Assembly: GCA_903830945.1 (NCBI GenBank)
Contig: CAIKVT010000036.1
Coordinates: 62,001-126,000 of the forward strand
DNA from: an uncultured Elusimicrobia bacterium
GTDB taxonomy: Bacteria > Elusimicrobiota > Elusimicrobia > UBA1565 > UBA9628
Direction of reading: 5' to 3'
Length of the DNA: 64,000 nucleotides
In this document: positions 1 through 64,000 of the stretch, piece by piece
Position numbering within the stretch: the first letter of the stretch is position 1
How the letters are laid out: every line of letters begins with the position of its first letter
Program-made: the position numbers and the translations under genes
Notes under the pieces: generated by a model
Databases searched by the model: none
What the model saw: only the letters and a program-made list of their open reading frames with translations
Told to the model about the DNA's origin: nothing

Positions 1-1
1 G

Positions 2-691
2 GATTTCTACAGCGCCTCGCGGGTCGAGGGCTATATCTGCTGCGGAGATGTCGTGGGTTATGGCCCGGACCCGGATGAGTGCCTGGGTCTTATCCGGGCG
101 CTTGAGAACCTGCATATCGTCTGCGGCAACCACGACTTGGCCGTCATCGACCGTATCGATGTGGAGTGGTTCAACCCCTACGCGCGCGCGGCCACGCTGT
201 GGACGCGCGCCGCCCTGGGGGAGGAGTCGCGCCGGTTCCTGGAAAATCTGACGGCGCGGCTGGAGCACCAGGACTTCAGCGTCGTGCACGGCTCGCCGCG
301 GCGGCCCGCCGACGAGTACCTGCTCAGCGTGGCTCAGTTCAGGAATAATATGTCCCTGGTCAAGACCTGGCCGCTGTTTTGCGGGCATAGCCATATGCCC
401 TTATGCTTCCAGTGCACGACGGCCGGCCAGGTCGAGGCGCTTTTTCTTGAGGAGCATCAGACCATCACCGGCGACGTGGCGCCTTACGGGAACGTGCCCG
501 TGGCCTATAACCCGGGTTCCGTGGGCCAACCGCGCGACCACGATCAGCGAGCCTCATGCGCGCTTTGGGACAGCGAGGCGCGGACCTTCCAGGTGTTCCG
601 CTTCGCTTACGACGTGGCCGCCACACAGGCCAAGATCCGCGCCAACGGCTTGCCTGAATATCTTGCTCTGCGCCTGGCCTCCGGCCAGTAG
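2..691 (+). CDS. Metallophosphoesterase (calcineurin-like, YfcE/MJ0936 type), 5' end outside window
   Basis: The reading frame is already open at base 2, and the start codon lies upstream of the window. Motifs of the binuclear-metal phosphoesterase fold are visible in order: CGDVVGYGP (GDxxG block), CGNHD (GNHD block), VVHGSP, FCGHSHMP (GHxH block) and YNPGSVGQPRD near the end. Proteins of this family are small cytoplasmic phosphodiesterases or phosphatases that use Mn or Fe; the substrate cannot be read from the sequence. A GTG at 53 would cut off the first metal-binding block, so it is not the real start. The stop at 691 is followed 12 bases later by the S1-domain gene, suggesting co-transcription. 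Confidence 0.88.
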   Translation, partial: DFYSASRVEGYICCGDVVGYGPDPDECLGLIRALENLHIVCGNHDLAVIDRIDVEWFNPYARAATLWTRAALGEESRRFLENLTARLEHQDFSVVHGSPRRPADEYLLSVAQFRNNMSLVKTWPLFCGHSHMPLCFQCTTAGQVEALFLEEHQTITGDVAPYGNVPVAYNPGSVGQPRDHDQRASCALWDSEARTFQVFRFAYDVAATQAKIRANGLPEYLALRLASGQ

Positions 692-703
692 GGAGTCCAA
701 GTC

Positions 704-1903
704 ATGAACGAAAAGCAACCGACCGGCATACCTGACGACCATGAAGACTTCGCGGAGCTTTTCGAGGCGAGCTTCCAAGAGACGGGCAGGCTGGCGCCCG
801 GCCAGATGATCGAGGCGGCGATCGTCAAGATCGCGGCCGACTGGATTTTCTTGGACGTGGGCCGCAAGGGCGAAGGGTATTTGGACAGGAAGGAGCTGCT
901 CGACGACGCCGGCAACCTCACTGTCAAGGAAGGCGATAAGGTCCGCGCCTACTACCTGCCATCGCCCAGCCATGAGATGCACTTCACCACGAAGATCGGC
1001 TCCGGCCCTGTCGCGCAGGCCCAGCTCGCGGACGCCTGGAAGAGTGGCATCCCCGTGCAGGGCAGCGTCGTTAAGGAGGTCAAGGGCGGTTTTGAGGTCC
1101 GCATCGGCGGCGGCGCGCGCGCTTTCTGTCCCTTCTCGCAGATGGGCCTTCGGCGGGATGAGGACCAAGCCGAGTGCGTCGGGAAATCATTTATTTTCAA
1201 GATCACCGAATGCGCCGCGCGCAATGTCGTCTTGTCCAGGAGAGCGATCCTGGACGTTGAATGGCAAGCTAAGGCGCAGGCCCTCAAGGGCTCGCTTAAA
1301 GAAGGGATGCGGGTCAAGGGGACCGTGACTTCGATCCAGAAATTCGGCGCATTCATCGACGTGGGCGGCGTGGATGGACTTATTCCGGTCTCCGATATCG
1401 CCTGGGGCCGCACCGAGAACGTGGGAGACGTGCTCTCGGCGGGCCAGACGGTCGAGGTGGTGGTCAAGAAGCTCGACTGGGAGAACCATAAGCTTTCTTT
1501 CAGCATGAAGGACACCTTGCCGGACCCCTGGCAGAGCGCAGCACGGACCTGGCCCGTGGGCTCCTATCAGAACGGGACCGTCACCCGCCTGGCTCCTTTC
1601 GGCGCCTTCGTCGCCCTGGGGGATGGGGTGGAAGGTCTTATCCACATCTCCAAGCTGGGCGCTGGCCGGAGGATAAACCATCCGTGCGAGGTGCTTAAGG
1701 AAGGCCAGGAGATCGAGGTGCGCGTGGAAGCGGTCGACCTGGAGAATAGAAAACTCTCGCTCTCTTTGGCGGCGGTCAGCCGAGCGGAAGAAGATGAGGC
1801 CGCCGATGTGAAGGCCTATCTGGACAAGTCGTCGGCGTCGGCCTCCCAGAGCCTGGGAACGTTGGGGGAGCTCCTGAAGTCCAAGCTGGAAAAGAAGGCA
1901 TGA
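704..1903 (+). CDS. S1 RNA-binding domain protein, ribosomal protein S1-like (four S1 domains)
   Basis: This 399-residue protein has four S1/OB-fold repeats at about residues 33-97, 115-181, 201-269 and 285-355. The last two are canonical ([17 protein letters not shown] and [16 protein letters not shown], each with a GLIPVSDI or GLIHISKL block). The first two are more divergent. It ends in a Lys-rich tail. The length matches short S1 proteins of about 400 residues rather than the six-domain enterobacterial S1. Its role is probably mRNA binding at the 30S subunit or another RNA-binding job. The stop overlaps the cysK start (ATGA), so the two are translationally coupled. Whether this is the main ribosomal S1 of the cell is not decidable here. 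Confidence 0.85.
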
Positions 1904-2865
1904 AGCTCTTCGAGGATAACAGTCTCAGCATCGGACGCACGCCTTTGATCCGGATCAATAAGATGGCCCAGGGTCTCGGGGCCACGGTGCTGGCCAAGAC
2001 CGAGGGACGCAATCCGGCCTATTCGGTGAAATGCCGCATCGGCGCCTCGATGATCTGGGACGCGGAGAACAAAGGACTCCTCAAGCCGGGGGGCGATAAC
2101 CCGACCGTGCTCGAGCCGACCAGCGGCAATACGGGCATCGCTTTGGCTTTCGTGTGCGCGGCGCGGGGCTATCGATTGACCCTGGCCATGCCGGAGACCA
2201 TGTCGCTGGAGCGGCGCCGCATGCTTAAGGCTTTCGGGGCCGACGTGGTCTTGACCGAGGGCGCTCAAGGCATGCCGGGCGCGATCGCCATGGCCGAGGA
2301 GCTTGCGGCCGCGGCGCCGGGCCGCTACTGGATCCCTCAGCAGTTCAAGAACCCGGCCAACCCGGATATCCACTTCAGGACCACCGGCCCGGAGATTTGG
2401 GACGATACGGAGGGGGCAGTGGACCTATTCGTCTCCGGCATCGGGACGGGCGGGACCATCACCGGCGTGAGCCGCTACATCAAGGAGGTCCGCCAGAAGC
2501 CCATCTGGTCCGTGGGCGTGGAACCTGCCGCCTCGCCCGTGCTCACCGCTCTTCGCGCTAAGCAGACGCCTAAGCCCGGTCCTCACAAGATCCAGGGCAT
2601 CGGCGCTGGATTTAAGCCCGACGTCCTGGACCTATCCTTGGTCGATGAGATCCAGACGGTTTCCAACGAGGAAGCGGTGGACTTCGCCCGACGGCTCCAC
2701 AGGGAAGAGGGGATCACTGTGGGCATATCCAGCGGCGCGGCCATGGCCGCGGCGCTGCGGCTGGCGGCGCGGCCCGAAAACAAGGGCAAGCTTATCGTCG
2801 TCATTTTCCCGGACGCCGGCGACCGCTATCACTCTTCCGTCCTGTTCCAGGACATCATCGTCTGA
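1900..2865 (+). CDS. cysK: Cysteine synthase A (O-acetylserine sulfhydrylase)
   Basis: PLP enzyme that makes L-cysteine from O-acetylserine and sulfide in the cytoplasm. The 321-residue protein follows CysK along its whole length. It starts with [17 protein letters not shown], has the PLP lysine in SVKCRIG (Lys44), the substrate loop [12 protein letters not shown], the phosphate-binding GTGGTITG loop, [14 protein letters not shown], and [12 protein letters not shown] near the C-terminus. The length is normal. The start ATG overlaps the upstream stop by 4 bases. No serine acetyltransferase (cysE) is adjacent. Convergent with the next gene, with only 7 bases between stops and no clear terminator. 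Confidence 0.97.
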
Positions 2866-2872
2866 GGGCGGC

Positions 2873-3568
2873 TTATTTCTCCGGCGCTCCCGCCAGGCAG
2901 GGCTTGGAGAGTTCGGCCTCGTGCTCCTGCAGGCATTGGGCGATCCGGAAGCCGATGAGCGGCGCGTCCTTGCAGAATTTCTTGACATCGGACTGGCAGG
3001 CTTCGGCGATGTAGTGGGACGGCTTCTGGGCCTTCTCGCGCAGGCTCCTGCAGGGGCCTATGAGTTCGGCATCGTGCTCCTGGAGGCAGTTCAGGATGGC
3101 GTCGGCGAAGAGCGGGACGTAACGGCAAGACTGCTCGATGACGGTCTGGCAGGAGGCGCGCAGCTCGCGCAGTTCCGCGCGGCGATTTTGGCAGGCTCCG
3201 GAGAACTCGGCTTCATGCGAGTCCAGGCACCTCATGCGGATGGCCTGGGGCTGGCTGCCCACGCAGAATCTTTCCAGCTCGGTCCGGCACGGGTCTCCGT
3301 AGAGGACCTGCTTGGGCGTTTTGACGGATTGTGCGGGCACAGGCGTCGTCGCAGGCTGCTCCGTCGGAGTCGATTGAATCACCTGCGGCGATTGGATCGT
3401 TTGGGTCGACGGGCTCGGGGGCGTCGGCGGAGGCGGCTGCGAGGGCAGGTCTGCCGGCGTCGCGAAAGTCGGTTGGGTCGTCGTGGCTGGCTGGTCCGGC
3501 TGCGCCGACGCTGCGGAGGCGAAGAGCCAAGCCGCCCCGGCTAAAGCGAAGAGTGTCGATTTTTTCAT
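2873..3568 (-). CDS. Secreted cysteine-rich GLG1-type repeat protein
   Basis: The 231-residue product has a signal peptide (MKKSTLFALAGAAWLFASAASA) and then a Pro/Thr/Gln-rich linker to about residue 85. About 140 residues with four repeats of the form C-x(3)-[LI]-x-x-[FS]-C ... CL-x(2)-[HC]-x-x-[EA]LxxxC follow. Each repeat resembles the cysteine-rich GLG1 repeat, known mainly from Golgi glycoprotein 1 but also found in bacteria. The protein is therefore an exported, probably disulfide-stabilised binding protein of unknown ligand. The start is supported by a consensus promoter placing the ATG 6 bases after the -10 box. Confidence 0.8.
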   Translation of the reverse strand: MKKSTLFALAGAAWLFASAASAQPDQPATTTQPTFATPADLPSQPPPPTPPSPSTQTIQSPQVIQSTPTEQPATTPVPAQSVKTPKQVLYGDPCRTELERFCVGSQPQAIRMRCLDSHEAEFSGACQNRRAELRELRASCQTVIEQSCRYVPLFADAILNCLQEHDAELIGPCRSLREKAQKPSHYIAEACQSDVKKFCKDAPLIGFRIAQCLQEHEAELSKPCLAGAPEK

Positions 3569-3574
3569 GAGGGT

Positions 3575-3603
3575 ATCATAGCGAAACCCGGACTGCTTGA
3601 CAA
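3575..3603 (-). promoter_or_regulatory. Sigma70-like promoter, leaderless start of the Cys-rich protein gene
   Basis: On the reverse strand, a TTGTCA -35 (3598-3603), a spacer of exactly 17 and a TATGAT -10 (3575-3580) are followed after only 6 bases by the ATG at 3568. The transcript would begin at or next to the start codon. There is no room for a Shine-Dalgarno sequence. This is the best-formed example of the leaderless pattern in the window. Confidence 0.7.
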
Positions 3604-3738
3604 TCGCCGTCGGCTCTGGCGAGCCGTCCGGCCGCGGCGTCTTGGTCCGGTTTTATCCGGGACCCTCGGGTGAAGCGACGTTGAAATGACTTCGCGCCAA
3701 CAGTGCGGAGAGATGCATATTCCGGCTCGCTATCGTGG

Positions 3739-3773
3739 TATAATAATTCTGCTTTCCTGAATAACGGAGGAGG
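3739..3773 (+). promoter_or_regulatory. Extended -10 promoter and strong Shine-Dalgarno for the HEAT protein gene
   Basis: TGG followed by TATAAT (3739-3744) forms an extended -10. A GGAGGAGG Shine-Dalgarno at 3766-3773 sits 7 bases before the ATG at 3781. This fixes the start, although an in-frame start exists upstream at 3703. No good -35 is visible. Confidence 0.6.
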
Positions 3774-3780
3774 ATCCGTC

Positions 3781-4701
3781 ATGATGAGACTGACAGTCTT
3801 GTTTGCGTCCCTTTGCATTCCCGCCTCAGCCGCACCGCTGGTTCCTCTGTCGGACGCTGATTTTGCCGCTTCTGTCTCGCGTGTCAGCGTCCAGACCAGC
3901 GTCCTTTCCGCAAAATTCATGGCCGCGTCCATCGACATACAGGACGCGCAGATCGTGGCCTCGATGCGCGAGCAGAATCCCGAGGTGCGCATCGCGGCGC
4001 TCAAGTACGCTCGTTCCACTCCCCGGATCCAGCATGCCGTCGTGCGTCAGCAGGTCTCGGCCATGGCCGCCAATGAATCGGACCTCGACGCGAAGGTCGA
4101 GGCCGTCCGCACGCTTTACTGGGTCACGTCCCCCCATGAGACGCAGCAGCTGCTCTTTAGATTGGCCCGGCAGGATCAGTCGCCCCGGGTCCGGAGCATG
4201 GCTTACAAGGCCCAGCACACGATCGCGTCGCACACCTCCACGATCGCCAGCGACATCGTCAAGGAGTTCGGCAGCGAGACGGATCTGGAGGTGCAAAAAG
4301 CCGCGGTCTGGGCGCTTTTCGAGAGCGGCGGTTTTCCTATCGTCCGCGACACTCTGCTGCGCGTGAGCGCGGATGCCGATCTGGACCAGGGCCTGCGCGT
4401 GGCGGCGGTCAAGAGCCTCTACGGCGCCATGCAATATTCCGAGATCTGGCACGGGATGCTCCGGCTGGCCAACGACGCGACCCAGCCCAAGGACCTGCGC
4501 TTGGCCGCGATCCTCGTCTTGAACGGGAGCAACAGTTCGGAAGTCATCCACCCGATCGAGGCTCTGCTGCGCAACTCGGATCCGGATGTCCGCGCCGCGG
4601 CGCTCCAAGCCGCCGGCAATCTCACCCCGGAATTGCGCCGATTCTTCCACCTCGGGTACACGGTCGCTAATCAGTACATCAGCCCTATAGAAAACGAGTA
4701 G
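3781..4701 (+). CDS. Secreted HEAT-repeat protein
   Basis: The 306-residue protein starts with a short signal peptide (MMRLTVLFASLCIPASA). The rest is a series of helical HEAT-type repeats, with recurrent patterns such as PEVRIAALKYA, PRVRSMAYKAQ, LEVQKAAVWALFESGG, LRLAAILVLNG and PDVRAAALQAAGNL. Such proteins are scaffolds that bind other proteins in the periplasm or outside the cell; no catalytic motif is visible. The start was chosen from the GGAGGAGG at 3766-3773, which gives an intact signal peptide, over the longer in-frame ATG at 3703. It stands alone between convergent or divergent neighbours. Confidence 0.8.
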   Translation: MMRLTVLFASLCIPASAAPLVPLSDADFAASVSRVSVQTSVLSAKFMAASIDIQDAQIVASMREQNPEVRIAALKYARSTPRIQHAVVRQQVSAMAANESDLDAKVEAVRTLYWVTSPHETQQLLFRLARQDQSPRVRSMAYKAQHTIASHTSTIASDIVKEFGSETDLEVQKAAVWALFESGGFPIVRDTLLRVSADADLDQGLRVAAVKSLYGAMQYSEIWHGMLRLANDATQPKDLRLAAILVLNGSNSSEVIHPIEALLRNSDPDVRAAALQAAGNLTPELRRFFHLGYTVANQYISPIENE

Positions 4702-4820
4702 GGCCCGGCGTTCCGACGGCAAGGAGATCGTCACTCCGCGATGGCTCATCATCTCTATCCACGTGGGGATGTGAAGCACCGCGCGGGCTCAACTGAGGTT
4801 CTCCGCAGGGTTAAACTGGA

Positions 4821-4837
4821 TCGGATTTATAATCCGA
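4821..4837. other. Short perfect inverted repeat in the 4702-4926 gap
   Basis: The 225-base gap between the HEAT gene and the converging Yip1 gene holds a 7-bp perfect inverted repeat, TCGGATT-TAT-AATCCGA, with another AATCCG just downstream. It could be a weak hairpin or an operator. I see no coding sequence in the gap. Confidence 0.3.
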
Positions 4838-4926
4838 CGCAATCCGTAAAAACAGTGTGGGCCGTTCTGTCCGACCATCCTGCGCCGCCGCCGGGGGCTT
4901 CCGGCCCGGTGGTAGACCCATAGGGC

Positions 4927-6399
4927 TCAGTGCGCCAGCCGGCCTAGAGCGTCGAGGTCTACGGTGTCCAGGGCCGCGCGCACGACCTTCATGTCCACGT
5001 CGCGTCCAGTCACCTTGATCGCGAAGCGTTGAGCGGCGATCAGTTGGATCGAGCCGGCACGCTCGGCCTTGCGGTACTCCTCGAGCGTCTTGGCGCCCTT
5101 GTAGATCGTGCTCCGCTTGAAGCCGGTCTCGTCTCTTTGGTCGATGTTCGAGGCGTCCCATGCCGTGGAGAGCAGGCCGCTGTAGCTGCCCGCGTCGATA
5201 AGCTGGATCTCGATTTTTCCTCCGGTCGCGGATTCATAGGTGCCCGTCGCCGCGGACATCTCCATGGGCCCTAGTCTCTGGCGCCCGCTCTCCGCATCCG
5301 TGCGCCGCATGTCCGGGATCTCTCTGGGCAGCAGCCCTTTGAGGGCGTCCGGCATCACCGCCTGGATGCTCGTATCCGCGCCCAGCGCGCCCAGCGCGCT
5401 GCTCAGCGCTTGCATGGCCTGGGCGGTGGCCGGGGGCTGGCCCGAACTGGGCGCGGCGCCGGTCGGAAGTGCGCCCTGGCCGGCCTCGATGAGCGATTGC
5501 AGAGCGCGCGTCTGGGGGATCATCCCGCCTCTTTGCGCTATCATGCGGCGCAGCTTCCACATGGTGAAAGTCGAGTTGAGCAGTCCCAGCAGGGCGAGAC
5601 CGCTGAACAGCAGGGCTACGACGGATGCCTTCATCCGTCCTATCATATGGACTTCGGTCGAGGCCGGCAGGAAGAGGTATACCCCGTAGAGAGACACTGC
5701 TATGGCCAGCCATAGGCCCACGACCGGAAGGGCTTGGACTACCGCGTGGATCGGCATCAGTGCGCTCATGAAGGCGATGCAGCGTAGGGAAACCTCGAAG
5801 GGCTGCTGGGAGCCCAGGACGGTCCAGATGACATGGGTGATCCCAGCGACCACCACGGCCGCGATCGGGACCACGATCAGCGCGGTGAAGATCGAGAAGA
5901 GTCCGGCGAAGAGCGCGATCGACGTCCCTGACCCGAAGAGCCCGAACACGAGGCCCAGGACGAGTCGCAAAAGAGCGCCGGCCAAGGACATGGTGAGGAG
6001 AAACACCATAGGCTCCTGCCAGCCGCCGCTTCTGGGCATGGTCCGGAAGAAATCGACGGGATCGAGCACCACGGAGCGCGCCCGTGGCAACAGGCCTTGC
6101 GTCTGGGCCAATAGGGCCGGCCCGCTATCTATGGTGCGGGTTGGGGAGGGGTCCTGCGCCGGGGCGGCGGCGCCTGAAGGCGCGGCCGCGGGGAATATGT
6201 CGGCGAATGTTTTCGGCGATCTCCGCATGGGGGGCGCGGTCGCGGGGATGGGCGTCGGCGGGGGCGAAACGGCCAAGAGTACGGCTTTCTCGATATCGGC
6301 GGCGGAGGCCCCCGCCTTCAGGAGTGCGGCTTTGAGCGTATCCATGGGATACTTATCTTTATTCTTGCGGATGTAGTCCACGCAGCGCGGGTCGACCAT
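4927..6399 (-). CDS. Yip1-domain membrane protein with unknown soluble C-terminal domain
   Basis: The 490-residue protein begins with a short helical segment (RCVDYIRKNKDKYPMDTLK) resembling a UBA-like helix bundle, then a Pro/Ala linker to about residue 95. A five- or six-helix membrane domain follows (about 100-285). Its entry LDPVDFFRTMPRSGGWQEP, followed by hydrophobic helices, is typical of bacterial Yip1-family proteins. The remaining 200 residues are soluble, contain KIEIQLIDAGSYSG, and match nothing I recognise. Role unknown. An AAGGAA precedes the ATG. It is divergent from the acyltransferase gene across a 101-base gap. Confidence 0.7.
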   Translation of the reverse strand: MVDPRCVDYIRKNKDKYPMDTLKAALLKAGASAADIEKAVLLAVSPPPTPIPATAPPMRRSPKTFADIFPAAAPSGAAAPAQDPSPTRTIDSGPALLAQTQGLLPRARSVVLDPVDFFRTMPRSGGWQEPMVFLLTMSLAGALLRLVLGLVFGLFGSGTSIALFAGLFSIFTALIVVPIAAVVVAGITHVIWTVLGSQQPFEVSLRCIAFMSALMPIHAVVQALPVVGLWLAIAVSLYGVYLFLPASTEVHMIGRMKASVVALLFSGLALLGLLNSTFTMWKLRRMIAQRGGMIPQTRALQSLIEAGQGALPTGAAPSSGQPPATAQAMQALSSALGALGADTSIQAVMPDALKGLLPREIPDMRRTDAESGRQRLGPMEMSAATGTYESATGGKIEIQLIDAGSYSGLLSTAWDASNIDQRDETGFKRSTIYKGAKTLEEYRKAERAGSIQLIAAQRFAIKVTGRDVDMKVVRAALDTVDLDALGRLAH

Positions 6400-6487
6400 G
6401 AATGTTTCCTTGCCTTTGGCAGCCTTGCCATTTTACACAATATCGTTCCGATACAACTTGGGACAGACTGGGGTTCGTCCATATTGA

Positions 6488-6493
6488 TATAAT
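6488..6493 (+). promoter_or_regulatory. -10 box 7 bases upstream of the acyltransferase start
   Basis: A perfect TATAAT lies 7 bases before the ATG at 6501. Transcription would start at or beside the start codon, and there is no Shine-Dalgarno. The -35 is weak. Confidence 0.55.
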
Positions 6494-6500
6494 CTAAGAC

Positions 6501-7364
6501 ATGGTAGAAGTCGGGTCCGCAGCCGGAGCGCCCCGGGGCGTCGGACCGGAACCGGAATCCGAGGACAGGGCGCTGCGGGAGTCCACGCTCCATCCCGAGC
6601 GCATCCCCTACCGCGGGCCGGTCTTCCATTTTTTCTGGCCATTCACCCGGTATATCGTGACCAGCTTTTCGGCGGTGGCCGCGTTCGTCTTCTTCAAGCT
6701 TCTCAACCGGACCATCGTCATCGGCAAGAAGAACGTGGGCGTGGGGATGAACACCGTCCTTTTGGCCAATCACCAGAGCATGATCGACGGTTTCCTGGTG
6801 GGCGCGATGGTGTTCTTCCCGAGAAGCCTTCTCCAGCCCGAGCTTTTCCCATGGCTGCCGGCCGCGTGGGAGAACTTCTTCGAGAACCCGCTCATGCGCT
6901 GGTTCTCCGACAACTGGCGCTGCATCCCGGTCCGCAAAGGGCGCAAGGATGTGGGCGCAATGCTGCGCATGGAGGCCTGCCTGCGCGACGGCATCATGAT
7001 CGTGTTCCCGGAAGGGACCCGCACCCGCGACGGCCGGCTCCTGCCGCCGCGCTCGGGCATCGGCTACGTGATGCTCAAGACCCGGCCCAAGGCCATCCCG
7101 GTGTGCATGGACGGCATGAGCGGGCTCCAGCCCGTGGGACATTTCTGGCCGCGCGTGTTCCGCACCATCCTGATCTACTACGGTCGGCCCGTGGACCTCA
7201 CGGAGTTCTACTCCCGGCCGGTCGGCCGGGAGGCGGCGCAGGACGCCATCGAGAAGGTCTTCGCCGAAGTCGGGCGTCTGCAGAAAATCCTGGCCCGCTA
7301 CCGGCGCACCCGGCGGCGCCTGCTCGCCAAGAAGCCCTGGTTCTGTCGGCTCTATAAGCCCTGA
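6501..7364 (+). CDS. 1-acylglycerol-3-phosphate acyltransferase family protein (PlsC-like)
   Basis: A 287-residue membrane-associated acyltransferase. An N-terminal hydrophobic segment (FWPFTRYIVTSFSAVAAFVFF) precedes the catalytic HxxxxD motif (ANHQSMID), a GCIPVRKG-like block (WRCIPVRKGRKD), the acyl-acceptor motif FPEGTRTRDG, and KAIPVCMDGM. It transfers an acyl chain from acyl-ACP or acyl-CoA to lysophosphatidic acid or a similar acceptor in phospholipid synthesis. The C-terminus is basic. Other phospholipid genes are not adjacent. Its start follows a TATAAT by 7 bases, suggesting a leaderless message. A strong hairpin terminator follows the stop. A relative acting on another acceptor, such as an ornithine lipid, is possible. 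Confidence 0.9.
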   Translation: MVEVGSAAGAPRGVGPEPESEDRALRESTLHPERIPYRGPVFHFFWPFTRYIVTSFSAVAAFVFFKLLNRTIVIGKKNVGVGMNTVLLANHQSMIDGFLVGAMVFFPRSLLQPELFPWLPAAWENFFENPLMRWFSDNWRCIPVRKGRKDVGAMLRMEACLRDGIMIVFPEGTRTRDGRLLPPRSGIGYVMLKTRPKAIPVCMDGMSGLQPVGHFWPRVFRTILIYYGRPVDLTEFYSRPVGREAAQDAIEKVFAEVGRLQKILARYRRTRRRLLAKKPWFCRLYKP

Positions 7365-7368
7365 TCCG

Positions 7369-7399
7369 CCCCTAGCGCACGGTAGTGCGCTGGGGTTTT
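7369..7399 (+). terminator. Rho-independent terminator after the acyltransferase
   Basis: CCCC-t-AGCGCAC, loop GGTA, GTGCGCTGGGG (7369-7380 with 7385-7395), then TTTT. The stem is 11 bp with one bulged T, starting 5 bases after the stop codon. A second small hairpin (GCCCAA-tgcgg-TTGGGC) follows at about 7427-7443. Otherwise the 7400-7518 stretch holds no clear promoter or ORF. Confidence 0.75.
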
Positions 7400-7532
7400 C
7401 CCTTGTAAACGTTAATAGGTCATAAAGCCCAATGCGGTTGGGCCATTTTACTCCCTCCCGTTGGGACCCCCGGCCCATGATAGGTTCCTGCGCTTCTGTT
7501 ACCATGTGCCTTAGTCACAGGAGGACGGCATC

Positions 7533-7691
7533 ATGGTTTACCGCGACACAGAGATCATCCGTAAGCACGGAGGCAAGGTCCCGGAGGCCTTGTCTGAGCG
7601 CCGCGTGACCACCAGCGTGTTTTTTAAAGCGGACAGCCGGAGCTACCTCTGGGTGACGGACCGCAGCGGCCGCAGTTTTCCCCGGAACTGA
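7533..7691 (+). CDS. Small ORF of 52 residues upstream of the giant protease
   Basis: The ATG at 7533 is preceded at the right distance by a perfect AGGAGG (7519-7524). It opens a 52-codon frame ending in TGA at 7691, 15 bases before the giant gene. The product is basic and soluble, with no signal peptide, cysteines or membrane segment (it starts MVYRDTEIIRKHGG and ends RSGRSFPRN). I do not recognise it. The giant gene lacks a good Shine-Dalgarno of its own, so this ORF may drive its translation by coupling. It could also be a leader peptide with no role as a protein. Confidence 0.6.
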   Translation: MVYRDTEIIRKHGGKVPEALSERRVTTSVFFKADSRSYLWVTDRSGRSFPRN

Positions 7692-7706
7692 TCGTCGGCC
7701 CATGAG

Positions 7707-10700
7707 ATGATGCGTAAGGCTATCGCCGCTTTTCTGAGCCTGGCCCTTGTCGGCCTCTCCGCCGGTCTGCAACCTTGGCAGGCCATGGCTGCGGAGGTGG
7801 CTCCGGTGCGGGTCGCCGGCTCCGGCGCGCTGGTCGTCCCGCATGCGGCCGTAGGCGTCCAGCTCCAGCCGGCAGGCTTGACCGAGGCGTCTCTGTCTGG
7901 ATTGCAGGGGACCTTGAGGACGCTTTCGTCCCCCTCGGCGCTGCCCACGCTCTCGGCTTCCGCCGTCGCTCCGATCTCGGCCGCCTTTCCCCAGGCCCTG
8001 TCTCCGGCTTTGCCGGTCGCGCTCCCGGCGGCCCAGACACAGGAGGCGCCGCCCCAGACCGCTTTCCAGCGGACCATGCATAACCTCCAGGCGCCGTTCT
8101 TGGTGCAGGCTATTCCGGCTCAGGCCGGAAGCGAGATCGCGGCCGACTTGGCCGGACGTGATTTCGCGCAGAGGCTGGGTGAGAAGCTCCCTTTCAATGC
8201 AGCCGAAGCCGCAGCCCCGGTGGCGAGCGATCCAAGCTCGATCGTGCCGCGCCTGGAGCCTGCGGCGAGCCGGGGCTCGCTGTCTTCGCAGGAGCAGTTC
8301 GTTCTTCCCTCGCCGGAGGGGACCGCCGGTAAGCGGGCCAAGTCGCCGGTCTTTCCGGCCGTGGTCGCTGTGGGCGCGGCTCTGGTGTGGGAGGGCATCC
8401 GGGCCGCGGCGGCTCTGGCTGGCGGGGCCGCGGTCCATGCCGCGAGCGCGGCTCCGGTCTACACTGTTTTGCAGGCGGCGGCCGGTGTCGCAGGCTTCAC
8501 GGTGTTGGGCGCCGGCGCGGTCTTCGCCGCCAGCGCGCTCCTGGACCTCGGTGCCTACGCTTACGGTATGTGGAGGGGCCGACAGGTCACGGACGCGGAT
8601 TTCTGGGATTTCGTGCGTGGGGAAGTCATGGACGGCCGCATGGATGCCGGCGTCGCTGAGATGCTGCGGATCTACCGGCCCGGAAAGATCTCCTGGAGTA
8701 TGGACTTCGGGTTCACGGACGGCGACAACCTTCATCTTCGGCCCGAGCTCGCCGCTACTCCGTGGCTCTTCCGCCAGGTCCTCGGCCACGAGCTGCGCCA
8801 TCTGCGCGGCGGCCCCCAGCGCGGGCCGCCGGCCGGTCGCATCCGGGGTCTCTGGCGCCAATTCGCCTCCGAGCTCTATGCCCGGGCGGGAGAGTTCCAG
8901 GCCGCCAAGCTGATCGCGCGCATCCGCATCCCGGTCTTGGAGCGGGCCCTCCGTCTAGCCCAGCTTTCCTTGGCCCTGGCCAGGCCCTACGATGTGCTCG
9001 TGGTCAACGCCGGGTCTCCGGAACTCGAGAACCCCGCCATCTACCAGGCCCTTTCGGGCGGTCAAGCTCGCGTTTCGGTCGTCCAGGGCGCCGACCCGCA
9101 GGCGGTCTTGAGCGACGCTAAGAATTTCAGCCGATTTCAGGTGGTGGTCCTGGATCAGTCATCCACTCTTCTGCCGGAGGAGAGGTCTGCGGATTCCCAG
9201 CGACTGAGCCGGGCCCTGGGGCAGCTCGACGATCTCTTCTTGCTGGCCACGCGTCTCGTGCCGCAGGCCGGGGCTTTTTCCGACAATGCCGCTCACGCCC
9301 AGCGTTATCAGAGCCTGGCCGCCGTGGCAAGGGGCCTCGACTCCCGCGACAAGAGGGCGCGGGAGAATTTCGAGAAGCTGGTGCGCGAGTTCTGGCAGGA
9401 TATCGCCGCGACGCGTTTGAAGGGCCTAAAAGCCACCGATCTTGTGGCCTCTCTTTATGGCTCCATGCTTAATAAGGGTGTCGCTTTCCTGCCGTTCGGA
9501 CCCGAGGCTGAGGGCCTGCCGGTCTGGGAGAAGCTCCTGCGCTTCTGGGAGGCCAAGGACGGTGGTCAGTTCCGCCTTGTCCGCGTGGACCTGGAGGATG
9601 GCGGGCACATCCTCATCCTGCGTAAGATCGAGTCGCGCGTGGGACTCTGGCTGCGGCCGCAGAAGGGCTTCCTCGCCGTCACCATTCCGGATGCGGATGC
9701 TTCGAGCGAGGCCCGCGAGTCAGCGCGCACGGCGCTTTCCGCCGCGGGCTTTGCCGACCAGCTTGCCAAGTTAGACGAGTTGGGAGTCGAGATCCGTCAT
9801 GTTTTTGGCGCGGACGTTGGTCGCCAGGAGATCTATGTGACCGTGCCGCGGCGCAATGCCGGGGCGATCCGGCGCTTCGTCTCCGGCATCGCCATGGACG
9901 TGGGAGCCTCGCAGACCAACTTCGAGCCGCACCTCTTCGAGTCCGCCGAGCTGCATAAGGTCAAGCCTGTCTGGCAGGCCGGCATTACAGGCGTGGACGG
10001 TACCATCATGTGGATCGATACCGGTGCGGATAAGACCCATCCGGATTTCGAGGGGCGCCTGGACGTGGTGGATATGGTCAACGAGGGTCCCGAGGATTGG
10101 ATCGGGCACGGCACCCACGTGGCGGGCATCTCGATCTCTGGGGGTACTCCCTACACCGGCATGGCCAAAGGCGCACACGGCATCATGGCCAAGGTCTTCT
10201 CCCGGGAGAACCCCGGCGCCTCGGACGGCGAGATCATGGGCGCGGCTGCCATCGGCATGCAGAAGGGAGTCGACGTCATCAACTTGAGCCTGGGCAGCAA
10301 GGGCTCCTCCGGCGACAACCTGGCTACCTTCTTCTCTCAGCTCACGCACCGGAAGAACGCCAACGGCGAGTACCCCTTCGTGGCGGCCAGCGCGGGCAAC
10401 TCCGGGCCCTTCGACCAGACCTTGAGCCAGCCAGCGGCCGGGGAGGACGTCTTCGCCACCGCGGCCGCGGCCGTGGGCGAGGACGACCACTCCGCGGAGA
10501 TCGCCTTTTACAGTTCGGTGGGACCTGACGTGGATAAGCGTTACGCGGTCAAGCGCGTGCGACTCAAGCCAGACGCCACGGCCAAGGGCGGTAATGTCAT
10601 CACGGAGCCGGGCTCGCCCAACGTCTACCGCCTGGGCGTCTATTCCGCCAAGTCAAAGGACATGCCGAAGAATCCTTCGGATACGGCGGACGGCAAGTAC

Positions 10701-13700
10701 ACGGCCATGTCCGGCACTTCGATGTCTTCTCCCATGCTGGCCGGCATTGCGTTGCTGGTCCGGCTCGCTTTGGGTGTGACCGGGGTCGAGACCCCGTTCG
10801 TCAAGGAGCACAGTCCTCTGGTCCTCAAGGCCGTGATCATGCGCACCGCCGACGACATGCGGGTACCGGTCTGGTTCCAGGGCGCGGGGTTCATCGACGC
10901 CTGGGCCGCCGTTAAGCTCGTGGTCGAGTCCGTGGGCTACGTCTTGGGCAGCCGGGTGGCGCGGCTCTGGGCCAAAGTCAAGGGTGCCCAGGCCCCGCCC
11001 GCAGGCGATCCCTTCGAGTGGGTCGCACGCTATGAGAAGGTCTTGGGGCTCGAAGATAAGGTCTATAGCGCCGCCGAGTTGGCCAAGACGGAGGCCAAGG
11101 CTCGCTTCGACTACGGGGCCCAGGACGATGCGGCGGGTGGCGAGACTGCGGCCGACTCTCGTCAAGCCGCGGGAGGTGCCGTCGCATCCGCGGTGACAGC
11201 CAAATTCAACGCGGTCCGGGCCGAGGTCCTCTCCGATCTCTTGGCCGCGCTCCAGGACCCGGTCTGGCTGGTGCGGCGCCAGGCGGCCATGGCGTTCTTG
11301 AACCTCAAGACACCCGAGGCTGCCATGCCTTTGGCGGAGACGGCATTTAACGACGCCGACGGCCGCGTGCGGCAGATGGCGTTGTTGGCCCTGGCCGAGA
11401 ATCCCAGCCACGCCGCGGATGTCACTCTGCGGAAGGCTGTGGAGAGTCCGCTCTGGGACGTGGCAGTCTATTCCGCATATGCCCTGGCCCGGCATGGCGA
11501 CCGATCCGGGGTCAAGCGTATCCTCCTGGAGCTCTCCAACGCCGATAAAGCCGTGCGATTCTCGGTGACTTGGCTCTTGGGGCAGCTGGGGGACAAGGCC
11601 TCGGAGGGCGAGGCCGACGCCCTCTCGGCCTTGGTCCAGAATACGGCTGAGCGGGGCAACATCCGCCATCTGGCCGCCGCAGCCCTTTTCAATGTGGCCG
11701 CGGACCAGCCGGCTGCGGTGAGCGACCTCGTCATCAAGGATCTTCTCGGGGCCGCCGGGCCCCAGAATCTGGCCTTGACCCGCACCGTGGCCAAGTTCTT
11801 CCCGGTCGCCTTGCGCAACAAGGCCCTCGTGGTCCGCCTCCAGGCCGATCCACTTAAGTCCGTGGCGACTGATTTTGTGCTTAAGAACCGTGTCGCGGTC
11901 GGCCGGCCGGGCGCGCTGGGCGATCTGGTCCGCCTCCTGGCGAGGGTGGTCAACGTGCCTCTGGACATGCCCACGCCGGTGCCGGATCCGTCCGGCGCGG
12001 GCGTGCCAGGGGTGGATCCCGCCTTCGGCGACCTGGACGTCATCGTCGGCCTGCCCGAGGGTCGGGAGCTTTCCGCGTACCGTTCCTCGAGCGTCGGCGC
12101 CGTCGAGTCCCTTGTCGAGGCCGGCTTGCCGGCCTCGCTGCTGGCCAGGTACGGAGCCGAGTTCAAGGCCGGCTTGCCCTTGTCGCGAGCCCTCTGGCTG
12201 AGCGTGCCGGGCCATAAGTTTTTTGCTCTGAGCCTGGAGCTCCGGCACGCGGGCTATTCCGTGAGCCTGGCTCAGCCCGAGCACAGCCTCTCTCTGACTT
12301 CGCGCAGCGATGGCGTTGAGGATGGCCTTAGCGTGGACTTGAGCGAGGGACTGCCGGAGCTCCCCGCCGGCGCCGACCTGTCGTTGGTGCGCGTGACGGC
12401 CGCGAAGGGAGTCTCCGAGGCCAAGGTGATGGCCGCTCTGGAGGCCATCCGGGCGCGGGCCGCCGATCCCCTGAAGCATCCGGTCATGATCTCGGTCAGC
12501 CTGGGCAGCCAGGCCATGCCGGGGCCCGGGGCCCTGCCCGGCCTCATCGACCGATTGCTGCTCGACAACGTGGGCGTGGTCCTGCCGGCCGGCAACGAAG
12601 GCCCGGCCGAGGACTCTGTGTCGGCCCTGGCCCGGGGCAGCCTCGCTTTGGTGGTGGCTGCTGCCGGCAAGACCGAGGGCCTGGAGAGCTACTCGGCGCG
12701 GGGCTCGGCTCAGGCCCCTGCCATCTCCTGGGCTGACCTGGTTGACGATCTGGGCGCGGCCTTGCCTAGCCTGCAGGCCGCGGCCGGGTCTGCCGCACGG
12801 GCCATCCTGGGCGAGGACCCTTCAGCCGCATCAAGCGGGTCGAAGGCGGTCTCCATGGGCACGGGCGCGGCCGCCCAGCGCACCGCGGAGAAGCTCGCCT
12901 GCATGGCCCGCCGCATGGCGGAGATCTTCGCTTCCCGCACGGCGGCCCTGCCGCCGGGCTATTTCTTCTACCTCGTGGAACTCGTCCGGCGCACCTTGAG
13001 TCCCTTGCCTGGCCGTGAGGCCTATGAGACGGGCGAGGGAGTGTTCGACCGTCCGGCCAAGGCGATGGAGTTGCTGGAGACCCGGCTCTTGGATCCGTTC
13101 GCCGTGGAGCAGGAAGCCGTGGCGCTTGCTCGGACGGCGCGCCTGCGCTACCAGCAGAGCCTGACGGCCGGCAACCCGGCCGGGGCCGCACAGAAGGCGG
13201 TGTTCAGCGCCGCTCATGCGGTGGCCGGTCAGACGGTGGCCCAGCCGCGGCTTATTTCCGCCGTCACCGAATTGACCCGCCGTCTGGCCGGCGGCGACTA
13301 CCGTTTCTCGGCCGTCACTCCCCAGGACGGTTTCGGCTACGTCCGGCAGCTCCGGGCGGTCCTGGCCGCTGGCACGCAGACTGCGGGCGGCGCCATCGTG
13401 CCTTTCGTCTTCCGCAGGACCTCGGGTGGGACGCTCAAGGCCAGGGCCGCGGGGTTGGAGGGATTCCTCTACGCCAAGTTCGAGCTGGCCCGCGAAGGAA
13501 CCTTGGACCTGAGCCAGCTTGCCGACTATTTCCGCTATCTCGACGACCTGCTGGCGGGAATCGAGCGGGCCAAGCCTTTGCGCCGGGACCTTGCCGATAT
13601 CCGCGACTCCGAGGCCGACGCCGCGCAGAAGAACCGTCTTTTGGATTCCCGCCTCATCGCCGCGGCCCGCGAGTTTCAGATCGAGCTGCGGGCCGCGGAC

Positions 13701-14690
13701 GCTTACAATTGGTTCCGGCGCGCGGGCATCTATGAGCTTTCGTCCGGGGACTACGGCGCCGCGACAGTCGAGAGGAAGTTCTTCGACCTGCTCGATGATG
13801 GCGAGTTGCGGCGGATCCAATCGGCCGCACACGTCGACACGATCCTGCTCAGGACCGGATTCGGGGAGGACGGCGAGGAGGCTTTCCGGCGGTTGGTGCG
13901 GCGCGCACATTCCTTGGACCTTAAGGTCGCCGTGGAATGGACGGGATCGGAGGCTTTCGACGATGCCCGGGCCTCGGACCTGGGTGTGGACGTCGTGCGC
14001 CGGGATCGGAGCTACTTCGTCGGCGGTCAGAAGCTGGGTCTCGCCCAGGCCGGTCTTCATGATGCCCTTGCCGGTCGCGACGCGGACCGCATCCGCGCCG
14101 CGCTCCGGGATGCGGCCTTCTGCGCCTGGCAGCGCGGCGGGCCCGCGGGCGTCGGCGCCATGCTCCCGGTGCAGGCCGGGCGGTTCTGGAAAGCCGCGGC
14201 ACTGATCGCTTTGCTGCTGCGGCCGGTGGTGGTTGCGGCCGGTCCGGAGAGCGAGTTCTTGAAGTTCGTGTCCGCGAAGTCCGCGGAGTATCGGGATCTC
14301 CTGGAGCGGGGGACCATGGAGGTGCTCGACACCTCTCCGGGTACCCCCGTCGTGGCCTACGCGCTGAGCGCGGTGTCCGGGAAACATCGTAAGACCGTGA
14401 TCGCGGCGGCGAACTTCGCCGATCAGCGCAGCAGCGGGCTGTTTCGCTTCAAGGCGGCGCAGTCGGGCTTGGACGCGTTCGCGCCGGCCGCCGGTCAGGA
14501 CTACGTCCTGCGCGACTTGGCCGAGAATGACGCCGCCGGGCAGCCCGTGACTTATACCCGATCCGGCAGGGAGCTCTTGGAGCAGGGATTCTATATCGAG
14601 CTTGACAGCGGCGGCGTGCATCTCTTCGAGGTGGAAGAGGCTCTGCCGCCCCAGCTTGACTCTGACATTTTAAGACCTAAGACCCAATAG
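7707..14690 (+). CDS. Giant secreted multidomain subtilase (S8) with HEAT repeats, pseudo-S8 module and GH13-like C-terminus
   Basis: The 2,327-residue protein starts with a signal peptide (cleavage near AMA-AE) and an Ala-rich region. HELRH (361-365) is an HExxH-like zincin motif. An intact peptidase S8 domain follows: Asp771 in WIDTGAD, His801 in GHGTHVAG, oxyanion Asn898 in SAGNSGP and Ser1005 in SGTSMSSP. Residues about 1165-1380 are HEAT repeats. Residues about 1430-1750 look like a second S8 module: PAGADLSLVRV, ISVSLGS and PAGNEGP (Asn1630) are kept, but the His block is missing and the serine loop reads MGTGAAAQ with Gly1720. Residues about 1990-2327 resemble a GH13 fold lacking catalytic acids, with a typical beta C-domain (VIAAANFAD, GVHLFEVE). 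Likely an exported protease; substrate unknown. The ATG at 7710 is an alternative start. Confidence 0.85.
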   Translation: MMRKAIAAFLSLALVGLSAGLQPWQAMAAEVAPVRVAGSGALVVPHAAVGVQLQPAGLTEASLSGLQGTLRTLSSPSALPTLSASAVAPISAAFPQALSPALPVALPAAQTQEAPPQTAFQRTMHNLQAPFLVQAIPAQAGSEIAADLAGRDFAQRLGEKLPFNAAEAAAPVASDPSSIVPRLEPAASRGSLSSQEQFVLPSPEGTAGKRAKSPVFPAVVAVGAALVWEGIRAAAALAGGAAVHAASAAPVYTVLQAAAGVAGFTVLGAGAVFAASALLDLGAYAYGMWRGRQVTDADFWDFVRGEVMDGRMDAGVAEMLRIYRPGKISWSMDFGFTDGDNLHLRPELAATPWLFRQVLGHELRHLRGGPQRGPPAGRIRGLWRQFASELYARAGEFQAAKLIARIRIPVLERALRLAQLSLALARPYDVLVVNAGSPELENPAIYQALSGGQARVSVVQGADPQAVLSDAKNFSRFQVVVLDQSSTLLPEERSADSQRLSRALGQLDDLFLLATRLVPQAGAFSDNAAHAQRYQSLAAVARGLDSRDKRARENFEKLVREFWQDIAATRLKGLKATDLVASLYGSMLNKGVAFLPFGPEAEGLPVWEKLLRFWEAKDGGQFRLVRVDLEDGGHILILRKIESRVGLWLRPQKGFLAVTIPDADASSEARESARTALSAAGFADQLAKLDELGVEIRHVFGADVGRQEIYVTVPRRNAGAIRRFVSGIAMDVGASQTNFEPHLFESAELHKVKPVWQAGITGVDGTIMWIDTGADKTHPDFEGRLDVVDMVNEGPEDWIGHGTHVAGISISGGTPYTGMAKGAHGIMAKVFSRENPGASDGEIMGAAAIGMQKGVDVINLSLGSKGSSGDNLATFFSQLTHRKNANGEYPFVAASAGNSGPFDQTLSQPAAGEDVFATAAAAVGEDDHSAEIAFYSSVGPDVDKRYAVKRVRLKPDATAKGGNVITEPGSPNVYRLGVYSAKSKDMPKNPSDTADGKYTAMSGTSMSSPMLAGIALLVRLALGVTGVETPFVKEHSPLVLKAVIMRTADDMRVPVWFQGAGFIDAWAAVKLVVESVGYVLGSRVARLWAKVKGAQAPPAGDPFEWVARYEKVLGLEDKVYSAAELAKTEAKARFDYGAQDDAAGGETAADSRQAAGGAVASAVTAKFNAVRAEVLSDLLAALQDPVWLVRRQAAMAFLNLKTPEAAMPLAETAFNDADGRVRQMALLALAENPSHAADVTLRKAVESPLWDVAVYSAYALARHGDRSGVKRILLELSNADKAVRFSVTWLLGQLGDKASEGEADALSALVQNTAERGNIRHLAAAALFNVAADQPAAVSDLVIKDLLGAAGPQNLALTRTVAKFFPVALRNKALVVRLQADPLKSVATDFVLKNRVAVGRPGALGDLVRLLARVVNVPLDMPTPVPDPSGAGVPGVDPAFGDLDVIVGLPEGRELSAYRSSSVGAVESLVEAGLPASLLARYGAEFKAGLPLSRALWLSVPGHKFFALSLELRHAGYSVSLAQPEHSLSLTSRSDGVEDGLSVDLSEGLPELPAGADLSLVRVTAAKGVSEAKVMAALEAIRARAADPLKHPVMISVSLGSQAMPGPGALPGLIDRLLLDNVGVVLPAGNEGPAEDSVSALARGSLALVVAAAGKTEGLESYSARGSAQAPAISWADLVDDLGAALPSLQAAAGSAARAILGEDPSAASSGSKAVSMGTGAAAQRTAEKLACMARRMAEIFASRTAALPPGYFFYLVELVRRTLSPLPGREAYETGEGVFDRPAKAMELLETRLLDPFAVEQEAVALARTARLRYQQSLTAGNPAGAAQKAVFSAAHAVAGQTVAQPRLISAVTELTRRLAGGDYRFSAVTPQDGFGYVRQLRAVLAAGTQTAGGAIVPFVFRRTSGGTLKARAAGLEGFLYAKFELAREGTLDLSQLADYFRYLDDLLAGIERAKPLRRDLADIRDSEADAAQKNRLLDSRLIAAAREFQIELRAADAYNWFRRAGIYELSSGDYGAATVERKFFDLLDDGELRRIQSAAHVDTILLRTGFGEDGEEAFRRLVRRAHSLDLKVAVEWTGSEAFDDARASDLGVDVVRRDRSYFVGGQKLGLAQAGLHDALAGRDADRIRAALRDAAFCAWQRGGPAGVGAMLPVQAGRFWKAAALIALLLRPVVVAAGPESEFLKFVSAKSAEYRDLLERGTMEVLDTSPGTPVVAYALSAVSGKHRKTVIAAANFADQRSSGLFRFKAAQSGLDAFAPAAGQDYVLRDLAENDAAGQPVTYTRSGRELLEQGFYIELDSGGVHLFEVEEALPPQLDSDILRPKTQ

Positions 14691-14716
14691 GGGGTGGGCC
14701 TATTATCGGCCCTCTT

Positions 14717-14760
14717 GGACCTCGATGGCCCATGAGGTCCGCATAGCCCCCGGCTATAAT
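14717..14760 (+). promoter_or_regulatory. Hairpin and -10 box upstream of the debranching enzyme
   Basis: A 7-bp stem, GGACCTC (14717-14723) with GAGGTCC (14734-14740), lies just before a perfect TATAAT at 14755-14760. The start at 14792 is 31 bases further on. A smaller GGGCC/GGCCC hairpin lies near 14696-14712. The stems lack a T run, so they may be an operator or an attenuating element rather than a terminator. Confidence 0.4.
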
Positions 14761-14791
14761 TCCTAATAGGGATTCGCGACAAGTAGCCGGC

Positions 14792-17700
14792 ATGGTCCAA
14801 AGCAACAGCCGACATCATCTTAAGCAAGCGCTTTGCGCGCTCATCATCAATGCCCTGCTGTTTGCTCAGCAGGGTTTCCTGTTACAGGCCTTCGCCGCGA
14901 CCGTCGTCAGCGCGCCCCAGACCGTTTCCGGTGCGGGAGTCGTCGGAGGCGTGGGCACTACCCTGGGCTCGGCGTCTTCCCTCTCCGGCATCAATTTCTC
15001 GCTTGACCGCACTGTATTCAATCTGCCCCAGACCGCTTGGGGTGCGGCCCCGACGGTCATCTTCCAGCTTGCTCTACAGCCTGCCGCCGCTCCGGCGGGG
15101 GCGGCGGTCGGCTCTGTCGCGGCCCAGGCGGCGACCTCTGTCCGCCTGGCGCAAGTCTCGGAGAGTCTCCAGACCGATTTCAAAGCCATCGATAAGCAGG
15201 ACGTGCCGGGCGATCAAGCCCAGAGTCTGGGCGGCCGCGTCATGGATAAGGTCCTGGGGCAGAAGATGCCGGACCTGCCCCCCCTGGCCGAGCCCGTCGC
15301 CCTTGTCGAAACTTCACACCATAGCGCCAAGATCCACGCCGCGCTCAACAACGGAGCGCATGGCCCCGCGGCCCAGCAGAGCCGCGATGGTTCCTGGTGG
15401 AAAGATCCTGCCGCCCAGCATATAGCCGTCACAGTCCCGCTTTACGCCCTGCGCCGCGCCGAGGGCGACCCGGGCATCGGCAAGTTCACGGACCTCGGCG
15501 CGTACTACCGTGACGCGCTCGTCCCGCAGGGTGTAGACACCATCCATCTCCTGCCTCATTTCGCGGTGCTCGACGAGAGCCCTTACGCGCCGGTGAGCCT
15601 CTACGCCTTAAATGAGAGCAATATCGACTGGGCGGCTGTCGATGAGGTCAAGAACGACCCGGAGCTGCTTGCCAAACTCGCGGTCACGGACCAAGCCGAG
15701 CGGGAGGCGGTCAACTATCAAGCCCTTTGGACCAGGGAGGAAACGGTGGCGCAGGCGGCCTACCGCATCTTCCAGCGCGACCACGTCGCGCCTGGGACCT
15801 CTCGGCTTCAGGACTACCTGGCTTTTCTCAAGGAGAATGCCTATTGGGTCGACGACTACGCCGAGTTCATGGCCCTCTCCCGGCTCATTGGCAAGCCGTC
15901 CTTGTTGTGGACCAAGGACGACGAGCAGCGCGCCCGGAACGATCCCCGATTCACCCTGCTCCAGAACACGCACTACTACGCCCAGTGGAACGCCTTCCAG
16001 CAGTTCGGATCGGCGATGGACACTATCCATCAGGCCGGAGGGCACGTGCTCTTCGACATTCCCATGTTCCGCGCCAAGAACTCGGTGGACGCCTGGAAGC
16101 ATCCCGAGTACTTCAAGGATCTCAAGACCCGCAATCCGGGCATCGTGAACCAGTGGATCCATGAGGACTGGCTGGACTTGGCTTTGTGGGACTGGACTAA
16201 GCTCAAGAGCGAGGGCTATCGTGTCATGCTCGACCCGTTCCGACATTGGCTTAACCTGGGCTTTGACGGCGCGCGGGTGGACGCCCTGCATTTCGCCTAC
16301 AATTTCGGCAACGGTCAGCTGGCCAGCGGCGATGAGCCGGGAGACGATTACGTCCGCGCCCTGGGCGAGGTGCTCAAGGCCAGCGGTGCCTTTCCTTTGG
16401 CCGAGGCTTTCGAGGGCAAGGCTGAGAACGCCCAGCGCTATGGCTTTGTCACGGTCTATGGGGATTGGAAGAAGCTGAGTTCCCACGATGATCCCAGAAG
16501 CGAATGGTTCATGGCGCGTCTGCTTGATTTGAGCCGGCAATCGACCTCGGGCCGGAACGGCAGTTTCGTGGGTTACACTTTAGGAGATGAGTGGAACGAT
16601 CCGGTTCCGGTGAAAGTGGTCAAGGACGGTAATTCCTACTGGCGCTACCGCATCCCTGTGCCTTCGGACCCTGATTACAAGAACCGAGTGCGGACCGACA
16701 ACCGGGGCCAAATGGGGGGCTGGAAGGCCATGAAGGAAGGCGACATCTGGAAGGCCGTGGGGCCGCTCTGGAGCGCCTTTAAGATCGCGGGCGACAGCTT
16801 CGTCAAGCATTTCAACGACTCCGTGCAGATCTGGGCCGCGAGCCTGGATTGGTTTCAAGAGGAATGGGGTCGCGACACCTTCATCTCTTTGCCGGGACTG
16901 CTGCTCTCCACCGGCCGCGCCGCCGAGGCCAAAGAGAACATGCGCAACTTCGCCAAGTACGAGCATGATGGGCTGATCCCGAACCGGATCCGGGATGCTG
17001 CGCGCTGGTCATCGACCACACCTGACGGCGTGGAGTACAACACCGTGGATGGCTCCATGTGGTTCATACAGGCGGTGAAGAAGTACGCGGAGACCACCAA
17101 TGACGCCGCTTTCGTCGAGGAGATGCTGCCGCTGCTGCGGCGCGTGATGGACCGCTACGCTTCGGGAACGGGCTACGACCGCTACGGCCGTTTCAACCGG
17201 ATCTCTATGGACACGGATGGGCTGATCGTGAGTCCGGCCCAGGCGACTTGGATGGACGCGGACCCGGAAGGCCGCGACCACCCGGTCACGCCGCGCAACG
17301 GCAAGGCCGTGGAGATCAACGCCTTATGGTACGCGAACCTGCGCTTCCTGGCCCGGCTGGAGCGCCAGTCAGACCACGAGTCCGCAGCCCAGGCCTTGGA
17401 CTCCCGCGCGGACTTGGTCAAGAAGTCTTTCAATGAGAAGTTCTGGTACGTCAGTGAGGACAGCCGGAAGGCCTGGGGAGGCTTGGGCGGGGCCTTGGCC
17501 GACGTGGTGGAAGGCGACCCGCATTCTCGGGCCATCCGGCCTAATATGCTCTTCGCGGTGAGCCATGGCGAGGACCTCTTGAGTCCGGAACGCCAGGCGG
17601 CCGTGGTCCAGGCCGCGACCCGGGATCTGCTCACGCCTTATGGGATGCGCACCCTGTCTTATCGCGACAGCCAATATCACGCGACCTACGATACCTCGCA

Positions 17701-18112
17701 GCCGCCGATCGTGAAGGATCAAGCCTACCACCAGGGCACGGTGTGGCCTTGGCTGATGGGCACCTACGTGGACGCCTTGGCGCGCGTGCGGAGGGCCCAG
17801 GGTTGGGACGAGGGCCGCATCCGAGACGAGGTCCGTGGGGTCATGACGCCTTTGGTCGAGTTCCTGGTGAGCCAGCCCGAGGGGTCCTTGCCTGAGGTTT
17901 TCGACGGCGGCCAGCCGGCAGACGCACTGCGGCGTTTCTCCTTGGCCGACCCGCTGGGCCTGCGTGACGTCATCGTGAACATTCTGCGCAGTCAGAACAG
18001 GGGAGGTACGCGCTCTCAGGCCTGGAGCGTGGCTGAGGCGATCCGCGTGCTGGTGGAGTACGGCCTAGTCGGCGCCGTTGCGCGGATGCAGCCAAGGCAG
18101 CTGCCGGACTAA
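14792..18112 (+). CDS. Secreted glycogen-debranching-type enzyme: GH13 domain fused to amylo-1,6-glucosidase domain
   Basis: A 1,106-residue protein with a signal peptide (hydrophobic core ALCALIINALLFAQQGF) and an Ala/Ser-rich linker to about residue 200. The GH13 barrel has VDTIHLLP, nucleophile Asp497 in GFDGARVDALH, acid/base Glu538 in LAEAFEG and His-Asp566 in SSHDDP, so all three acids are present. From about residue 670 the amylo-alpha-1,6-glucosidase (GDE_C) domain follows: WGRDTFISLPG (Asp695), GLIPNRI, YNTVDGSMWFI, ATWMDA, GKAVEINALWY, RPNMLFAVS, LTPYGMRTLS, YHQGTVWPWLMG and QAWSVAEA. The pair would transfer maltosyl units and hydrolyse branch points in glycogen or starch. Export is unusual, because debranching enzymes normally act in the cytoplasm. 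It follows the giant subtilase, whose C-terminus is a degenerate GH13-like domain. Confidence 0.93.
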   Translation: MVQSNSRHHLKQALCALIINALLFAQQGFLLQAFAATVVSAPQTVSGAGVVGGVGTTLGSASSLSGINFSLDRTVFNLPQTAWGAAPTVIFQLALQPAAAPAGAAVGSVAAQAATSVRLAQVSESLQTDFKAIDKQDVPGDQAQSLGGRVMDKVLGQKMPDLPPLAEPVALVETSHHSAKIHAALNNGAHGPAAQQSRDGSWWKDPAAQHIAVTVPLYALRRAEGDPGIGKFTDLGAYYRDALVPQGVDTIHLLPHFAVLDESPYAPVSLYALNESNIDWAAVDEVKNDPELLAKLAVTDQAEREAVNYQALWTREETVAQAAYRIFQRDHVAPGTSRLQDYLAFLKENAYWVDDYAEFMALSRLIGKPSLLWTKDDEQRARNDPRFTLLQNTHYYAQWNAFQQFGSAMDTIHQAGGHVLFDIPMFRAKNSVDAWKHPEYFKDLKTRNPGIVNQWIHEDWLDLALWDWTKLKSEGYRVMLDPFRHWLNLGFDGARVDALHFAYNFGNGQLASGDEPGDDYVRALGEVLKASGAFPLAEAFEGKAENAQRYGFVTVYGDWKKLSSHDDPRSEWFMARLLDLSRQSTSGRNGSFVGYTLGDEWNDPVPVKVVKDGNSYWRYRIPVPSDPDYKNRVRTDNRGQMGGWKAMKEGDIWKAVGPLWSAFKIAGDSFVKHFNDSVQIWAASLDWFQEEWGRDTFISLPGLLLSTGRAAEAKENMRNFAKYEHDGLIPNRIRDAARWSSTTPDGVEYNTVDGSMWFIQAVKKYAETTNDAAFVEEMLPLLRRVMDRYASGTGYDRYGRFNRISMDTDGLIVSPAQATWMDADPEGRDHPVTPRNGKAVEINALWYANLRFLARLERQSDHESAAQALDSRADLVKKSFNEKFWYVSEDSRKAWGGLGGALADVVEGDPHSRAIRPNMLFAVSHGEDLLSPERQAAVVQAATRDLLTPYGMRTLSYRDSQYHATYDTSQPPIVKDQAYHQGTVWPWLMGTYVDALARVRRAQGWDEGRIRDEVRGVMTPLVEFLVSQPEGSLPEVFDGGQPADALRRFSLADPLGLRDVIVNILRSQNRGGTRSQAWSVAEAIRVLVEYGLVGAVARMQPRQLPD

Positions 18113-18165
18113 CTCTGCCGTCGGATTTCCCAACCACTCTCAATCTTCCCGGCCTAGATCCGCCT

Positions 18166-18531
18166 TTAGGGTTCGCAGCAGAGCACGGTCCCCAGATCCG
18201 GCAGGTCGAAGGGCTTGGCCATGAACGCGCCGACTTCAGCCTCCCTGACCTTGGCTTCGTTCTTGGGTTCGCCGCTCATCATCACGACCTTGAGGGGGGG
18301 GTCCTGGTTCCGAAGCCGCCTGGCGACTTCGATGCCGTCGAGCTCATCGCCCAGGTCCACGTCGGCCAGGAGTATGTGGAACTTGCCGACTTCGAAGGCC
18401 TGCAGTGCCGCAGCGCCGCTGTCGGCGGCGACGACTTCCCAACCCAGCTTGGTGGTGAGGTAGAAACTGAGGAGTTCGAGGAGCGAGGGTTCGTCCTCGA
18501 CGATCAGGATGCGTTTAGGCTCGGAGGGCAT
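18166..18531 (-). CDS. Single-domain response regulator (receiver)
   Basis: The 121-residue CheY-like receiver has KRILIVEDEPS (acidic pair), phospho-acceptor Asp in LLADVDLG, MMSGEP (Thr/Ser position) and the conserved Lys in FMAKPF. There is no output domain. The product therefore works through protein contacts or phosphotransfer; no histidine kinase gene is in the window. The start at ATG 18531 is preferred to an upstream in-frame TTG at 18570, because a consensus promoter (-35 at 18565-18570) covers that TTG. Convergent with the debranching enzyme gene across 53 bases that hold nothing recognisable. Confidence 0.9.
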   Translation of the reverse strand: MPSEPKRILIVEDEPSLLELLSFYLTTKLGWEVVAADSGAAALQAFEVGKFHILLADVDLGDELDGIEVARRLRNQDPPLKVVMMSGEPKNEAKVREAEVGAFMAKPFDLPDLGTVLCCEP

Positions 18532-18541
18532 AGGTCCGATA

Positions 18542-18570
18542 AGTATAGGATCGGACCCGGGAAAATGCAA
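18542..18570 (-). promoter_or_regulatory. Sigma70-like promoter of the response regulator gene
   Basis: TTGCAT (-35, 18565-18570), a spacer of 17 and TATACT (-10, 18542-18547) are followed after 10 bases by the ATG at 18531. The predicted leader is 0-4 bases. Confidence 0.65.
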
Positions 18571-18607
18571 GGGGGCTGTCTATTTTTCTGCCGCTATTTA
18601 GCGGGCC

Positions 18608-19321
18608 CTATTTGTTCGGCCGGGGCTTCTCGAAAAGTTGGAGGAGGCAGAAGAGGGTGCCCTTGTCGTGAGGCTGATCCCCGATGCGTTCGGAAGCGAG
18701 CCTGTACAGGCCGAGGCGCTCCACCCGCAGTCCGTAGTCCTCGCGCATGGCCAGCTCAGCAGCAGTCCCATAGCCGTGGGCGAGCAGGAGCCGTCCGCCC
18801 GGCTCCAGGCGGGAGAGCAGGCGCTCTATGAATAGCGTGAATGCCTTCTCATATGAGGGTCCTTTGGTCGGCGCCGGCAGGTAGTAGAGCACCTCGGCCA
18901 TCACCATGAGATCGTAGGACTTATCGGGCTGCCAGGTTCTCACGTTGGCCTGTATCCATTCCACGTGCGGCTGGTCCACCAGCGCGCGTGCTCTGCATAG
19001 GGCGGCCTCGGAAAGGTCGAGCGCAGTCACTTGGTCGCAGATCTCGGCCAGCGTTCTGGTGAAGTGTCCCTCGGCGCAGCCTACTTCCAGGGCGCTGCAA
19101 AAGCGCCGGCCCGTGAGCAGGCCGGACATACGCTCAAAGCGCGTCAGTTCGTAGGGGGACGTGGCGTATTGGTAAGGGTCCGCGCCCCGTCGGAACACGC
19201 GCCGCAGTTTGTCCCGTGCCGTGAAGTCATGGCGGGCCAGCATGAGGCGCTCGAGCAGCTTAAGGTCGTAGCGGGCGAGCAGGTTCTGGACCCACCTGGC
19301 CTCGAAGAGACGCTTGAACAT
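18608..19321 (-). CDS. Class I SAM-dependent methyltransferase (NodS-like)
   Basis: The 237-residue protein has a SAM-binding motif I in ALEVGCAEGHFT, an acidic end of beta-2 in VTALDLSEAALCRA, VEWIQANVRTW (motif II region), YDLMVMAEVLYYL (post-motif block) and GGRLLLAHG. The layout resembles the NodS-type methyltransferases that act on small amino-sugar or lipid substrates, but the acceptor is unknown. It begins 4 bases after the stop of the zinc-ribbon gene and shares its promoter. Confidence 0.85.
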   Translation of the reverse strand: MFKRLFEARWVQNLLARYDLKLLERLMLARHDFTARDKLRRVFRRGADPYQYATSPYELTRFERMSGLLTGRRFCSALEVGCAEGHFTRTLAEICDQVTALDLSEAALCRARALVDQPHVEWIQANVRTWQPDKSYDLMVMAEVLYYLPAPTKGPSYEKAFTLFIERLLSRLEPGGRLLLAHGYGTAAELAMREDYGLRVERLGLYRLASERIGDQPHDKGTLFCLLQLFEKPRPNK

Positions 19322-19325
19322 TAGG

Positions 19326-19508
19326 TTAGTTAGCCGAGATCGTGGCTCCGCCCAGCCAGTACAGCTCGACGCCGTAGGTGCAGCCGTGGCTCGAGCAAGC
19401 CGCGCGCACCACGTTGTCGATCCGGTGCAATTCGCCTTCGAAGAGTTTCCCGCAGGAAGGGCACTTCGATTGCTTCAGCGGGACATATTCCGGATAAGGT
19501 TTCACCAT
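19326..19508 (-). CDS. Small zinc-ribbon protein
   Basis: The 60-residue protein has a CPSCGKLFEG knuckle and a second CSSHGC cluster about 20 residues later, giving a plausible zinc ribbon. No other feature is visible. The start is set by a perfect TATAAT 6 bases upstream. The stop lies 4 bases before the methyltransferase start, so the two form an operon. Function unknown. Confidence 0.7.
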   Translation of the reverse strand: MVKPYPEYVPLKQSKCPSCGKLFEGELHRIDNVVRAACSSHGCTYGVELYWLGGATISAN

Positions 19509-19514
19509 GGACTT

Positions 19515-19520
19515 ATTATA
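19515..19520 (-). promoter_or_regulatory. -10 box 6 bases before the zinc-ribbon start
   Basis: A perfect TATAAT on the reverse strand is separated from the ATG at 19508 by 6 bases. The -35 is weak. It fits the leaderless pattern seen elsewhere in the window. Confidence 0.55.
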
Positions 19521-19603
19521 CCGTTTAACCGGATTTTTTACGGGACTTTACCGAATATTTTATTTTCTGAAACAAATCTCTCGGCGCTAAGGTTTACAAT
19601 ATC

Positions 19604-20041
19604 ATGCCGGACCGTGTCCGGCCGCCTATGCGCCGATTGCTCATCGTCGAAGACGACACCGACGCCTCCAGCTTCATTCGGTACGTGCTGGAGCAGGAGG
19701 CGTTCGACGTTCAGGTGGCGCAGACCGTCGGCGAGGCCCGCGAGGCTCTGGCCGGCCCTCCCGCGGACCTGGTCGTGATAGACCGCGGGCTGCCGGACGG
19801 CGACGGTATCGAAATCTGCCGGGAGATGCGGGACCGACCCAGCCTGGCGCGCATCCCCATCATGTTCCTGACCGCTCATAAGACCCCCGTCGACATCGAG
19901 GATGGCTTCGCCGCGGGCGCAGACGATTATCTGATCAAGCCCTTCAGCTTTATCGAGTTCCTGGCTCGCATCAAAGCCTTGTTGCGGCGCGCCTCCGGCT
20001 CCGGGGAGTTCTTGAGCGAGTTTGACGATGAGCCTTCCTGA
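19604..20041 (+). CDS. Single-domain response regulator (receiver)
   Basis: The 145-residue receiver has RRLLIVEDDTD, phospho-acceptor Asp in LVVIDRGLPDGDG, MFLTAH (conserved Thr) and LIKPFSFIEF (conserved Lys). An OmpR-like alpha-5 end (FLARIKALLRR) is present, but the DNA-binding domain is missing. A second start at 19628 gives MRRLLIVEDD and may be the real one, because the TACAAT at 19595-19600 is only 3 bases from the first ATG. The last 71 bases overlap the 3' end of aroQ on the other strand. Confidence 0.88.
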   Translation: MPDRVRPPMRRLLIVEDDTDASSFIRYVLEQEAFDVQVAQTVGEAREALAGPPADLVVIDRGLPDGDGIEICREMRDRPSLARIPIMFLTAHKTPVDIEDGFAAGADDYLIKPFSFIEFLARIKALLRRASGSGEFLSEFDDEPS

Positions 20042-20468
20042 GGCCTAGGCCCGCCAATCGGTCGATGGCTTTGAGGTAAGAGTCGATGCCCTTGCCGCTG
20101 ATCGAGGCCAGGCAAGCCGGCTCGATGACCGAGCGGCGGCGGAAGGTCTCGCGTTTTTTGACGTCCGACAGATGGACTTCGATGGTGGGAATGCCTATCG
20201 CAGCCACCGCGTCGCGCAGGGCGTAGGAATAGTGCGCGTAGGCGCCCGGATTGAAGATCACGCCTTGCGCCCAACGCCGATGCGCATGGAGGATGTCGAT
20301 CAAGGTCCCCTCGCAGTTGTCTTGAAAGATGCGCGTCAGGGCGCCGAGCTTTTTGGCATGGGCGCGCAGGTGTGCGTTTAGTAGGGCCAAAGACATGGCC
20401 CCGTAAACATCAGGCTCTCGTTCTCCGAGCAGGTTCAGGTTGGGGCCGTGCAGGACGAGTATCCTCAT
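19971..20468 (-). CDS. aroQ: 3-dehydroquinate dehydratase, type II
   Basis: Third step of the shikimate pathway: 3-dehydroquinate to 3-dehydroshikimate. Type II motifs are clear: LVLHGPNLNLLGEREP, the lid/catalytic region with Tyr in DVYG, FNPGAYAHYSYALRDA, and EVHLSDVKKRETFR. The family is about 145-150 residues; this one has 165, with a very basic tail (RKAHRQTRSRTPRSRRRAA) read antisense to the end of the response regulator gene. The ATG overlaps the aroB stop by 4 bases (ATGA). It is the last gene of the aro cluster. Confidence 0.95.
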   Translation of the reverse strand: MRILVLHGPNLNLLGEREPDVYGAMSLALLNAHLRAHAKKLGALTRIFQDNCEGTLIDILHAHRRWAQGVIFNPGAYAHYSYALRDAVAAIGIPTIEVHLSDVKKRETFRRRSVIEPACLASISGKGIDSYLKAIDRLAGLGLRKAHRQTRSRTPRSRRRAATRL

Positions 20469-21529
20469 CTCATTTCTCCCAAGATAAAGCGGACGGCTTG
20501 GCGGATGCTGGACTCAGGTACATGGGCGTTCACAAGCGGCCGTCCTACGCCTTTCAAGAGTATGAATCGCGGGCGGCCGCGGCGGGTCTTCTTGTCCTGT
20601 CGCAAGGCACGCAGCACATCGGATTCACGCAGGCGCAGTCGGGGCACGGGCATGAGACGCAGGAAGGCGTCTAGGTCGTCGGCGGTGCGCGCGGGTAGTC
20701 CGGCGCAGGATTGCGAGAGGCGCAACGCGGCGCGCATGCCGCAGACTACGGCTTCGCCGTGGCGTAAAGGCCCGAAGCCGGCGGCCGCTTCCACGGCATG
20801 GCCGACCGTGTGGCCAAAATTCAGCATCTCGCGCAGGCCCCTGGTCTCGCGCGGGTCGCGGCTGACTACGGTTGCTTTCCCGGAGGCGGCGCGGCGTATC
20901 CAGCGATCCAGGGAGGCTGGTTCGCCGGCCAGGAGCCGCGGCCAGTCCTGCCGTAGTCCGCTCAGCAGGAGAGGGTCCCGGACCATCCCAAGTTTGACTG
21001 CCTCGGCTAAGCCGCAGAGGCGCTCGCGCCGGGATAAGGTGGAGAGAAAGTCCGTGTCGCAGACTACGGCCAGGGGCTGGTGGAAGGCTCCAACGAGGTT
21101 CTTGCCTTCGGCCAGGTCTATAGCGGTCTTGCCGCCGATGCCGGCGTCCACTTGGCCTACGAGCGTCGTGGGCAGGCTGAGCCAGGGGATTCCGCGCTTG
21201 TAGACTGCGGCGGCGAAGCCAGCCGCGTCTGTGACCGAGCCTCCGCCCAGCGCCAGGATGGCTGAGTCGCGGCCCAAGCCCCGGCGCAGCATCGTTTGCA
21301 GGAGTCGGGAGACCGCGTCCCAAGTCTTGGCCCTTTCGCCGCCGGGTAAAAGATGCCGGCTCGTCCGGATCCCGGCGCGGCGCAGGGCCGAGGCGACTGT
21401 TGCCCCATGCAGCCGCCAGGCCTTTGGCTCGGAAACCAGCATGAGGCGGCCGCCGGGGGGCAGGCCTTTGAGCCATTGCCGGGGCCGCAGGGCCAGGCCG
21501 CGTCCGATGAGCACCATGGCAGGCATCAT
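20465..21529 (-). CDS. aroB: 3-dehydroquinate synthase
   Basis: Second shikimate step: DAHP to 3-dehydroquinate, an NAD- and metal-dependent enzyme. The NAD-binding loop GGGSVTDAAGFAAA, the substrate block PTTLVGQVDAGIGGKTAID, KNLVGAFHQP, the metal-binding Glu in AEAVKLGM, and the two metal-binding His positions NFGHTVGHA and RHGEAV are all present. The start at 21529 overlaps the aroK stop in an ATGA pattern and gives 354 residues; an ATG at 21517 is the alternative. The N-terminal domain is slightly short compared with typical AroB. Confidence 0.95.
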   Translation of the reverse strand: MMPAMVLIGRGLALRPRQWLKGLPPGGRLMLVSEPKAWRLHGATVASALRRAGIRTSRHLLPGGERAKTWDAVSRLLQTMLRRGLGRDSAILALGGGSVTDAAGFAAAVYKRGIPWLSLPTTLVGQVDAGIGGKTAIDLAEGKNLVGAFHQPLAVVCDTDFLSTLSRRERLCGLAEAVKLGMVRDPLLLSGLRQDWPRLLAGEPASLDRWIRRAASGKATVVSRDPRETRGLREMLNFGHTVGHAVEAAAGFGPLRHGEAVVCGMRAALRLSQSCAGLPARTADDLDAFLRLMPVPRLRLRESDVLRALRQDKKTRRGRPRFILLKGVGRPLVNAHVPESSIRQAVRFILGEMR

Positions 21530-22044
21530 AGCAAACAGCTTTTGAGCTTCCGAGTGATGAGTGCAGCGGCTTGCGCGGGGGTGCGTTGGGTTGTCGAGAC
21601 GGAGATATCCGCCTGACTGTACAGGCCGCGGCGTTGGGCCAGGAGTCGGCGCATGCGCCCGCGACGCTGGGGCCCGGAGCCTAACAAGGGACGTAGTGCG
21701 GCGTCGTCGCGCAGGCGGATCCATAGTCGATCTTCGGCGCAGGTCATGCATACCAGGATGCCGGAATCGGCCACGAGCCTGCGATTCTTGGGGGAGAGCA
21801 GGGCGCCGCCGCCTAAAGCGACGACGAGTCCTTGGCGCCGGGCTGTTCGGCGCAAGGCTTGCGACTCGGACCGGCGGAAAGCGGCTTGCCCGCGGCTGAA
21901 AAGTTCGGCGATGGTCCGTCCTGTGCTGCTTTCGATGTGGGTGTCGAGGTCTACGAAGTTCCGTCGAAGCCTGCGGGCGAGTCTGCGACCCACCGAGGTC
22001 TTTCCCGTTCCCATGAAGCCGGTCAGATAGATGGTGTCAGGCAT
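21526..22044 (-). CDS. aroK: Shikimate kinase
   Basis: Phosphorylates shikimate at O3 using ATP. The 172-residue P-loop kinase has Walker A GFMGTGKTSVG, the shikimate-binding DLDTHIE block, a Walker B-like GGGALL, and the lid region around RPLLGSG. Length is normal for AroK/AroL. The start lies 9 bases after the aroC stop and the stop overlaps the aroB start. Confidence 0.95.
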   Translation of the reverse strand: MPDTIYLTGFMGTGKTSVGRRLARRLRRNFVDLDTHIESSTGRTIAELFSRGQAAFRRSESQALRRTARRQGLVVALGGGALLSPKNRRLVADSGILVCMTCAEDRLWIRLRDDAALRPLLGSGPQRRGRMRRLLAQRRGLYSQADISVSTTQRTPAQAAALITRKLKSCLL

Positions 22045-22053
22045 TCTTGGGGT

Positions 22054-23166
22054 TCACTGACGCAGGGACCGCAACCGAGGCAGGATCTCCCGCATGGAGT
22101 CGCCGCCTGTCTTTTCCAGCAAAGCCTCGGCCAGGACCAAAGCGACCAAGGCCTCCGAGATGACGGCCGCCGCGGGCACGGCGCAGACGTCTGAGCGCAG
22201 CGCCGGAGCCGGGGAGGCTTGTCCGGTCTTGAGGTCTATCGAGGGTAGGGGCAGGGCCAAGGTTGGCAGAGGCTTCATGGCTGCGCGCAGGTACAAGGGT
22301 TCGCCCGTGGTCACGCCTCCGTCGATGCCGCCGGAGCGGTTGCTCCTGTAGGCGGCCCGGCCCGCTTTCCAGTAATAGGAGTCGAGAGCCCGGGAGCCGG
22401 GCAAGGCCGCAGCCTCGAAGCCCAGCCCTATGGCCACGGCCTTGATGCCGTTGAGAGCCATGAGCGCTCCGGCCAGGCGGCCATCGAGGCGTCGGTCCCA
22501 GTGGGCGTAGCTTCCCAGGCCCGGGGGCAGGCCCTCGGCCCAGACCTCGAAGATGCCGCCTAAGGTGTCTCCTGCGCGGCAGGCGCGCTCTATCGCCCGA
22601 GCCATGCGGCGTCCCACTGCCGGGCTCGTGGCGCGCGCCGGTGAGGCGTCGGCCCGGGCGTTGAGCAGGCAGACTTCGCAGGGCCGTGCCGAAGGGTCTG
22701 CCTCTCGTCCTATGCGGATCACCCGGCTGGCCACGGCGATGCCGCATTCATTCAGGAAGCTTTTGGCAACGGCGCCTAAGGCCGTGCGTGCAGCGGTTTC
22801 CCGCGCGCTGGCGCGCTCGCTCACGTCGTGCAGGTCCGTGAATCCATATTTGCGCGCTCCGGCCAGGTCGGCATGGCCGGGTCGTGGGACCGTGAGCGCG
22901 GGTTGGCCGCCGTCGCCGCGGTCCTCGTTGGGTATGCGGATCGCGATGGGGGAGCCCAAGGTCCGGCCGTGCCTCACCCCGGAGATGATCTCGACGCGGT
23001 CGCTTTCGAGGCCTTGGCGTGGACTGCGGCCGGTGCCGAGTTTGCGGCGGGCCAGCTCGAGCTGGATGGACGCGGGGAAGATCCTTAGGCCCGCGGGCAT
23101 CCCTTCCAAGATACCGATGAGGGCGGGGCCGTGGGATTCGCCGGCGGTGAGCAATCTCAAGGGCAT
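22054..23166 (-). CDS. aroC: Chorismate synthase
   Basis: Final step: EPSP to chorismate, dependent on reduced FMN. The 370-residue protein carries the family signatures GESHGPALIGILEG at the N-terminus, RHGRTLGSPIA, RPGHADLAGARKYG, RASARETAARTALGA, the central SRAL(D)SYYW region, and RSNRSGGIDGG. The internal ATG at 23166 is chosen because it begins directly at the conserved MPLRLLTAGESHG; longer upstream frames are shadows of aroE. It overlaps the end of aroE by 10 bases. Confidence 0.96.
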   Translation of the reverse strand: MPLRLLTAGESHGPALIGILEGMPAGLRIFPASIQLELARRKLGTGRSPRQGLESDRVEIISGVRHGRTLGSPIAIRIPNEDRGDGGQPALTVPRPGHADLAGARKYGFTDLHDVSERASARETAARTALGAVAKSFLNECGIAVASRVIRIGREADPSARPCEVCLLNARADASPARATSPAVGRRMARAIERACRAGDTLGGIFEVWAEGLPPGLGSYAHWDRRLDGRLAGALMALNGIKAVAIGLGFEAAALPGSRALDSYYWKAGRAAYRSNRSGGIDGGVTTGEPLYLRAAMKPLPTLALPLPSIDLKTGQASPAPALRSDVCAVPAAAVISEALVALVLAEALLEKTGGDSMREILPRLRSLRQ

Positions 23167-23987
23167 GGGAGTCTCTCCAGGAGGCGGTTTTTTAGGGTGG
23201 CGCGTCGAGGCGCGCCCAGGGGGCCGAACCAGAATTCCCAGGAGCGTAGGGCTTGGGACACGAGCATGCCGCTGCCGCCCAGCACGCGGGCGCCTAGGCG
23301 TTGGGCTTGGCGCTGGAAAGCGGTGCGGCGGCCGTAGACCAGGTCCAAGGCCAGGCCGCAGCCCGGCCAATCCGGAGCCGCCGGTGAGCGGTCCGGCAAG
23401 CCCAGCAGGCCCAGCGGTGTGGCGTTGACGGCGAGGTCCACGGCCGCGGGGCGGCCCGCGGTGAAGACGGTGCTCGGGAAGCTCGCGGCCATGGCGCGGG
23501 CCAAGGCCAGGGCCGCTTCGGGACGGCGCGCGGCGATGGTGACGCGGCGGGCGCGCAGGCGGCCCAGGGCGCAAAGCACGGCCCGGGCCGCGCCGCCCGC
23601 TCCGAAGACGAGAGCGTCGCGGCCGGCGACCGTGAACCCCGACTCCCGCAAAGTGTCGGTGAAGCCGGATGAGTCCGTATTGTGGCCCAGGAGTCGGCCT
23701 TGGCCGCAGCGGATGACGTTGACAGCGCCGGCGAGCCTGGCTTCGGGGGTCAGGCCGTCGAGCAAACCGACGATGGCCACCTTGTGGGGCACCGTCACGT
23801 TTCCGCCCAGCATCCCGGACCATCGCAGGAGCTCGACTGCGCAGGTCAGCCGCTCGGAGGGGACGTCGCAGGCGCGGTAGAGCACCTTGCGCCGGGTCAG
23901 GCGGCCGAGGTCGGCCATGAGGCGCGGGGAGAAGGAATGCGCGACGGGGTGCCCCAGGAGGCAGAGCTTCACGGATTCTCGGGGCAC
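23157..23987 (-). CDS. aroE: Shikimate dehydrogenase
   Basis: NADPH-dependent reduction of 3-dehydroshikimate. The 276-residue protein has the substrate-binding GHPVAHSFSPRLM, catalytic Lys in NVTVPHK, HNTDSSGF, the dinucleotide loop FGAGGAARAV, the basic NADP-selective stretch AARRPEAA, and VNATPLGL. The start codon is GTG; a CATAAT lies 5 bases upstream, so a local leaderless promoter inside the aro cluster is possible. A 55-base gap separates it from aroA, the largest gap in the cluster. Confidence 0.94.
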   Translation of the reverse strand: MPRESVKLCLLGHPVAHSFSPRLMADLGRLTRRKVLYRACDVPSERLTCAVELLRWSGMLGGNVTVPHKVAIVGLLDGLTPEARLAGAVNVIRCGQGRLLGHNTDSSGFTDTLRESGFTVAGRDALVFGAGGAARAVLCALGRLRARRVTIAARRPEAALALARAMAASFPSTVFTAGRPAAVDLAVNATPLGLLGLPDRSPAAPDWPGCGLALDLVYGRRTAFQRQAQRLGARVLGGSGMLVSQALRSWEFWFGPLGAPRRATLKNRLLERLPCP

Positions 23988-23997
23988 GAGCTATTAT

Positions 23998-24022
23998 GGA
24001 AAATTAATGAAAGCCTGGCACG
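23998..24022 (+). repeat. Half-copy of a REP-like repeat between aroA and aroE
   Basis: AAAATT-nn-TGAAAGCCTG with flanking bases matches one arm of the 82-bp inverted repeat at 61272-61353 (17 of the first 20 positions). Only one arm is present. It fills most of the aroA-aroE gap. Confidence 0.4.
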
Positions 24023-24042
24023 CCTTATGGGCCACCTGCGAC

Positions 24043-25323
24043 TCAGGTCCCGGAGAAACGCTTGAGCTCGGCGCAGAATCCAGGGTAGGAGACCGCGATG
24101 CTCTCGGCGCCGGCCACCGTTGTCCGGCCGGCCGCGATGAGCCCGGCCACGGCCGCGGTCATGGCGAGCCGGTGGTCTCCCCTCGGATCGAAGCGGGCAC
24201 CGTGCAGGCGAGCCGGCCCGCTCACCACGAGATTTCCGCCTTCTACCCGTGCCCGGGCTCCGAAGAGCCGCAGAAGCCGGACGGTCCCGGAGAGCCGGTC
24301 GCTTTCCTTGCGGCGTAGTTCGGCCAGGCCCTGGAACCGGCTGGTTCCTTCGGCCTGGCTCGCGGCTAGGGCAAGAAGAGGTATTTCGTCGATGAGGCCG
24401 GGAGCCTCTTTGGTGGAAGTCGTGGTCGCTGTCAGAGCCGCTGATCGGATCAGGAGGCCGCATGCGGGTTCCGGCTTGCCGGTCAAGGCTGAGCCGGCGA
24501 TATGCGCGCCCATGCGCCGCAGGACCCGTAAAAAGCCCGTGCGGCCTGGATTGGCGCCTATGCGAGGCAGGCGCAGCCAGCTGCCCGGCACTATAGTGGC
24601 GGCTACGACCCAGAAAGCGGCGGAGGACGCGTCACCCGGTAGGCGCCAACGGACTGCTCGCAGGCGGGCGGGGCCCGTGATTGCGGCGGTCCGACCTCGG
24701 CGAGCGACCTGGACGCCGAAAAATGGCAGGAGTCTCTCCGTGTGGTCGCGGCTGGGAAGCGGCTCAGTGACCGTGGTCTTGCCTTGCGCGAGCAGACCCG
24801 CCAAGAGCACCGAGCTTTTGAGCTGTGCGCTTGGCGCCGGAGAGGCCCATCGGATGTCGTGCAGGTCCGCGCCGTGGATCTGAGCGGGCAGACGGTCGCC
24901 GCCGAGCAGGCGGATGCGGGCTCCCATGCGCCGCAGGGGCTCGGCCAGGCGGCCCATGGGCCGGCGGCGTAAAGAGGCGTCTCCCGTGAGCCGGGCCGCG
25001 AAGGGCTGTCCCGCCAGTAGGCCCATGAGCAGGCGCGCCGTGGTCCCGGAGTTTCCGGCGTCGAGGCTGCGCTTCGGCGGCCGCAGGCCGCGCAGGCCCC
25101 GGCCGCGGACCTCGACTGTTCCGCCCCGACGGATGATCGACACGCCCAACCGCTTCAGGCAGCTTTGGGTCGCCAGGACATCCTCGGAGTCGGGCATGTC
25201 GAGGAGGCAGGAGACGCCTTCGGCTAAAGCGGAGAAGACTAGTGCGCGGTGCGCGATGGACTTGTCTCCTGGAACTGTGATCGTGCCGCGCAAAGGCCGG
25301 CCGGGTCGGACCTCAAGTAACAT
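24043..25323 (-). CDS. aroA: 3-phosphoshikimate 1-carboxyvinyltransferase (EPSP synthase)
   Basis: Joins PEP to shikimate-3-phosphate. The 426-residue protein has the family motifs PGDKSIAHRALVFSALA (Lys-Ser of the active site), DAGNSGTTARLLMGLLAG (PEP-binding NSGT), RRPMGRLAEPLRRMG, LKSSVLLAGLLA, GDASSAAFWVVAA, DEIPLLALAA (catalytic Asp-Glu) and RRKESDRL. The ATG at 25323 starts just before the conserved VRPGRPLRG; the longer open frame upstream runs into aroF and is not used. Eleven bases separate it from the aroF stop. Confidence 0.95.
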   Translation of the reverse strand: MLLEVRPGRPLRGTITVPGDKSIAHRALVFSALAEGVSCLLDMPDSEDVLATQSCLKRLGVSIIRRGGTVEVRGRGLRGLRPPKRSLDAGNSGTTARLLMGLLAGQPFAARLTGDASLRRRPMGRLAEPLRRMGARIRLLGGDRLPAQIHGADLHDIRWASPAPSAQLKSSVLLAGLLAQGKTTVTEPLPSRDHTERLLPFFGVQVARRGRTAAITGPARLRAVRWRLPGDASSAAFWVVAATIVPGSWLRLPRIGANPGRTGFLRVLRRMGAHIAGSALTGKPEPACGLLIRSAALTATTTSTKEAPGLIDEIPLLALAASQAEGTSRFQGLAELRRKESDRLSGTVRLLRLFGARARVEGGNLVVSGPARLHGARFDPRGDHRLAMTAAVAGLIAAGRTTVAGAESIAVSYPGFCAELKRFSGT

Positions 25324-25334
25324 CAGGCGGCGTG

Positions 25335-26147
25335 TCACGCCAGCTTGCGGTCGAGCGTGGTGAGTTGGCTCATGAGCGCGCGAAACTCGTCGAGATGCAA
25401 AGACTGGTGCGAGTCTGAGAGAGCGGCTTCTGGATTTTCGTGGACCTCGACCATGAGGCCGTGCGCCCCGGCCGCGGCCGCGGCGCGGGAGAGCTGCGTC
25501 ACGAGGCTCCGGTCGCCGGCGGCATGGCTGGGGTCCACCACGACCGGTAGGCGGCTTAGCTCGCGCACGGCTGCAACGGCGCCGATGTCCAGGCTGCAGC
25601 TGGTCGTCTCCTTTGATTGGCGCTGGCCGCGCTCGCAGAGGATGACTTGAGGGTTGCCGGCGTAGAGCACGTACTCGGCGGCCAGGAGCCACTCTTCGAT
25701 GGTGGCGCAGAGGCCGCGCTTGAGCAGGACCGGCTTATGCGCACGGCCTAACTCCTTAAGGAGGGGGAAGTTCTGCATGTTGCGCGCTCCGACCTGGAGC
25801 AGGTCGGCGACTTCGGCGACGGCGTCGAGGTCGCGTAGGTCGAGGACCTCGGTGACCACCGGCAGTCCGGTTTGGCGCTTGGCGGCGGCGAGTATGCTCA
25901 GGCCTGTTCGGCCCAGGCCCTGGAAGCTGTAGGGTGAGGTGCGCGGTTTGAATACGCCGCCGCGCAGCATGTGCGCGCCCGCGGCCTTGACCGCGGTCGC
26001 GGTGCGCATGTAAGTCTCTTCGCCCTCCACGGAGCAGGGGCCGGCGATGACGATGAGGTCGGCTTCGCCGAACTTCAGGCCGCCGATGTTCACGATGAGA
26101 TCCCCGGGGTTCTCTTCGCGGCCGGCGAGGCGGTAAGGTGAGGTCAT
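25335..26147 (-). CDS. aroF: 3-deoxy-7-phosphoheptulonate (DAHP) synthase, type I beta
   Basis: First committed step: PEP plus erythrose-4-phosphate to DAHP. The 270-residue protein shows VIAGPCSVEGEE, GAHMLRGGVFKPRTSPYSFQGLG, VTEVLDLRD, LLQVGARNMQNFPLL, KPVLLKRG, and VVVDPSHAAGDRS, typical of the KDO8P-like, regulator-domain-free class. There is no ACT or chorismate mutase extension, so feedback control by an attached domain is not expected. The start overlaps the stop of the asparaginase-like gene (ATGA). Confidence 0.95.
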   Translation of the reverse strand: MTSPYRLAGREENPGDLIVNIGGLKFGEADLIVIAGPCSVEGEETYMRTATAVKAAGAHMLRGGVFKPRTSPYSFQGLGRTGLSILAAAKRQTGLPVVTEVLDLRDLDAVAEVADLLQVGARNMQNFPLLKELGRAHKPVLLKRGLCATIEEWLLAAEYVLYAGNPQVILCERGQRQSKETTSCSLDIGAVAAVRELSRLPVVVDPSHAAGDRSLVTQLSRAAAAAGAHGLMVEVHENPEAALSDSHQSLHLDEFRALMSQLTTLDRKLA

Positions 26148-26638
26148 GACCGGCCCAAGGGCTTGAACTCGCCTCGGCGGCGGTTCTTGCGTACGTTGTT
26201 CCAGAGGAAGTATCGGCCGTTCATGGCCACGTAGACGCCGGGCGGCAGGCTCTGGGCGAAGGAAAGGGCGCTGCCCAGGTTGAAGAAGCCGTCGGAACTG
26301 CCGAATTTGTAGGGGACCATGGCGCCGGTCAAGACCACGGTCTTATCGCCGATCCTGGGCCCCAGGACTTTGGCTGTCTCCACCATGGTGTCGGTGCCGT
26401 GAGTGATGACGATGTGTTTTTCCGGGGACGCTACGCAGGCTTTGAGGATGCGCCGCCGATGCGCCGCGGTCATGCAGAGGCTATCGATCATCAGCAGGGT
26501 CTTGACCTTCACCGTGAGCCGGCAGCGGCCCAGGCGCAGCATTTCGGCGACGTGGCTCTTGCGGAAGAACAGAGAGCCTTGGAGTTCGTTGTACTCCTTG
26601 TCGAAGGTGCCGCCCGTGATGATGATTCTGATGCTCAA
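26144..26638 (-). CDS. Short asparaginase-domain protein (N-terminal domain only)
   Basis: The 164-residue protein contains the two threonine motifs of L-asparaginase/Glu-tRNA amidotransferase-D-like enzymes: GGTFDKEYN (first nucleophile loop) and ITHGTDTMVETA (second). It also has TGAMVPYKFGSSDG. It stops where the C-terminal domain of the usual 330-residue enzyme would begin. Similar single-domain homologues of about 165 residues exist in other bacteria, so it is probably a complete gene. The start is TTG, preceded by GGGGG. It overlaps aroF and heads the aro cluster. Whether it hydrolyses asparagine is unclear. Confidence 0.85.
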   Translation of the reverse strand: MSIRIIITGGTFDKEYNELQGSLFFRKSHVAEMLRLGRCRLTVKVKTLLMIDSLCMTAAHRRRILKACVASPEKHIVITHGTDTMVETAKVLGPRIGDKTVVLTGAMVPYKFGSSDGFFNLGSALSFAQSLPPGVYVAMNGRYFLWNNVRKNRRRGEFKPLGRS

Positions 26639-26654
26639 CTGTCCCCCAACGGAT

Positions 26655-26706
26655 CGGACGGCCCCCGTGGGGGGCCGTCCGTTGCGCGGCGCCTACGGCG
26701 CCGCGC
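26655..26706. terminator. Two adjacent perfect hairpins between aminopeptidase and asparaginase-like genes
   Basis: Stem one pairs CGGACGGCCCCC (26655-26666) with its complement at 26670-26681 around a GTG loop. Stem two pairs GCGCGGCGCC (26684-26693) with 26697-26706 around TAC. Both are perfect, at 12 and 10 bp. There is no T run on either strand, so they may stop transcription weakly, protect mRNA ends, or be REP-like. Confidence 0.5.
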
Positions 26707-26710
26707 TCGG

Positions 26711-28144
26711 TTATTTGGCATTGCGGCCGTCCTTGAGGAAGGCCAGGAAGCCCTTGTAGGTCATGTAGATGTCGAACTTGCCCGAGACTTCCCAGGGCGC
26801 GTGCATGGATAAGAGCGCCACGCCGCAGTCCACCACGTTCATCCCGTAGCGCGCCATGAGATAGGCTATGGTGCCGCCGCCGCCTTGGTCCACCTTGCCA
26901 AGTTCCGCGGCCTGCCAGACCACGCCGGCGCGCTTGAAAATGCGCCGGATCTGGGCGACGAACTCGGCCGAGGCGTCGCTGGCCCCGGATTTGCCCCGGG
27001 CCCCGGTGTACTTGGTCAGGCAGGTGCCCTGGTTGAGCATCGCCGCGTTCTTCTTCTCCGAGACCCCGGCGAAGAGCGGGTCGAAGAGGGCGTTGACGTC
27101 GGCGGAGAGCATCCAGGAGTTCTCCAGGGCGCGCTTCAAGACCAGCTCGCTGTAGGCGCCGCCGCAGAGGGCCAGCATCTCGCTGACCGTGTTCTCGAAG
27201 AAGTTGGAGTACATCCCGGTGGCGCCGACCGAGCCGATCTCCTCTTTGTCGCAGAGCAGCACGCAGGATGAGTATCGCGGCGTCCCGGGCAAGTCGAGCA
27301 GGGCTCTGAGCGCGGCATAGGCGCAGACGCGGTCGTCCTGGCCGTAGCCGATGATGAGCGAGCGGTCGATGCCGGCCTCGCGGGGCGGCCCGGCGGGGAC
27401 GAATTCCAGCTCCGCGGAGAGGAAATCCTCCTCGGTGACGCCGTAGCGCTCGTGCAGGAGCTCCAGGACGCGGAGCTTGATCTTCTCCTTGGCCTTCTTG
27501 TCTTTGCTGGGCATCGAGCCGACGAGCACGTCCAGGTTCTCGCCGTCATGGCTTTCCGCCAGGGTCTTTTTTCCTTGGTCAGCGGCCAGGTGCGGCAGGA
27601 GGTCCGTGATGCAGAAGACCGGGTCGCCGGGCTCTTCGCCGATGGCGATCGTGATCTTCTTGCCGTCGGGCTTGACGAAGACGCCGTGCAGGGCCAAAGG
27701 CATGGCCACCCATTGGTACTTGCGGATGCCGCCGTAATAGTGGGTGTCGAGCAGCGCCATCTCGCCGCTCTCGTAGAGGGGGTTCTGCTTGACATCGAGC
27801 CGCGGGCTGTCCGTGTGGCCGCCCACGATGTGCAGGCCCCGCTCCAGTGGCTGCTGGCCCAGGACCGCGGCCAAAACGGTCTTGCCCGCGCAGCTGCGAA
27901 AGACCTTGTCGCCTGGCTTGAGCGCGGCGCCGCCCCGGATGAGCCCGTCGAGGTCTTGGAAGCCCGCGGCTTCCAGGAGCTCGATCGCCTCGTCGTGGGC
28001 CTTACGCTCGGTCTTGGCCTTGCCTAGAAAGTCGCGGTATTCGGTGCAAACGGCCTCTAGCTTCTTGGACTCGGCCGGAGACAGCTTTTCGTAGCCGTTG
28101 GCGCGAGTGTAGGTCAGAGCCTGTTTCGGGGTCTTTTTGGCCAT
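26711..28144 (-). CDS. M18 family aminopeptidase (aspartyl aminopeptidase type)
   Basis: The 477-residue zinc aminopeptidase removes N-terminal residues, in this family often Asp or Glu, from peptides in the cytoplasm. Metal-binding and catalytic blocks are visible: GGHTDSPRLD (His and Asp), GYGQDDRVCAY (bridging Asp), LCDKEEIGSVGATG (catalytic and metal Glu), SADVNALFDP, and MHAPWEVSGKFD (final His). The N-terminus (ALTYTRANGYEKLS) is the usual one for the bacterial M18 branch. The start is placed 6 bases after a TAAGAT -10 box. Confidence 0.95.
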   Translation of the reverse strand: MAKKTPKQALTYTRANGYEKLSPAESKKLEAVCTEYRDFLGKAKTERKAHDEAIELLEAAGFQDLDGLIRGGAALKPGDKVFRSCAGKTVLAAVLGQQPLERGLHIVGGHTDSPRLDVKQNPLYESGEMALLDTHYYGGIRKYQWVAMPLALHGVFVKPDGKKITIAIGEEPGDPVFCITDLLPHLAADQGKKTLAESHDGENLDVLVGSMPSKDKKAKEKIKLRVLELLHERYGVTEEDFLSAELEFVPAGPPREAGIDRSLIIGYGQDDRVCAYAALRALLDLPGTPRYSSCVLLCDKEEIGSVGATGMYSNFFENTVSEMLALCGGAYSELVLKRALENSWMLSADVNALFDPLFAGVSEKKNAAMLNQGTCLTKYTGARGKSGASDASAEFVAQIRRIFKRAGVVWQAAELGKVDQGGGGTIAYLMARYGMNVVDCGVALLSMHAPWEVSGKFDIYMTYKGFLAFLKDGRNAK

Positions 28145-28150
28145 GGCGCT

Positions 28151-28156
28151 ATCTTA
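28151..28156 (-). promoter_or_regulatory. Extended -10 box 6 bases before the M18 start
   Basis: TGC-TAAGAT on the reverse strand ends 6 bases before the ATG at 28144. No Shine-Dalgarno is present. The same TGC-TAAGAT plus 6-base arrangement recurs at the zincin gene (41946-41951). Confidence 0.5.
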
Positions 28157-28160
28157 GCAA

Positions 28161-28186
28161 ATGGGGTCAGGTCTTGACATTTGACC
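28161..28186 (+). repeat. REP-like single arm
   Basis: It contains TGGGGTCAGGTCTTGA followed by CATTTGACC. The 15-mer GGGGTCAGGTCTTGA recurs exactly, in opposite orientation, at 33009-33025. It overlaps the likely -35 region of the M18 promoter. Confidence 0.5.
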
Positions 28187-28205
28187 TTGGACCGGCCAGG
28201 CGCCG

Positions 28206-28634
28206 CTATCTGGATTTCCCGGTGGACTGTTGGGGAGGCGGCGTTTGGGAAGGGACGACCAGGCCGGTGGAGTCGTTGGCGTTGGTGGAGTTAAGCGGCG
28301 TGATCACGCGGAACTGCTGGGACAGGGCCTCTTTCATGGCCGGGCCGATCTCGGATTGGATCTGGCTGGAGACGACGGCCCTGAGCTCGGCGGTGTGGTC
28401 GTCGAGCCGGCTTTTGAGTTTGGCGCTGAAGAGTCCATAAAGGAACAGGGGCTCGATGACGAAGATGAAGAGGATCGCGCCGCCGATGAGAGCTAGGTCG
28501 CGCCGGCTCAAGGAACGGAGAAAATCCACGGTTTGGGCGCGGTTCGGCAGGCCAGGCCCGTCCCAAGAGAAATTGACGGCGAACGACCAGGGCTTGGCCG
28601 CAGGCTTCTCCGGAACTGCCGGGGTGTTCTCCAT
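28206..28634 (-). CDS. Small single-span membrane protein, unknown function
   Basis: The 142-residue protein has a cytoplasmic-looking N-terminus, one membrane helix (LALIGGAILFIFVIEPLFLYGLF, about residues 47-69) and a helical region (ELRAVVSSQIQSEIGPAMKEAL). A low-complexity Ser/Thr/Pro/Gln tail follows. No family recognised. The start at 28634 is chosen over an upstream in-frame start because a TATACT lies 7 bases before it and the homologous-looking region begins there. Confidence 0.6.
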   Translation of the reverse strand: MENTPAVPEKPAAKPWSFAVNFSWDGPGLPNRAQTVDFLRSLSRRDLALIGGAILFIFVIEPLFLYGLFSAKLKSRLDDHTAELRAVVSSQIQSEIGPAMKEALSQQFRVITPLNSTNANDSTGLVVPSQTPPPQQSTGKSR

Positions 28635-28641
28635 GGTCGAT

Positions 28642-28647
28642 AGTATA
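28642..28647 (-). promoter_or_regulatory. -10 box 7 bases before the small membrane protein start
   Basis: TATACT on the reverse strand, 7 bases before the ATG at 28634, in an AT-rich patch. No Shine-Dalgarno. Confidence 0.5.
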
Positions 28648-28751
28648 TATCTTTTGTCTTTCCGAGCCGCGCTCAAAAGACGCCAGCCAAGCATGGAGTC
28701 ATCGTCGCGGGACGGATCGATGGATGAAGCAGGCGTGGGGCTCGCCGGGTT

Positions 28752-29993
28752 TCAATGGAACGGCGGGAAAACGCCCCGCAGCTGCACGGGCTCGGTTCGG
28801 ATGGGCGCGCCCATGCACCGGAGCGCGGCCTCGACCTTGGCGAAGCCCTCCATGGCCGTGTATCCCGTCTGGTCCGTGTACCACAGGTAGGTTTTGCCGC
28901 CGTCCTTGTCGCGCAGGAGATAGCCTTTCGCCTCGGAGCTGGCCATGAGCGCGGCTTGGCCCGCGGCCATCATTCCGCGCCGGCCGCCCATCAGCGATAA
29001 AAGCGCCAAGATCCGCACCAGCCAGACCGGGGCTTTCATGGTCACGGCCTGAACCTCGGCCAGTCCGCTGAAAGCCAGGTCTTCTTCGCCCCAGAGGTGT
29101 CCGATGCGCAGACGATCCGGCAGCACGGTCACGTAGAAGGCGCTCCAGATCGCGCCCCAGTAGAGGACGAGGAGGCCGAAGAGAGCGAAGATCCAGAAGA
29201 CGGCCGTGAAGAAGAAGTACTCGGTCGCGGCTTGCCGGGAGCTGCCCACGATGAACAGGGGAAGGGCGAAGAATATGAAGAAAAGAAGAAGAGCGGAAGC
29301 CAGGTCCGAGCCCACGATCCGCCAGCGGGCCACCATAGCGGTATCGGCCGCGCGTTTGGGCCAAGGCAGTAGGAAGTAGACCAGGACCGTCAGAACCGTC
29401 AGCCATGGCGTCCAGCGTATGGACGGGTAGCAGAACGCAGGCGGGATGCCGTAGAAGCCGCAGTTGAGCCCCGAGGTCCTGAGACGCGGGTGATAGAACA
29501 GCTCGAGATAGCGCGGCGGCGTGGAGTCGAGCTTCAGGTAGTAGGCTTCCTCGGCCGAGAACCGGCCGGAGACTGCGGCGAAGGGGGGCTCGGCCGCCCA
29601 AAAGAAGAGCCTGGTGAAGTCGTGCCGATCCTTCCCCCATCGGTTTGCGGGACGTCGGCTGGCCTTGAGCTGGTCGGCCATGACGCGATGCTCCCAGCCT
29701 GGGGGGACCACGCTCTGCTCCAGGGCTGCCTGCGCGCGGTCGAAGAACCCCCGCCAATCGGGGCCCGAGACCACGGCGACGCGGCTCTTGATCCGATAGG
29801 CGATGAATTCCTCAGGGGAGAGCTGGCATTCGGCGCGGCCGTCCGGCGTGGGCCGACGCGAACCCTCCTGGGACTTGGCGAAGTCTATCAGCTGGATCGA
29901 GAGGAACGGGACGGCGGGGGTCAGCCGCAGCAGCCAGGCGACTGCGGCTAGGCCGGCGATGAGTACGACGCGGCGGGTTATCTCGCGGGGCAT
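28752..29993 (-). CDS. Multi-pass membrane protein of unknown function
   Basis: The 413-residue protein has an N-terminal hydrophobic helix (residues about 8-27) and an extracytoplasmic domain to about 190 containing an Asn-Cys-Gly-Phe-Tyr region. Three further membrane helices follow (about 190-285). A C-terminal soluble domain starts AFYVTVLPDRLRIGHLW, a strand-rich segment resembling bacterial PH-like domains. I do not recognise a family. It lies 117 bases upstream of the small membrane protein gene on the same strand but has its own -10 box. Confidence 0.6.
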   Translation of the reverse strand: MPREITRRVVLIAGLAAVAWLLRLTPAVPFLSIQLIDFAKSQEGSRRPTPDGRAECQLSPEEFIAYRIKSRVAVVSGPDWRGFFDRAQAALEQSVVPPGWEHRVMADQLKASRRPANRWGKDRHDFTRLFFWAAEPPFAAVSGRFSAEEAYYLKLDSTPPRYLELFYHPRLRTSGLNCGFYGIPPAFCYPSIRWTPWLTVLTVLVYFLLPWPKRAADTAMVARWRIVGSDLASALLLFFIFFALPLFIVGSSRQAATEYFFFTAVFWIFALFGLLVLYWGAIWSAFYVTVLPDRLRIGHLWGEEDLAFSGLAEVQAVTMKAPVWLVRILALLSLMGGRRGMMAAGQAALMASSEAKGYLLRDKDGGKTYLWYTDQTGYTAMEGFAKVEAALRCMGAPIRTEPVQLRGVFPPFH

Positions 29994-29999
29994 GGCGGC

Positions 30000-30005
30000 A
30001 TTTTA
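30000..30005 (-). promoter_or_regulatory. -10 box 6 bases before the membrane protein start
   Basis: TAAAAT on the reverse strand, 6 bases before the ATG at 29993; no Shine-Dalgarno. Confidence 0.45.
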
Positions 30006-30118
30006 TCTTAATGCGCCGCGCCCGCGGCTGCGGGTAGGAGGGCGAAGGCGGACTGTTTCGACTTCAGGGAGTTCGGGTATCTAAGAAGAACGGCAACGGT
30101 GATAGCCACCCGACGGCT

Positions 30119-30175
30119 CACCCGGCCCCTCATGGGGGCCGGGTGGTTTCGCGTCTCGCTTCGCGAGATGCGAAA
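30119..30175. terminator. Two hairpins downstream of the DsbA-like gene
   Basis: Stem one: CACCCGGCCCC (30119-30129) with 30135-30145, 11 bp. Stem two: TTTCGCGTCTCGC (30147-30159) with 30163-30175, 13 bp with one G-U pair and loop TTC. They lie 10-66 bases past the DsbA-like stop on the reverse strand and probably end that transcript. Confidence 0.55.
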
Positions 30176-30184
30176 GGCGGGACG

Positions 30185-31000
30185 TCAATGTTTCTTGGCC
30201 GCCTCGTCGATCTGCTTGATGATCTCGTCGAAGTGTTCGGCTGGGTAGGCGCCGCGGACCGGTACGCCGTTGATGAGAAAGCCCGGCGTGCCGTCGAAGC
30301 CGAGGCTCTCGGCTTCCTTGATGTCGGCGTCGATGGAGTCCTTGACGGCCTGGCTCTGCAGGTCTATCTTGATCTTCTCGACGTCGAGCCCCAAGTCCTT
30401 GGCGGTCGCTTCGAAGAACTCGTCGCCCAGCTTGTCCTGGTTCAAGAAGAGCTTGTCGTGAAAGGCCCAGGCCTTTTCCACGTTCTGCAGGGTCGCGGCT
30501 TCGAGCCATTGGGCCGCGGGTCCGGCCTTGGGGTGGAAGGGCAGGGGCTTGTTCTTGAAGATGAAGCGCAGGTCCTTGCCGTACTTTTCGCGCAGGGCTT
30601 CAGCGATCTTGTAGCCGCCCGGGGCCCCGTTGGGGGTCTTGGGGCCGCAGTAGGGACACTGGAAGTCCGAGTATTCGACCAAGGTGTACTTCGCCTTCTC
30701 GTTGCCGCGGATGCGCGTCTTCTTGGTGACGGCAGGTTTTAAGGGATTCTTGATGTGATCTTCCATCTCCTTGGCCTGAGCTTCCTGTTGTTCCTTCTGC
30801 CGGCGCGTCTGCTCTTCCTGCGCGGCCTGCTGCACGATTTCGAAGAAGTCCTTCTTGTTCTGGCGCAGGACATCGAGGATGAGGCCGGGGTTGGCGTCAA
30901 GCGCCTTCTTGAGGTCGTCGCGGGTCAGTTCGGCGGCGGAGGCGGCGGCCGCCAGGGAAAGCGCGACTATGGCGAACGTCAGCGAGCGCAGTGTCATCAT
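30185..31000 (-). CDS. DsbA-like periplasmic thiol-disulfide oxidoreductase
   Basis: The 271-residue exported protein has a signal peptide (LTFAIVALSLAAAASA). An N-terminal helical region (LTRDDLKKALDANPGLILDVL, then a Gln/Glu-rich coiled coil to about 80) resembles that of BdbD/DsbA-type proteins with thioredoxin_4 folds. The active site is CPYC (Cys115, Cys118) in SDFQCPYC. The cis-Pro region is GFDGTPGFLING. It likely introduces or isomerises disulfides in exported proteins, such as the Cys-rich proteins seen here. An AAGGAG supports a start at 31000 or 30997; a longer upstream frame has no ribosome site. Confidence 0.9.
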   Translation of the reverse strand: MMTLRSLTFAIVALSLAAAASAAELTRDDLKKALDANPGLILDVLRQNKKDFFEIVQQAAQEEQTRRQKEQQEAQAKEMEDHIKNPLKPAVTKKTRIRGNEKAKYTLVEYSDFQCPYCGPKTPNGAPGGYKIAEALREKYGKDLRFIFKNKPLPFHPKAGPAAQWLEAATLQNVEKAWAFHDKLFLNQDKLGDEFFEATAKDLGLDVEKIKIDLQSQAVKDSIDADIKEAESLGFDGTPGFLINGVPVRGAYPAEHFDEIIKQIDEAAKKH

Positions 31001-31044
31001 ATTCTCCTTGATGCTGGGTGGAACGGGCGGTCTTGCTTTTAAGA

Positions 31045-31050
31045 TATCAT
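31045..31050 (+). promoter_or_regulatory. -10 box 5 bases before the radical SAM start
   Basis: TATCAT on the forward strand, 5 bases before the ATG at 31056, within an AT-rich tract that also lies upstream of the divergent DsbA-like gene. -35 not clear. Confidence 0.4.
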
Positions 31051-31055
31051 TTTTT

Positions 31056-32339
31056 ATGCTTCGGACGTCCCTCATTCTTTACTACACCAAGCTCAATCGC
31101 TTCAGTATCGCCGCGTTGGCCGGCGCCTTGGAGCCGCGCTTGGAACTGCGCGGCTTGCCGATTTCCTTCCCTTCTGACCCGGCGCGGCTGCGCCTGGCCT
31201 TGCGCGCTGCTTTGCGCCGCCAGGACCGCGTGGTGGTCGGCTTTTCCCTGGCGACTCCTCAGATGGACGGCTTGGCCTCATTTTTGGCCCGCCTAAGGGA
31301 GGATTTTCCGGAGCGTGTGCTCTGGTTGGCGGGCGGGCCCCATCCTAGCGCGGACCCGGCCGGCACTTTGCGGTTGGGCTTCGACCTCGTGGTCCGCGGC
31401 GAGGGGGAGGAGACCCTCGCGGAACTGCTCACGTGCCTGTGCCAGGGCGAGGACGGCCAAGGCCTGGCCGGGGCTTCGTGGCTGGACGGCCAAGGCCGAT
31501 GCCGTTTGGGAGGGACCAGGCCGCTCGCGGACCTCGACCGCCTGCCGCCGTTCTCTCCCGGCCACCGCATCTTCGGGCCTATCGAGATCACGCGCGGCTG
31601 CCCTTTCGCCTGCGGCTTCTGTCAGACCGCCGCCCTATTCGGCCGGCGGCCGCGGCATCGCAGCCCGGCCGTGGTGGCCCACTACGCGGGCTTGCTGGCC
31701 GCACGGGGGATGTTCGACTTGCGTGTGGTCACGCCCAACGCTTTTTCTTACGGCTCGTCCGACGGTCGAGCTCTCAACCTCGCCGCCCTGCGCGAGCTTC
31801 TTCGGGCGGTGCGACGAGCTCAAGGTCCCTCCGGGCGGATATTCTTCGGTTCCATGCCTTCGGAAGTGCGGCCGGAGCACGTCAGCGCCTCCACGTTGAG
31901 CCTTGTGCGCCGTTACGCCGCCAACGACAACCTGGCTATCGGGGCGCAGTCCGGCAGTCAGCGCGTCCTCGACGCGGCGGGCCGGGGGCATAGCGTTGCA
32001 GATATCGTGGCCGCCGTGACCGCGACCCGTAAGGTCGGGCTCAAGGCCAACGTGGATTTCATTTTCGGCATGCCTGGGGAGATGGAATCGGACCAGGAGC
32101 GGTCCTTGGTTTTGATCCGGCGCTTGGTCGCGCTGGGCGCGCGCATCCATGCCCACTGGTTCATGCCTTTGCCGCAGACGTGCTTTGCGGCCCTGCCGCC
32201 GGCGCCGATGCTGCCGCTTTTGGGCGCGGAGCTCGCCCGGCTGGCCGCGGCCGGTGTCCTTTATGGGCAATGGCAGGCTCAGGAGAGCCTGGCCAGGCGA
32301 CTGGATTGTAGTCTCGATAAGTTGGTTTTTGAGAAATAA
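31056..32339 (+). CDS. B12-binding domain / radical SAM protein
   Basis: The 427-residue protein has an N-terminal Rossmann-like B12-binding region (VVGFSLATPQMDGLASFL, WLAGGPHPSADP, LVVRGEGEETLAELL). A radical SAM core with the cluster motif CPFACGFCQ follows (CxxxCxxC), preceded by IEITRG. NVDFIFGMPGEME and the later HWFMPLPQT also fit the fold. It resembles the archaeal/bacterial family typified by MJ1487. The reaction is unknown, perhaps methylation or another radical modification. The start at 31056 gives LRTSLILYYTKLNRFS, matching family N-termini; the longer open frame upstream is antisense to the DsbA-like gene. Confidence 0.88.
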   Translation: MLRTSLILYYTKLNRFSIAALAGALEPRLELRGLPISFPSDPARLRLALRAALRRQDRVVVGFSLATPQMDGLASFLARLREDFPERVLWLAGGPHPSADPAGTLRLGFDLVVRGEGEETLAELLTCLCQGEDGQGLAGASWLDGQGRCRLGGTRPLADLDRLPPFSPGHRIFGPIEITRGCPFACGFCQTAALFGRRPRHRSPAVVAHYAGLLAARGMFDLRVVTPNAFSYGSSDGRALNLAALRELLRAVRRAQGPSGRIFFGSMPSEVRPEHVSASTLSLVRRYAANDNLAIGAQSGSQRVLDAAGRGHSVADIVAAVTATRKVGLKANVDFIFGMPGEMESDQERSLVLIRRLVALGARIHAHWFMPLPQTCFAALPPAPMLPLLGAELARLAAAGVLYGQWQAQESLARRLDCSLDKLVFEK

Positions 32340-32341
32340 AT

Positions 32342-32372
32342 TTGGCGTAAAGGAAAGCAAAGTGTATATAAT
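32342..32372 (+). promoter_or_regulatory. Promoter of the small outer-membrane-like protein gene
   Basis: TTGGCG (32342-32347), spacer 19, TATAAT (32367-32372). An AGGAG at 32408-32412 stands 5 bases before the ATG at 32418, so this gene has a normal leader. Confidence 0.5.
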
Positions 32373-32417
32373 CTATCAGAAAATTTCGGGTCATCTTGAA
32401 GCCTCACAGGAGTGGAC

Positions 32418-32927
32418 ATGAAAAGGATGTTGCTGGCGGCCGCATTGCTGTTCTGCGGGAGTTCGTGTTTCGCCGAATCGATGAACCATAAGTTCGGACT
32501 GGGGATGCGCAGTGACAGCGCGGACGTCCGGTATTTCATCACCGATTGGCTGGGAGTGCATGCCGGCACTTCGCTCTGGTACCAGAGCGCGGACAAGGGG
32601 CAAGGCCGCGACGCAAGCGGGTACAGCGCGATGTTCGGCGCCTTCTACAATAAAGAGCTCAAGGACATCAAGGAAGGAGTATTTTTTCAAAGCGGCCTGA
32701 CTACTGCCTACGACTGGGGTAAGTCCGATGCCTATGCCCAGGAATATCATGAATGGGTTCTGAACCCTTATGTGGGCGGCGAGATGGTGTATAAGGGCCG
32801 CTTCGGGGTCGATTTCAAGGTGATCCCGTTCCAGTACATCCGCTACGTCGAGCGCGGGAACTGCTTTACGGGATGGGGCAGCATGGCCGCCAGCATGGGG
32901 GCGCACATTTACTTCGGCGGCTCCTGA
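32418..32927 (+). CDS. Small outer-membrane beta-barrel-like protein
   Basis: The 169-residue product has a signal peptide (MKRMLLAAALLFCGSSCFA). A mature part follows with alternating aromatic/small strands (FGLGMRS, LGVHAGTSLWYQS, GYSAMFGAFYN, VFFQSGLTTAYDW, LNPYVGGEMVY, FGVDFKVIPFQYI) and a final strand ending in ...IYFGGS. This resembles an eight-stranded outer-membrane barrel. Role unknown. The ATG at 32418, not the GTG at 32412, fits the Shine-Dalgarno spacing. Confidence 0.7.
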   Translation: MKRMLLAAALLFCGSSCFAESMNHKFGLGMRSDSADVRYFITDWLGVHAGTSLWYQSADKGQGRDASGYSAMFGAFYNKELKDIKEGVFFQSGLTTAYDWGKSDAYAQEYHEWVLNPYVGGEMVYKGRFGVDFKVIPFQYIRYVERGNCFTGWGSMAASMGAHIYFGGS

Positions 32928-32943
32928 GCCGAGATTTCAATCG

Positions 32944-32973
32944 TTGGTCTTGGCCACGAGGTTCTTGTATGAT
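32944..32973 (+). promoter_or_regulatory. Promoter of the ThDP decarboxylase gene
   Basis: TTGGTC (32944-32949), spacer 18, TATGAT (32968-32973). An AAGGAGG Shine-Dalgarno precedes the ATG at 33060. The leader of roughly 80 bases contains the REP-like arm at 33009-33025. Confidence 0.45.
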
Positions 32974-33008
32974 CGCTGCGTTCTCGTCGGGGAATTTTTA
33001 GTCGATGA

Positions 33009-33025
33009 TCAAGACCTGACCCCCA
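33009..33025 (-). repeat. REP-like single arm in the decarboxylase leader
   Basis: TCAAGACCTGACCCC is the exact reverse complement of the 15-mer in the 28161-28186 arm. The two face each other across 4.8 kb. Confidence 0.5.
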
Positions 33026-33059
33026 CGTTCACGTTGGATTTCCTGAAAAGGAGGTTGTT

Positions 33060-34727
33060 ATGACAAATTCCCAGACCACGATATCACGTTATCTGCTTTG
33101 CCGGTTGAAGGAAGCCGGTGTCGATCATCTCTTTGGCGTGCCGGGCGATTATGTCCTCGATTTCCTCGACGAGGTGGTCGCCAGCCAGATCCAATGGGTC
33201 GGCACCTGCAACGAGCTCAACGCCGGCTATGCAGCTGATGGGTACGCCCGGATGAAGGGCGCCGGCGCGGCCGTGGTGACATACGGGGTCGGCGGTCTGA
33301 GCATCCTCAACGCCGTGGCTGGCGCGTATGCCGAGAGGGTTCCCCTCATTATCATCAGCGGCGCCCCGGCGAGCCGGCGCCGCGAAACGGGCGCCCTCGT
33401 CCACCACCTTGTGGCCGACTATTACCTCCAGCTGGAGGTCTTCAAGAAAGTCACCACCGACGCTGTCATTCTTCTTCGGCCTGAAACAGCCCCCGACGAG
33501 ATCGATCGGGTGATCCGCAACGCGATTGTGCGAAAGCTGCCCGTATACATCGAGCTGCCCGCAGACATGGCCCATGCCCCCTGCCGCGCCCCTGGCCCGC
33601 TTTCCCTGGCTTCGACGGCGCGCTCCGACGAGGAAAGCCTGAAGGATTGCGTCGCGGAAGCCGCCGCGCTCATCGACCAGGCCTCCTCTCCGCTCATGCT
33701 GGCGGGCGTCGAGCTTTCGCGCTTTGGCCTGGGATCCGACGCTCTGCGGTTGGTGGAAACAGTGGAGCTTCCCTTCGCCACGATGCTCAGCAGCAAGAGC
33801 GTGCTTCCTGAACTGCATCCCCAGTTCGTGGGCCTCTACCAGGGAGGGTGGAGCCGGGAAAGCGTCCGCCGGCAGGTGGAATCCTCCGATTGCTTGCTGT
33901 CGTTGGGCGTATGGATGACCGACCTCGACACGGGCCTCTTCAGTTTTAAGCTGGACAGCCGCCGGATGATCGCCGCCGCGGGCGACCATGTCCGCGTCCG
34001 CAATCACTACTACAACAACATCCAGCTCGGCGATTTCATCCGGGCCCTGGCTTCGGCCATACGGCCGCGGTCTTACCTGGCTTCTCATCCCGCCGCGACC
34101 AACCTGGTCAGAAAACCGTTCGCAGCCGACGCGGATCGTCCCTTGACCGCACCGCGGGCTTACGAGCGCCTCAACTGCTTCCTCGACGATCAGATGATTC
34201 TCTTGGCCGAGCCGGGAGACGCTTTTTGCGCGGCGCCGGAGTTTCAGATCGAAGAGGCGCGTAACTTCATCGTGCAGTGCTATTATTGTTCCATCGGCTA
34301 TTGCACTCCCGCCGCCCTGGGGGTTGCCCTCGCGGAGCCCGGAAAGAGGCCCGTGGTTCTGACGGGCGACGGTGCTTTTCAGATGACCGTCCAGGAGATT
34401 TCCACCTTGATCCGGCTGAAATGTCCCGCTATCGTGCTGGTGGTCAATAATGATGGCTACCTTATCGAACGCGTTCTTCATGCGGATGGGCCGTATAACG
34501 ATATTCAGAGGTGGGATTATTCGAAGCTTCCCGCCGCCTTTGGCGGCGGCAGCCAAGCCATCGGGATCCGGGTCACAACGGAAGGTGAGCTGGACTGCGC
34601 CCTTGCCGTGGCTTCCAAGGAAACCGACAAGCTGGTCCTCATCGACCTTTGCCTGGCCGGCAGAGACTGTTCCCAGGGGCTGGCGCGTTTGGGGGAATCT
34701 TTCCGCCAGGCGCAGCGCAAAGGGTGA
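33060..34727 (+). CDS. ThDP-dependent 2-oxo acid decarboxylase (pyruvate/indolepyruvate decarboxylase type)
   Basis: The 555-residue enzyme would convert a 2-oxo acid to an aldehyde and CO2. It starts RYLLCRLKEAGVDHLFGVPGDY. It has the ThDP-activating Glu52 (CNELNAGYAADGYAR), the paired active-site His115-His116 (ALVHHLVADYY) that mark pyruvate decarboxylases, and the ThDP/Mg motif GDGAFQMTVQE...NNDGYLIER. The length matches bacterial PDC/IPDC. The substrate (pyruvate, phenylpyruvate or indolepyruvate) cannot be read. Pyruvate decarboxylase is uncommon in bacteria; in a fermenter it would make acetaldehyde for ethanol. No alcohol dehydrogenase is in the window. Confidence 0.92.
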   Translation: MTNSQTTISRYLLCRLKEAGVDHLFGVPGDYVLDFLDEVVASQIQWVGTCNELNAGYAADGYARMKGAGAAVVTYGVGGLSILNAVAGAYAERVPLIIISGAPASRRRETGALVHHLVADYYLQLEVFKKVTTDAVILLRPETAPDEIDRVIRNAIVRKLPVYIELPADMAHAPCRAPGPLSLASTARSDEESLKDCVAEAAALIDQASSPLMLAGVELSRFGLGSDALRLVETVELPFATMLSSKSVLPELHPQFVGLYQGGWSRESVRRQVESSDCLLSLGVWMTDLDTGLFSFKLDSRRMIAAAGDHVRVRNHYYNNIQLGDFIRALASAIRPRSYLASHPAATNLVRKPFAADADRPLTAPRAYERLNCFLDDQMILLAEPGDAFCAAPEFQIEEARNFIVQCYYCSIGYCTPAALGVALAEPGKRPVVLTGDGAFQMTVQEISTLIRLKCPAIVLVVNNDGYLIERVLHADGPYNDIQRWDYSKLPAAFGGGSQAIGIRVTTEGELDCALAVASKETDKLVLIDLCLAGRDCSQGLARLGESFRQAQRKG

Positions 34728-34729
34728 CG

Positions 34730-35368
34730 CTAGAGGCGCTTGAGCGCGATGCCCTCAATCGTCTGAGCCACCCGCTCGGCGCGGTTGACCACGTCCTCGA
34801 TCCTGTCGTAAATGTGGGACCACTTGACGACCTCGAGAACGCCTTCCGGCCTGGAGGATGGCAGCTCGTAGAGTTCGCCTAAGCCGAGCAGGAGGAATCG
34901 GTCCGCGTCCTCTCGCGCTTTGGCGACATTGCGGGCCTGGGCCTCCACGCCTTGGCCGCGGTCCATGATCTTGAGCATCTTTTGGATTTGATCCGCCATT
35001 TCCACGATGTCCGAGGATAGTTCTCGGGCGGGAACGCGGGTATCGTTTAGGTTGTAGAGGCCGATCCGCGCGGCCACGGTCCTGGTCGACTGGATGCAGG
35101 CGGCCAATGCCAGGTTGAGCTCGTGGATGTCGTCGCGGTCGCGTGGAAGAAGGAAGGTGAGCGAGAGCTGGCGGGTGATCTCGCGCGAGCCCTCCTCGGC
35201 CGCGCGCGCCAAGGCATGGATTCGGGAGCATTTTTCGGCAACCCCATTGTAGTCTTGGAGGATCGTTTTCAGGGCCGAGGCGCTTTCAGCGAAGAGTCGC
35301 GCCTGTTCGCTCAAAAGATTGTGAAATGGAAACGACGGGCTAAAAAGGCTGTCGGCATCGCCTTTCAT
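34730..35368 (-). CDS. DUF47 / PhoU-like protein
   Basis: The 212-residue helical protein is of the DUF47 family, distant PhoU relatives. Markers are RDRDDIHELNLALAAC (the conserved Asp-Asp-Ile-His pattern), IVEMADQIQK and WSHIYDRIEDVVNRAERVAQTIEGIALK at the end. In most genomes these lie next to a PiT phosphate transporter; here the start overlaps the RND pump stop (ATGA), so it is the last gene of an efflux operon. A second copy lies at 62832-63458. Function here unknown. Confidence 0.85.
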   Translation of the reverse strand: MKGDADSLFSPSFPFHNLLSEQARLFAESASALKTILQDYNGVAEKCSRIHALARAAEEGSREITRQLSLTFLLPRDRDDIHELNLALAACIQSTRTVAARIGLYNLNDTRVPARELSSDIVEMADQIQKMLKIMDRGQGVEAQARNVAKAREDADRFLLLGLGELYELPSSRPEGVLEVVKWSHIYDRIEDVVNRAERVAQTIEGIALKRL

Positions 35369-38300
35369 AGGGGCCCTCCTTTTTGGTTGCCCAGCCGCCG
35401 CGAGAAGTCGTTCATGTAGACATAGAAGACGGGCGTGATGTAGAGGGTGAACAGCTGCGAAAAGAGAAGCCCTCCCACTACGGCGACGCCGAGGCTTTGG
35501 CGCGCTTCTCCTCCCGCGCCCAGTCCCAGGGCGATGGGCAGGGCGCCGAATATGGCCGCGAGCGTCGTCATGAGGATCGGCCTGAAGCGCGCCAGGCATG
35601 CTTGGGTGATCGATTCCTCGCTGCTGAGATCTTGAGCGCGTTCGGCTTCTAAGGCGAAATCCACCATCATGATGCCGTTTTTCTTAACGATGCCTACCAG
35701 CATGATGATTCCGACGTAGGCGTACATGTCGAGCTCCATGCCGAGCGCTTTAAGAGAGGCCAGCGCCCCGAAGCCGGCCAGGGGCAGGGCCGTCAGGATC
35801 GTCAGGGGATGGATGAAGCTCTCGTAGAGGATGCCCAGGACGAGATAGATCAGCACGACGGTGATGACGAGTAAAAAGCTCATGCCGGCCAAGGAGGATT
35901 CGAAAGCTTGCGCCGTGCCCTGGAAGCTCGTGGTGATGGTCGCCGGGAGAGTCTCGTGGGCGAAGCGTTTCAATTCCTCGATCACCGGGCCGATGGACTG
36001 GCCGGGCTTTAAGTTGAAGGCGATGGTGGCGGCCGGGATCTGGCCCGCATGGTTGATCGAGAGGGGGGAGACGGACTGGGTGAGGCGCGCCAACGTCCCC
36101 AGGGGGACCAGTTTCCCGTCAGAGGATTTGATGTAGAGCTTATTGAGGGAGAGCGGCTCCTGCCGGTAGAGGGGATCAAGTTCCAGGATCACGTAATAGA
36201 AGTTCGTCGCGGTGTACATGATGGAGACTTGCCGGGCCCCGTAGGCCGAGTAGAAGGTGTCCTGGATCTGCTCCAGGGTGATTCCGAGCAGCGCGGCCTT
36301 GTCCCGATCGACCTCGATGGCCAGCTTGGGTTTGCGGCTTTCCAGGTCCGACTTGACGTCGGTCAGGGCCGGCATCTTGCGGATCTTGTCTTCCATCAGG
36401 GGGCCGTGCTTGTAGAGGTCGTCGAGGTTGGTCGATTGGAGGGTGAACTGCCACTGGGCCGTGGCCAGGCGCGAGCCGATCGAGATCACCGGGGGGTTGA
36501 CGAGAGAAACGACAAGGCCCGGCACCGCGTTGAGCTTGGGCCGCAGGCGCGCGATGATCTCATCGACCGAGCTCCGACGCTGATGCCGGGGCTTGAGGCT
36601 CACGAAGGCGAGGGCTTTGTTGTCACCGCCGAATCCCACGACCGAGCAGAATTTGGCCGCCCCCACGTCCGGGTCCTGAAGGAGGATCTCTTCGAGCAGC
36701 CGTTGGTGGCGGCCCATGTCGATGAAGGAGGTCTTGTCGTCTACCTGGGAGAAGATGCGGAAGAAGTACTGGTCCTGGGTCGGGATGAAGCCCTTGGGCA
36801 GGGCCTTGAAGAGCAATATCATCGCGACGGTCACGGCGAGGGTGAACAGGAGCGCTTGGCGGCGGCGGTTCATGATTCGTGCCAAAGACCGGGCATAGCC
36901 TTGTCGTAGGGCCTCGAAGCCCCGCTCCAGGGCCGAGAAGAACCGGCCCTGGGATGATGGGGTAAAGCCGACAAGCAGGCGGCTGGCGAGCATCGGCGTC
37001 AGCGTCAGCGAGAGGAATCCCGAACATAGGATCGCGGCCGTGATGCAAACGGAGAACTCCCTGAACAGACGTCCAAGGATGCCTCCCATGAACATGATCG
37101 GGACGAAGACGATCGCCAAGGACAGCGTCATGGAAAGAACCGTGAAGCCGATCTCGCGCGCCCCCCGGATCGAGGCTTCCTGCGCCGTTTCTCCCGCTTC
37201 CATGCGGCGGATGATGTTTTCGAGGACTACGACCGCGTCGTCGACCACGAAGCCGATGGAGAGGGTCAGGGCCATGAGGGAGAGGTTGTTGAGGGTGTAG
37301 CCGAGCATTCCCATAAGGGGGAAGACCGCGACCAAGGAGAGCGGGACGACGAGGCTCGGGATGATCGTCGGCTTGAGCGCCCGGATGAAAAGGAAGAGGA
37401 CGCCCACGACCAGGATGATCGTCGCCGCCATGGTGAGCTGGACGTCGTTGATCGATTCTCGGATGAAGTCCGACTGGTCGTAGAAGAGGTCCAGCTCCAT
37501 CGCGCCGGGCATGGCGGCCCGCAGGGAGGGGAGCTTCGCCTTGATTTTTTCAGCCACGAGCGCTGTGTTGGCCCCGATCTGCTTGCGCACGCGAATGACG
37601 AGGCCCGAGTGCTTCTGGCCGTTCTTGAAATAGGACCCCTGGGTCCGGTCGTTTTCGACACCGTCGATCGCCCGCCCCAGGTCTTGGATTCTCAATGGAT
37701 AGCCGTTCTGGTAGGTGACGATGAGCGAGTTGAACTCATGGGCATTGCGCAGTTGGCCGTTCGACTCCAAGGTGAAGGCGGACCGGGGGCCGTCGAGGGT
37801 TCCCATGGGCAGGTTGACGTTGCCTTTCTGGAGGGCCTTGGCCACTTCGTCGAGCCCGATGCCGCGGTCGGCGAGGCGCTCGGGGTTGACCTGGACCCGG
37901 ACGGCGTAGCGTTGGGGGGGGACCGCGTCCACGAAGGCCACGCCGTCCACGGCGGAGAGGTGCGCGATGAGGACGTTTTCCGAGAAGTCGTTGAGGGCCG
38001 TCACCGGCAGGCTTTCCGAGTTCAGGGCCAGGAAGATGATCGGCATGTCGGCGGGGTTGACCTTCTGGTAGGTCGGGGGGTTGGGCATGTTGCGCGGAAG
38101 CACGCCCATGGCCGCGGAAATGGCGGAATTGACGTCGAGCGCGGCGGCGTCGATCTTGCGGTTCAAGGAGAACTGGATGTTGATCGTCGTGGCGCCCAAA
38201 GTGCTGGCCGAAGTCATGGACTCGATGCCGGCGATCGTGGAGAACTGTTTTTCCAGAGGGGTCGCGATCGTCGAGGCCATGGTCTCTGGGCTGGCGCCGG

Positions 38301-38454
38301 GAAGGGCTGCGTTGACGCTGATGGTCGGGAAGTCGACGTCCGGGAGATTGTTGATTGGGAGCTTGCGGTAGCTGAGCGCTCCAAAGAAGAGGATCCCGCC
38401 CATGACCAAGGTTGTCATGACGGGGCGGCGGATCCAGCTTTCGGAGAGGTTCAC
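35365..38454 (-). CDS. RND multidrug efflux transporter (HAE1 / MdtBC type)
   Basis: The 1,029-residue inner-membrane proton-driven pump has the usual duplicated layout: a first TM helix (MTTLVMGGILFFGALSYRKLP), a large periplasmic loop, helices 2-6 with the proton-relay Asp pair in GFVVDDAVVVLENIIRR, a second periplasmic loop, and helices 8-12 (GIVKKNGIMMVDFALEAE). It works with the adaptor just upstream and the divergent TolC-like channel. Overlapping ATGA junctions with both neighbours indicate tight coupling. The substrate is not evident. Confidence 0.96.
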   Translation of the reverse strand: MNLSESWIRRPVMTTLVMGGILFFGALSYRKLPINNLPDVDFPTISVNAALPGASPETMASTIATPLEKQFSTIAGIESMTSASTLGATTINIQFSLNRKIDAAALDVNSAISAAMGVLPRNMPNPPTYQKVNPADMPIIFLALNSESLPVTALNDFSENVLIAHLSAVDGVAFVDAVPPQRYAVRVQVNPERLADRGIGLDEVAKALQKGNVNLPMGTLDGPRSAFTLESNGQLRNAHEFNSLIVTYQNGYPLRIQDLGRAIDGVENDRTQGSYFKNGQKHSGLVIRVRKQIGANTALVAEKIKAKLPSLRAAMPGAMELDLFYDQSDFIRESINDVQLTMAATIILVVGVLFLFIRALKPTIIPSLVVPLSLVAVFPLMGMLGYTLNNLSLMALTLSIGFVVDDAVVVLENIIRRMEAGETAQEASIRGAREIGFTVLSMTLSLAIVFVPIMFMGGILGRLFREFSVCITAAILCSGFLSLTLTPMLASRLLVGFTPSSQGRFFSALERGFEALRQGYARSLARIMNRRRQALLFTLAVTVAMILLFKALPKGFIPTQDQYFFRIFSQVDDKTSFIDMGRHQRLLEEILLQDPDVGAAKFCSVVGFGGDNKALAFVSLKPRHQRRSSVDEIIARLRPKLNAVPGLVVSLVNPPVISIGSRLATAQWQFTLQSTNLDDLYKHGPLMEDKIRKMPALTDVKSDLESRKPKLAIEVDRDKAALLGITLEQIQDTFYSAYGARQVSIMYTATNFYYVILELDPLYRQEPLSLNKLYIKSSDGKLVPLGTLARLTQSVSPLSINHAGQIPAATIAFNLKPGQSIGPVIEELKRFAHETLPATITTSFQGTAQAFESSLAGMSFLLVITVVLIYLVLGILYESFIHPLTILTALPLAGFGALASLKALGMELDMYAYVGIIMLVGIVKKNGIMMVDFALEAERAQDLSSEESITQACLARFRPILMTTLAAIFGALPIALGLGAGGEARQSLGVAVVGGLLFSQLFTLYITPVFYVYMNDFSRRLGNQKGGPL

Positions 38455-39575
38455 GGATTTGGAGAGGAGGCCTCTTCGCCGATGACCTTGACCTTGCGCC
38501 CGTCTTTGAGCTTGTTTTGGCCGTCGGTCACCACTATCTCGCCCGGCTTTAAGCCTTGGCTGATGACGGCCAGAGCCCCGCAGGTCTGGCTCACGACGAC
38601 CGGCCGCAAGGCGGCCGTCTTGTCTGGAGTTACGACGAAGACGTAGGAGCCCCGCGGGTTGGCTTGCACGGCCTCGGCCGGGGCGACCAGTGCGTCGGGG
38701 AGGGTCTCCAGGAGTAAGATGACTCTCACGAACTGGCCGGGCCAGAGAACCCCGTCCTTGTTGGAGAATTCGGCCTTGAGCCGGATCATGCCGCTCGCCT
38801 TGTCGACCGAGTTGTCGAGGAAGGAAAGCCTGCCCCCGGTGCGCTTCAAGTCCGTTTCCGGGGCGGAGACCGATACGGCCGGCGCGGCCGAGGCGATCAG
38901 CTTTTGCAGATGGGGCAGATATTTCTCTGGCACGGAGAAAGAGGCCTTGGCCGGATGAAGCTGGTTGATCACGACGAGTTGCGTCTTATAGGCGTCGACG
39001 ACCGAACCCTCGTCGGCGAGGTAGTTTCCTGCCCGGCCCGAGATCGGCGAGCGCACCTCGCAGTAGGAGAGGTTGAGCCTGGCCTGTTCCGCCGTGGCCC
39101 GTCCCGATTCGACCATCTGTTCCAGGGCCGCGGCCGCGGACTGGCTCTTCTCGAATTCCGAGCGGGAGGTCGCCCCATGTTCCAGGAGATAGGAGGAGCG
39201 GTCGGCTTCGGCCTTGTTGAACTTGGCCATCACAAGGTCTCTGGCGAGCTGGCCCTCGGTTTCCTTGAGCTTTTGCAGCAAGGGGGCCGGATCGATGCTG
39301 AAGAGAAGATCCCCGGTCGCGACGGCCTGACCTTCGCGGAAGTGCCTTTTGAGGATCTGTCCGGACACGCGGGATAAGACGGGAACGGAGTTGTAGGCTT
39401 CGATCGTGCCTATAGTTTCCACGGTGACCGGGACGCTCATGCGCGAGACTTGCCCCGCTCGGACCGGGACCTCCGAAAGCGGCGGGGGTTTTATTTTTGA
39501 GCAGCCCGAAACGAGAGCCGTCGCAAGGACGGTCAGGGCCAAGACTTTTACCGTTAGCGGTTTTTTAGGGGGCAT
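38451..39575 (-). CDS. RND efflux periplasmic adaptor (membrane fusion protein), lipoprotein
   Basis: The 374-residue adaptor has a lipoprotein signal with lipobox LVSGC (Cys near residue 25) and a lipoyl half (RVSGQILKRHFREGQAVATGDLLFSIDP). An alpha-helical hairpin, the second lipoyl half (CEVRSPISGRAGNYLADEGSVV) and beta-barrel and proximal domains follow (LFLPGQFV-like LWPGQFVRVIL, GLKPGEIVVTDGQNKLKDG). The start at 39575 fits the Shine-Dalgarno GAAGGAA and gives the intact lipoprotein signal; the upstream in-frame start would bury it. It shares a divergent control region with the TolC-like gene. Confidence 0.94.
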   Translation of the reverse strand: MPPKKPLTVKVLALTVLATALVSGCSKIKPPPLSEVPVRAGQVSRMSVPVTVETIGTIEAYNSVPVLSRVSGQILKRHFREGQAVATGDLLFSIDPAPLLQKLKETEGQLARDLVMAKFNKAEADRSSYLLEHGATSRSEFEKSQSAAAALEQMVESGRATAEQARLNLSYCEVRSPISGRAGNYLADEGSVVDAYKTQLVVINQLHPAKASFSVPEKYLPHLQKLIASAAPAVSVSAPETDLKRTGGRLSFLDNSVDKASGMIRLKAEFSNKDGVLWPGQFVRVILLLETLPDALVAPAEAVQANPRGSYVFVVTPDKTAALRPVVVSQTCGALAVISQGLKPGEIVVTDGQNKLKDGRKVKVIGEEASSPNP

Positions 39576-39603
39576 CGTGGGTTCCTTCGCTCGGGTGTCG
39601 ACC

Positions 39604-39650
39604 ATGATACTAAAAAGATGAGAGAGGAGCATGTCGCCTTTATGTATAAT
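39604..39650. promoter_or_regulatory. Divergent promoters between adaptor and TolC-like genes
   Basis: Reverse strand: TATCAT (39604-39609) about 28 bases before the adaptor ATG. Forward strand: TGTATAAT with TATAAT at 39645-39650, 10 bases before the TolC-like ATG at 39661. The two -10 boxes are about 40 bases apart, so both directions share one regulatory patch. Confidence 0.5.
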
Positions 39651-39660
39651 CCCCCCGGGG

Positions 39661-40956
39661 ATGCACTCAATACTTCTGTCCGTCTTCCTGCTGAGCGGCC
39701 TGGCCGCGGTCGCGGATGAGCCCGCGATCTCTATTCAAGACGGAGAGGTCCTCTCCTTGCAGCGCTGTGTTGCCATAGCCCTGGCGCGTGACCCGGACCT
39801 ACGCGGCCTGGGTTATGCCGCCGACGCCGCCGACGCGCGCCTGCTCCAGGCCCGATCCCAGTATCTGCCTTCGGCCAGCGCCACGGCGGGCTACCAGAAG
39901 AATGACGCGGTCAAGAGGAACTTGGAGGATCCTTACCGCAGCCCTGCTCTCAATACCTTTGACGATAAGACCGTCGGAGTGTCGGTAAGCGAACTCATCT
40001 TCGATTTCGGCAAGCGCTACTCCTCGGTCAAGGCTGCTCGCTTCCTGCGCGACGCGGCCAGGTCCCAGCGCGATTCTTTGGCAGTCAAGGTCGCCGCCGA
40101 CGTCAAGCAGGCTTATTATGCAGTGCTGCAGGCCAAGCGCGCGCGCGCCCTGCGCTCCGAGATGGTTGAGCAGTTTAAGCAGCACCTTTCCGTGGCCAGG
40201 ACGCGCTTCGAGGCGGGCGTGCGGCCTAAGTATTTTGTGACCAAGGCGGAGACGGACCTGAGCACCGCCGAGCTTGATTTTCTGCGGGCTGATAAGGAAC
40301 TGCAAGTAGCTCAGGCGGTCTTGGCTGCGGCCATGAATTTTTTCAGCGCGCCGGCTTTCGACATCGTGGACACCCTCGACTTTGAGAAATATGAGGCCGA
40401 GCTCGATGACATCTTGGCTAAGGCTTTTTCGACGCGCCAGGACCTCCAGGCGCTTTCGGAGCAGACGAAGGCGGCCGGTAAGAGCCTTGCCGCTGCGCGA
40501 GGGGACCTCTTTCCAGCTTTTTACGCGACCGCAGGCTACCAGTTTGCGGGCAGCCGAGCGCCGCTTAGCAACGGCTGGAACGCGGGAGTCAATGTCACCG
40601 CGGACCTCTTTTCAGGATTTCGCAAGATCGGCGAGCTTTCCGAGGCAAAGGACTTCCTGCGCCAGACCGAGACCAAGGTGGAGAGCCTCAGGCGCCAGAT
40701 AGGGCTTGATGCCCGTAAGGCTTTTCTCGCCTTGCAGGAAGCGGAGAAGGCCATCAAGACCGCGACTCAGGGTCGCGGCCAGGCCAAGGAGAATCTGGAG
40801 ATCGCGGAGACCAACTACACCACGGGTTCCGGCACGCCGGTGGAGGTAACGGATGCGGCCGTGCTCTACAGCAATGCCAGCATGAGTCTCATCTCAGCCC
40901 TCTACGACTACAGGGTCGCCCGAGCCAACATCGAGAAGACCATGGGGATGAGGTAA
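39661..40956 (+). CDS. TolC-family outer-membrane efflux protein
   Basis: The 431-residue protein has a signal peptide (MHSILLSVFLLSGLAAVA) and two structural repeats of outer-membrane efflux proteins. The first has LSLQRCVAIALARDPDLRGL and the long-helix pair to VKQAYYAVLQAKRARAL. The second has DLQALSEQTKAAGKSLAAARGDLFPAFYATAGY. The C-terminus (YTTGSGTPVEVTDA) is typical of the family. It completes the tripartite system with the adaptor and pump on the opposite strand. The start at 39661 is preferred to 39631, since the -10 box lies between them. Confidence 0.93.
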   Translation: MHSILLSVFLLSGLAAVADEPAISIQDGEVLSLQRCVAIALARDPDLRGLGYAADAADARLLQARSQYLPSASATAGYQKNDAVKRNLEDPYRSPALNTFDDKTVGVSVSELIFDFGKRYSSVKAARFLRDAARSQRDSLAVKVAADVKQAYYAVLQAKRARALRSEMVEQFKQHLSVARTRFEAGVRPKYFVTKAETDLSTAELDFLRADKELQVAQAVLAAAMNFFSAPAFDIVDTLDFEKYEAELDDILAKAFSTRQDLQALSEQTKAAGKSLAAARGDLFPAFYATAGYQFAGSRAPLSNGWNAGVNVTADLFSGFRKIGELSEAKDFLRQTETKVESLRRQIGLDARKAFLALQEAEKAIKTATQGRGQAKENLEIAETNYTTGSGTPVEVTDAAVLYSNASMSLISALYDYRVARANIEKTMGMR

Positions 40957-41234
40957 GGCAAGCCCGGCCATGGGGAGCCTAATTTTAAATGTTCGGCTCG
41001 AGCCTGCTTGGAAGCGTCCAGGATCGTCTTGGTCTTGATTTTTTCCCTCGCGCAGAGAGACGTTCCACTCGATCCAGATCGGCCACTCGTTGCCCTGATT
41101 GCGCGATAGCCGCCGAACCCCGAACGCTTCAAGGTTCTATAGAGACAGGAGACCTGCGGCAAGGACTCCATCGCGGCGAGCGACTTATACAGGGTCAGCC
41201 GTAGGGTCCTGTTGAATCTCTTGTAGACCTCGGC
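40957..41234 (-). other. 278-base gap with an open frame continuing past the zincin stop
   Basis: On the reverse strand the frame of the zincin-like gene stays open for about 109 codons after its TAG at 41235 (AEVYKRFNRTLRLTLYKSLAAMES and onward), ending at 40908 inside the TolC-like gene. It could be a C-terminal extension lost by a nonsense change, a decayed gene or chance. I see no known domain. Confidence 0.25.
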
Positions 41235-41939
41235 CTAATCTATCCCGCACTGCTCCATGTAGTCGTTTCTAAACACCAGTCCGACTCCAGAGAGGCGCAT
41301 GGCATTGACTTCCACTCGGGTCGCAGAGCATTCGTTGTAATACCCATCGACATGCGCGCCTTCGTGGATGAGGACTTGCGCGATATAATCGGATGAATGT
41401 CCGCTATATAAGGTCTGAGCACATATGTAAATTTGGTCAGAACCACGCCTGGTAAAAGCCAGCGTATGGGATGAGCAGCCTTTGAAGTCGTTTCCGGGCG
41501 TGGGCCAATGGGACCTGGCGGCACCCAAGCTGGCACGGACGCTCCGGAAGATGGTCTCCCATTTGCTGTCGGCCGCTTGCGCGGCTTCCTCCAATATGGA
41601 GAATGCCTGTCGCACGCCATCGCCTACGTCGTCTCTCACAGAGAGGGAGAGTCCTTGTGGCTGAAAATGCCCGGGGACTTCGTTGCTTGCCGACGGGTCG
41701 TCCAATATGTCGGGTGCCTTGACAAAAATGCTTGCCGCCGCAGCCTGCCGCGCGTGTTCACCGGCTTGGCGAGCCTGCATTCCGGAAGTGGTTGCGGAAA
41801 CCGTTTGTAACTGATTTTGGAAAGCCATGCTCAGCTGGCTTTCGAAATCCGCCGCCCTGACGTTGAGCACGGACCCGACCATCAGGATGCCGCTCAACGA
41901 TGAAACAGCCGTCAAAACGACCAGCCTTCTATTTTTCAT
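41235..41939 (-). CDS. Small secreted zincin-like metalloprotease
   Basis: The 234-residue product has a signal peptide (RRLVVLTAVSSLSGILMVGSVLNVRA). A poorly conserved middle follows, and then LIHEGAHVDGYYNECSATRVEVNAM. HEGAH fits the HExxH zinc motif, and a downstream Glu (in RVE) could be the third ligand. Four Cys residues in the C-terminal half could form disulfides. The codon use is less GC-rich than in the neighbours, hinting at transfer. No family assignment is certain. The start follows TGC-TAAGAT by 6 bases. Confidence 0.65.
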   Translation of the reverse strand: MKNRRLVVLTAVSSLSGILMVGSVLNVRAADFESQLSMAFQNQLQTVSATTSGMQARQAGEHARQAAAASIFVKAPDILDDPSASNEVPGHFQPQGLSLSVRDDVGDGVRQAFSILEEAAQAADSKWETIFRSVRASLGAARSHWPTPGNDFKGCSSHTLAFTRRGSDQIYICAQTLYSGHSSDYIAQVLIHEGAHVDGYYNECSATRVEVNAMRLSGVGLVFRNDYMEQCGID

Positions 41940-41945
41940 GCACTT

Positions 41946-41951
41946 ATCTTA
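41946..41951 (-). promoter_or_regulatory. Extended -10 box 6 bases before the zincin start
   Basis: TGC-TAAGAT on the reverse strand, 6 bases before the ATG at 41939; same layout as the M18 gene. Confidence 0.5.
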
Positions 41952-42035
41952 GCAAGGCTGCGGCTGAACCGCCTGAGCCTTGCGGGTAAGTCGTCCGCAT
42001 CTTTAGTCCTAGGGGGAATTCCCTTTTGGCCTAGC

Positions 42036-43133
42036 TCAGGAGAGCCGGTCCAGGCGCTTAGGGCGCACGCCGATGCCGGCTTTGACTCCTGAGAGGTCGT
42101 AGACGCCCCTCGGTCCTATGCTCAACCCCGTCATGGGGTCGCGGCTGAACCATAAGGGAGTGTCGAGGTCGACGAAGGCAAAGCCGCCCAGGCCCGCGGC
42201 GAAGTGTGCGGCCGCGGCCGCGGCCAGGGACGATTCGATGTTGGCTCCGATCATGAGTCCTAAACCGGCGGAGCGCGCCAGGGCCGCGATGTCCCAGGCC
42301 TCCAAGAGGCCGCCTTTCATGAGCTTGATGTTGATGACCTGCACGGCGCGCTCGCGGATCAGGCGCAGGACCGCCTCGCGGCTGCCGGCCGACTCATCAG
42401 CGGCTACGGGGACGCCGCCGCGTGAGGCCACCGCGCGCAGGCCGGCGTAGTCGTCCGCCGCTGTGGGCTGCTCGAAGAGCACCGGCACGATGCCGGCGCG
42501 CCGCAGTCGGCGCAGCAGGCGCAAGGATTCGCCCGGACCGTAGCCCTGATTTGCGTCGAGCATGAGGCCCAGCCCTCGGGCCTCCTCGGCAACGGCGCGC
42601 ACCCGCGCTTCATCCAGGTCGAGCCCCTGGCCGACTTTGATCTTGATGGTGCGTATGCCGCGGGCCTTAATGCGCCGCGCGGCCAGACGGGCTTGGTAAA
42701 GAGGCACTAAAGAGACCGTGATGTCGGTGCGCACCGCGGTCTCGGCGCCGCCGAAGAGAGAGCGCAGCGGGATGCCCACGTGCCGGGTCCAGGCGTCGAG
42801 AAGCGCCATCCCTAAAGCGGCGCGCGCGGCGCCGCAGCGCGGCAGGCGCGCCTCGAGCTCCTCGAGGAGGCTCCGCCAGGCGGCCGCGTCGCGGCCGAGC
42901 ATCCCCGCGCGCGCGGCGCGGGCGCCGCGCAGGGTCCCTGACTGGGTCTCGCCGTTGTAGGCCGGCAGGGGCGCGCCTTCGCCCCAGCCGATGGCTCCGG
43001 AGGCCAAGCGCATCCGGACGATGACATTGCGCACTTCGGCTGTTGAGCCGCCGGCGATGACGAACGGTTCGTTCATGGGGGCTTGCAGGGGCCGGACGTC
43101 AACGGAGATGATGGTGGAGTCGCGGGGGCGCAT
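42036..43133 (-). CDS. Dipeptide epimerase-like enolase-superfamily enzyme (Ala-Glu epimerase type)
   Basis: The 365-residue enolase-superfamily protein of the muconate-lactonizing group has catalytic lysines in TIKIKVGQG (KxK) and in INIKLMKGG. Metal ligands lie in GLMLDANQGY (Asp), LFEQP (Glu) and VAADESAG (Asp). The late block FVDLDTPLWF matches the substrate-specifying DxD region of L-Ala-D/L-Glu epimerases. Such enzymes recycle murein peptides. The start shares one base with the upstream stop (TGATG), in a DedA, SirB1-like, TlpA-like operon. O-succinylbenzoate synthase is a less likely alternative. Confidence 0.85.
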   Translation of the reverse strand: MRPRDSTIISVDVRPLQAPMNEPFVIAGGSTAEVRNVIVRMRLASGAIGWGEGAPLPAYNGETQSGTLRGARAARAGMLGRDAAAWRSLLEELEARLPRCGAARAALGMALLDAWTRHVGIPLRSLFGGAETAVRTDITVSLVPLYQARLAARRIKARGIRTIKIKVGQGLDLDEARVRAVAEEARGLGLMLDANQGYGPGESLRLLRRLRRAGIVPVLFEQPTAADDYAGLRAVASRGGVPVAADESAGSREAVLRLIRERAVQVINIKLMKGGLLEAWDIAALARSAGLGLMIGANIESSLAAAAAAHFAAGLGGFAFVDLDTPLWFSRDPMTGLSIGPRGVYDLSGVKAGIGVRPKRLDRLS

Positions 43134-44194
43134 CAGGGGAGGTCTTTGGATAGGCAGCGGTCGGAGAAAGAGAAGTTATACACCGCGGCGCCCGGTAGGT
43201 CCGGGCTGATGGTGAGCTCATGCAGCGCGTCGTCGGGGTTCTGTGTCAGGTTGAACAGGCCTGGCTCGCGGGTGGTCACGTAGCTGCGGCCGTCGTCGTC
43301 GAACTGGATGTCTTTTCCGGCGTTGTCGGGGTGCAGCCACATCTTGTCCTGGCGCACGAAGAAGACACCCGCCGTGGCCGCGGGAGGAGAGAGGACCGCG
43401 AAAGCGTGGCTGCCGCGGTAGATGAGGCGCAGCAAGGCAGGCCGCCCCGGGTTCTTTTGGGCCAAGCGCAGGTCTTCCGGATTCATGTCCCATTGACCGG
43501 AATATGCAGTCTCCCCGTCACGAGCCGACGTCAGCATGGCTTGCGGCCCCGGGGCCTTGGCTAGGGGCAGGGTGCGGCCCCGGCGCAGACCGAGGCTGAG
43601 GTCGGCCGTCATGGCGCCGCAGTCCATGTTCCGAGGGTCAGGGTAGAGCGCCGGGACCTTCGGCACCGTGAAGCCCGCGGTATTGAGGGCGTCGCGGATC
43701 TCTCCCTCGAAGTCCGAGTAGCCGCCCTCGCCGAGGTGGTCGAAGATGAGGTGGGTTTTATAGTCGACGAGGAACACGGAGGGCCAGCCCTCGTTGCCCA
43801 GCGCCTGCCAGTAGGTGCGGTTGTTGTCCAGGAAAACCGGGAAACGCACGCCGAGGCGCTTGAGCTCGGCGCGCACCAGAAGCGGGTCCTTCTGAAAGTC
43901 GAACTCTGGGGCGTGGACGCCGATGATGAGCAGGCCGTTGAGCTCGTAGCGCTCGTTCCACGCTTTGAGCGCGGCCAGGGCTCTCATCGAGTTGAGGTTG
44001 GCGGTGCTGAAGAAGGCGATCACCACCACGCGGCGCAGGCGCGCCTGTTTGAGGGTCAGGGGTTTGGCGTTGAACCAGACCGTGTCCAGAGGGAACTCCG
44101 GGGCGATAGGAGTGTAGGTCCGGCCGGCCCGGCCCGGGATGGGCGACAGCAGCAGGGTCGCCGCGAGCAGGGCGGTCTTGAGGCGCATCATCAC
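43133..44194 (-). CDS. TlpA/DipZ-like exported thioredoxin-fold protein lacking the CxxC motif
   Basis: The 353-residue protein has a signal peptide (ALLAATLLLSPIPGRAG). A thioredoxin-like domain follows whose active-site segment reads FFSTANLNSMRALAAL. By alignment with the TlpA FWATWCPPC block, the two Cys are replaced by Asn66 and Ser69. GVHAPEFDFQKD and FPVFLDNNRTYWQALGNEGWPSVFLVD follow the peroxiredoxin-like family. The last 150 residues resemble the beta-rich C-terminal module of DipZ-type proteins (AYSGQWDMNPE, ending VYNFSFSDRC). It therefore cannot act as a normal dithiol oxidoreductase and may bind rather than reduce. Overlaps both operon neighbours. Confidence 0.8.
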   Translation of the reverse strand: MMMRLKTALLAATLLLSPIPGRAGRTYTPIAPEFPLDTVWFNAKPLTLKQARLRRVVVIAFFSTANLNSMRALAALKAWNERYELNGLLIIGVHAPEFDFQKDPLLVRAELKRLGVRFPVFLDNNRTYWQALGNEGWPSVFLVDYKTHLIFDHLGEGGYSDFEGEIRDALNTAGFTVPKVPALYPDPRNMDCGAMTADLSLGLRRGRTLPLAKAPGPQAMLTSARDGETAYSGQWDMNPEDLRLAQKNPGRPALLRLIYRGSHAFAVLSPPAATAGVFFVRQDKMWLHPDNAGKDIQFDDDGRSYVTTREPGLFNLTQNPDDALHELTISPDLPGAAVYNFSFSDRCLSKDLP

Positions 44195-45060
44195 TTCGCG
44201 GCGGCCGTCGTGGCGGGCCGCGCCATGAGCAGGATATCCACCAGGCTGGAGAGCATCTCGGCGCGGTCGGTCTGGGCCGATTTCTGGTAGATGGAGACGA
44301 GGTTGCGCATCATGCGCGCGAGGATGTCTCGGGCGTCGGCGGGCGCGACGTATTCCGGCCGGAACTCGTATCCGCTGCGCGAGAGCATATGCTGGACGTC
44401 GGCCAGAGTCATGAGGCGGCCTCGGTCGTAGGCGTCGAGATAGCTTATCTTCGGGCCCAGGCGCATCCCGACCAGGAAATGGCCGGGAGTGGCCACCCCG
44501 TAGATCGGCAGTCCGAGGCGCCGGCCTACGAGCAGGTAGAGCACGGCTAGGCTGACCGGGATGCCTCGGCGGTTCTCGATGACCCGGTTGAGATAGGAGT
44601 TGTCCGGGTCGTAGTAATGCTTCTCGTTGCCGCGGAATCCCTTGGCTCCGAAGAGCTGGCTGCTGAGCTGCTGCAGGGCCTGCGCCGGGGGCGCGCCCTC
44701 CGGCAGCGTTCGGCGGACCAGGTCCGCGATGGCATCGAGCCGGGCGCTATATTTGGCGGGGTCTGCGTCGGGATAGCCGAAGCGGGCCACGAGCCAGACC
44801 CCAAGCTCCAGGTCCGGGGCGGGGGAAGCCGCGAATTTGCGGAAATCCTCCTGCAGGCTGTGAAAATGGATCCGGCGGGTCAGAGCGTCGATCCGGGCGG
44901 TGATATCTGGATCGCAGTGTCCACGCAGCTCGTCGAGGTAGGGGATAGTCGGGGTTCCGAGGTCCAGGATCTTTTGCTGGATACGGTCCAGGTTCTGCGG
45001 GTCGTCCTCGTCGAGCAGGGAGATCAGGCTGCGGATCTCGGTTTCCGAGAAGGCTTTCAT
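44191..45060 (-). CDS. SirB1-like transglutaminase-core / TPR family protein
   Basis: The 289-residue protein has the SirB1/Transglut_core2 signature: a FRGNEKHYYDPDNSYLNRVIENRRGIPVSLAVLY block, then GLPIYGVATPGHFLVGM and LDAYDRGRLMT. The C-terminal helices (ILARMMRNLVSIYQKSAQTDRA) look like TPR-type pairs. No enzymatic role is established for the family. It is the second gene of the DedA operon, with ATGA overlaps on both sides. Confidence 0.88.
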   Translation of the reverse strand: MKAFSETEIRSLISLLDEDDPQNLDRIQQKILDLGTPTIPYLDELRGHCDPDITARIDALTRRIHFHSLQEDFRKFAASPAPDLELGVWLVARFGYPDADPAKYSARLDAIADLVRRTLPEGAPPAQALQQLSSQLFGAKGFRGNEKHYYDPDNSYLNRVIENRRGIPVSLAVLYLLVGRRLGLPIYGVATPGHFLVGMRLGPKISYLDAYDRGRLMTLADVQHMLSRSGYEFRPEYVAPADARDILARMMRNLVSIYQKSAQTDRAEMLSSLVDILLMARPATTAAAK

Positions 45061-45713
45061 GATGATGAGTCCTTTTCGCGCCAGGCTTTGACGAACTCCA
45101 CTACTGGAGGGATGAAGGAGATGATGATGATGGCCAGGATGACGTAATGAAAATGGTTCTTGACCACGGGCAGGCCCGCGAACTTGTAGCCGGCCAGCAG
45201 GAACGTCGTGGTCCAGGCTATGCTGCCGATGACGTTGTAGGCCGCGAAGCGCGTATAGCTCATCGTGCCGATGCCGGCCACGAAAGGCGCGAAGGTCCTG
45301 ATGATGGGTATGAAGCGCGCGAGGATGATGGTCTTTCCCCCGTACTTATCGTAGAAACGATGGGCCTTGTCCAGGTTCTTGCGGTTGAGCAGCCAGGAGC
45401 CGTCGCGGGAAAATATCTTGGGCCCCACCCACTTGCCCACCGCGTAATTGACCATATTGCCTAGCACCGCGGCTGCGCTTAGGAGCGTCCAGACCCAAGG
45501 CAGGCTGACCGGAGAGCCTTCCCGCGCGGCTAGGGCGCCCACGGCGAAGAGCAGGGAGTCTCCCGGCAGGTAGGGCGTCACCACTAGGCCGGTCTCGCCG
45601 AAGATGATGAGGAAGAGCACGCCATAGAGCCAGGGCCCCAAGAGCGCGGCCCATTGGCTGAGATGGGCGTCGAGGTGGATGAAGACGTCCAAGCCGGTGC
45701 GCATGAGGGCCAT
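45057..45713 (-). CDS. DedA family membrane protein
   Basis: The 218-residue integral membrane protein has several hydrophobic helices and the DedA signatures: IFGETGLVVTPYLPGDSLLFAVGALAA, LGNMVNYAVGKWVGPKIF, and the FYDKYGGKTIILARFIPIIRTFAPFVAGIGTM loop with its conserved Arg and Pro. DedA proteins are thought to flip polyprenyl- or phospholipids, using ion gradients. The internal ATG at 45713 is chosen because TATAAT lies 9 bases before it; a longer frame upstream is antisense to the XdhC gene. First gene of a four-gene operon. Confidence 0.94.
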   Translation of the reverse strand: MALMRTGLDVFIHLDAHLSQWAALLGPWLYGVLFLIIFGETGLVVTPYLPGDSLLFAVGALAAREGSPVSLPWVWTLLSAAAVLGNMVNYAVGKWVGPKIFSRDGSWLLNRKNLDKAHRFYDKYGGKTIILARFIPIIRTFAPFVAGIGTMSYTRFAAYNVIGSIAWTTTFLLAGYKFAGLPVVKNHFHYVILAIIIISFIPPVVEFVKAWREKDSSS

Positions 45714-45722
45714 AGCGGAGGG

Positions 45723-45757
45723 ATTATAGCAATCTCTTCGCCAGCATATTGTAGAAT
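45723..45757. promoter_or_regulatory. Divergent promoters between DedA and XdhC-MocA genes
   Basis: Reverse strand: TGC-TATAAT (45723-45728), 9 bases before the DedA ATG (leaderless type). Forward strand: TAGAAT (45752-45757), 25 bases before the ATG at 45783. Confidence 0.5.
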
Positions 45758-45782
45758 CCGGTTCCCCTGATCGAACCGAATC

Positions 45783-47480
45783 ATGAATAGCATCAGACCG
45801 CAGGAAATCCTGGACATCCTCGAACTCTTGCGCGCCATCGAGTCCGCAGGCGGAGGGGGGACACGCACGGTGCTGGCCACCTTTGTGACGTTGGAGGGCT
45901 CGGTCTTCAGCCGGGCCGGGGCCATGGCGGTCTTCGTCCCGACCGTGGGATTCTCCGGCAGCGGTATCATCCCGGTCACGGAGCTGCAGGGCCCCTTGCG
46001 CAGGGAGATCGATGCGGTCGCGGCCGGCGGCGGCTCCCGGCTGACCACGCTGGACCTGGCCGAGGACGATCCGGTCCTGGGCTTCGGCTTGGGCGCGCCG
46101 GGTCGCGTGGAGGTCCTTCTCGAGCTCGTGGACGAGCGTTTGCGCGAGCACCTTATCGCGATGAGGGAGTCTCTCCTGCGCAACGAGGGCGTGGTCTGCG
46201 GTCTGGAGATCGAAGGCTCGGACCTTGGCCGCCGCGTCCTCTACCGCGCCGACGATCCGCGGGTCAAGGAATGCTATCAAGAGATAAGCCCGGAGCTTCT
46301 GGAGACCTCGGTCGCGGGCCAGGTTCAGCGCACCTTCCTCTGTCCCGTCCACCCCATGGGAAAGGCGCTTGTGTTCGGCTCCGGCCCCGTCGCTGCGGCT
46401 TTATCCCGGCACCTGGCGGAGCTGGGGTTCTCCGTCTTTGCCGCGGACTCGCGGGCCGGCCGACTCAAGGGAGTGGACTGGCAGATCCCCGGTGTCGTTC
46501 TCATCGAAGGCGGCTGGGACCAGGCGCGCGCCGCGGCCCACCCCGACGAGGAGACGTCGGTGGTCGTGCTCACGCGCAGCTACGCTCTGGATCTTGAGAC
46601 CCTGCAAGGCGCTCTTAAGAGCCCGGTCTCCTACGTGGGTATCATCGGCCCGCAGAAGCGCACGGCGCGGCTTTTGCTGGAGCTCTCCGCTTTGGAGGCG
46701 CAGCCGCGGCCGGGTGTTTTCTTCGCGCCGGCCGGCCTGGATATCGGCGCCGAGGCTCCGGTGGAGACCGCGCTCTCCATCGCGGCGGAGATACTCGCCG
46801 TTCGCTCTGGACGCAAGGGGGGTAGGCTCTCTTCGCGTCCTGGCGGCGGCGCGGCGGCCCGGTCTCGGGTCCGCACCCCGGGGTTGATCTTGGCCGCGGG
46901 CGCTGGGACGCGCTTTGCGGGCGGCAACAAGCTCTCCGTCCTGTTCGAGGGCAAGCCGGTGTTGCGGCACGTGGTGGACAACGCCCTGGCCTCGCGCCTC
47001 GATCCGGTCATCGTTATCTTGGGCTGCGCCGTGCAAGAGGGCCTCAAGGCCTTGGCCGGGGTCAAGGACCCGCGACTGCGCGTAGTCTTTAATCCACTGT
47101 GGGAAAGCGGCCAGTCCTCCTCTTTGGAGGTCGGCCTGCGTGAGGTCCCCCATAACGCCTCGGGCGCGATCAAGCTGCTAGGCGACATGCCGCTGGTCAA
47201 GCCGTGGCTCATCGAACGCGTGCTTTCGGAGTTCGAGCTTTCCGAACGGCTCGCTTTTCCGGTCTACGATGGCCCCGATGGCCCGGAGGGAGGCTTCCCC
47301 CTGGCGATCCCCCGGGCGCTCTTCGGCGAGGCCAAGGCTTTGGCGCGCGATGACTCGGACGAGGCCGTAGCCAGGGAGCATTGGTCCGAGGCGGTGCGCA
47401 TCCCCCTGGCCGACGGCCGCACCCAGGCGGACATCGACACGGCCGCGGACTTGGATCTCCTTGCCGGCGGCTTGCGGTAG
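45783..47480 (+). CDS. XdhC-MocA fusion (molybdenum cofactor maturation protein with nucleotidyltransferase domain)
   Basis: A 565-residue two-part protein. Residues about 1-80 form an XdhC/CoxI domain (LATFVTLEGSVFSRAGAMAVF, GSGIIPVTEL). Residues about 185-335 form its Rossmann part (ALVFGSGPVAAALSRHLAELG, YVGIIGPQKRTARLL, PAGLDIGAEAPVETALSIAAEI). From residue 367 there is a MobA/MocA-like nucleotidyltransferase (GLILAAGAGTRFAGGNKL, WESGQSSSLEVGL, LLGDMPLVKPWL). XdhC loads sulfurated molybdopterin onto xanthine-dehydrogenase-type enzymes, while MocA adds cytidine. No molybdoenzyme gene is in the window. The start has no good Shine-Dalgarno. Confidence 0.9.
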   Translation: MNSIRPQEILDILELLRAIESAGGGGTRTVLATFVTLEGSVFSRAGAMAVFVPTVGFSGSGIIPVTELQGPLRREIDAVAAGGGSRLTTLDLAEDDPVLGFGLGAPGRVEVLLELVDERLREHLIAMRESLLRNEGVVCGLEIEGSDLGRRVLYRADDPRVKECYQEISPELLETSVAGQVQRTFLCPVHPMGKALVFGSGPVAAALSRHLAELGFSVFAADSRAGRLKGVDWQIPGVVLIEGGWDQARAAAHPDEETSVVVLTRSYALDLETLQGALKSPVSYVGIIGPQKRTARLLLELSALEAQPRPGVFFAPAGLDIGAEAPVETALSIAAEILAVRSGRKGGRLSSRPGGGAAARSRVRTPGLILAAGAGTRFAGGNKLSVLFEGKPVLRHVVDNALASRLDPVIVILGCAVQEGLKALAGVKDPRLRVVFNPLWESGQSSSLEVGLREVPHNASGAIKLLGDMPLVKPWLIERVLSEFELSERLAFPVYDGPDGPEGGFPLAIPRALFGEAKALARDDSDEAVAREHWSEAVRIPLADGRTQADIDTAADLDLLAGGLR

Positions 47481-47501
47481 CGCGTCGGATTTCTCCGTCG
47501 T

Positions 47502-47512
47502 GAAATGACCCC
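47502..47512 (+). repeat. Short repeat, first copy
   Basis: GAAATGACCCC followed by a TnATAA-like run; the same 11-mer occurs at 62781-62791, also straddling or just following a gene end. It may be part of the REP-like family. Confidence 0.3.
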
Positions 47513-47553
47513 GTAATAACTTTTTGGTATATAGAGGTCGTAGGGGGACCGAT

Positions 47554-48573
47554 ATGCGCCGAGGCGGTCGTCTTGTTGCAGCTTTTCTCATTCCGATGTT
47601 TCTGGTGAAGAGCACCGGGGCGGCGGACATGGCTTTTTTGGCGTCCGTTCGCGCGCCCGTCCTGTTTTCCGTTCCGCTGCATATGTCGCCGCCGAGCCGG
47701 ATCGCATCTTCCATAAAAAAGGCGGCCGCGCCCCGCGTGGTCCCGCCCGTGCAGGGGTTGTGGGGCGCGTTGCGCGACCGGATCGCTCCCACCGTGGACG
47801 CTTGGGAGCACTGGCTTGAGCAGCCCATGGAAATGCCGGACCCGGCGGCGTGGCTGGCGGCTTTGATAAAGGAAGATCCCCGGCCCCTGCTGAGTTGGCC
47901 CGAGGCCCAGGCGCCAGCCGGCCTTGCGGCGGCTCCTGAAGTAGCCCTGGAATCTGCTCAGGACCGTATGCTCATCAACCATGACGGTTTCGATATGATC
48001 TTATTCGGCCAGGATGCGCGGCTGGAAGTTGTCACCTATGAGGCCGTGGCCCCCAGACTCGAAGGTCCCTGGCGCCAGGCGCACGGTCTGCGTTTCCGCA
48101 TCAACTACCTCAAGCCGGAGGGTTACCTGATGTTAGGCGCTCACGGCACAGTCGACATGACGAGGGGCTCTCGCACGAGGCGGTCCTATATGGATCTGGC
48201 GCTGCCTCCGGCCTACTTGCGGACCTACGCCCTCTATCATGAAGGCGACGTGGTGGGCTACGAGATCGAGCTGGAGAACATCACGGGCCGCGACTTGGAG
48301 AACTTGCTCGTGTTCACTAACCAGGAGGGCTTCAACTACCGTGGCGGCATGGGCAGGCTGCTCGGCCAAGTCCAGCTTTCAACCATAAAATCTTTGGCCG
48401 CGGGCGGCCGCGTCGTGCTGTCGGGGACTGCGCGCATGTCTGGTTTCGAGGCCGCGGGGAGTATTTTCGAGCAGACCCATCTGACCGTGGACACGGAGGG
48501 GACGCAGGCCCGCCGCACGCGGCTGGTCGACGACCCGCAGGCCGGCATCGTGGACCCTCCGCGATCCCGATGA
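47554..48573 (+). CDS. Secreted protein of unknown function
   Basis: The 339-residue protein has an N-terminal signal (GGRLVAAFLIPMFLVKSTGAA). A Pro/Ala-rich region to about 125 precedes a strand-rich domain with HDGFDMILFGQDARLEVV, LRFRINYLKPEGYLMLG, YALYHEGDVVGYEIELEN and FEAAGSIFEQTHLTVDTEG. The pattern suggests a beta-sandwich. No family recognised. An AGGGGG Shine-Dalgarno precedes the ATG at 47554, favoured over the in-frame GTG at 47524. A weak stem (AGCG/CGCT) plus TTTTT overlaps the stop. Confidence 0.6.
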   Translation: MRRGGRLVAAFLIPMFLVKSTGAADMAFLASVRAPVLFSVPLHMSPPSRIASSIKKAAAPRVVPPVQGLWGALRDRIAPTVDAWEHWLEQPMEMPDPAAWLAALIKEDPRPLLSWPEAQAPAGLAAAPEVALESAQDRMLINHDGFDMILFGQDARLEVVTYEAVAPRLEGPWRQAHGLRFRINYLKPEGYLMLGAHGTVDMTRGSRTRRSYMDLALPPAYLRTYALYHEGDVVGYEIELENITGRDLENLLVFTNQEGFNYRGGMGRLLGQVQLSTIKSLAAGGRVVLSGTARMSGFEAAGSIFEQTHLTVDTEGTQARRTRLVDDPQAGIVDPPRSR

Positions 48574-48695
48574 GCGTCGGCCGTCGCTTTTTCTGCTATC
48601 AGGCTAGAGTGTGGCGGCTGGCGGCACCAGGGGGCAGGGGCCTTCCGGGAAAATAGACGGCGTGAATGGGCTCGACGGAGAGAAGGTCTCTCGGC

Positions 48696-50180
48696 TCACG
48701 GATGTCCCGATCCGAGGAGCGACGGAGCTATGGCTGCCACTGCCAGTATCCCGAGCCCGTAGGCGGCCGCACCGGCGGCCAGCAGCGCCCACGCCAATTT
48801 CGGGAAGAGACTCGCGCCGGCCAGCTGACGCAGCACGATGATCGGCCCTACGATGCCGATGATGACCGTAGCCGCGTTGTACCACCGCCCCGACACCAGG
48901 GATATCGGCAGGAAGAGCATGTTGCCGATCATCCCAGCCAATAAATAGAGCGGCTTGATGCCGCGCAGGCGCTCCAATGCTGCCTGGACTTCTGTCGGGG
49001 CCTGCCCCGGTAGGCGCAGGGCCGCAAGGTCCCGCTGGTTTTGGAGGATCTGGGGAACGGTGAAGACCGAGAACGCGGCCGTGGCGGCCAGGCCGAGGGT
49101 AGCGGCGATGGCCGCATGTCCCATGATGAGAGGTGCGGCGACGAAGATCGTCCCCAGGGCCGCCGCCGTCACGAGACCCATCTTGCGGCGGGAGAAGTGG
49201 CGGGTCCAGGCCAGCTGGGCGAGGATGATCATGGCGTTGCCTGCTCCCAAAAGCGAGTTGCCTATGAGCACGGGACTGGCGCTGGTCAGGAAGGTGGGGA
49301 AATTGAACAGGTTGCCCGCGACCTGGGCCAACTGAGAGGCGGCGCTCACCCCTGCCAGGCGCTCTATGGCGACGCGGGCCTCTTCGCCGCCTTTTTGTCG
49401 GGCGCGGATGTTGCGGAAGTTCTCGACGATCTGGACCCACGGCGCGAAGATGAAGAGAGAATTTGCCGCCCAGCCCAGGACGGTGAGCCATGGGACGCCG
49501 GATTGCGCTATGCCGATGACCGCCAGGCCGGCCAGGGGCGCCCACTTGAGCAGCCGCCGGGGGGTAAGCAGGCCAGCTTCTTTGGTCGCTGTCGGGATAA
49601 AGGTCTGGGGAGCGCGGGCGCGGTCCGCGGCCGGCAAGCTCAGCCGTGGCAGCGGTCCGTTTTGGGAGATCGATGCGGCGGGAAGGCCTGTTGGCTCGGC
49701 GGTCAAGCTCGTAGCACCGCCGTAATTCTTATTCAGAAGCCGCTGGATGGCTTGCGAGTTGCCGTTGGCCTGGGCGCGGCTGATGCCTGTGGTCAGGAAT
49801 TCCAAGGCCCGTTGGGTCGCGGCTGGTCCGGTGCTCTCGGCCGCTGCGCTTGAGCCTTCTGCGGCTTTGGTCAAGGAAAGGCTGGGCAGGGCGGTGGGCA
49901 GAACCATCGAGGAAGACGGCTCGAGTCGCTTGATATCGAGACCGACCTGCGGCGAGAGTGCCGGGGAAGTCCATTGCAGGCGGATCGCGGATAACCCGGG
50001 TGTCAGCATGTCGCGAGAGGGGTTAATTATCGCTAGTCTGGGGATATAGGCCGGCGCTGACTGGGCTGGAATCGTACGGATGATGGTTGCGGCTGCGGCG
50101 TAGCTGGGTAAGCCCGGCGATAGGGCCGGCAGAACGGCGCAGAGCGTTAGGCGACAGCAAGTCTTGATAGGACGATCCAT
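48696..50180 (-). CDS. Exported-signal protein with PQ-loop-like membrane domain
   Basis: The 494-residue protein has a signal-like N-terminus (CRLTLCAVLPALSPGLPSYA). About 190 residues of low-complexity Ser/Thr/Pro/Ala sequence precede seven or more membrane helices. Two segments look like PQ-loops: FAPWVQIVENFRNIRARQKG and VFTVPQILQNQRDLAALR, each after a hydrophobic helix as in SWEET/MtN3-type transporters. The combination of a secretory leader and a transporter-like core is unusual. It follows TATACT by 7 bases. The 122 bases between it and the converging gene hold nothing I recognise. Confidence 0.6.
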   Translation of the reverse strand: MDRPIKTCCRLTLCAVLPALSPGLPSYAAAATIIRTIPAQSAPAYIPRLAIINPSRDMLTPGLSAIRLQWTSPALSPQVGLDIKRLEPSSSMVLPTALPSLSLTKAAEGSSAAAESTGPAATQRALEFLTTGISRAQANGNSQAIQRLLNKNYGGATSLTAEPTGLPAASISQNGPLPRLSLPAADRARAPQTFIPTATKEAGLLTPRRLLKWAPLAGLAVIGIAQSGVPWLTVLGWAANSLFIFAPWVQIVENFRNIRARQKGGEEARVAIERLAGVSAASQLAQVAGNLFNFPTFLTSASPVLIGNSLLGAGNAMIILAQLAWTRHFSRRKMGLVTAAALGTIFVAAPLIMGHAAIAATLGLAATAAFSVFTVPQILQNQRDLAALRLPGQAPTEVQAALERLRGIKPLYLLAGMIGNMLFLPISLVSGRWYNAATVIIGIVGPIIVLRQLAGASLFPKLAWALLAAGAAAYGLGILAVAAIAPSLLGSGHP

Positions 50181-50187
50181 TGACGAC

Positions 50188-50193
50188 AGTATA
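50188..50193 (-). promoter_or_regulatory. -10 box 7 bases before the PQ-loop protein start
   Basis: TATACT on the reverse strand, 7 bases before the ATG at 50180; no Shine-Dalgarno. The remaining bases to 50309 hold no other clear signal. Confidence 0.5.
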
Positions 50194-50309
50194 CTTTAGG
50201 CTGTTAAATTCAAGAAGTGTCTTATAGGTAGTGGAGCCGCGGATTTAGGGCCTAGGAGTCATTGGGACTTACGGAACACGGCTGTCCCAGGAAAATCTCG
50301 AATCCCGGC

Positions 50310-51938
50310 TCAGCCCGGCAGGCGCACCAAGGAAGGGTCGTAGATTTCGGGCGCCTCGAAGCCGAGGATTTCGCAGATGGCGGCGGCCACATTGCTTAGG
50401 CCCGGGCACTGGACTTCGGCTGGCTCCCAGGAGTTGGCGCCTGAGTAGTCCTTGACGATGAAGGGCACCGGGTTGAGCGAGTGCGCTACATGGGTCGAGC
50501 GCTTGCCATTTTTCTCCGTGAACAGGACGTCTGCGTTGCCGTGGTCGGCGGTGATCATGAGAACGCCCTTGGCTTTCTCAACGGCCGGGGCGATGCGCGA
50601 GAGCCCCAGGTCAACGCATTCCACCGCGACACGGACCGCGGCGGGCACGCCGGTGTGGCCGACCATGTCGCCGTTGGGATAGTTGAGGCGGATGAACTTG
50701 TAGCGGCCGCTCTGCACCGCGGCCACCACGGCGTCGGTGATCTCGGCGGCCTTCATCCAGGGCTTGATGTCGAAGCGGAGCTTGTCGGAGGGGATCTCCA
50801 CGTATTTCTCGAGCTTTTCGTCGATGTAGCCGGAGTTGTTGCCGTTCCAAAAGTAGGTGACATGGCCGAACTTCTGGGTCTCGGAGATCGCGAAGGAGGT
50901 GACGCCCGCGGCGCAAAGATACGATCCCAGCACGCGGTCGATGGCGGGCGGCTCGACCAGGAAGTTCGCGGGGATGTGGCCGTCGCCGTCATACTCCATC
51001 AGACCCGCGTAGAAGACCTTGGGCATGCGTATGCGGTCGAACTCCTGGAAGTCCGGCTCAGCGAAGGCCCGGGAGATCTCGATGGCCCGGTCGCCGCGGA
51101 AGTTGAAGAAGACCACGGCGTCGCCGTCTTGGATGGTGCCCACGGGCTTGCCGTTCTCCGCGATAACGAAACTGTCCATGTATTGGTCCGTGATCTTGGG
51201 GTCTTCGGCGTAGTAGGTCTTGACCGCCTCGGAAGCGGACGGGAACTGGCGGCCGATGCCTAGGACGTGCGTTTTCCAGCCTTTTTCGACTACGGCCCAA
51301 TTGGCGTTGTAGCGGTCCATGGTGGTGACCATGCGGCCGCCGCCCGAGCCGACGCGGAAGTCGCGGCCTGAGGTCGAGAGCTCGGCGAGTTTCTTTTCAA
51401 GCGGCAGGACGTAGTCCAATGCGCTCTTCTGGCCCACGTCGCGGCCATCTAGGAGTGGGTGCACCCGCACCTTTTTGAATCCGTCCGCTCCGCAGCGGTC
51501 CAAGAGCGCGTAGAGCTGGGAGATGTGGGAGTGGACGTTGCCGTTCGAGAGCAGGCCGATGAAATGTACGGTGCCGCCGGTCTGGGCGCGCTTGCGCACC
51601 TCGCTCCAAGCCTGGCCAGAGAATATCTTGCCGGAGGCGATGGCGTCGTTGACGAGCTGGGCGCCCTGGGTGAAGACGCGGCCGCAGCCCAAGGCGTTGT
51701 GCCCGACCTCGGAGTTTCCCATATCCTCGTCCGTGGGCAGGCCTACGGCCTTGCCATGCGCCTTGAGCTTCAGGAAGACCTTTTCCTGGAAGAGCTGGTC
51801 GAGAGTGGGCTTGTAGGCGAGGAACACGCCGTCGGACTCGTCGCGCTTGCCCAGACCCACGCCGTCCATGATGACCGTGACCAGGGGGCCGGGGAACGGC
51901 TTGTAGCCCTTGAGCGGGAGCAGGGAAAGCTGGGGCAT
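50310..51938 (-). CDS. gpmI: 2,3-bisphosphoglycerate-independent phosphoglycerate mutase
   Basis: Interconverts 3- and 2-phosphoglycerate in glycolysis and gluconeogenesis, using two Mn ions and a phosphoserine. The 542-residue protein has a metal-binding Asp in TVIMDGVGLG (Asp25), the catalytic Ser76 in DEDMGNSEVGH, HPLLDGRDVG (substrate-binding RD), and the late LITADHGNADVLF-type block (MITADHGNAD) for metal binding. Its start lies 8 bases after the hisS stop; the pair share the promoter at 53266-53271. Confidence 0.96.
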   Translation of the reverse strand: MPQLSLLPLKGYKPFPGPLVTVIMDGVGLGKRDESDGVFLAYKPTLDQLFQEKVFLKLKAHGKAVGLPTDEDMGNSEVGHNALGCGRVFTQGAQLVNDAIASGKIFSGQAWSEVRKRAQTGGTVHFIGLLSNGNVHSHISQLYALLDRCGADGFKKVRVHPLLDGRDVGQKSALDYVLPLEKKLAELSTSGRDFRVGSGGGRMVTTMDRYNANWAVVEKGWKTHVLGIGRQFPSASEAVKTYYAEDPKITDQYMDSFVIAENGKPVGTIQDGDAVVFFNFRGDRAIEISRAFAEPDFQEFDRIRMPKVFYAGLMEYDGDGHIPANFLVEPPAIDRVLGSYLCAAGVTSFAISETQKFGHVTYFWNGNNSGYIDEKLEKYVEIPSDKLRFDIKPWMKAAEITDAVVAAVQSGRYKFIRLNYPNGDMVGHTGVPAAVRVAVECVDLGLSRIAPAVEKAKGVLMITADHGNADVLFTEKNGKRSTHVAHSLNPVPFIVKDYSGANSWEPAEVQCPGLSNVAAAICEILGFEAPEIYDPSLVRLPG

Positions 51939-51946
51939 TCGGTCTC

Positions 51947-53257
51947 CTAGGCGGCTTTGAACTTGAGGAACGCGGGGAGGTCATCCAGAGCGACCAAGTT
52001 CTCGGTGCCGGTAGCGAGTTCCTTGGCGTTGACCTTGCCGGCCGCGGCTTCGTCAGGGCCGAGGACCAGGGCGTAGCGCGCCTTGACGCTGTCCGCGTAC
52101 TTGAACTGGGCCTTGAGCTTGCCTGTGCCGGGATAGACGTCGATGCGCAGGCCCGCGCCGCGCAACCGCTTGGCCAGGCCTAAAGTCTGAGGCCAGAGCT
52201 CATCGGAGAAGACCGTGAGGCAGGCGTCCGGCCCCGAGGCTTTTTGCGCGCCGGCTTCCTCCAAGACGAGCATGAGGCGTTCGAAGCCGATGGAGAGGCC
52301 GCAGGCCGGGGTTCTCTGGCCGCCGAATTTTTCGGTCAGGCCGTCGTAGCGGCCGCCGCCGCCGATGGATCCGGAGAGGCCGGGGCAGCGGAACTCGAAG
52401 ACGGGGCCGGTGTAGTAGTCGAGGCCGCGCACCAAGGTCGGCGAGATGGTGAAGGGGCCGTAGGAGTCCGAGGTCTGGGCCAAGGTTTCGCGGATCTGGA
52501 GCAGGCCGGCCATGGGCTCGGGCGCGACTTTCTTGAGGAAGTCGTGGTCGGCCTCGCCGCTGCTGACGAAGGCGCGTAGGTCCTCGGGGACGCGCCCGTC
52601 CAGCAATTGCCCGATGTCGGCGAGCACGGCCTCGGCGCCGACCTTGTCGAGCTTGTCCATGGCGATGAAAATGGAGTTCCTCTTGTCTTCGGGTATGTGC
52701 CAATGGTCGCACAAGGCGAAGAGCATCCTGCGGTCGTTGAGCGCGACGGCGGGGGCGGCGAGCCCGAGTTCCTTGAACACGGTCATGACCGCGGAGATGA
52801 CTTCGATCTCGCAGCGGTTGCTCTCCGAGCCGAGGATGTCCGCGTCGCACTGGATGAACTCGCGGTAGCGGCCTTTCTGGGCGCGCTCGGCGCGCCAGAC
52901 CGGGCCGATGTGGAAGGCCTTGAATGGGGTGGGCAGCACGCCCCGGTGGCGGCTGTAGTAGCGGGCCAGGGGCAGCGTGAGGTCGAAGCGCAGGCCCATG
53001 TCCGCCAGCTCGCTTGCGCCTTGGGAGAGGTCGAGCTTTTCGCCGCGCTTCATGATCTTGAAGATGAGCTTCTCGTTCTCGCCGCCGGCTTTGCCCATGA
53101 GTACGGCAAGGTCTTCGGCGGCCGGGGTGTCGATGGGGGAGAAGCCGTAGGAGCGGTAGACCCGCGAGATGGTCTCGATGACTCGGCTGCGCAGGGCGCA
53201 GGAGTCGGGCAGAAAGTCACGGAAGCCTGAGGGGGGGGTCGTCGGGATCGTACTCAT
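51947..53257 (-). CDS. hisS: Histidyl-tRNA synthetase
   Basis: The 436-residue class II synthetase starts with the family GFRDFLPD motif. Motif 2 region FHIGPVWRAERAQKGRYREFIQCDADILG, the histidine-specific LVRGLDYYTGPVFEF, and motif 3 GLSIGFERLMLVL are present. A C-terminal anticodon-binding domain follows (LGLAKRLRGAGLRIDVYPG). Length normal. The ATG follows TAGAAT by 8 bases; gpmI is co-transcribed downstream. Confidence 0.96.
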   Translation of the reverse strand: MSTIPTTPPSGFRDFLPDSCALRSRVIETISRVYRSYGFSPIDTPAAEDLAVLMGKAGGENEKLIFKIMKRGEKLDLSQGASELADMGLRFDLTLPLARYYSRHRGVLPTPFKAFHIGPVWRAERAQKGRYREFIQCDADILGSESNRCEIEVISAVMTVFKELGLAAPAVALNDRRMLFALCDHWHIPEDKRNSIFIAMDKLDKVGAEAVLADIGQLLDGRVPEDLRAFVSSGEADHDFLKKVAPEPMAGLLQIRETLAQTSDSYGPFTISPTLVRGLDYYTGPVFEFRCPGLSGSIGGGGRYDGLTEKFGGQRTPACGLSIGFERLMLVLEEAGAQKASGPDACLTVFSDELWPQTLGLAKRLRGAGLRIDVYPGTGKLKAQFKYADSVKARYALVLGPDEAAAGKVNAKELATGTENLVALDDLPAFLKFKAA

Positions 53258-53265
53258 ACGTTAGT

Positions 53266-53314
53266 ATTCTAGTAAATCTGTGTTGGAAAATCGGCGCTTC
53301 TGGTTTTGTAGTAT
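53266..53314. promoter_or_regulatory. Divergent leaderless promoters of hisS and the AddB-like gene
   Basis: Reverse: TAGAAT (53266-53271), 8 bases before the hisS ATG. Forward: TAGTAT (53309-53314), 7 bases before the AddB-like ATG at 53322. The two genes are separated by only 64 bases. Confidence 0.5.
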
Positions 53315-53321
53315 CTCTTCT

Positions 53322-56300
53322 ATGCTCAAGGTCTTCTACGGCTGCTTCCATCCCGACCTAGAAGACGCCTTCGCCTCCCGCCTCGCCGAACTCGCGGCCC
53401 TCAAACAACCTATCGCCGTTGTGGCCCCTTCCCGCCGCATGGTCGAGCGCCTCGAGCGACTGATCGCAGTCGAGAAGGACCTGCCGCTGCTCGACTTCCA
53501 CTTTCACACCTTCTATAGCCTCGCCTTGGCCGTGACGGAGGACGCAAGAGGGAAAGATAAGCTCATCTCCGATCCCGTGTTCCACGATCGCGTGGTCGAC
53601 TCGCTGCTCACCGCACAGCCTGCCCTTGCCCGCCTCTTCGGCGGCGAAGCCCGGCCCCGGGCCCTGGCCAGCGCCCTGCGTTCCAGCATGCGCGACCTCA
53701 TCGACGCCGGCGTCTCGGCCTCGGACCTCGAAGAGTTCTTCGGAGAGGATCTCGTCCACCAGCCTGAAGAGCGCCAACGTCTCCAAGCCCTGCTCGACCT
53801 CTGCCGCCGCTATGAAGAACGCCTCGCGCAACTGCGCATAGCTTCGCCATCTTCTATCACACGCCTGGGCGCTCAGCAGGCCGAGACGAGCGGATTCCTC
53901 GGCCGCTTTAAGGAAGTCCTCTACTACGGCTTCTACGACCTCACCGGCCTCCAGCTCGAATTCTTCGAAGCCGTCTGCAACCGTTGTCCCACCTGTCTCT
54001 ACTTCCCATTCCGCAAGGACCATCCCGCTTTTCGTTTCGCCGCGCCTTTCTTCGAACAGAAGCTCGTGTCTCACGATGCCGAGGCAGTGCCCCGCTCATC
54101 CAAAGGCCGGCCAGTCCTCGACGCGGCCTTGGACGGACTCTTCCAGCCAGCGGCAAAGCCTGTTCAAACATCGTTGACGGTCATCAGCGCCTCCGGCACG
54201 CGCGATGAAGCCTGGGCCGCGGCCAAGGAGGTCCTGCGCCTCGTTGAGAGCGAAGGTTACGCCTACGAGGATATCGGCGTGGTCGCGCGCACCCTCGAGC
54301 CTTATCGCAACGCGATCGTTGAAGTCTTCCGCGAGAACGCCATCCCGCTCCACATGACCAGCGGCGAGACACTCCTGCGCCATCCTCTCGCTAAATGCGC
54401 CTTGAACCTTCTCACCATGCGCCAGCGCGACTTTTCAGCCGAAATCGTGGAAGACGTCTTCTCCTCGCCCTATTTCCGCGGCCCCGCACCCGTGTCCCAT
54501 TGGCGCCGGCTCATCGAGCATCTTGGCATCCACGCCGGCTGGCTGCAATGGCGCGGCAAACTGGAAAAGAGCTCCTCAGGCCCGGTCCAACTGCGCCCCG
54601 AGCAAGCCCGCGACGGCGGCCCCGGCCTTCAGGTTCCCCGGAAGGAAGTGGAGGCGCTCTGGAAGCTCGTCTCCGGATTAAAGGAAGAGCTTTCTGATGA
54701 AAAAAAACTTTCCTGGTCTGCTCGGGCTCGCCAAGCTCAGGCTCTCTTGGAGAAGCACCTCTGCCTGCCCAAGGACGCGGACGCTCGCGAGATCGCGGTT
54801 TGGGAAACGGTCGTGGCTGAACTCGGCGCCCTGGAAGCCTTCGATCTCCTGCAGGAGCCCTGCGACTTGGCCACCTTCTTGGAGACCTTCTCGGACAAAC
54901 TGCGTCGAGCCGCCTTGGAGCCCGAAGAAGGCGGCCGCGGCGTGCGCGTGCGCGACGCCATGGACGCACGTGGGGAAAGCTTCCGCGCCCTTTTCTTGAT
55001 CGGTCTTAAGGAAGGCCTCTTTCCGCGTACTGTTCTCGAAGACCCGCTTTTGCGCGACAGCGTGCGCGCGGCCTTGCGCCATCCGGCCGGCTACTGGATC
55101 GCTCAGAAGGCCGCGGGCCACGAGGAAGAGCGCCTGCTCTTCTATCTGATGGCAGCCTCCGCCAAGGAGCGGCTTGTCTGCGTGTTTCCGCGTTCCGACG
55201 AAGCCGGCCGCGCCCAGGTTCCTTCGCTTTATTTGCGCGAGCTCTGCCGCGTTGTCGGGGTCGACTTCACCGGTGACGCCGTGCGCCATGTGCCGCGCCA
55301 GCCCGCGGCCAAGCTGGCGCAGTTGGATGCGCGGGCAGCCGCTCCGCAGGAGCTGGTCCTGCGTCTGGCTTTGGAAGGTCAAAGCGTTGTAGGCCGCCTG
55401 CCTGAGTCCATCGCGGACGCGCGGCTTTTAGATGAGGTTTTGGAGCGCGCCTCCGCCATCGGCGCCTGGGGCAAAGCAGGAGCCTTTGACGGCATAGTCG
55501 AGCCGCCTCAAGAGTTCCTCAAGACCTTGGCACGCCAGGGCCTCTCACCCAGCGCCCTGGACAGCTTCGCTTCCTGCCCTTTCCAATTTTTCGCGGCCCG
55601 CGTCTTGGGCTTGGGCGAGCCTGAGGATGCGGCACACTTAGGCGAGGTTCCCCCATCCTTGCGCGGCCGCATCTACCACGAGATCCTGGAGCGCTTCTAT
55701 CGCGGCGCGCCGGCTGCGCTCTGGGATTCGGATATGGCCTGGGATCAGCGCCTGCAAGGCAGCGTCGAGGCGGAATTCATCGAGCGCGGCTGGCAGGAGA
55801 CGGGCGTGTATCCCGTGCTCTGGCAGGCTGTGCGCGCGGTGATCATGGAGAGCCTGCGTGACTTTTTGGCCTGGGACCGGGCGGAGGTTCTGCGCACCGG
55901 CCTGCGTCCGGCGCGCTTCGAGGAACATCTTGAAGGTGATGCCGCCGAGCCCCGTCCCGACGAGCTCGCCGAGGTGAAGTTCCACGGCATCGCGGACCGC
56001 ATCGACCTCGCCCCGGACGGCCGCTGGCGCGTGGTGGATTACAAGACCCGTTGGGGCCGAGGGGGCAACCTCAGCCGTCTTGCTGCGCAGGGCCGGCTCC
56101 ACCAGCTCCCGCTTTACGCGGAGTTGGGGCGCGACTTGCCGGGACATGAAGAGCTGGAGAGCGCCTGTCTTTACGTCCTGGAAGACTCCCTGGAGACCAC
56201 GGGCCGGGAGCGCTGCCGCCGTTATGAGGCAGAGCGGCTTAAAGAGGACCGGCCGGCGTTTCTGGAGGCGGTCGCCGCGCGGCTGCGTCAGATGCGCGCC

Positions 56301-56447
56301 GGAAGATTCCCCATCACGCCTGAAGACGGAGAGTACGGGATCTGCAGTTGGTGCCCGTTTCCGTTGCTATGCCGCAAGAGCCACGGCCCCTCGCGGGTGC
56401 GCGCCGCGACCTTGACCGTCTCCGGAGAATCTAAGTCCGGGAGATGA
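53322..56447 (+). CDS. AddB-like helicase-nuclease family protein with PD-(D/E)XK nuclease domain
   Basis: The 1,041-residue protein resembles AddB/RexB-type subunits of recombinational repair. The N-terminus (VFYGCFHPDLEDAF) sits where Walker A would be but lacks GKT/S. Middle helicase-like blocks include GEDIGVVAR-type YEDIGVVARTLEPYRNAI and FRALFLIGLKEGLFP. The C-terminal nuclease has SALDSFASCPFQFFA, LRGRIYHEILERFY, ADRIDLAPDGRWRVVDYKTR (catalytic Asp and Lys) and QLPLYAEL. Four Cys (one in SCPFQF, CSWC, LLC) match the AddB 4Fe-4S cluster. No AddA partner follows. The start at 53322 fits the TAGTAT box. Confidence 0.88.
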   Translation: MLKVFYGCFHPDLEDAFASRLAELAALKQPIAVVAPSRRMVERLERLIAVEKDLPLLDFHFHTFYSLALAVTEDARGKDKLISDPVFHDRVVDSLLTAQPALARLFGGEARPRALASALRSSMRDLIDAGVSASDLEEFFGEDLVHQPEERQRLQALLDLCRRYEERLAQLRIASPSSITRLGAQQAETSGFLGRFKEVLYYGFYDLTGLQLEFFEAVCNRCPTCLYFPFRKDHPAFRFAAPFFEQKLVSHDAEAVPRSSKGRPVLDAALDGLFQPAAKPVQTSLTVISASGTRDEAWAAAKEVLRLVESEGYAYEDIGVVARTLEPYRNAIVEVFRENAIPLHMTSGETLLRHPLAKCALNLLTMRQRDFSAEIVEDVFSSPYFRGPAPVSHWRRLIEHLGIHAGWLQWRGKLEKSSSGPVQLRPEQARDGGPGLQVPRKEVEALWKLVSGLKEELSDEKKLSWSARARQAQALLEKHLCLPKDADAREIAVWETVVAELGALEAFDLLQEPCDLATFLETFSDKLRRAALEPEEGGRGVRVRDAMDARGESFRALFLIGLKEGLFPRTVLEDPLLRDSVRAALRHPAGYWIAQKAAGHEEERLLFYLMAASAKERLVCVFPRSDEAGRAQVPSLYLRELCRVVGVDFTGDAVRHVPRQPAAKLAQLDARAAAPQELVLRLALEGQSVVGRLPESIADARLLDEVLERASAIGAWGKAGAFDGIVEPPQEFLKTLARQGLSPSALDSFASCPFQFFAARVLGLGEPEDAAHLGEVPPSLRGRIYHEILERFYRGAPAALWDSDMAWDQRLQGSVEAEFIERGWQETGVYPVLWQAVRAVIMESLRDFLAWDRAEVLRTGLRPARFEEHLEGDAAEPRPDELAEVKFHGIADRIDLAPDGRWRVVDYKTRWGRGGNLSRLAAQGRLHQLPLYAELGRDLPGHEELESACLYVLEDSLETTGRERCRRYEAERLKEDRPAFLEAVAARLRQMRAGRFPITPEDGEYGICSWCPFPLLCRKSHGPSRVRAATLTVSGESKSGR

Positions 56448-56802
56448 GCAGCACGCCCGCGGTCACGAATCCGATGCCGGCCCAGCGCGTCAGGCTTACG
56501 GTTTCGCCCAGGATAGCCTGGGCCAGCAGGGCTACCACCACGTAATCCATGGCGGTCATGGGCAAGACCTGTGTGATCTTGGCCCTGGAGAGGAGCATCA
56601 GGTAGACGCAGAAGAAGGTGGCTTGCAGCGCCACGCCTAACATGACCCAGTGGTTGGTCACGGCGCGCCAGGCCATGGGGCCGAGCATCCCGGGCCCGGC
56701 CTCGGTCATGTCTCCGATGGTGCTCATGCCCTTGGACAGCAGGACATGTCCCGTGCCGCCGATGGTGACGGCGATAAGGACGATGCAGAAGGTTTTGATC
56801 AA
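56431..56802 (-). CDS. Small EamA/DMT-family transporter-like protein
   Basis: The 123-residue protein has four hydrophobic helices (FCIVLIAVTIGGTGHVLL, AWRAVTNHWVMLGVALQATFF, and the final WAGIGFVTAGVLLI), with AMDYVVVALLAQAILGETVSLTRW typical of the EamA/small-multidrug-resistance fold. The start is TTG at 56802, supported by GGAGG 5 bases before it; a TGG-TATAAT promoter lies further upstream. The longer open frame upstream is antisense to the methyltransferase gene. It overlaps the 3' end of the AddB-like gene by 17 bases. Function probably small-molecule export or import. Confidence 0.78.
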   Translation of the reverse strand: MIKTFCIVLIAVTIGGTGHVLLSKGMSTIGDMTEAGPGMLGPMAWRAVTNHWVMLGVALQATFFCVYLMLLSRAKITQVLPMTAMDYVVVALLAQAILGETVSLTRWAGIGFVTAGVLLISRT

Positions 56803-56830
56803 AGGGCCTCCAAAATATTGCGAGCCGACA

Positions 56831-57826
56831 TTATACCACTTCGTGGGCCCGGAGCCGGCCCGCGAGGGTGAGTTCCTCACGGTCGTGAAAGAGGTGCCGC
56901 GCTCGTAGGATTGCGCAGCGTTGGGCGATGCCGGTGCGCTCCGAAAAGACCTCGCGCAGCAGCAGCAGAGGATCGTGGCGGCCGAACTTGAGATTGACGA
57001 TGAAGCGGGAACACCAGCGGCCCTCCACCCACAGCCGCAGAAGTTCGAGGACCTTATGCGGTTCGTCCAGGAGGTCGCAGAAGAGCCAGTCCACCGGCGG
57101 TCGGGGCTGGAACTTGAAGGCGTCCTGCTCGGCATGCTTGATAGAGGGATTTCCCGAGGCGCCGCCCTTTAAGGGACCGTTGTCCACGGCCAGGACGCGC
57201 GCCCCGCGTTTGGCTGCGCTGTAGCTCCAGCCGCCGGGTGCGGCGCCCAAGTCCGCCACGGTCTGTCCCGGCTGCGGAGCCTCGCCCAGCACGCCGTAGG
57301 CTTCCTCGACCTTGAGGAAGGAGCGGGATGGGGCCTGTGGGTCGTCGGCCATGCGGCGCTGGCCGCCGGCCCGGGCGCGGCGCGCGGCGAAGGCGCGGCC
57401 GAAATCCGTGAGATAGACGAAGAGGCCGCGGCGCTCTCCGATCTCTGGTCGGCCATTCTGGGCGAGTTTGATGACCCGTGCCATGCGGCTGACCCGCCCG
57501 TGGAAGGCGTCCTCCACGCTGCGGCAACGCGCCTTCAGGCCCTCGACCGCCGCGGCCTCAAAGTATAGCGGCCAGGGCGTCTCGTAGCGCTCGTCAACGC
57601 TGGTGCGCAGGAAATAGTCGGCTACGCCCCCGGCCAAGGCGTTGACCGTGGCGGCTTTGAGTTCGATGGGCTTCAAGATGGAGAGATGCGCGAAGCAGAG
57701 CTCGCTCTGGTCGTCTTCGGCGAGGACCCAGCCCGGGCCTTTGGCCAGGGTGGAGCCGGCTTCTTTGGCCAGGAACGGCTCGAAGCCGGCTTGGCAGATG
57801 TGGAGAGAGGGGGTCTTCTGTCGCAT
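56831..57826 (-). CDS. FtsJ-like 23S rRNA 2'-O-methyltransferase (RlmM type)
   Basis: The 331-residue protein has an N-terminal THUMP-like region and a C-terminal Rossmann methyltransferase: VADLGAAPGGWSYSAAKRGARVLAVDNGPL (SAM motif). The K-D-K-E tetrad is visible as Lys in SRSFLKVEEA, Asp in LFCDLL, Lys in FIVNLKF and Glu in HDREELTL. This is the layout of RlmM, which methylates C2498 of 23S rRNA. Its start lies 18 bases after TATAAT (57845-57850). Confidence 0.88.
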   Translation of the reverse strand: MRQKTPSLHICQAGFEPFLAKEAGSTLAKGPGWVLAEDDQSELCFAHLSILKPIELKAATVNALAGGVADYFLRTSVDERYETPWPLYFEAAAVEGLKARCRSVEDAFHGRVSRMARVIKLAQNGRPEIGERRGLFVYLTDFGRAFAARRARAGGQRRMADDPQAPSRSFLKVEEAYGVLGEAPQPGQTVADLGAAPGGWSYSAAKRGARVLAVDNGPLKGGASGNPSIKHAEQDAFKFQPRPPVDWLFCDLLDEPHKVLELLRLWVEGRWCSRFIVNLKFGRHDPLLLLREVFSERTGIAQRCAILRARHLFHDREELTLAGRLRAHEVV

Positions 57827-57844
57827 GGCTGCGGCCTTCGTGGG

Positions 57845-57894
57845 ATTATAGCGTTTGTGCGGCCCGCTTCACCCTACTTGGGAATTGGTATGCT
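57845..57894. promoter_or_regulatory. Divergent promoters between RlmM-like and phosphoketolase genes
   Basis: Reverse: TATAAT at 57845-57850, 18 bases before the ATG. Forward: TGG-TATGCT (57889-57894), with an AGGAGG Shine-Dalgarno before the GTG start at 57917. Confidence 0.5.
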
Positions 57895-57916
57895 CTGATT
57901 AGTCCAGGAGGAATCC

Positions 57917-60307
57917 GTGAAATCAACCCAATTCGCCGAAGAAGCCGCCGGCAAACCCATCGCGCCCGACTTGCTCAAGAAGATGGACGCCTACTGGCGC
58001 GCGGCCAACTACCTCTCCGTGGGCCAGATATATCTTTACGGCAACCCGTTGCTCAAGAAGCCGCTCAAGATCGAGCATATCAAGCCGAGGCTGCTCGGCC
58101 ATTGGGGCACCACTCCGGGGCTCAACTTCATCTACGTGCACATGAACCGCGTCATCAAGGAGCGTGACCTCGATGCGCTCTTCATTGCCGGGCCGGGCCA
58201 CGGCGGGCCGGGGCTGGTGGCCAACACCTATCTGGAAGGCACCTACAGCGAGGTCTACTCCAACATCTCGCAGGACGAGGAGGGGATGAAGAAGCTCTTC
58301 ACCCAGTTCTCCTTCCCGGGAGGCATCCCCAGCCATGTGGCTCCGGAGACTCCGGGCTCTATCCACGAAGGCGGCGAGTTGGGCTACGCTCTCTCGCACG
58401 CTTATGGCGCGGCCTTCGACAATCCCGACCTTTTGGTCTGCTGTGTGGTCGGAGACGGCGAGGCCGAGACCGGGCCGTTAGCTACGAGTTGGCATTCCAA
58501 TAAGTTCCTCAATCCGGTTACGGACGGGGCGGTGCTGCCGATCTTGCATCTCAATGGTTATAAGATCGCCAACCCCACCATACTGGCCCGTATCCCACAT
58601 CAGGAGCTCGAGGATCTCATGCGCGGCTATGGCTACAAGCCTTATTTCGTCGAGGGCTCAGATCCCATGGCTATGCATAAGCTGATGTCCGAGACTTTGG
58701 ACAAGGCGCTGGCGGACATCAAGCGCATCCAGTCCGAGGCGCGGAGCAAGGGGTTCTCCAATCGACCCGCCTGGCCTATGATCGTTCTGCGCACTCCCAA
58801 GGGCTGGACCGGGCCTAAGGTGGTCGACGGCAAGCCGGCAGAGGGCAGTTGGCGTTCGCACCAGGTGCCGTTTTCCGATATGTCCGAGAAGTCGGGCCAC
58901 GTGCAGCTCTTGGAAGCTTGGATGAAGTCCTATAAGGCCGAGGAGCTCTTCGACGCCAAGGGTAAGCTCAAACCGGAGTTGGCTGAGCTGGCCCCGACGG
59001 GCCAGCGCCGCATGGGCTCCAACCCGCATGCCAACGGGGGAGAGCTTCTGCGGGCGCTCAAGATGCCGGATTTTCGAGACTATGCGGTACAAGTGCCTTC
59101 GCCTGGAGCCGCTGAGGCGGAAACCTGCCGGGTGCTGGGGACGTTTTTACGAGACGTGATGAAGCAGAATCTGGAGAGTCGCAACTTCCGGGTCTTCGGG
59201 CCGGATGAGACGGCCTCCAACCGGCTGGGCAATCTCTTCGAGGTGACGGACCGGGCTTGGATGGCGGAGAAGCTGCCCACGGACGATCATCTTTCGCCGG
59301 ATGGGCGAGTGATGGAGGTGTTGAGCGAGCATCAATGTCAGGGCTGGCTGGAGGGCTATCTTCTGACGGGGCGGCATGGTTTATTCTCGTGCTACGAGGC
59401 TTTCATCCATATCATCGACTCGATGTTCAATCAGCACGCGAAGTGGTTGAAGGTGACCAACCACATAGGCTGGCGTCGGCCGATCGCTTCTCTTAATTAC
59501 CTGCTGACTTCGCACGTGTGGCGGCAGGATCACAACGGCTTCAGCCACCAGGACCCGGGTTTCATCGACCACGTGGTCAATAAGAAGTCGGATGTGATCC
59601 GGGTCTATCTGCCGCCGGACGCGAATACCTTGCTGTCGGTGGCGGACCATTGCTTACGCAGCCGGCACTACATCAACGTGATCGTGGCGGGTAAGCAGCC
59701 GGCGCCGCAATGGCTGGACATGGACGCGGCGATCAAGCACTGCACCAGCGGCATCGGGATGTGGCAGTGGGCTTCGAGCGACAAGGGAGGCGAGCCGGAC
59801 GTGGTGATGGCTTGCGCTGGGGATGTGCCGACCTTGGAGACGTTGGCGGCGGTGCAGATGCTGCGGGAGAAGATCCCGTCCTTGAAGGTGCGGGTGATCA
59901 ATGTGGTGGACTTGATGACTTTGCAGTCGCCGAGCGAGCATCCGCATGGGTTGCCGGACGATGACTTCGACGATCTGTTCACGAAGAACAAGCCGATCAT
60001 CTTCGCCTATCACGGCTATCCGTGGCTGATCCACCGTTTGACGTACCGGCGGACGAACCACGATAACCTGCACGTGCGGGGGTATAAAGAAGAGGGGACG
60101 ACGACGACGCCGTTCGATATATGCGTGATGAACGACTTGGACCGGTTCCATCTGTTTTTGGATGTGGTCAACCGGGTGCCGAAGCTGGAGTCGGTGCAGG
60201 CGCATGTGAGGCAGGAAATGCGCGACAAGCTGGTTGAGCATAAGGAATATGTGCGCAAGCACGGGCAGGATATGCCGGAGATTTTGGAGTGGAAGTGGAG
60301 GGGGTAG
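57917..60307 (+). CDS. xfp: Phosphoketolase (xylulose-5-phosphate/fructose-6-phosphate)
   Basis: The 796-residue ThDP enzyme cleaves xylulose-5-phosphate or fructose-6-phosphate with phosphate to acetyl phosphate plus a shorter sugar phosphate. Family blocks: [81 protein letters not shown] (catalytic His), [21 protein letters not shown] (ThDP site), [26 protein letters not shown], and the C-terminal [14 protein letters not shown]. Length matches. The start is GTG with AGGAGG. Suggests a phosphoketolase shunt for fermentation. Confidence 0.97.
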
Positions 60308-60433
60308 GAGTGGGCGGTAGGATAGGCTAAGGTTTTAAGAGCGTTTTCGATTTCGTGGCCCAATCTCGCCGAAGAGATCAGGCGCACTAAACTGACGCTG
60401 GATGGGAGAAAAGGTCTGGCGGCGCCTAACTCA

Positions 60434-61195
60434 TCAACCTCGGAAGCCGCCGCCGGGCTTACGCTTGAAGCCCCCGGGCTTGCTCTTGAAATCGCCGGGC
60501 TTGCGGCCGCTGTATGGGCCGCTGGCGCCCCACTTTTTCTTGGGGCTGAAATCGTCGCGCTTTCCGTCGGAGCTTTTCATCTTATCCCAGGGCTTCTTCT
60601 CCCAAGGCTTCTTGCCGCCGAAATCGCCGGGTTTCTTGTCCTTGTCCCAGGGTTTCTTCTCCCAAGGCTTCTTGCCGCCGAAATCGCCGGGTTTCTTATC
60701 CTTGTCCCAGGGTTTCTTCTCCCAGGGCTTCTTGTCGCCGAAACCGCCGGGCTTTTTGTCCTTGTCCCAGGGTTTCTTTTCCCAAGGCTTCTTGCCGCCG
60801 AAGCCTGTTTTTTTGTCTTTGTCCCAAGGCTTCTTTTCCCACGGGCGCCTCTCGCCGGAGGTTCCAGCTGAGACGGCGGGTGGGCTACGCCGCCGGTCTT
60901 TGCCCGAACGGCGTTCTGGCCCGGTGTAGCCGCCGTTGTCCGGCTTGTCGGCCGGACGTGCCTCGTTGACGAACATCTGGCGGTGTCCGACGGTGGAGCC
61001 GTTGAGCTTGGTGATGGCGGCCTGCGCCTCGGCGTCCGTGCCCATAAGCACGAAGCCGATGCCGCGAGAGCGTCCTGTCTCGCGTTCCATCAGGATCTTG
61101 GCGCTGACCACGTTGCCGCAGTCGGCGAACAGCTTTCCCAGTTCCTCCTGGGTCAACTCGTACGGGAAGCCGGTGACGAACAGGTTATTGCCCAT
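60434..61195 (-). CDS. RRM RNA-binding protein with Lys/Trp/Pro-rich tandem repeats
   Basis: The 253-residue protein has one RRM (about residues 3-80) with both ribonucleoprotein motifs: LFVTGFPYEL and RGIGFVLMG. A basic, disordered C-terminus made of about five 20-residue repeats of KKPWEKKPWDKDKKPGDFGG follows, with a Gly/Lys-rich end. It is probably an RNA chaperone or cold-shock-type RNA binder. The predicted start codon lies 5 bases after GATAAT. The repeats are nearly identical at the DNA level (see 60584-60837). Confidence 0.88.
   Translation of the reverse strand: MGNNLFVTGFPYELTQEELGKLFADCGNVVSAKILMERETGRSRGIGFVLMGTDAEAQAAITKLNGSTVGHRQMFVNEARPADKPDNGGYTGPERRSGKDRRRSPPAVSAGTSGERRPWEKKPWDKDKKTGFGGKKPWEKKPWDKDKKPGGFGDKKPWEKKPWDKDKKPGDFGGKKPWEKKPWDKDKKPGDFGGKKPWEKKPWDKMKSSDGKRDDFSPKKKWGASGPYSGRKPGDFKSKPGGFKRKPGGGFRG
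60584..60837 (-). repeat. 60-bp tandem repeats inside the RRM gene
   Basis: Units at 60601-60660, 60661-60720, 60721-60780 and a 57-base unit at 60781-60837, with a partial unit from 60584. The first two differ at only one of 60 positions, indicating a recent duplication. In-frame expansion changes the number of repeats in the protein tail. Confidence 0.8.
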
Positions 61196-61200
61196 GCCAT

Positions 61201-61206
61201 ATTATC
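61201..61206 (-). promoter_or_regulatory. Extended -10 box 5 bases before the RRM gene start
   Basis: TGC-GATAAT on the reverse strand, 5 bases before the ATG at 61195; no Shine-Dalgarno. Confidence 0.4.
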
Positions 61207-61271
61207 GCATTTCCAGCCGCGGTCCCTACGGCCTGCCAAGTGACTCCCTCCGGAAAAAGAATGTAGAATGG

Positions 61272-61353
61272 GGTCAGGCTTTCATGAATTTTACGAGGTT
61301 TACCAAAATGGGTGCAGGAATATGGAATCTGTAAAATTCGTGAAAGCCTGACC
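61272..61353. repeat. 82-bp REP-like inverted repeat upstream of mcsA
   Basis: Left arm 61272-61294 (GGTCAGGCTTTCATGAATTT, then TAC) and right arm 61331-61353 are reverse complements at 22 of 23 positions, around a 36-base centre. It is preceded by GG, matching the GGGGTCAG head seen at 28161. Half-copies: 23998-24022. It ends 4 bases before the mcsA ATG, so any promoter or ribosome site for mcsA lies inside it. Confidence 0.7.
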
Positions 61354-61357
61354 ACGT

Positions 61358-61738
61358 ATGATCTGCACATCCTGCAAGAAGACCGAGGCCGTGGTCTTCA
61401 TTAAGCACATCATCGATAACCAGGTCTCCCAGGCCGCGTTCTGCGCTGCCTGCGCGGCTAAGGCGCACGTTCCGCTCAACCCCGTCAATCCCATGGCCGC
61501 CCTCCTGCAGCTCGCGGCCAAGGCCGGCGCGTCTCGCGCCAGGGTCTCGGCCGCGGCGCGCTGTCCGGGCTGCGGCACGAGCTGGACGGATTTCCGTGAG
61601 ACCGGTCGTCTGGGCTGCGCGTGCTGTTATGACCATTTCGCGGATCTCTTGCGGCCTCTTGTCCCCCGGGTCCATGCGGGCGCCTACGTCCATCGCGGCA
61701 AATCCCCGCAGACCCCGCCCCGGCGGTCTAGCGCATGA
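61358..61738 (+). CDS. mcsA: McsA-like zinc protein, activator of arginine kinase
   Basis: The 126-residue protein has two CxxC zinc pairs at the N-terminus (ICTSC and FCAACA) and another group CPGCGTSWTDFRETGRLGCACCYDHF, the McsA signature, then LRPLVPRVHAG near the end. McsA binds McsB and supports arginine phosphorylation and stress proteolysis. The stop overlaps mcsB by 4 bases (ATGA). No ctsR precedes it. The region upstream holds the 82-bp repeat. Confidence 0.9.
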   Translation: MICTSCKKTEAVVFIKHIIDNQVSQAAFCAACAAKAHVPLNPVNPMAALLQLAAKAGASRARVSAAARCPGCGTSWTDFRETGRLGCACCYDHFADLLRPLVPRVHAGAYVHRGKSPQTPPRRSSA

Positions 61739-62787
61739 AGCTCCAAGGGATGCTTCGCTGCCGGATGGGATGGGCTCAGGCCGAGGGGCCCAGCTACGAC
61801 GTGGTGCTCGCCAGCCGCGTGCGCTTGGCGCGTAACCTCGCCGCGGTCCAGTTCCCGGGCCGGGCCAAGGCCGCGGCTCTTAAGGCCGCGCGCGAGCAGG
61901 TCTTCGCCGTGGCGCGACAGACTTATCTTAAGGGCGCCGCCTATCTTGAGCTCGACGGGCTTGACGCCGTGGACCTGAGGTTTTTGGCCGAGCGCCACCT
62001 CATCAGTCCTGCCCTGGCTGGGGAGCCCGGCTTGGGGGGGGTTGTCGTTGACCCGCGTGAGTGCCTCAACCTGATGATCAACGAGGAGGACCATCTGCGC
62101 CTCTTCGCTCTGGCGCCGGGGCTGGACCTGCGCCAGGCCGCGCGTATCGCGGGAGGCCTGGACGACGAGCTCGCGCGCGGTCTTGACTACGCCTTTCGGC
62201 GGGACTGGGGCTATCTGACCGCCTGCCCGACCAATCTGGGCACGGGCATGCGCGCTTCGGCTTTGGTGCACCTCGTCGGGCTGGGGTTAGGCGGCTACAT
62301 CAACAAGCTGCTCGAGACCCTGCCCCGCGCGGGCCTCATCGCACGCGGGCTTTACGGCGAGGGTACCCGGGTGATGGGCGACTTCTTCCAGATATCCAAC
62401 GCCACGGGCTTGGGTCGTACCGAGGCCGAGCTGGCGGCCGCTGTGGAGAGCGCGGTGGAGGCCTTGGTGCGACGCGAGCGGGAGGCCCGCCAGAAGCTGG
62501 CCTCGGGGTCAGGCCGCACCCGCCTCGAGGACACCGTGTACCGGGCCATCGGCGCCCTGACCGGCGCGCGCCTGCTCTCTTTTGAGGAGGCCTGCCGCCA
62601 CCTTTCGGCTCTGCGTCTGGGGCTTTCGTTGGGCTGGGATGTTCCCGGCGACTTCGGGACCGTCAACGAACTCATGGTCCTGACCCAGTCCGCTCACCTT
62701 GCGATGCTGGCGGGCAAGCCTCTCGTCGGCGACGACCAGGCCGTCCTGCGGGCCTCTTTGGTCCGCCGCCGCCTGACCGGGAAATGA
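61735..62787 (+). CDS. mcsB: McsB protein-arginine kinase
   Basis: The 350-residue ATP:guanido phosphotransferase-fold kinase phosphorylates protein arginines, marking proteins for ClpCP. Family blocks: VVLASRVRLARNL, CLNLMINEEDHLRLFAL, LTACPTNLGTGMRASALVHL (nucleotide/guanidino lid), RGLYGEGTRVMGDFFQISN and LEDTVYRAIGAL. The usual neighbour clpC is absent; a DUF47 gene follows at 45 bases. A GAAATGACCCC repeat straddles the stop. Confidence 0.93.
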   Translation: MKLQGMLRCRMGWAQAEGPSYDVVLASRVRLARNLAAVQFPGRAKAAALKAAREQVFAVARQTYLKGAAYLELDGLDAVDLRFLAERHLISPALAGEPGLGGVVVDPRECLNLMINEEDHLRLFALAPGLDLRQAARIAGGLDDELARGLDYAFRRDWGYLTACPTNLGTGMRASALVHLVGLGLGGYINKLLETLPRAGLIARGLYGEGTRVMGDFFQISNATGLGRTEAELAAAVESAVEALVRREREARQKLASGSGRTRLEDTVYRAIGALTGARLLSFEEACRHLSALRLGLSLGWDVPGDFGTVNELMVLTQSAHLAMLAGKPLVGDDQAVLRASLVRRRLTGK

Positions 62788-62791
62788 CCCC
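62781..62791 (+). repeat. Short repeat, second copy
   Basis: GAAATGACCCC overlapping the mcsB stop, exact copy of 47502-47512, and followed by a similar TnATAA run. Confidence 0.3.
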
Positions 62792-62831
62792 CTCATAAAA
62801 TTGATAGACTAACAGTTCACAGGAGAAACCC

Positions 62832-63458
62832 ATGGCTTTCCACCTATTGCCCAAGGAAGAGAAGTTTTTCAAGCTTTTCGAGGCCCAGGCCGCCTACAAC
62901 ACCAAGGCCGTCAAGACGTTCAAGGAGTTGGTGAAGAGCTGGGACGAGAAGTCCGCCGCCTTCGAGGTCATCCGCGAGATTGAGCACGAGGCCGACATCA
63001 CCACCCACGAGATATACGATAAGCTCAACCGGACCTTCATCACGCCCTTCGACCGGGAGGACATCCATCAGTTGGCCAGCGAGATGGACGACATCGTGGA
63101 CATGGTGCAGTCCCTGTGCAACCGCATGCATCTCTACCATATCCATAACTCCACCCCCGACCTCGTGGTGCTCGTCGACATCCTGGATCAAGCGGTCGAC
63201 GCCATCCGCAAGGCTATCGCCGATCTTCAGGACAAGGACAAGACCCGCCGTGTGCTGGACTACTGCATCGAGATCAACCGCCTGGAGAACACCGGGGACC
63301 ATGCTCGCGACATGGCCCTGAGCAAGCTTTTCGAGGGCCAGCCCGACCCCATCGATGTGATGAAATGGAAAGAGATATACGAGCTGGTCGAGGCCGCCGT
63401 GGACAAGTGCGAGGACATCGCCAATACCATAGAGACCATCCTCGTCAAGCAGGCCTGA
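62832..63458 (+). CDS. DUF47 / PhoU-like protein, second copy
   Basis: The 208-residue helical DUF47 protein is paralogous to the one at 34730-35368: EIEHEADITTHEIYDKLNRTFITPFDREDIHQLASEMDDIVDMV carries the family Asp/Glu-rich metal-binding helices, ending in YELVEAAVDKCEDIANTIETILVKQA. AGGAG at a good distance supports the ATG at 62832. In most genomes this family pairs with a PiT phosphate transporter; none is seen before the window ends. Confidence 0.93.
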   Translation: MAFHLLPKEEKFFKLFEAQAAYNTKAVKTFKELVKSWDEKSAAFEVIREIEHEADITTHEIYDKLNRTFITPFDREDIHQLASEMDDIVDMVQSLCNRMHLYHIHNSTPDLVVLVDILDQAVDAIRKAIADLQDKDKTRRVLDYCIEINRLENTGDHARDMALSKLFEGQPDPIDVMKWKEIYELVEAAVDKCEDIANTIETILVKQA

Positions 63459-63467
63459 GGGCTAGCC

Positions 63468-64000
63468 ATGGAGCAACTCCGGGCGATCAAGCAGGCTGAA
63501 AGCAGACTTTCCCTGATCGGCGACCATGCCAGCGTCCTGTCTGGAAAACTCGAAGACCTTCTGTTTCGCGCCCAGCGCATCGCCCAATCCTTGAAGGACG
63601 ACGCCAAGGTCAAGAGCACGGATAGCATGTTCGGCTACGACCTGCAGAACTTCAGGCGCGATGTGCGCGCCTTCGGCAACGATGCGGGGGGACTCTCCTC
63701 TGCGCTTGGAAGCATCACGCATGCCGCCCAATATGACGAGTCGTCTTTGATCCACGCCCAAGCCGTGATGCGGCTCTCCGACCGGCTGTACAAGAGCCTG
63801 TGCGCGCTCCTGGACCAAGCCGTGCTGGCGCATCAACACATACGCCAGGCTGAATATAAGGTGGATGCTTGGTACATGGTCCAGGAGGTGGAGTCCTTGA
63901 CCCAGCAGGCCCAGGTCCTCCCCGGCATCGCCAATAAGCTGCTCGTCGCGGTGAGTTCCAGGCAGGTCGCTCCGTCCGCTTCCATGACGACCAATGTATT
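63468..64000 (+). CDS. Hypothetical helical protein, 3' end outside window
   Basis: An ATG at 63468 follows the DUF47 stop by 9 bases, with TGAGGG ahead. The frame stays open for 177 codons to the window end. The visible part is alpha-helical and charged (MEQLRAIKQAESRLSLIGDH, SLIHAQAVMRLSDRLYKSL, YMVQEVESLTQQAQVLPG), with no signal peptide or known motif. It is probably in an operon with the DUF47 gene. Function unknown. Confidence 0.7.
   Translation, partial: MEQLRAIKQAESRLSLIGDHASVLSGKLEDLLFRAQRIAQSLKDDAKVKSTDSMFGYDLQNFRRDVRAFGNDAGGLSSALGSITHAAQYDESSLIHAQAVMRLSDRLYKSLCALLDQAVLAHQHIRQAEYKVDAWYMVQEVESLTQQAQVLPGIANKLLVAVSSRQVAPSASMTTNV

Follow-up and report, generated by a model that had tools for sequence, protein, structure and literature searches.

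A probable sigma-A-type -10 box next to the start codon points to leaderless expression of some first genes in an Elusimicrobiota family

Leaderless genes with a promoter-like box at a short distance from the start have been delineated by Zheng et al. (2011; PMC3160421) as TA-led genes, which have the first T of a TANNNT motif some 12 bp before the start and occur alongside Shine-Dalgarno (SD)-led genes. In Deinococcus-Thermus, a TANNNT motif located about 6-7 bp before the ORF has been found by experiment to be a promoter -10 element that gives leaderless mRNA (Zhong et al. 2025; PMC12340547), and in mycobacteria, leaderless mRNAs have been measured by RNA sequencing beside SD-led ones (PMC3898074, PMC4633059). 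Leaderless transcription is predicted for 21.6% of bacterial species (PMC9581028). The main text of Zheng et al. does not contain "Elusimicrobi", and the list of leaderless groups in PMC3160421 omits the phylum and includes one unclassified genome; the accessible text of PMC10783764 names the phylum only in a table of anti-SD types, and in that of PMC7448276 the phylum name and the leaderless term co-occur. In searches of open-access article texts aimed at this phylum, no report of leaderless genes in Elusimicrobiota was found; the bacterial survey tables of PMC12340547 may include the phylum.

Here we analyze a 64,000-nucleotide stretch (hereafter, the window; G000:C36:62001-126000) of an Elusimicrobiota MAG (3.24 Mb, 84 contigs, 99.3% complete), together with a larger sample of the same genome and its relatives.

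Sixteen starts in the window

The original prediction was that TATAAT-like hexamers precede 16 start codons in the window at a distance of 5-10 nt and that these starts lack an SD site. The hexamer is present at all 16 starts, with 4-6 of the 6 positions matching, and GGAG, GAGG and AGGA are absent 3-12 nt upstream at every one of them. The gap is shortest, 5 nt, at 23987, 31056 and 61195, and longest, 10 nt, at 18531 and 39661; strict TANNNT is broken at two of the 16, by CATAAT (23987) and GATAAT (61195). The boxes were scored with a -10 matrix of 12 columns, trained on 31 matches from relatives only, with a threshold score of 6; gaps of 4-12 were allowed for the listed sites and 5-9 for the genome counts given below. 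The threshold is reached at 15 of the 16 starts, the exception being 50180. The candidate elements are as follows.

3575-3603, minus strand: promoter of the ORF starting at 3568, with -35 TTGTCA (3598-3603), a 17-base spacer and -10 TATGAT (3575-3580); gap 6 to ATG; score 9.6
6488-6493, plus strand: -10 TATAAT of an acyltransferase gene (PF01553); gap 7 to ATG 6501; score 13.6
18542-18570, minus strand: promoter of the response-regulator ORF 18531 (PF00072), with TTGCAT (18565-18570), 17 bases and TATACT; gap 10; score 7.7; the two orthologues read from the same genus also have TATACT, at gap 10 in one and gap 8 in the other
19515-19520, minus strand: -10 TATAAT of a 60-aa ORF with no Pfam match; gap 6 to ATG 19508; score 9.6
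23993-23998, minus strand: CATAAT ahead of aroE (PF08501), possibly a chance match; gap 5 to GTG 23987; score 7.3
28151-28156, minus strand: -10 TAAGAT within ATTTGCTAAGAT, with TGC before the box, of an M18 aminopeptidase gene (NCBIfam); gap 6 to ATG 28144; score 10.4
28642-28647, minus strand: -10 TATACT of an ORF with no Pfam match; gap 7 to ATG 28634; score 7.6
30000-30005, minus strand: -10 TAAAAT of the 413-aa ORF 28752-29993; gap 6 to ATG 29993; score 8.5
31045-31050, plus strand: TATCAT ahead of the ORF ending at 32339; gap 5 to ATG 31056; score 8.5; uncertain start, the caller having chosen 30969
39645-39650, plus strand: TATAAT; gap 10 to ATG 39661; score 8.7; ambiguous start because an in-frame ATG lies ahead at 39631
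41946-41951, minus strand: -10 TAAGAT within TTGCTAAGAT, of an ORF with no Pfam match; gap 6 to ATG 41939; score 7.0
45723-45728, minus strand: -10 TATAAT within ATTGCTATAAT, of a VTT-domain protein gene (PF09335); gap 9 to ATG 45713; score 13.6
50188-50193, minus strand: TATACT; gap 7 to ATG 50180; score 5.6, under the matrix threshold
53266-53271, minus strand: -10 TAGAAT within TTTACTAGAAT, of hisS; gap 8 to ATG 53257; score 12.6; the best-supported site
53309-53314, plus strand: TAGTAT ahead of the gene for an AddB/DNA-repair-like protein (NCBIfam, under curated cut-offs); gap 7 to ATG 53322; score 6.7; moderate
61201-61206, minus strand: GATAAT within TGCGATAAT, of an RRM-domain protein gene (PF00076); gap 5 to ATG 61195; score 7.5

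Two of these sites had been described as complete promoters. The one at 3575-3603 is as described, its TTGTCA matching the -35 consensus at 5 of 6 positions. At 18542-18570, the elements and the 17-base spacer are in place, but "complete" is too strong a word for a TTGCAT that shares 3 of 6 positions with TTGACA; a TTG-type -35 at equal 17-base spacing is found in both same-genus orthologues of this response regulator that were read. The SD sites named as a contrast, at 3781, 7533, 33060, 57917 and 62832, are all present.

The 413-aa ORF (28752-29993, minus strand) has no Pfam match and no counterpart in the 43 other genomes of the family that were searched; it is an orphan gene with a leaderless-type promoter. 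More generally, Pfam searches of 20 boxed genes (6501 and 19 of the 39 scoring at least 7) returned ordinary functions, including polyprenyl synthetase, ABC transporter, acyl-CoA dehydrogenase, cyclophilin, class II tRNA synthetase, ROK and others, with 3 genes lacking a match; among ten further window genes, taken from the original prediction and their neighbors, 5 had no Pfam match.

A separate feature of this region is the word CAAGACCTGACCCC, which occurs at 28163-28176 and 33010-33023, with no other copy in the 712-kb genome sample described below; two M18 orthologues of the same genus also have it directly ahead of the promoter.

Position and form of the box across the genome

The genome-wide sample, 712 kb with 574 genes, covered about 22% of the genome. 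Starts were assigned by our own caller, which uses codon preference and start-codon type only; because upstream signals are ignored, the called starts are not selected by those signals, although several window starts were put in the wrong place compared with the listed ones. A gene was considered transcription-unit-first (hereafter, first) if it was divergent from the previous gene by more than 30 nt or lay more than 60 nt behind it (n = 242), and operon-internal if it lay 20 nt or less behind the previous gene (n = 230). Refinement of the starts, allowing alternatives within 6 nats, raised the background to the same extent as the signal (51 versus a control mean of 18.6) and was dropped.

The original prediction implied a peak of TANNNT at a short distance from start codons, and in this part of the genome, the peak was found. 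In the 242 first genes, TANNNT occurs 14, 18, 9 and 10 times at gaps 6, 7, 8 and 9, respectively, against about 4 per position, with the mode at 6-7, and in the 230 operon-internal genes, there is no significant TANNNT excess (p = 0.22). With the matrix, a box at gap 5-9 was detected in 44 of the 242 first genes, where about 8 are expected, versus 4 of the 230 operon-internal genes (Fisher 4e-10). In five-wide control windows farther upstream, the count averages 7.8 and never exceeds 17 of 242, and in 300 mononucleotide shuffles of the upstream regions, it averages 3.8 and never exceeds 10; Zheng et al. (PMC3160421) used dinucleotide-preserving shuffles. The excess is found both within the window, with automatic starts (8 of 29 first genes versus a 3.2% control rate; p = 2.7e-6), and outside it (36 of 213 versus the same rate; p = 5e-16).

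The hexamers could be thought of as chance A+T-rich words in the promoter regions of ordinary leadered genes, given that TANNNT is frequent upstream at every distance (the background of about 4 per position in 242 genes) and that, among the listed sites, 50180 is weak and 39661 ambiguous. The set as a whole contradicts chance: counted individually, there are 45 matrix matches at gap 5-9 versus 7.9 expected from farther positions (p = 6e-20), which makes this explanation very improbable.

The box and the SD site exclude each other. An SD peak is present in first genes and in operon-internal genes, and an SD site accompanies the box in 1 of the 44 boxed first genes of this genome; when the relatives are included, SD is found in 1 of 75 boxed genes versus 98 of 350 other genes (Fisher 1.4e-8). 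In the same combined set, ATG is the start codon of 67 of 75 boxed genes versus 263 of 350 others (p = 0.006). The base at -1, considered as a sign of transcription starting at the A, differs little, being C or T in 81% of leaderless-like and 69% of SD genes. By these strict tests, 151 of the 242 first genes show neither SD nor box, in part because starts were misplaced by the caller. The detected leaderless-type share amounts to about 15-18% of the first genes.

The consensus of the box is close to TTTGCTATAAT, often with TGN ahead. In this genome, TGN precedes 13 of 41 peak boxes, 36 of 159 boxes farther upstream and 65 of 1835 intragenic TANNNT; together with the relatives, the counts are 24 of 72 peak boxes versus 52 of 264 farther upstream (p = 0.017). 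Being common at both peak and farther-upstream boxes, TGN appears to be a general promoter feature of this genome rather than a peak-specific one. No clear enrichment of a shared -35 was detected at spacers of 16-18 (at least 4 of 6 matches at about 21% of the boxes versus 16% of the control boxes). Upstream of the M18 gene, the bases preceding TTTGCTAAGAT vary among same-genus orthologues and the element is kept, a pattern that fits extended -10 promoters, in which the -35 would count less.

Because the box occupies the position of a ribosome-binding site and excludes SD, it might be taken for an A/U-rich translation signal in the leader, such as an S1 or other non-SD site, rather than a promoter. 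However, operon-internal genes, which need a ribosome site and not a promoter, carry the box in only the 4 cases of 230 noted above, and the hexamer reads T-A-N-N-N-T, as a promoter element does, preceded by TG in one third of the cases, so that a translation signal seems extremely improbable.

The best explanation, in which we have high confidence, is that the box is a sigma-A-type -10 element placed such that transcription would begin at the start codon or no more than about 3 nt from it, in a substantial minority of first genes. Specifically, from its position and form, we infer a sigma-A-type -10 (TANNNT), often extended by TGN and with no shared -35, 5-10 and mostly 6-9 nt before the start codon, from which RNA polymerase would begin the transcript with the A of AUG or with a base about 3 nt away at most. 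The resulting mRNA, leaderless or almost so, would have no room for an SD site, and ribosomes would be expected to recognize the 5'-terminal AUG directly, with SD sites serving other genes, many operon-internal ones among them. It is on account of the promoter position that these mRNAs are called leaderless here.

Relatives and orthologues

The family to which the genome belongs was sampled with 44 genomes from 12 genera. A TANNNT peak was found in a same-genus genome (G040, p = 0.011) and in two other family members (G002, p = 8.5e-6; G024, p = 0.01); the sample of a further one, G043, consists of 10 first genes and is too small for a peak test. The matrix counts of the relatives are not independent because the matrix was trained on their boxes, whereas the TANNNT peaks are independent. 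Outside the family, matrix counts show no excess in the genomes of f3, f6, f7 and f10. In another family of the class (f4, genome G149, stretches L192-L201), 12 boxes were counted at gaps 5-9, 7 of these at gap 6, versus 5.1 expected (p = 0.006), a weak excess that may indicate that the trait reaches beyond the family of the window; in f9, there are 2 versus 0.3 expected, among only 14 genes. The same procedure applied to 200 kb of E. coli K-12 gave no peak (1.2 per position at gaps 5-9 versus a background of 2.1).

The best-supported case is hisS. The identity of hisS in the window is 85% with its counterparts on three named Elusimicrobia MAG contigs; with those on ten other named Elusimicrobia or Elusimicrobiota contigs, it is 55-59%. 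The gene was found in 41 of the 44 family genomes, and the best 30 of the 41 loci, including that of the window and covering 10 of the 12 genera, were read. TANNNT stands at gap 5-9 in 28 of these best 30 loci, with nine genera having at least one such locus, versus a maximum of 7 in shuffles and 0-2 in five-wide windows farther upstream; an SD core is present in 1 of the best 30. In an alignment anchored on the box, which by itself sets the T-A-T columns, more than 0.6 bit is otherwise reached by T at each of -5, -4 and -3, by C at -9 and at -1, and, inside the box, by A/C at its fifth position; no -35 column rises above 0.6 bit. Among named Elusimicrobia, several of which overlap the family set, the box precedes hisS in 12 of 12 (1 dropped), versus 0 of 66 loci from other phyla, where 52 have SD and 14 neither (1 dropped). 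Conservation of both the hisS box and its spacing further argues against chance words.

The orthologues also bear on the possibility that the start codons are miscalled and that the true starts lie downstream, behind ordinary leadered promoters. The starts are predictions, and those at 39661, 53322 and 31056 are ambiguous. Nevertheless, an in-frame ATG or GTG with SD within 30 codons downstream occurs in only 2 of the 44 boxed genes, compared with 3 of the 47 genes that have SD and 15 of the 151 that have neither signal, and in the aligned hisS orthologues, the conserved N-terminal peptide begins directly after ATG or GTG. We consider wholesale miscalling hardly credible and retain the sigma-A-type -10 as the explanation of the box.

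Besides hisS, orthologues of the leaderless-type M18, RRM, 28752-29993 and response-regulator genes were searched for in the family; for the last, three closest loci only were used because the farther matches are largely paralogues. Two SD-led genes served as the contrast: 62832 and a phosphoketolase gene, for which no loci were obtained. For the RRM gene (61195), ATAAT at gap 5 is kept in the window and in 6 of 6 same-genus orthologues; across all 30 loci, which include distant orthologues or paralogues, a strict box is found in 10 and SD in 12. The box type of M18 is shared by this genome and 3 of the 6 same-genus relatives read, and a strict count over 13 loci gives 4 with box and 4 with SD. 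The 62832 gene, SD-led in the window, has SD in 25 of its best 30 orthologues; 5 of the 30 carry a strict box, 1 of them together with SD. Thus, genes change type, between SD-led and -10, within the family, and since the type differs between species in M18, RRM and 62832, not every box is strongly constrained.

Individual loci show altered forms. In M18 loci L249, L251 and L252, from another genus, TGAAAT or TGGAAT (TGNNAT) occupies the -10 position, the A at the second position being lost and the spacing kept. In the 62832 orthologues L326, L332 and L336, TACCAT or TATCAT lies near the start and SD is missing, an apparent change to the leaderless type.

As to the ribosome, bS21 (PF01165) is encoded in this genome and in 139 of 149 genomes of the phylum, and for this reason, the idea that absence of bS21 accompanies the trait was dropped. 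A match to the anti-SD tail CACCTCCTTTC was obtained for 11 of the 44 family genomes, two of them from the same genus; the 16S 3' end was absent from the MAG of the window by exact pattern and with 2 mismatches, and the 16S end may be missing from that assembly.

Comparison with known systems

The proposal of a mixed system, partly SD-led and partly leaderless-type, agrees with what is seen in the genome sample, in its relatives and among orthologues. The "large share" of leaderless mRNAs that it included has to be reduced to the 15-18% of first genes, which is not most mRNAs.

A broader reading, for which belief and doubt are about evenly matched, is that leaderless expression, driven by promoters with an extended -10 and largely independent of a -35, could be a stable trait of one Elusimicrobiota family, gained separately from Actinobacteria and Deinococcota. 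Under this reading, hisS would be locked in across at least 9 genera and other genes would flip between SD-led and leaderless, on ribosomes that retain bS21 and, judging by the relatives, an intact anti-SD. If so, the family would make it possible to study, in naturally occurring variants, how the initiation mode of a gene changes. The present data extend leaderless-type expression to one family of a little-studied phylum and provide groups of orthologues from one family in which a gene is SD-led in some members and leaderless-type in others. They are also a warning that gene callers relying on SD may put starts in the wrong place in Elusimicrobiota MAGs of this family.

The likeness to Deinococcus that had been suggested is borne out by D. 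deserti plasmid 2 (250 kb), where the peak is at gaps 6-7, with 3.6 per position at gaps 5-9 versus 0.7. The TANNNT excess in first genes is similar, (56-20)/242 or about 15% in our genome versus (18-3.6)/113 or about 13% in the plasmid. The lineage matrix performs weakly on the plasmid (4 of 113 first genes versus 0.9 expected; p = 0.011) and is therefore specific to the Elusimicrobiota lineage. The samples differ in the bases ahead of the box, TGN preceding 13 of 41 peak boxes here and none of the 15 from the D. deserti plasmid; this is a feature of the samples and not part of the published definition of the Deinococcus motif. In the Deinococcus-type -10 motif as described in PMC12340547, the box lies about 6-7 bp from the ORF, compared with the peak at 6-9 here. 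With the TA-led genes of Zheng et al. (PMC3160421), the boxed genes of this genome share TANNNT at a short fixed gap, its significant excess over shuffled upstream regions, the near-absence of SD, the concentration at first genes and the mixture with SD-led genes. Mycobacteria (PMC3898074, PMC4633059) belong to another phylum, and their leaderless mRNAs were measured on RNA, whereas here we infer them from DNA; the genome is mixed in both. The phenomenon is thus known elsewhere (PMC3160421, PMC12340547), and, relative to the accessible parts of these sources, Elusimicrobiota is a new lineage for it.

Follow-up and report, generated by a model that had tools for sequence, protein, structure and literature searches.

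A predicted exported protease scaffold with alternating alpha-glucan enzyme partners in uncultured Elusimicrobiota

Introduction

The described proteins closest to the one analysed here belong to separate systems. Tk-SP of Thermococcus kodakarensis (PDB 3afg) is a pro-subtilase of the S8A family; the gluzincins include the peptidase families M48, M56 and M78; the GH13 alpha-amylase family is recognised by a nucleophile Asp, an acid Glu and an HD motif; and indirect debranching enzymes combine a GH77 4-alpha-glucanotransferase with a GDE_C amylo-1,6-glucosidase. In bacteria, indirect debranching enzymes are usually cytoplasmic.

We analysed a window of 64,000 nucleotides from an uncultured Elusimicrobia bacterium (GenBank assembly GCA_903830945.1, contig CAIKVT010000036.1, positions 62,001 to 126,000), located on contig C36 of a 3.24 Mb genome that is 99% complete. 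An earlier note, made from the letters of the window, described one giant protein running from a signal peptide through an intact subtilase, HEAT repeats and a second S8-like module to a degenerate GH13-like C-terminus, an order of domains that its author did not recognise. Every one of these domain assignments stands. The unfamiliarity of the architecture is borne out in part: a literature search in a partial open library found no described family joining all modules of the protein, and each module is known while their combination was not found described there; relatives in the same order, however, share its scaffold and explain its odd parts.

Results

The open reading frame at 7707..14690 (+ strand) starts with ATG and encodes 2327 amino acids, in which Pfam identifies Peptidase_S8 and HEAT repeats and nothing C-terminal of these. 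We observed collinear homologues with 72–78% identity in two congeners and a core identity of 35–58% across the order, and dN/dS in the S8 domain is 0.08–0.12, indicating that the reading frame is a real gene; the dN/dS values also rule out decay of the gene as a whole. We refer to the exported protease scaffold common to this reading frame and its relatives as the platform. The search in other genomes that the earlier note had proposed recovered it from the congeners and from other genera of the order. Named relatives are Elusimicrobia assemblies, several of them from groundwater; G000 is the window genome, g1 its genus and f1 its family within the order.

The genes flanking the platform encode housekeeping functions (an S1 protein, a PLP enzyme, an acyltransferase and shikimate genes), and we found no operon partner among them besides the adjacent gene for a debranching enzyme (GDE, see below). 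This setting, which has no uptake genes, bears on the possibility that the platform and its partner serve to trim the alpha-glucan capsule or glycoproteins of the cell itself and not food, as does the occurrence of the platform in one copy per genome: both would suit such envelope remodelling. However, no glucan synthesis genes were seen beside the platform, and the transporter-like membrane domain of partner GH13 proteins points to uptake, and we consider remodelling very improbable. Elsewhere in the window, chorismate synthase and EPSP synthase reading frames (22054–23823 and 24043–25692) carry N-terminal extensions of ~220 and ~130 aa, respectively, without a Pfam match, and a protein with an ATP:guanido phosphotransferase catalytic domain (61735–62787) is possibly a McsB-like protein arginine kinase.

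The protein begins with a signal-peptide-like stretch (residues 1–29; 7707..7793, +), recognised by its hydropathy and AMA-type end, followed by a fast-evolving header rich in Ala, Pro and Leu (residues 30–212; 7794..8342, +). An FDG[GA] motif occurs in the headers of six ORFs only, including GDE, GH13 and platform proteins; we dropped it as a candidate shared sorting signal because six are too few. Two hydrophobic segments (residues 213–284; 8343..8558, +) form a possible membrane hairpin according to hydropathy, alignment and helices in the structural model, and the scaffold is probably tethered to the inner membrane. Directly behind them, alignment and motif search revealed a zincin-like HExxH module (residues 286–428; 8562..8990, +). 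The hairpin, the HExxH module and the I9-like prodomain described below are all absent from the earlier note.

The HExxH module contains HELRH at residues 361–365 (H361, E362 and H365; 8787–8801, +) and then E389-x-x-A-R-x-x-E, in which E389 (8871–8873, +) is a candidate third ligand; this pattern is invariant in 20 aligned members, and the HExxH itself is intact in 22 of 25 platform homologues. Among 335 genomes of the phylum, 38 encode the module, nearly all of them within this order, and it is single-copy in each save for one broken copy. Its closest Pfam families are mostly zincins (M78, E 0.018; M48, 0.073; Zincin_1, 0.19), all below threshold, and a PDB profile search with the module returned a single irrelevant match, CENP-X. 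Thus, the module is likely a putative metallopeptidase. In the same class, a weak match to it lies within a single open frame of 17,755 aa (G047, contig C5, near 21469–21660).

The S8 subtilase domain (residues 745–1080; 9939..10946, +) is supported by Pfam and by PDB sequence and fold matches. The Pfam match covers residues 770–1056 with an E-value of 6.7e-35 and 121.2 bits, against a gathering score of 21.8. The triad reported in the earlier note is present at exactly those residues (D771, 10017–10019; H801, 10107–10109; S1005, 10719–10721, +), with N898 (10398–10400, +) as the oxyanion residue, and is complete in 22 of 25 platform homologues. A model of residues 200–1130 (pLDDT 79.9, pTM 0.75) matches subtilases, with Tk-SP and its propeptide at the top (E 1.4e-18); for the S8 domain, no PDB entry matches better by fold than Tk-SP, which is also one of the two top sequence matches. 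In this model, strands and helices in the segment preceding the S8 domain (~residues 644–735; 9636..9911, +) follow one another as in an I9 prodomain, and the segment matches ProN-Tk-SP. The stretch around the S8 start also matches a single open frame of 10,571 aa in the same class (G056, contig C42, near 30011–30463).

Domain search and structure prediction of the remaining C-terminal part, proposed as a check in the earlier note, gave results of unequal strength. The HEAT-repeat solenoid (~residues 1160–1420; 11184..11966, +) was recovered directly: from residue 1176, Pfam reports HEAT_2 (E 3.7e-12) and HEAT (E 1.5e-6), with 46.8 bits against a cut-off of 27.7, and the helical solenoid matches alphaRep by PDB sequence and by fold comparison. 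A model of residues 1130–2327 (pLDDT 78.4, pTM 0.42) matches designed HEAT proteins and also TIM-barrel hydrolases with a beta domain, the latter with poor superposition.

Searched alone, the second S8 domain (residues 1528–1815; 12288..13151, +) gave only a marginal match to a subtilisin-like protease (E 0.025). However, relatives carry complete S8 domains in the corresponding position, and it is homologous to these. In family f2 the second S8 is complete, with LDEGGD, GHGTHG or SHGTHG, AAGNEGP or AAGNSGP, and GTSMAAP; the one member scanned with Pfam gave a strong score for it. By contrast, the window and the aligned f1 members have lost the triad: the part with Asp and His is missing, and GTG or GTA stands in place of GTS. 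The second S8 of the window is therefore a pseudoprotease whose ancestor was a working tandem protease.

The GH13 part (residues 1830–2327; 13194..14687, +) has no Pfam match and no PDB sequence match when searched alone, but it aligns over its full length with intact GH13 proteins, with E-values down to 1e-50. The GH13-like C-terminus is therefore GH13 by descent: its intact relatives keep the nucleophile (RRDMAY), the acid (DEAY or DEVY) and the HD motif. The window has three deletions in common with the two congeners (G002 and G006), which remove the PNH region, the acid-Glu region and the HD region, and their shared boundaries point to a single ancestor of the deletions. Since the general acid and the stabilising Asp are deleted, the residue set of an active enzyme is absent in all three; the Asp of RRD is kept in G000 and G006 and lost in G002. 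With dN/dS of 0.32–0.38, as compared with the S8 values above, constraint on this remnant is relaxed, not free.

Across the order, intact GH13 is fused to the platform in G005, G016 and G022, and in more divergent form in G008 and G009; it occurs as a standalone protein in G014, G020, G034, G044 and elsewhere. Separate partner GH13 proteins (L059, L066, L064, L077 and L073) have a C-terminal multi-helix membrane domain of ~350 aa, one of which matches the PQ-loop family (E 4.3e-5). This suggests that the partner GH13 may be fused to a sugar-transporter-like domain. Two further proteins carry GH13 of this family: a 2048-aa protein of G056 (L063:2-6145) with a sub-threshold Peptidase_M50-like stretch (862–967), which may mark a different kind of protease alongside this GH13, and a contig-cut ORF of 1234 aa from another family of the class (L069, G055), which joins it to HEAT repeats.

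The next gene on the same strand, 101 bases from the platform reading frame, encodes an exported debranching enzyme (14792..18112, +) with a GH77-like domain (residues 215–497; PF02446, 110.3 bits) and a GDE_C domain (residues 666–1042; PF06202, 315.1 bits), both above the Pfam cut-off. It contains the motifs GARVD, AEAFEG, HDD and WGRDT, and its sequence shows a signal peptide of its own. In genera g8, g9 and g12, the same GH77/GDE is fused to the platform behind the second S8, in ORFs of ~2,640–2,870 aa; at that place, g3, g4, g11, g16 and the g1 genome G005 carry an intact GH13. Where GDE and GH13 proteins are separate, they have predicted export signals followed by long low-complexity headers.

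The coexistence of fused and separate partners, the headers of the separate forms and the position of the first S8 as the segment under strongest constraint would all suit a maturation machine, in which the S8 protease, perhaps with the HExxH module, mainly releases or activates an exported glucan enzyme by cutting the fused linker or the header of the separate form. However, we identified no cleavage site, and a tandem S8, a HEAT solenoid and an HExxH module exceed the needs of a single-site processing enzyme. Moreover, the catalytic Asp of the platform S8 is lost (D to G) in L048, L047 and L058 (genomes G016, G022 and G009, respectively), in which the residues for catalysis are intact in the fused GH13. 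We consider maturation an unlikely account of the platform. As judged from these residues, the three proteins show the reverse of the state in the window, which suggests that proteolysis is not always needed.

We next compared the distribution of the two partners among 56 genomes of the order, 39 with the platform and 17 without. Platform genomes encode GDE in 23 cases and intact GH13 in 13, never both; three (G040, G042 and G058) have neither. This avoidance gives p = 7e-8 by Fisher's test, uncorrected for descent, and the platform tree requires at least five to six switches between the partners. Descent-independent pairs include none that changed in the same direction and ~5 that changed in opposite directions, with p ~0.06–0.13 (median 0.06 for six pairs and 0.125 for five); with so few independent contrasts, this test cannot reliably reach significance. 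Note that many genomes are draft assemblies, and hence single absences may be gaps.

Within the order, GDE of this kind occurs with the platform in 23 of 23 genomes and never without it (p = 1.5e-5). GH13 is also found in 6 of the 17 platform-less genomes and shows no association with the platform (p = 1), so its link to the platform is drawn from fusion and alternation only. Fusion, in turn, is weaker evidence of joint function here than usual because fused ORFs of great length occur in this phylum (17,755 and 10,571 aa, above). The lack of association of GH13, these giant ORFs and the small number of independent contrasts favour the view that exported scavenging enzymes merely coexist in a freely gene-fusing phylum, with GH13 and GDE excluding one another through mutual redundancy rather than through the protease. 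This view leaves unexplained that GDE never occurs without the platform in the order and that both enzymes are fused at the same place, behind the second S8; we regard it as improbable, to about the same degree as maturation.

The history of the partners in g1 is not that of the platform. The g1 platform groups with other f1 platforms, whereas the g1 GDE groups with f2 GDE and not with other f1 copies (support 98/97), indicating that the g1 GDE was acquired separately; inheritance of one GDE throughout family f1 is accordingly unsupported. Trees that unite the f2 and f3 GDEs are also disfavoured (AU p 0.003). Two g1 genomes, G003 and G005, have an intact GH13 and no such GDE, with the platform and GH13 of G003 lying on two contig ends, such that fusion there is unproven. 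The simplest account is that a g1 ancestor with a built-in GH13 gained an adjacent GDE gene, and that the GH13 active site was presumably lost afterwards.

Discussion

Our best reading is that the platform is a predicted exported protease scaffold whose alpha-glucan partner is exchangeable and acts in cis or in trans. The earlier note had suggested that the protein handles proteins and glucans together. Fusion of the platform to two alpha-glucan enzymes and their strict alternation agree with this idea, and at the cell envelope the handling of proteins is probably linked to that of glucans. The GH13 of the window itself, however, is catalytically dead, and the adjacent exported GH77/GDE would have to supply any glucan activity. 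That platform and glucan enzyme are functionally coupled at the envelope for joint breakdown is a proposal to which we give about an even chance.

Under this proposal of joint breakdown, the S8 protease would be made as a zymogen, free itself from its prodomain and cut an envelope or extracellular protein, while the HEAT and pseudo-S8 domains may hold the substrate or the partner. The glucan enzyme would act beside the platform, in cis when fused and, in the window, in trans through the adjacent GDE. In the window lineage, GDE would have taken over the glucan step and the built-in GH13 would then have lost its active site, perhaps persisting under relaxed constraint as a structural or docking remnant. 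The most likely purpose would be to break down protein and alpha-glucan jointly where the glucan is protein-bound or protein-coated, yielding oligosaccharides for uptake; glycogen particles from dead cells are a guess at one such substrate.

The scaffold persists through reciprocal loss of S8 and GH13 activity residues, suggesting that its role may be constant and that either catalytic part can become dispensable. A more specific version, in which GH13 and GH77/GDE repeatedly swap as a cartridge on the scaffold and the dead GH13 persists as a domain on which GDE docks, we advance only tentatively. Two glucan enzymes alternating on one protease platform, together with the fossil of a replaced enzyme, make an unusually clear record of domain replacement. 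They also lead to the prediction that, at the envelope of uncultured Elusimicrobiota, proteolysis is coupled to the breakdown of alpha-glucans; how these bacteria feed is poorly understood.

The platform resembles each of the known systems in part. It shares with Tk-SP the triad, the I9-like prodomain directly before it and predicted export; the HExxH module, the membrane hairpin, the HEAT repeats, the second S8 and the glucan domain are, to our knowledge, absent from Tk-SP. The HExxH module resembles gluzincins in its strand and helix with HExxH, its conserved ExxAR..E and its preceding hydrophobic hairpin, but it reaches no family threshold, M78 being the best. The C-terminus of the window protein is homologous to intact members of the GH13 alpha-amylase family, but its active-site regions are deleted, and Pfam and NCBIfam give weak scores even to its intact relatives. 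Finally, the neighbouring enzyme and the fused C-termini of g8, g9 and g12 match both Pfam families of indirect debranching enzymes, and differ from these in being predicted to be exported and in being tied to a protease platform.
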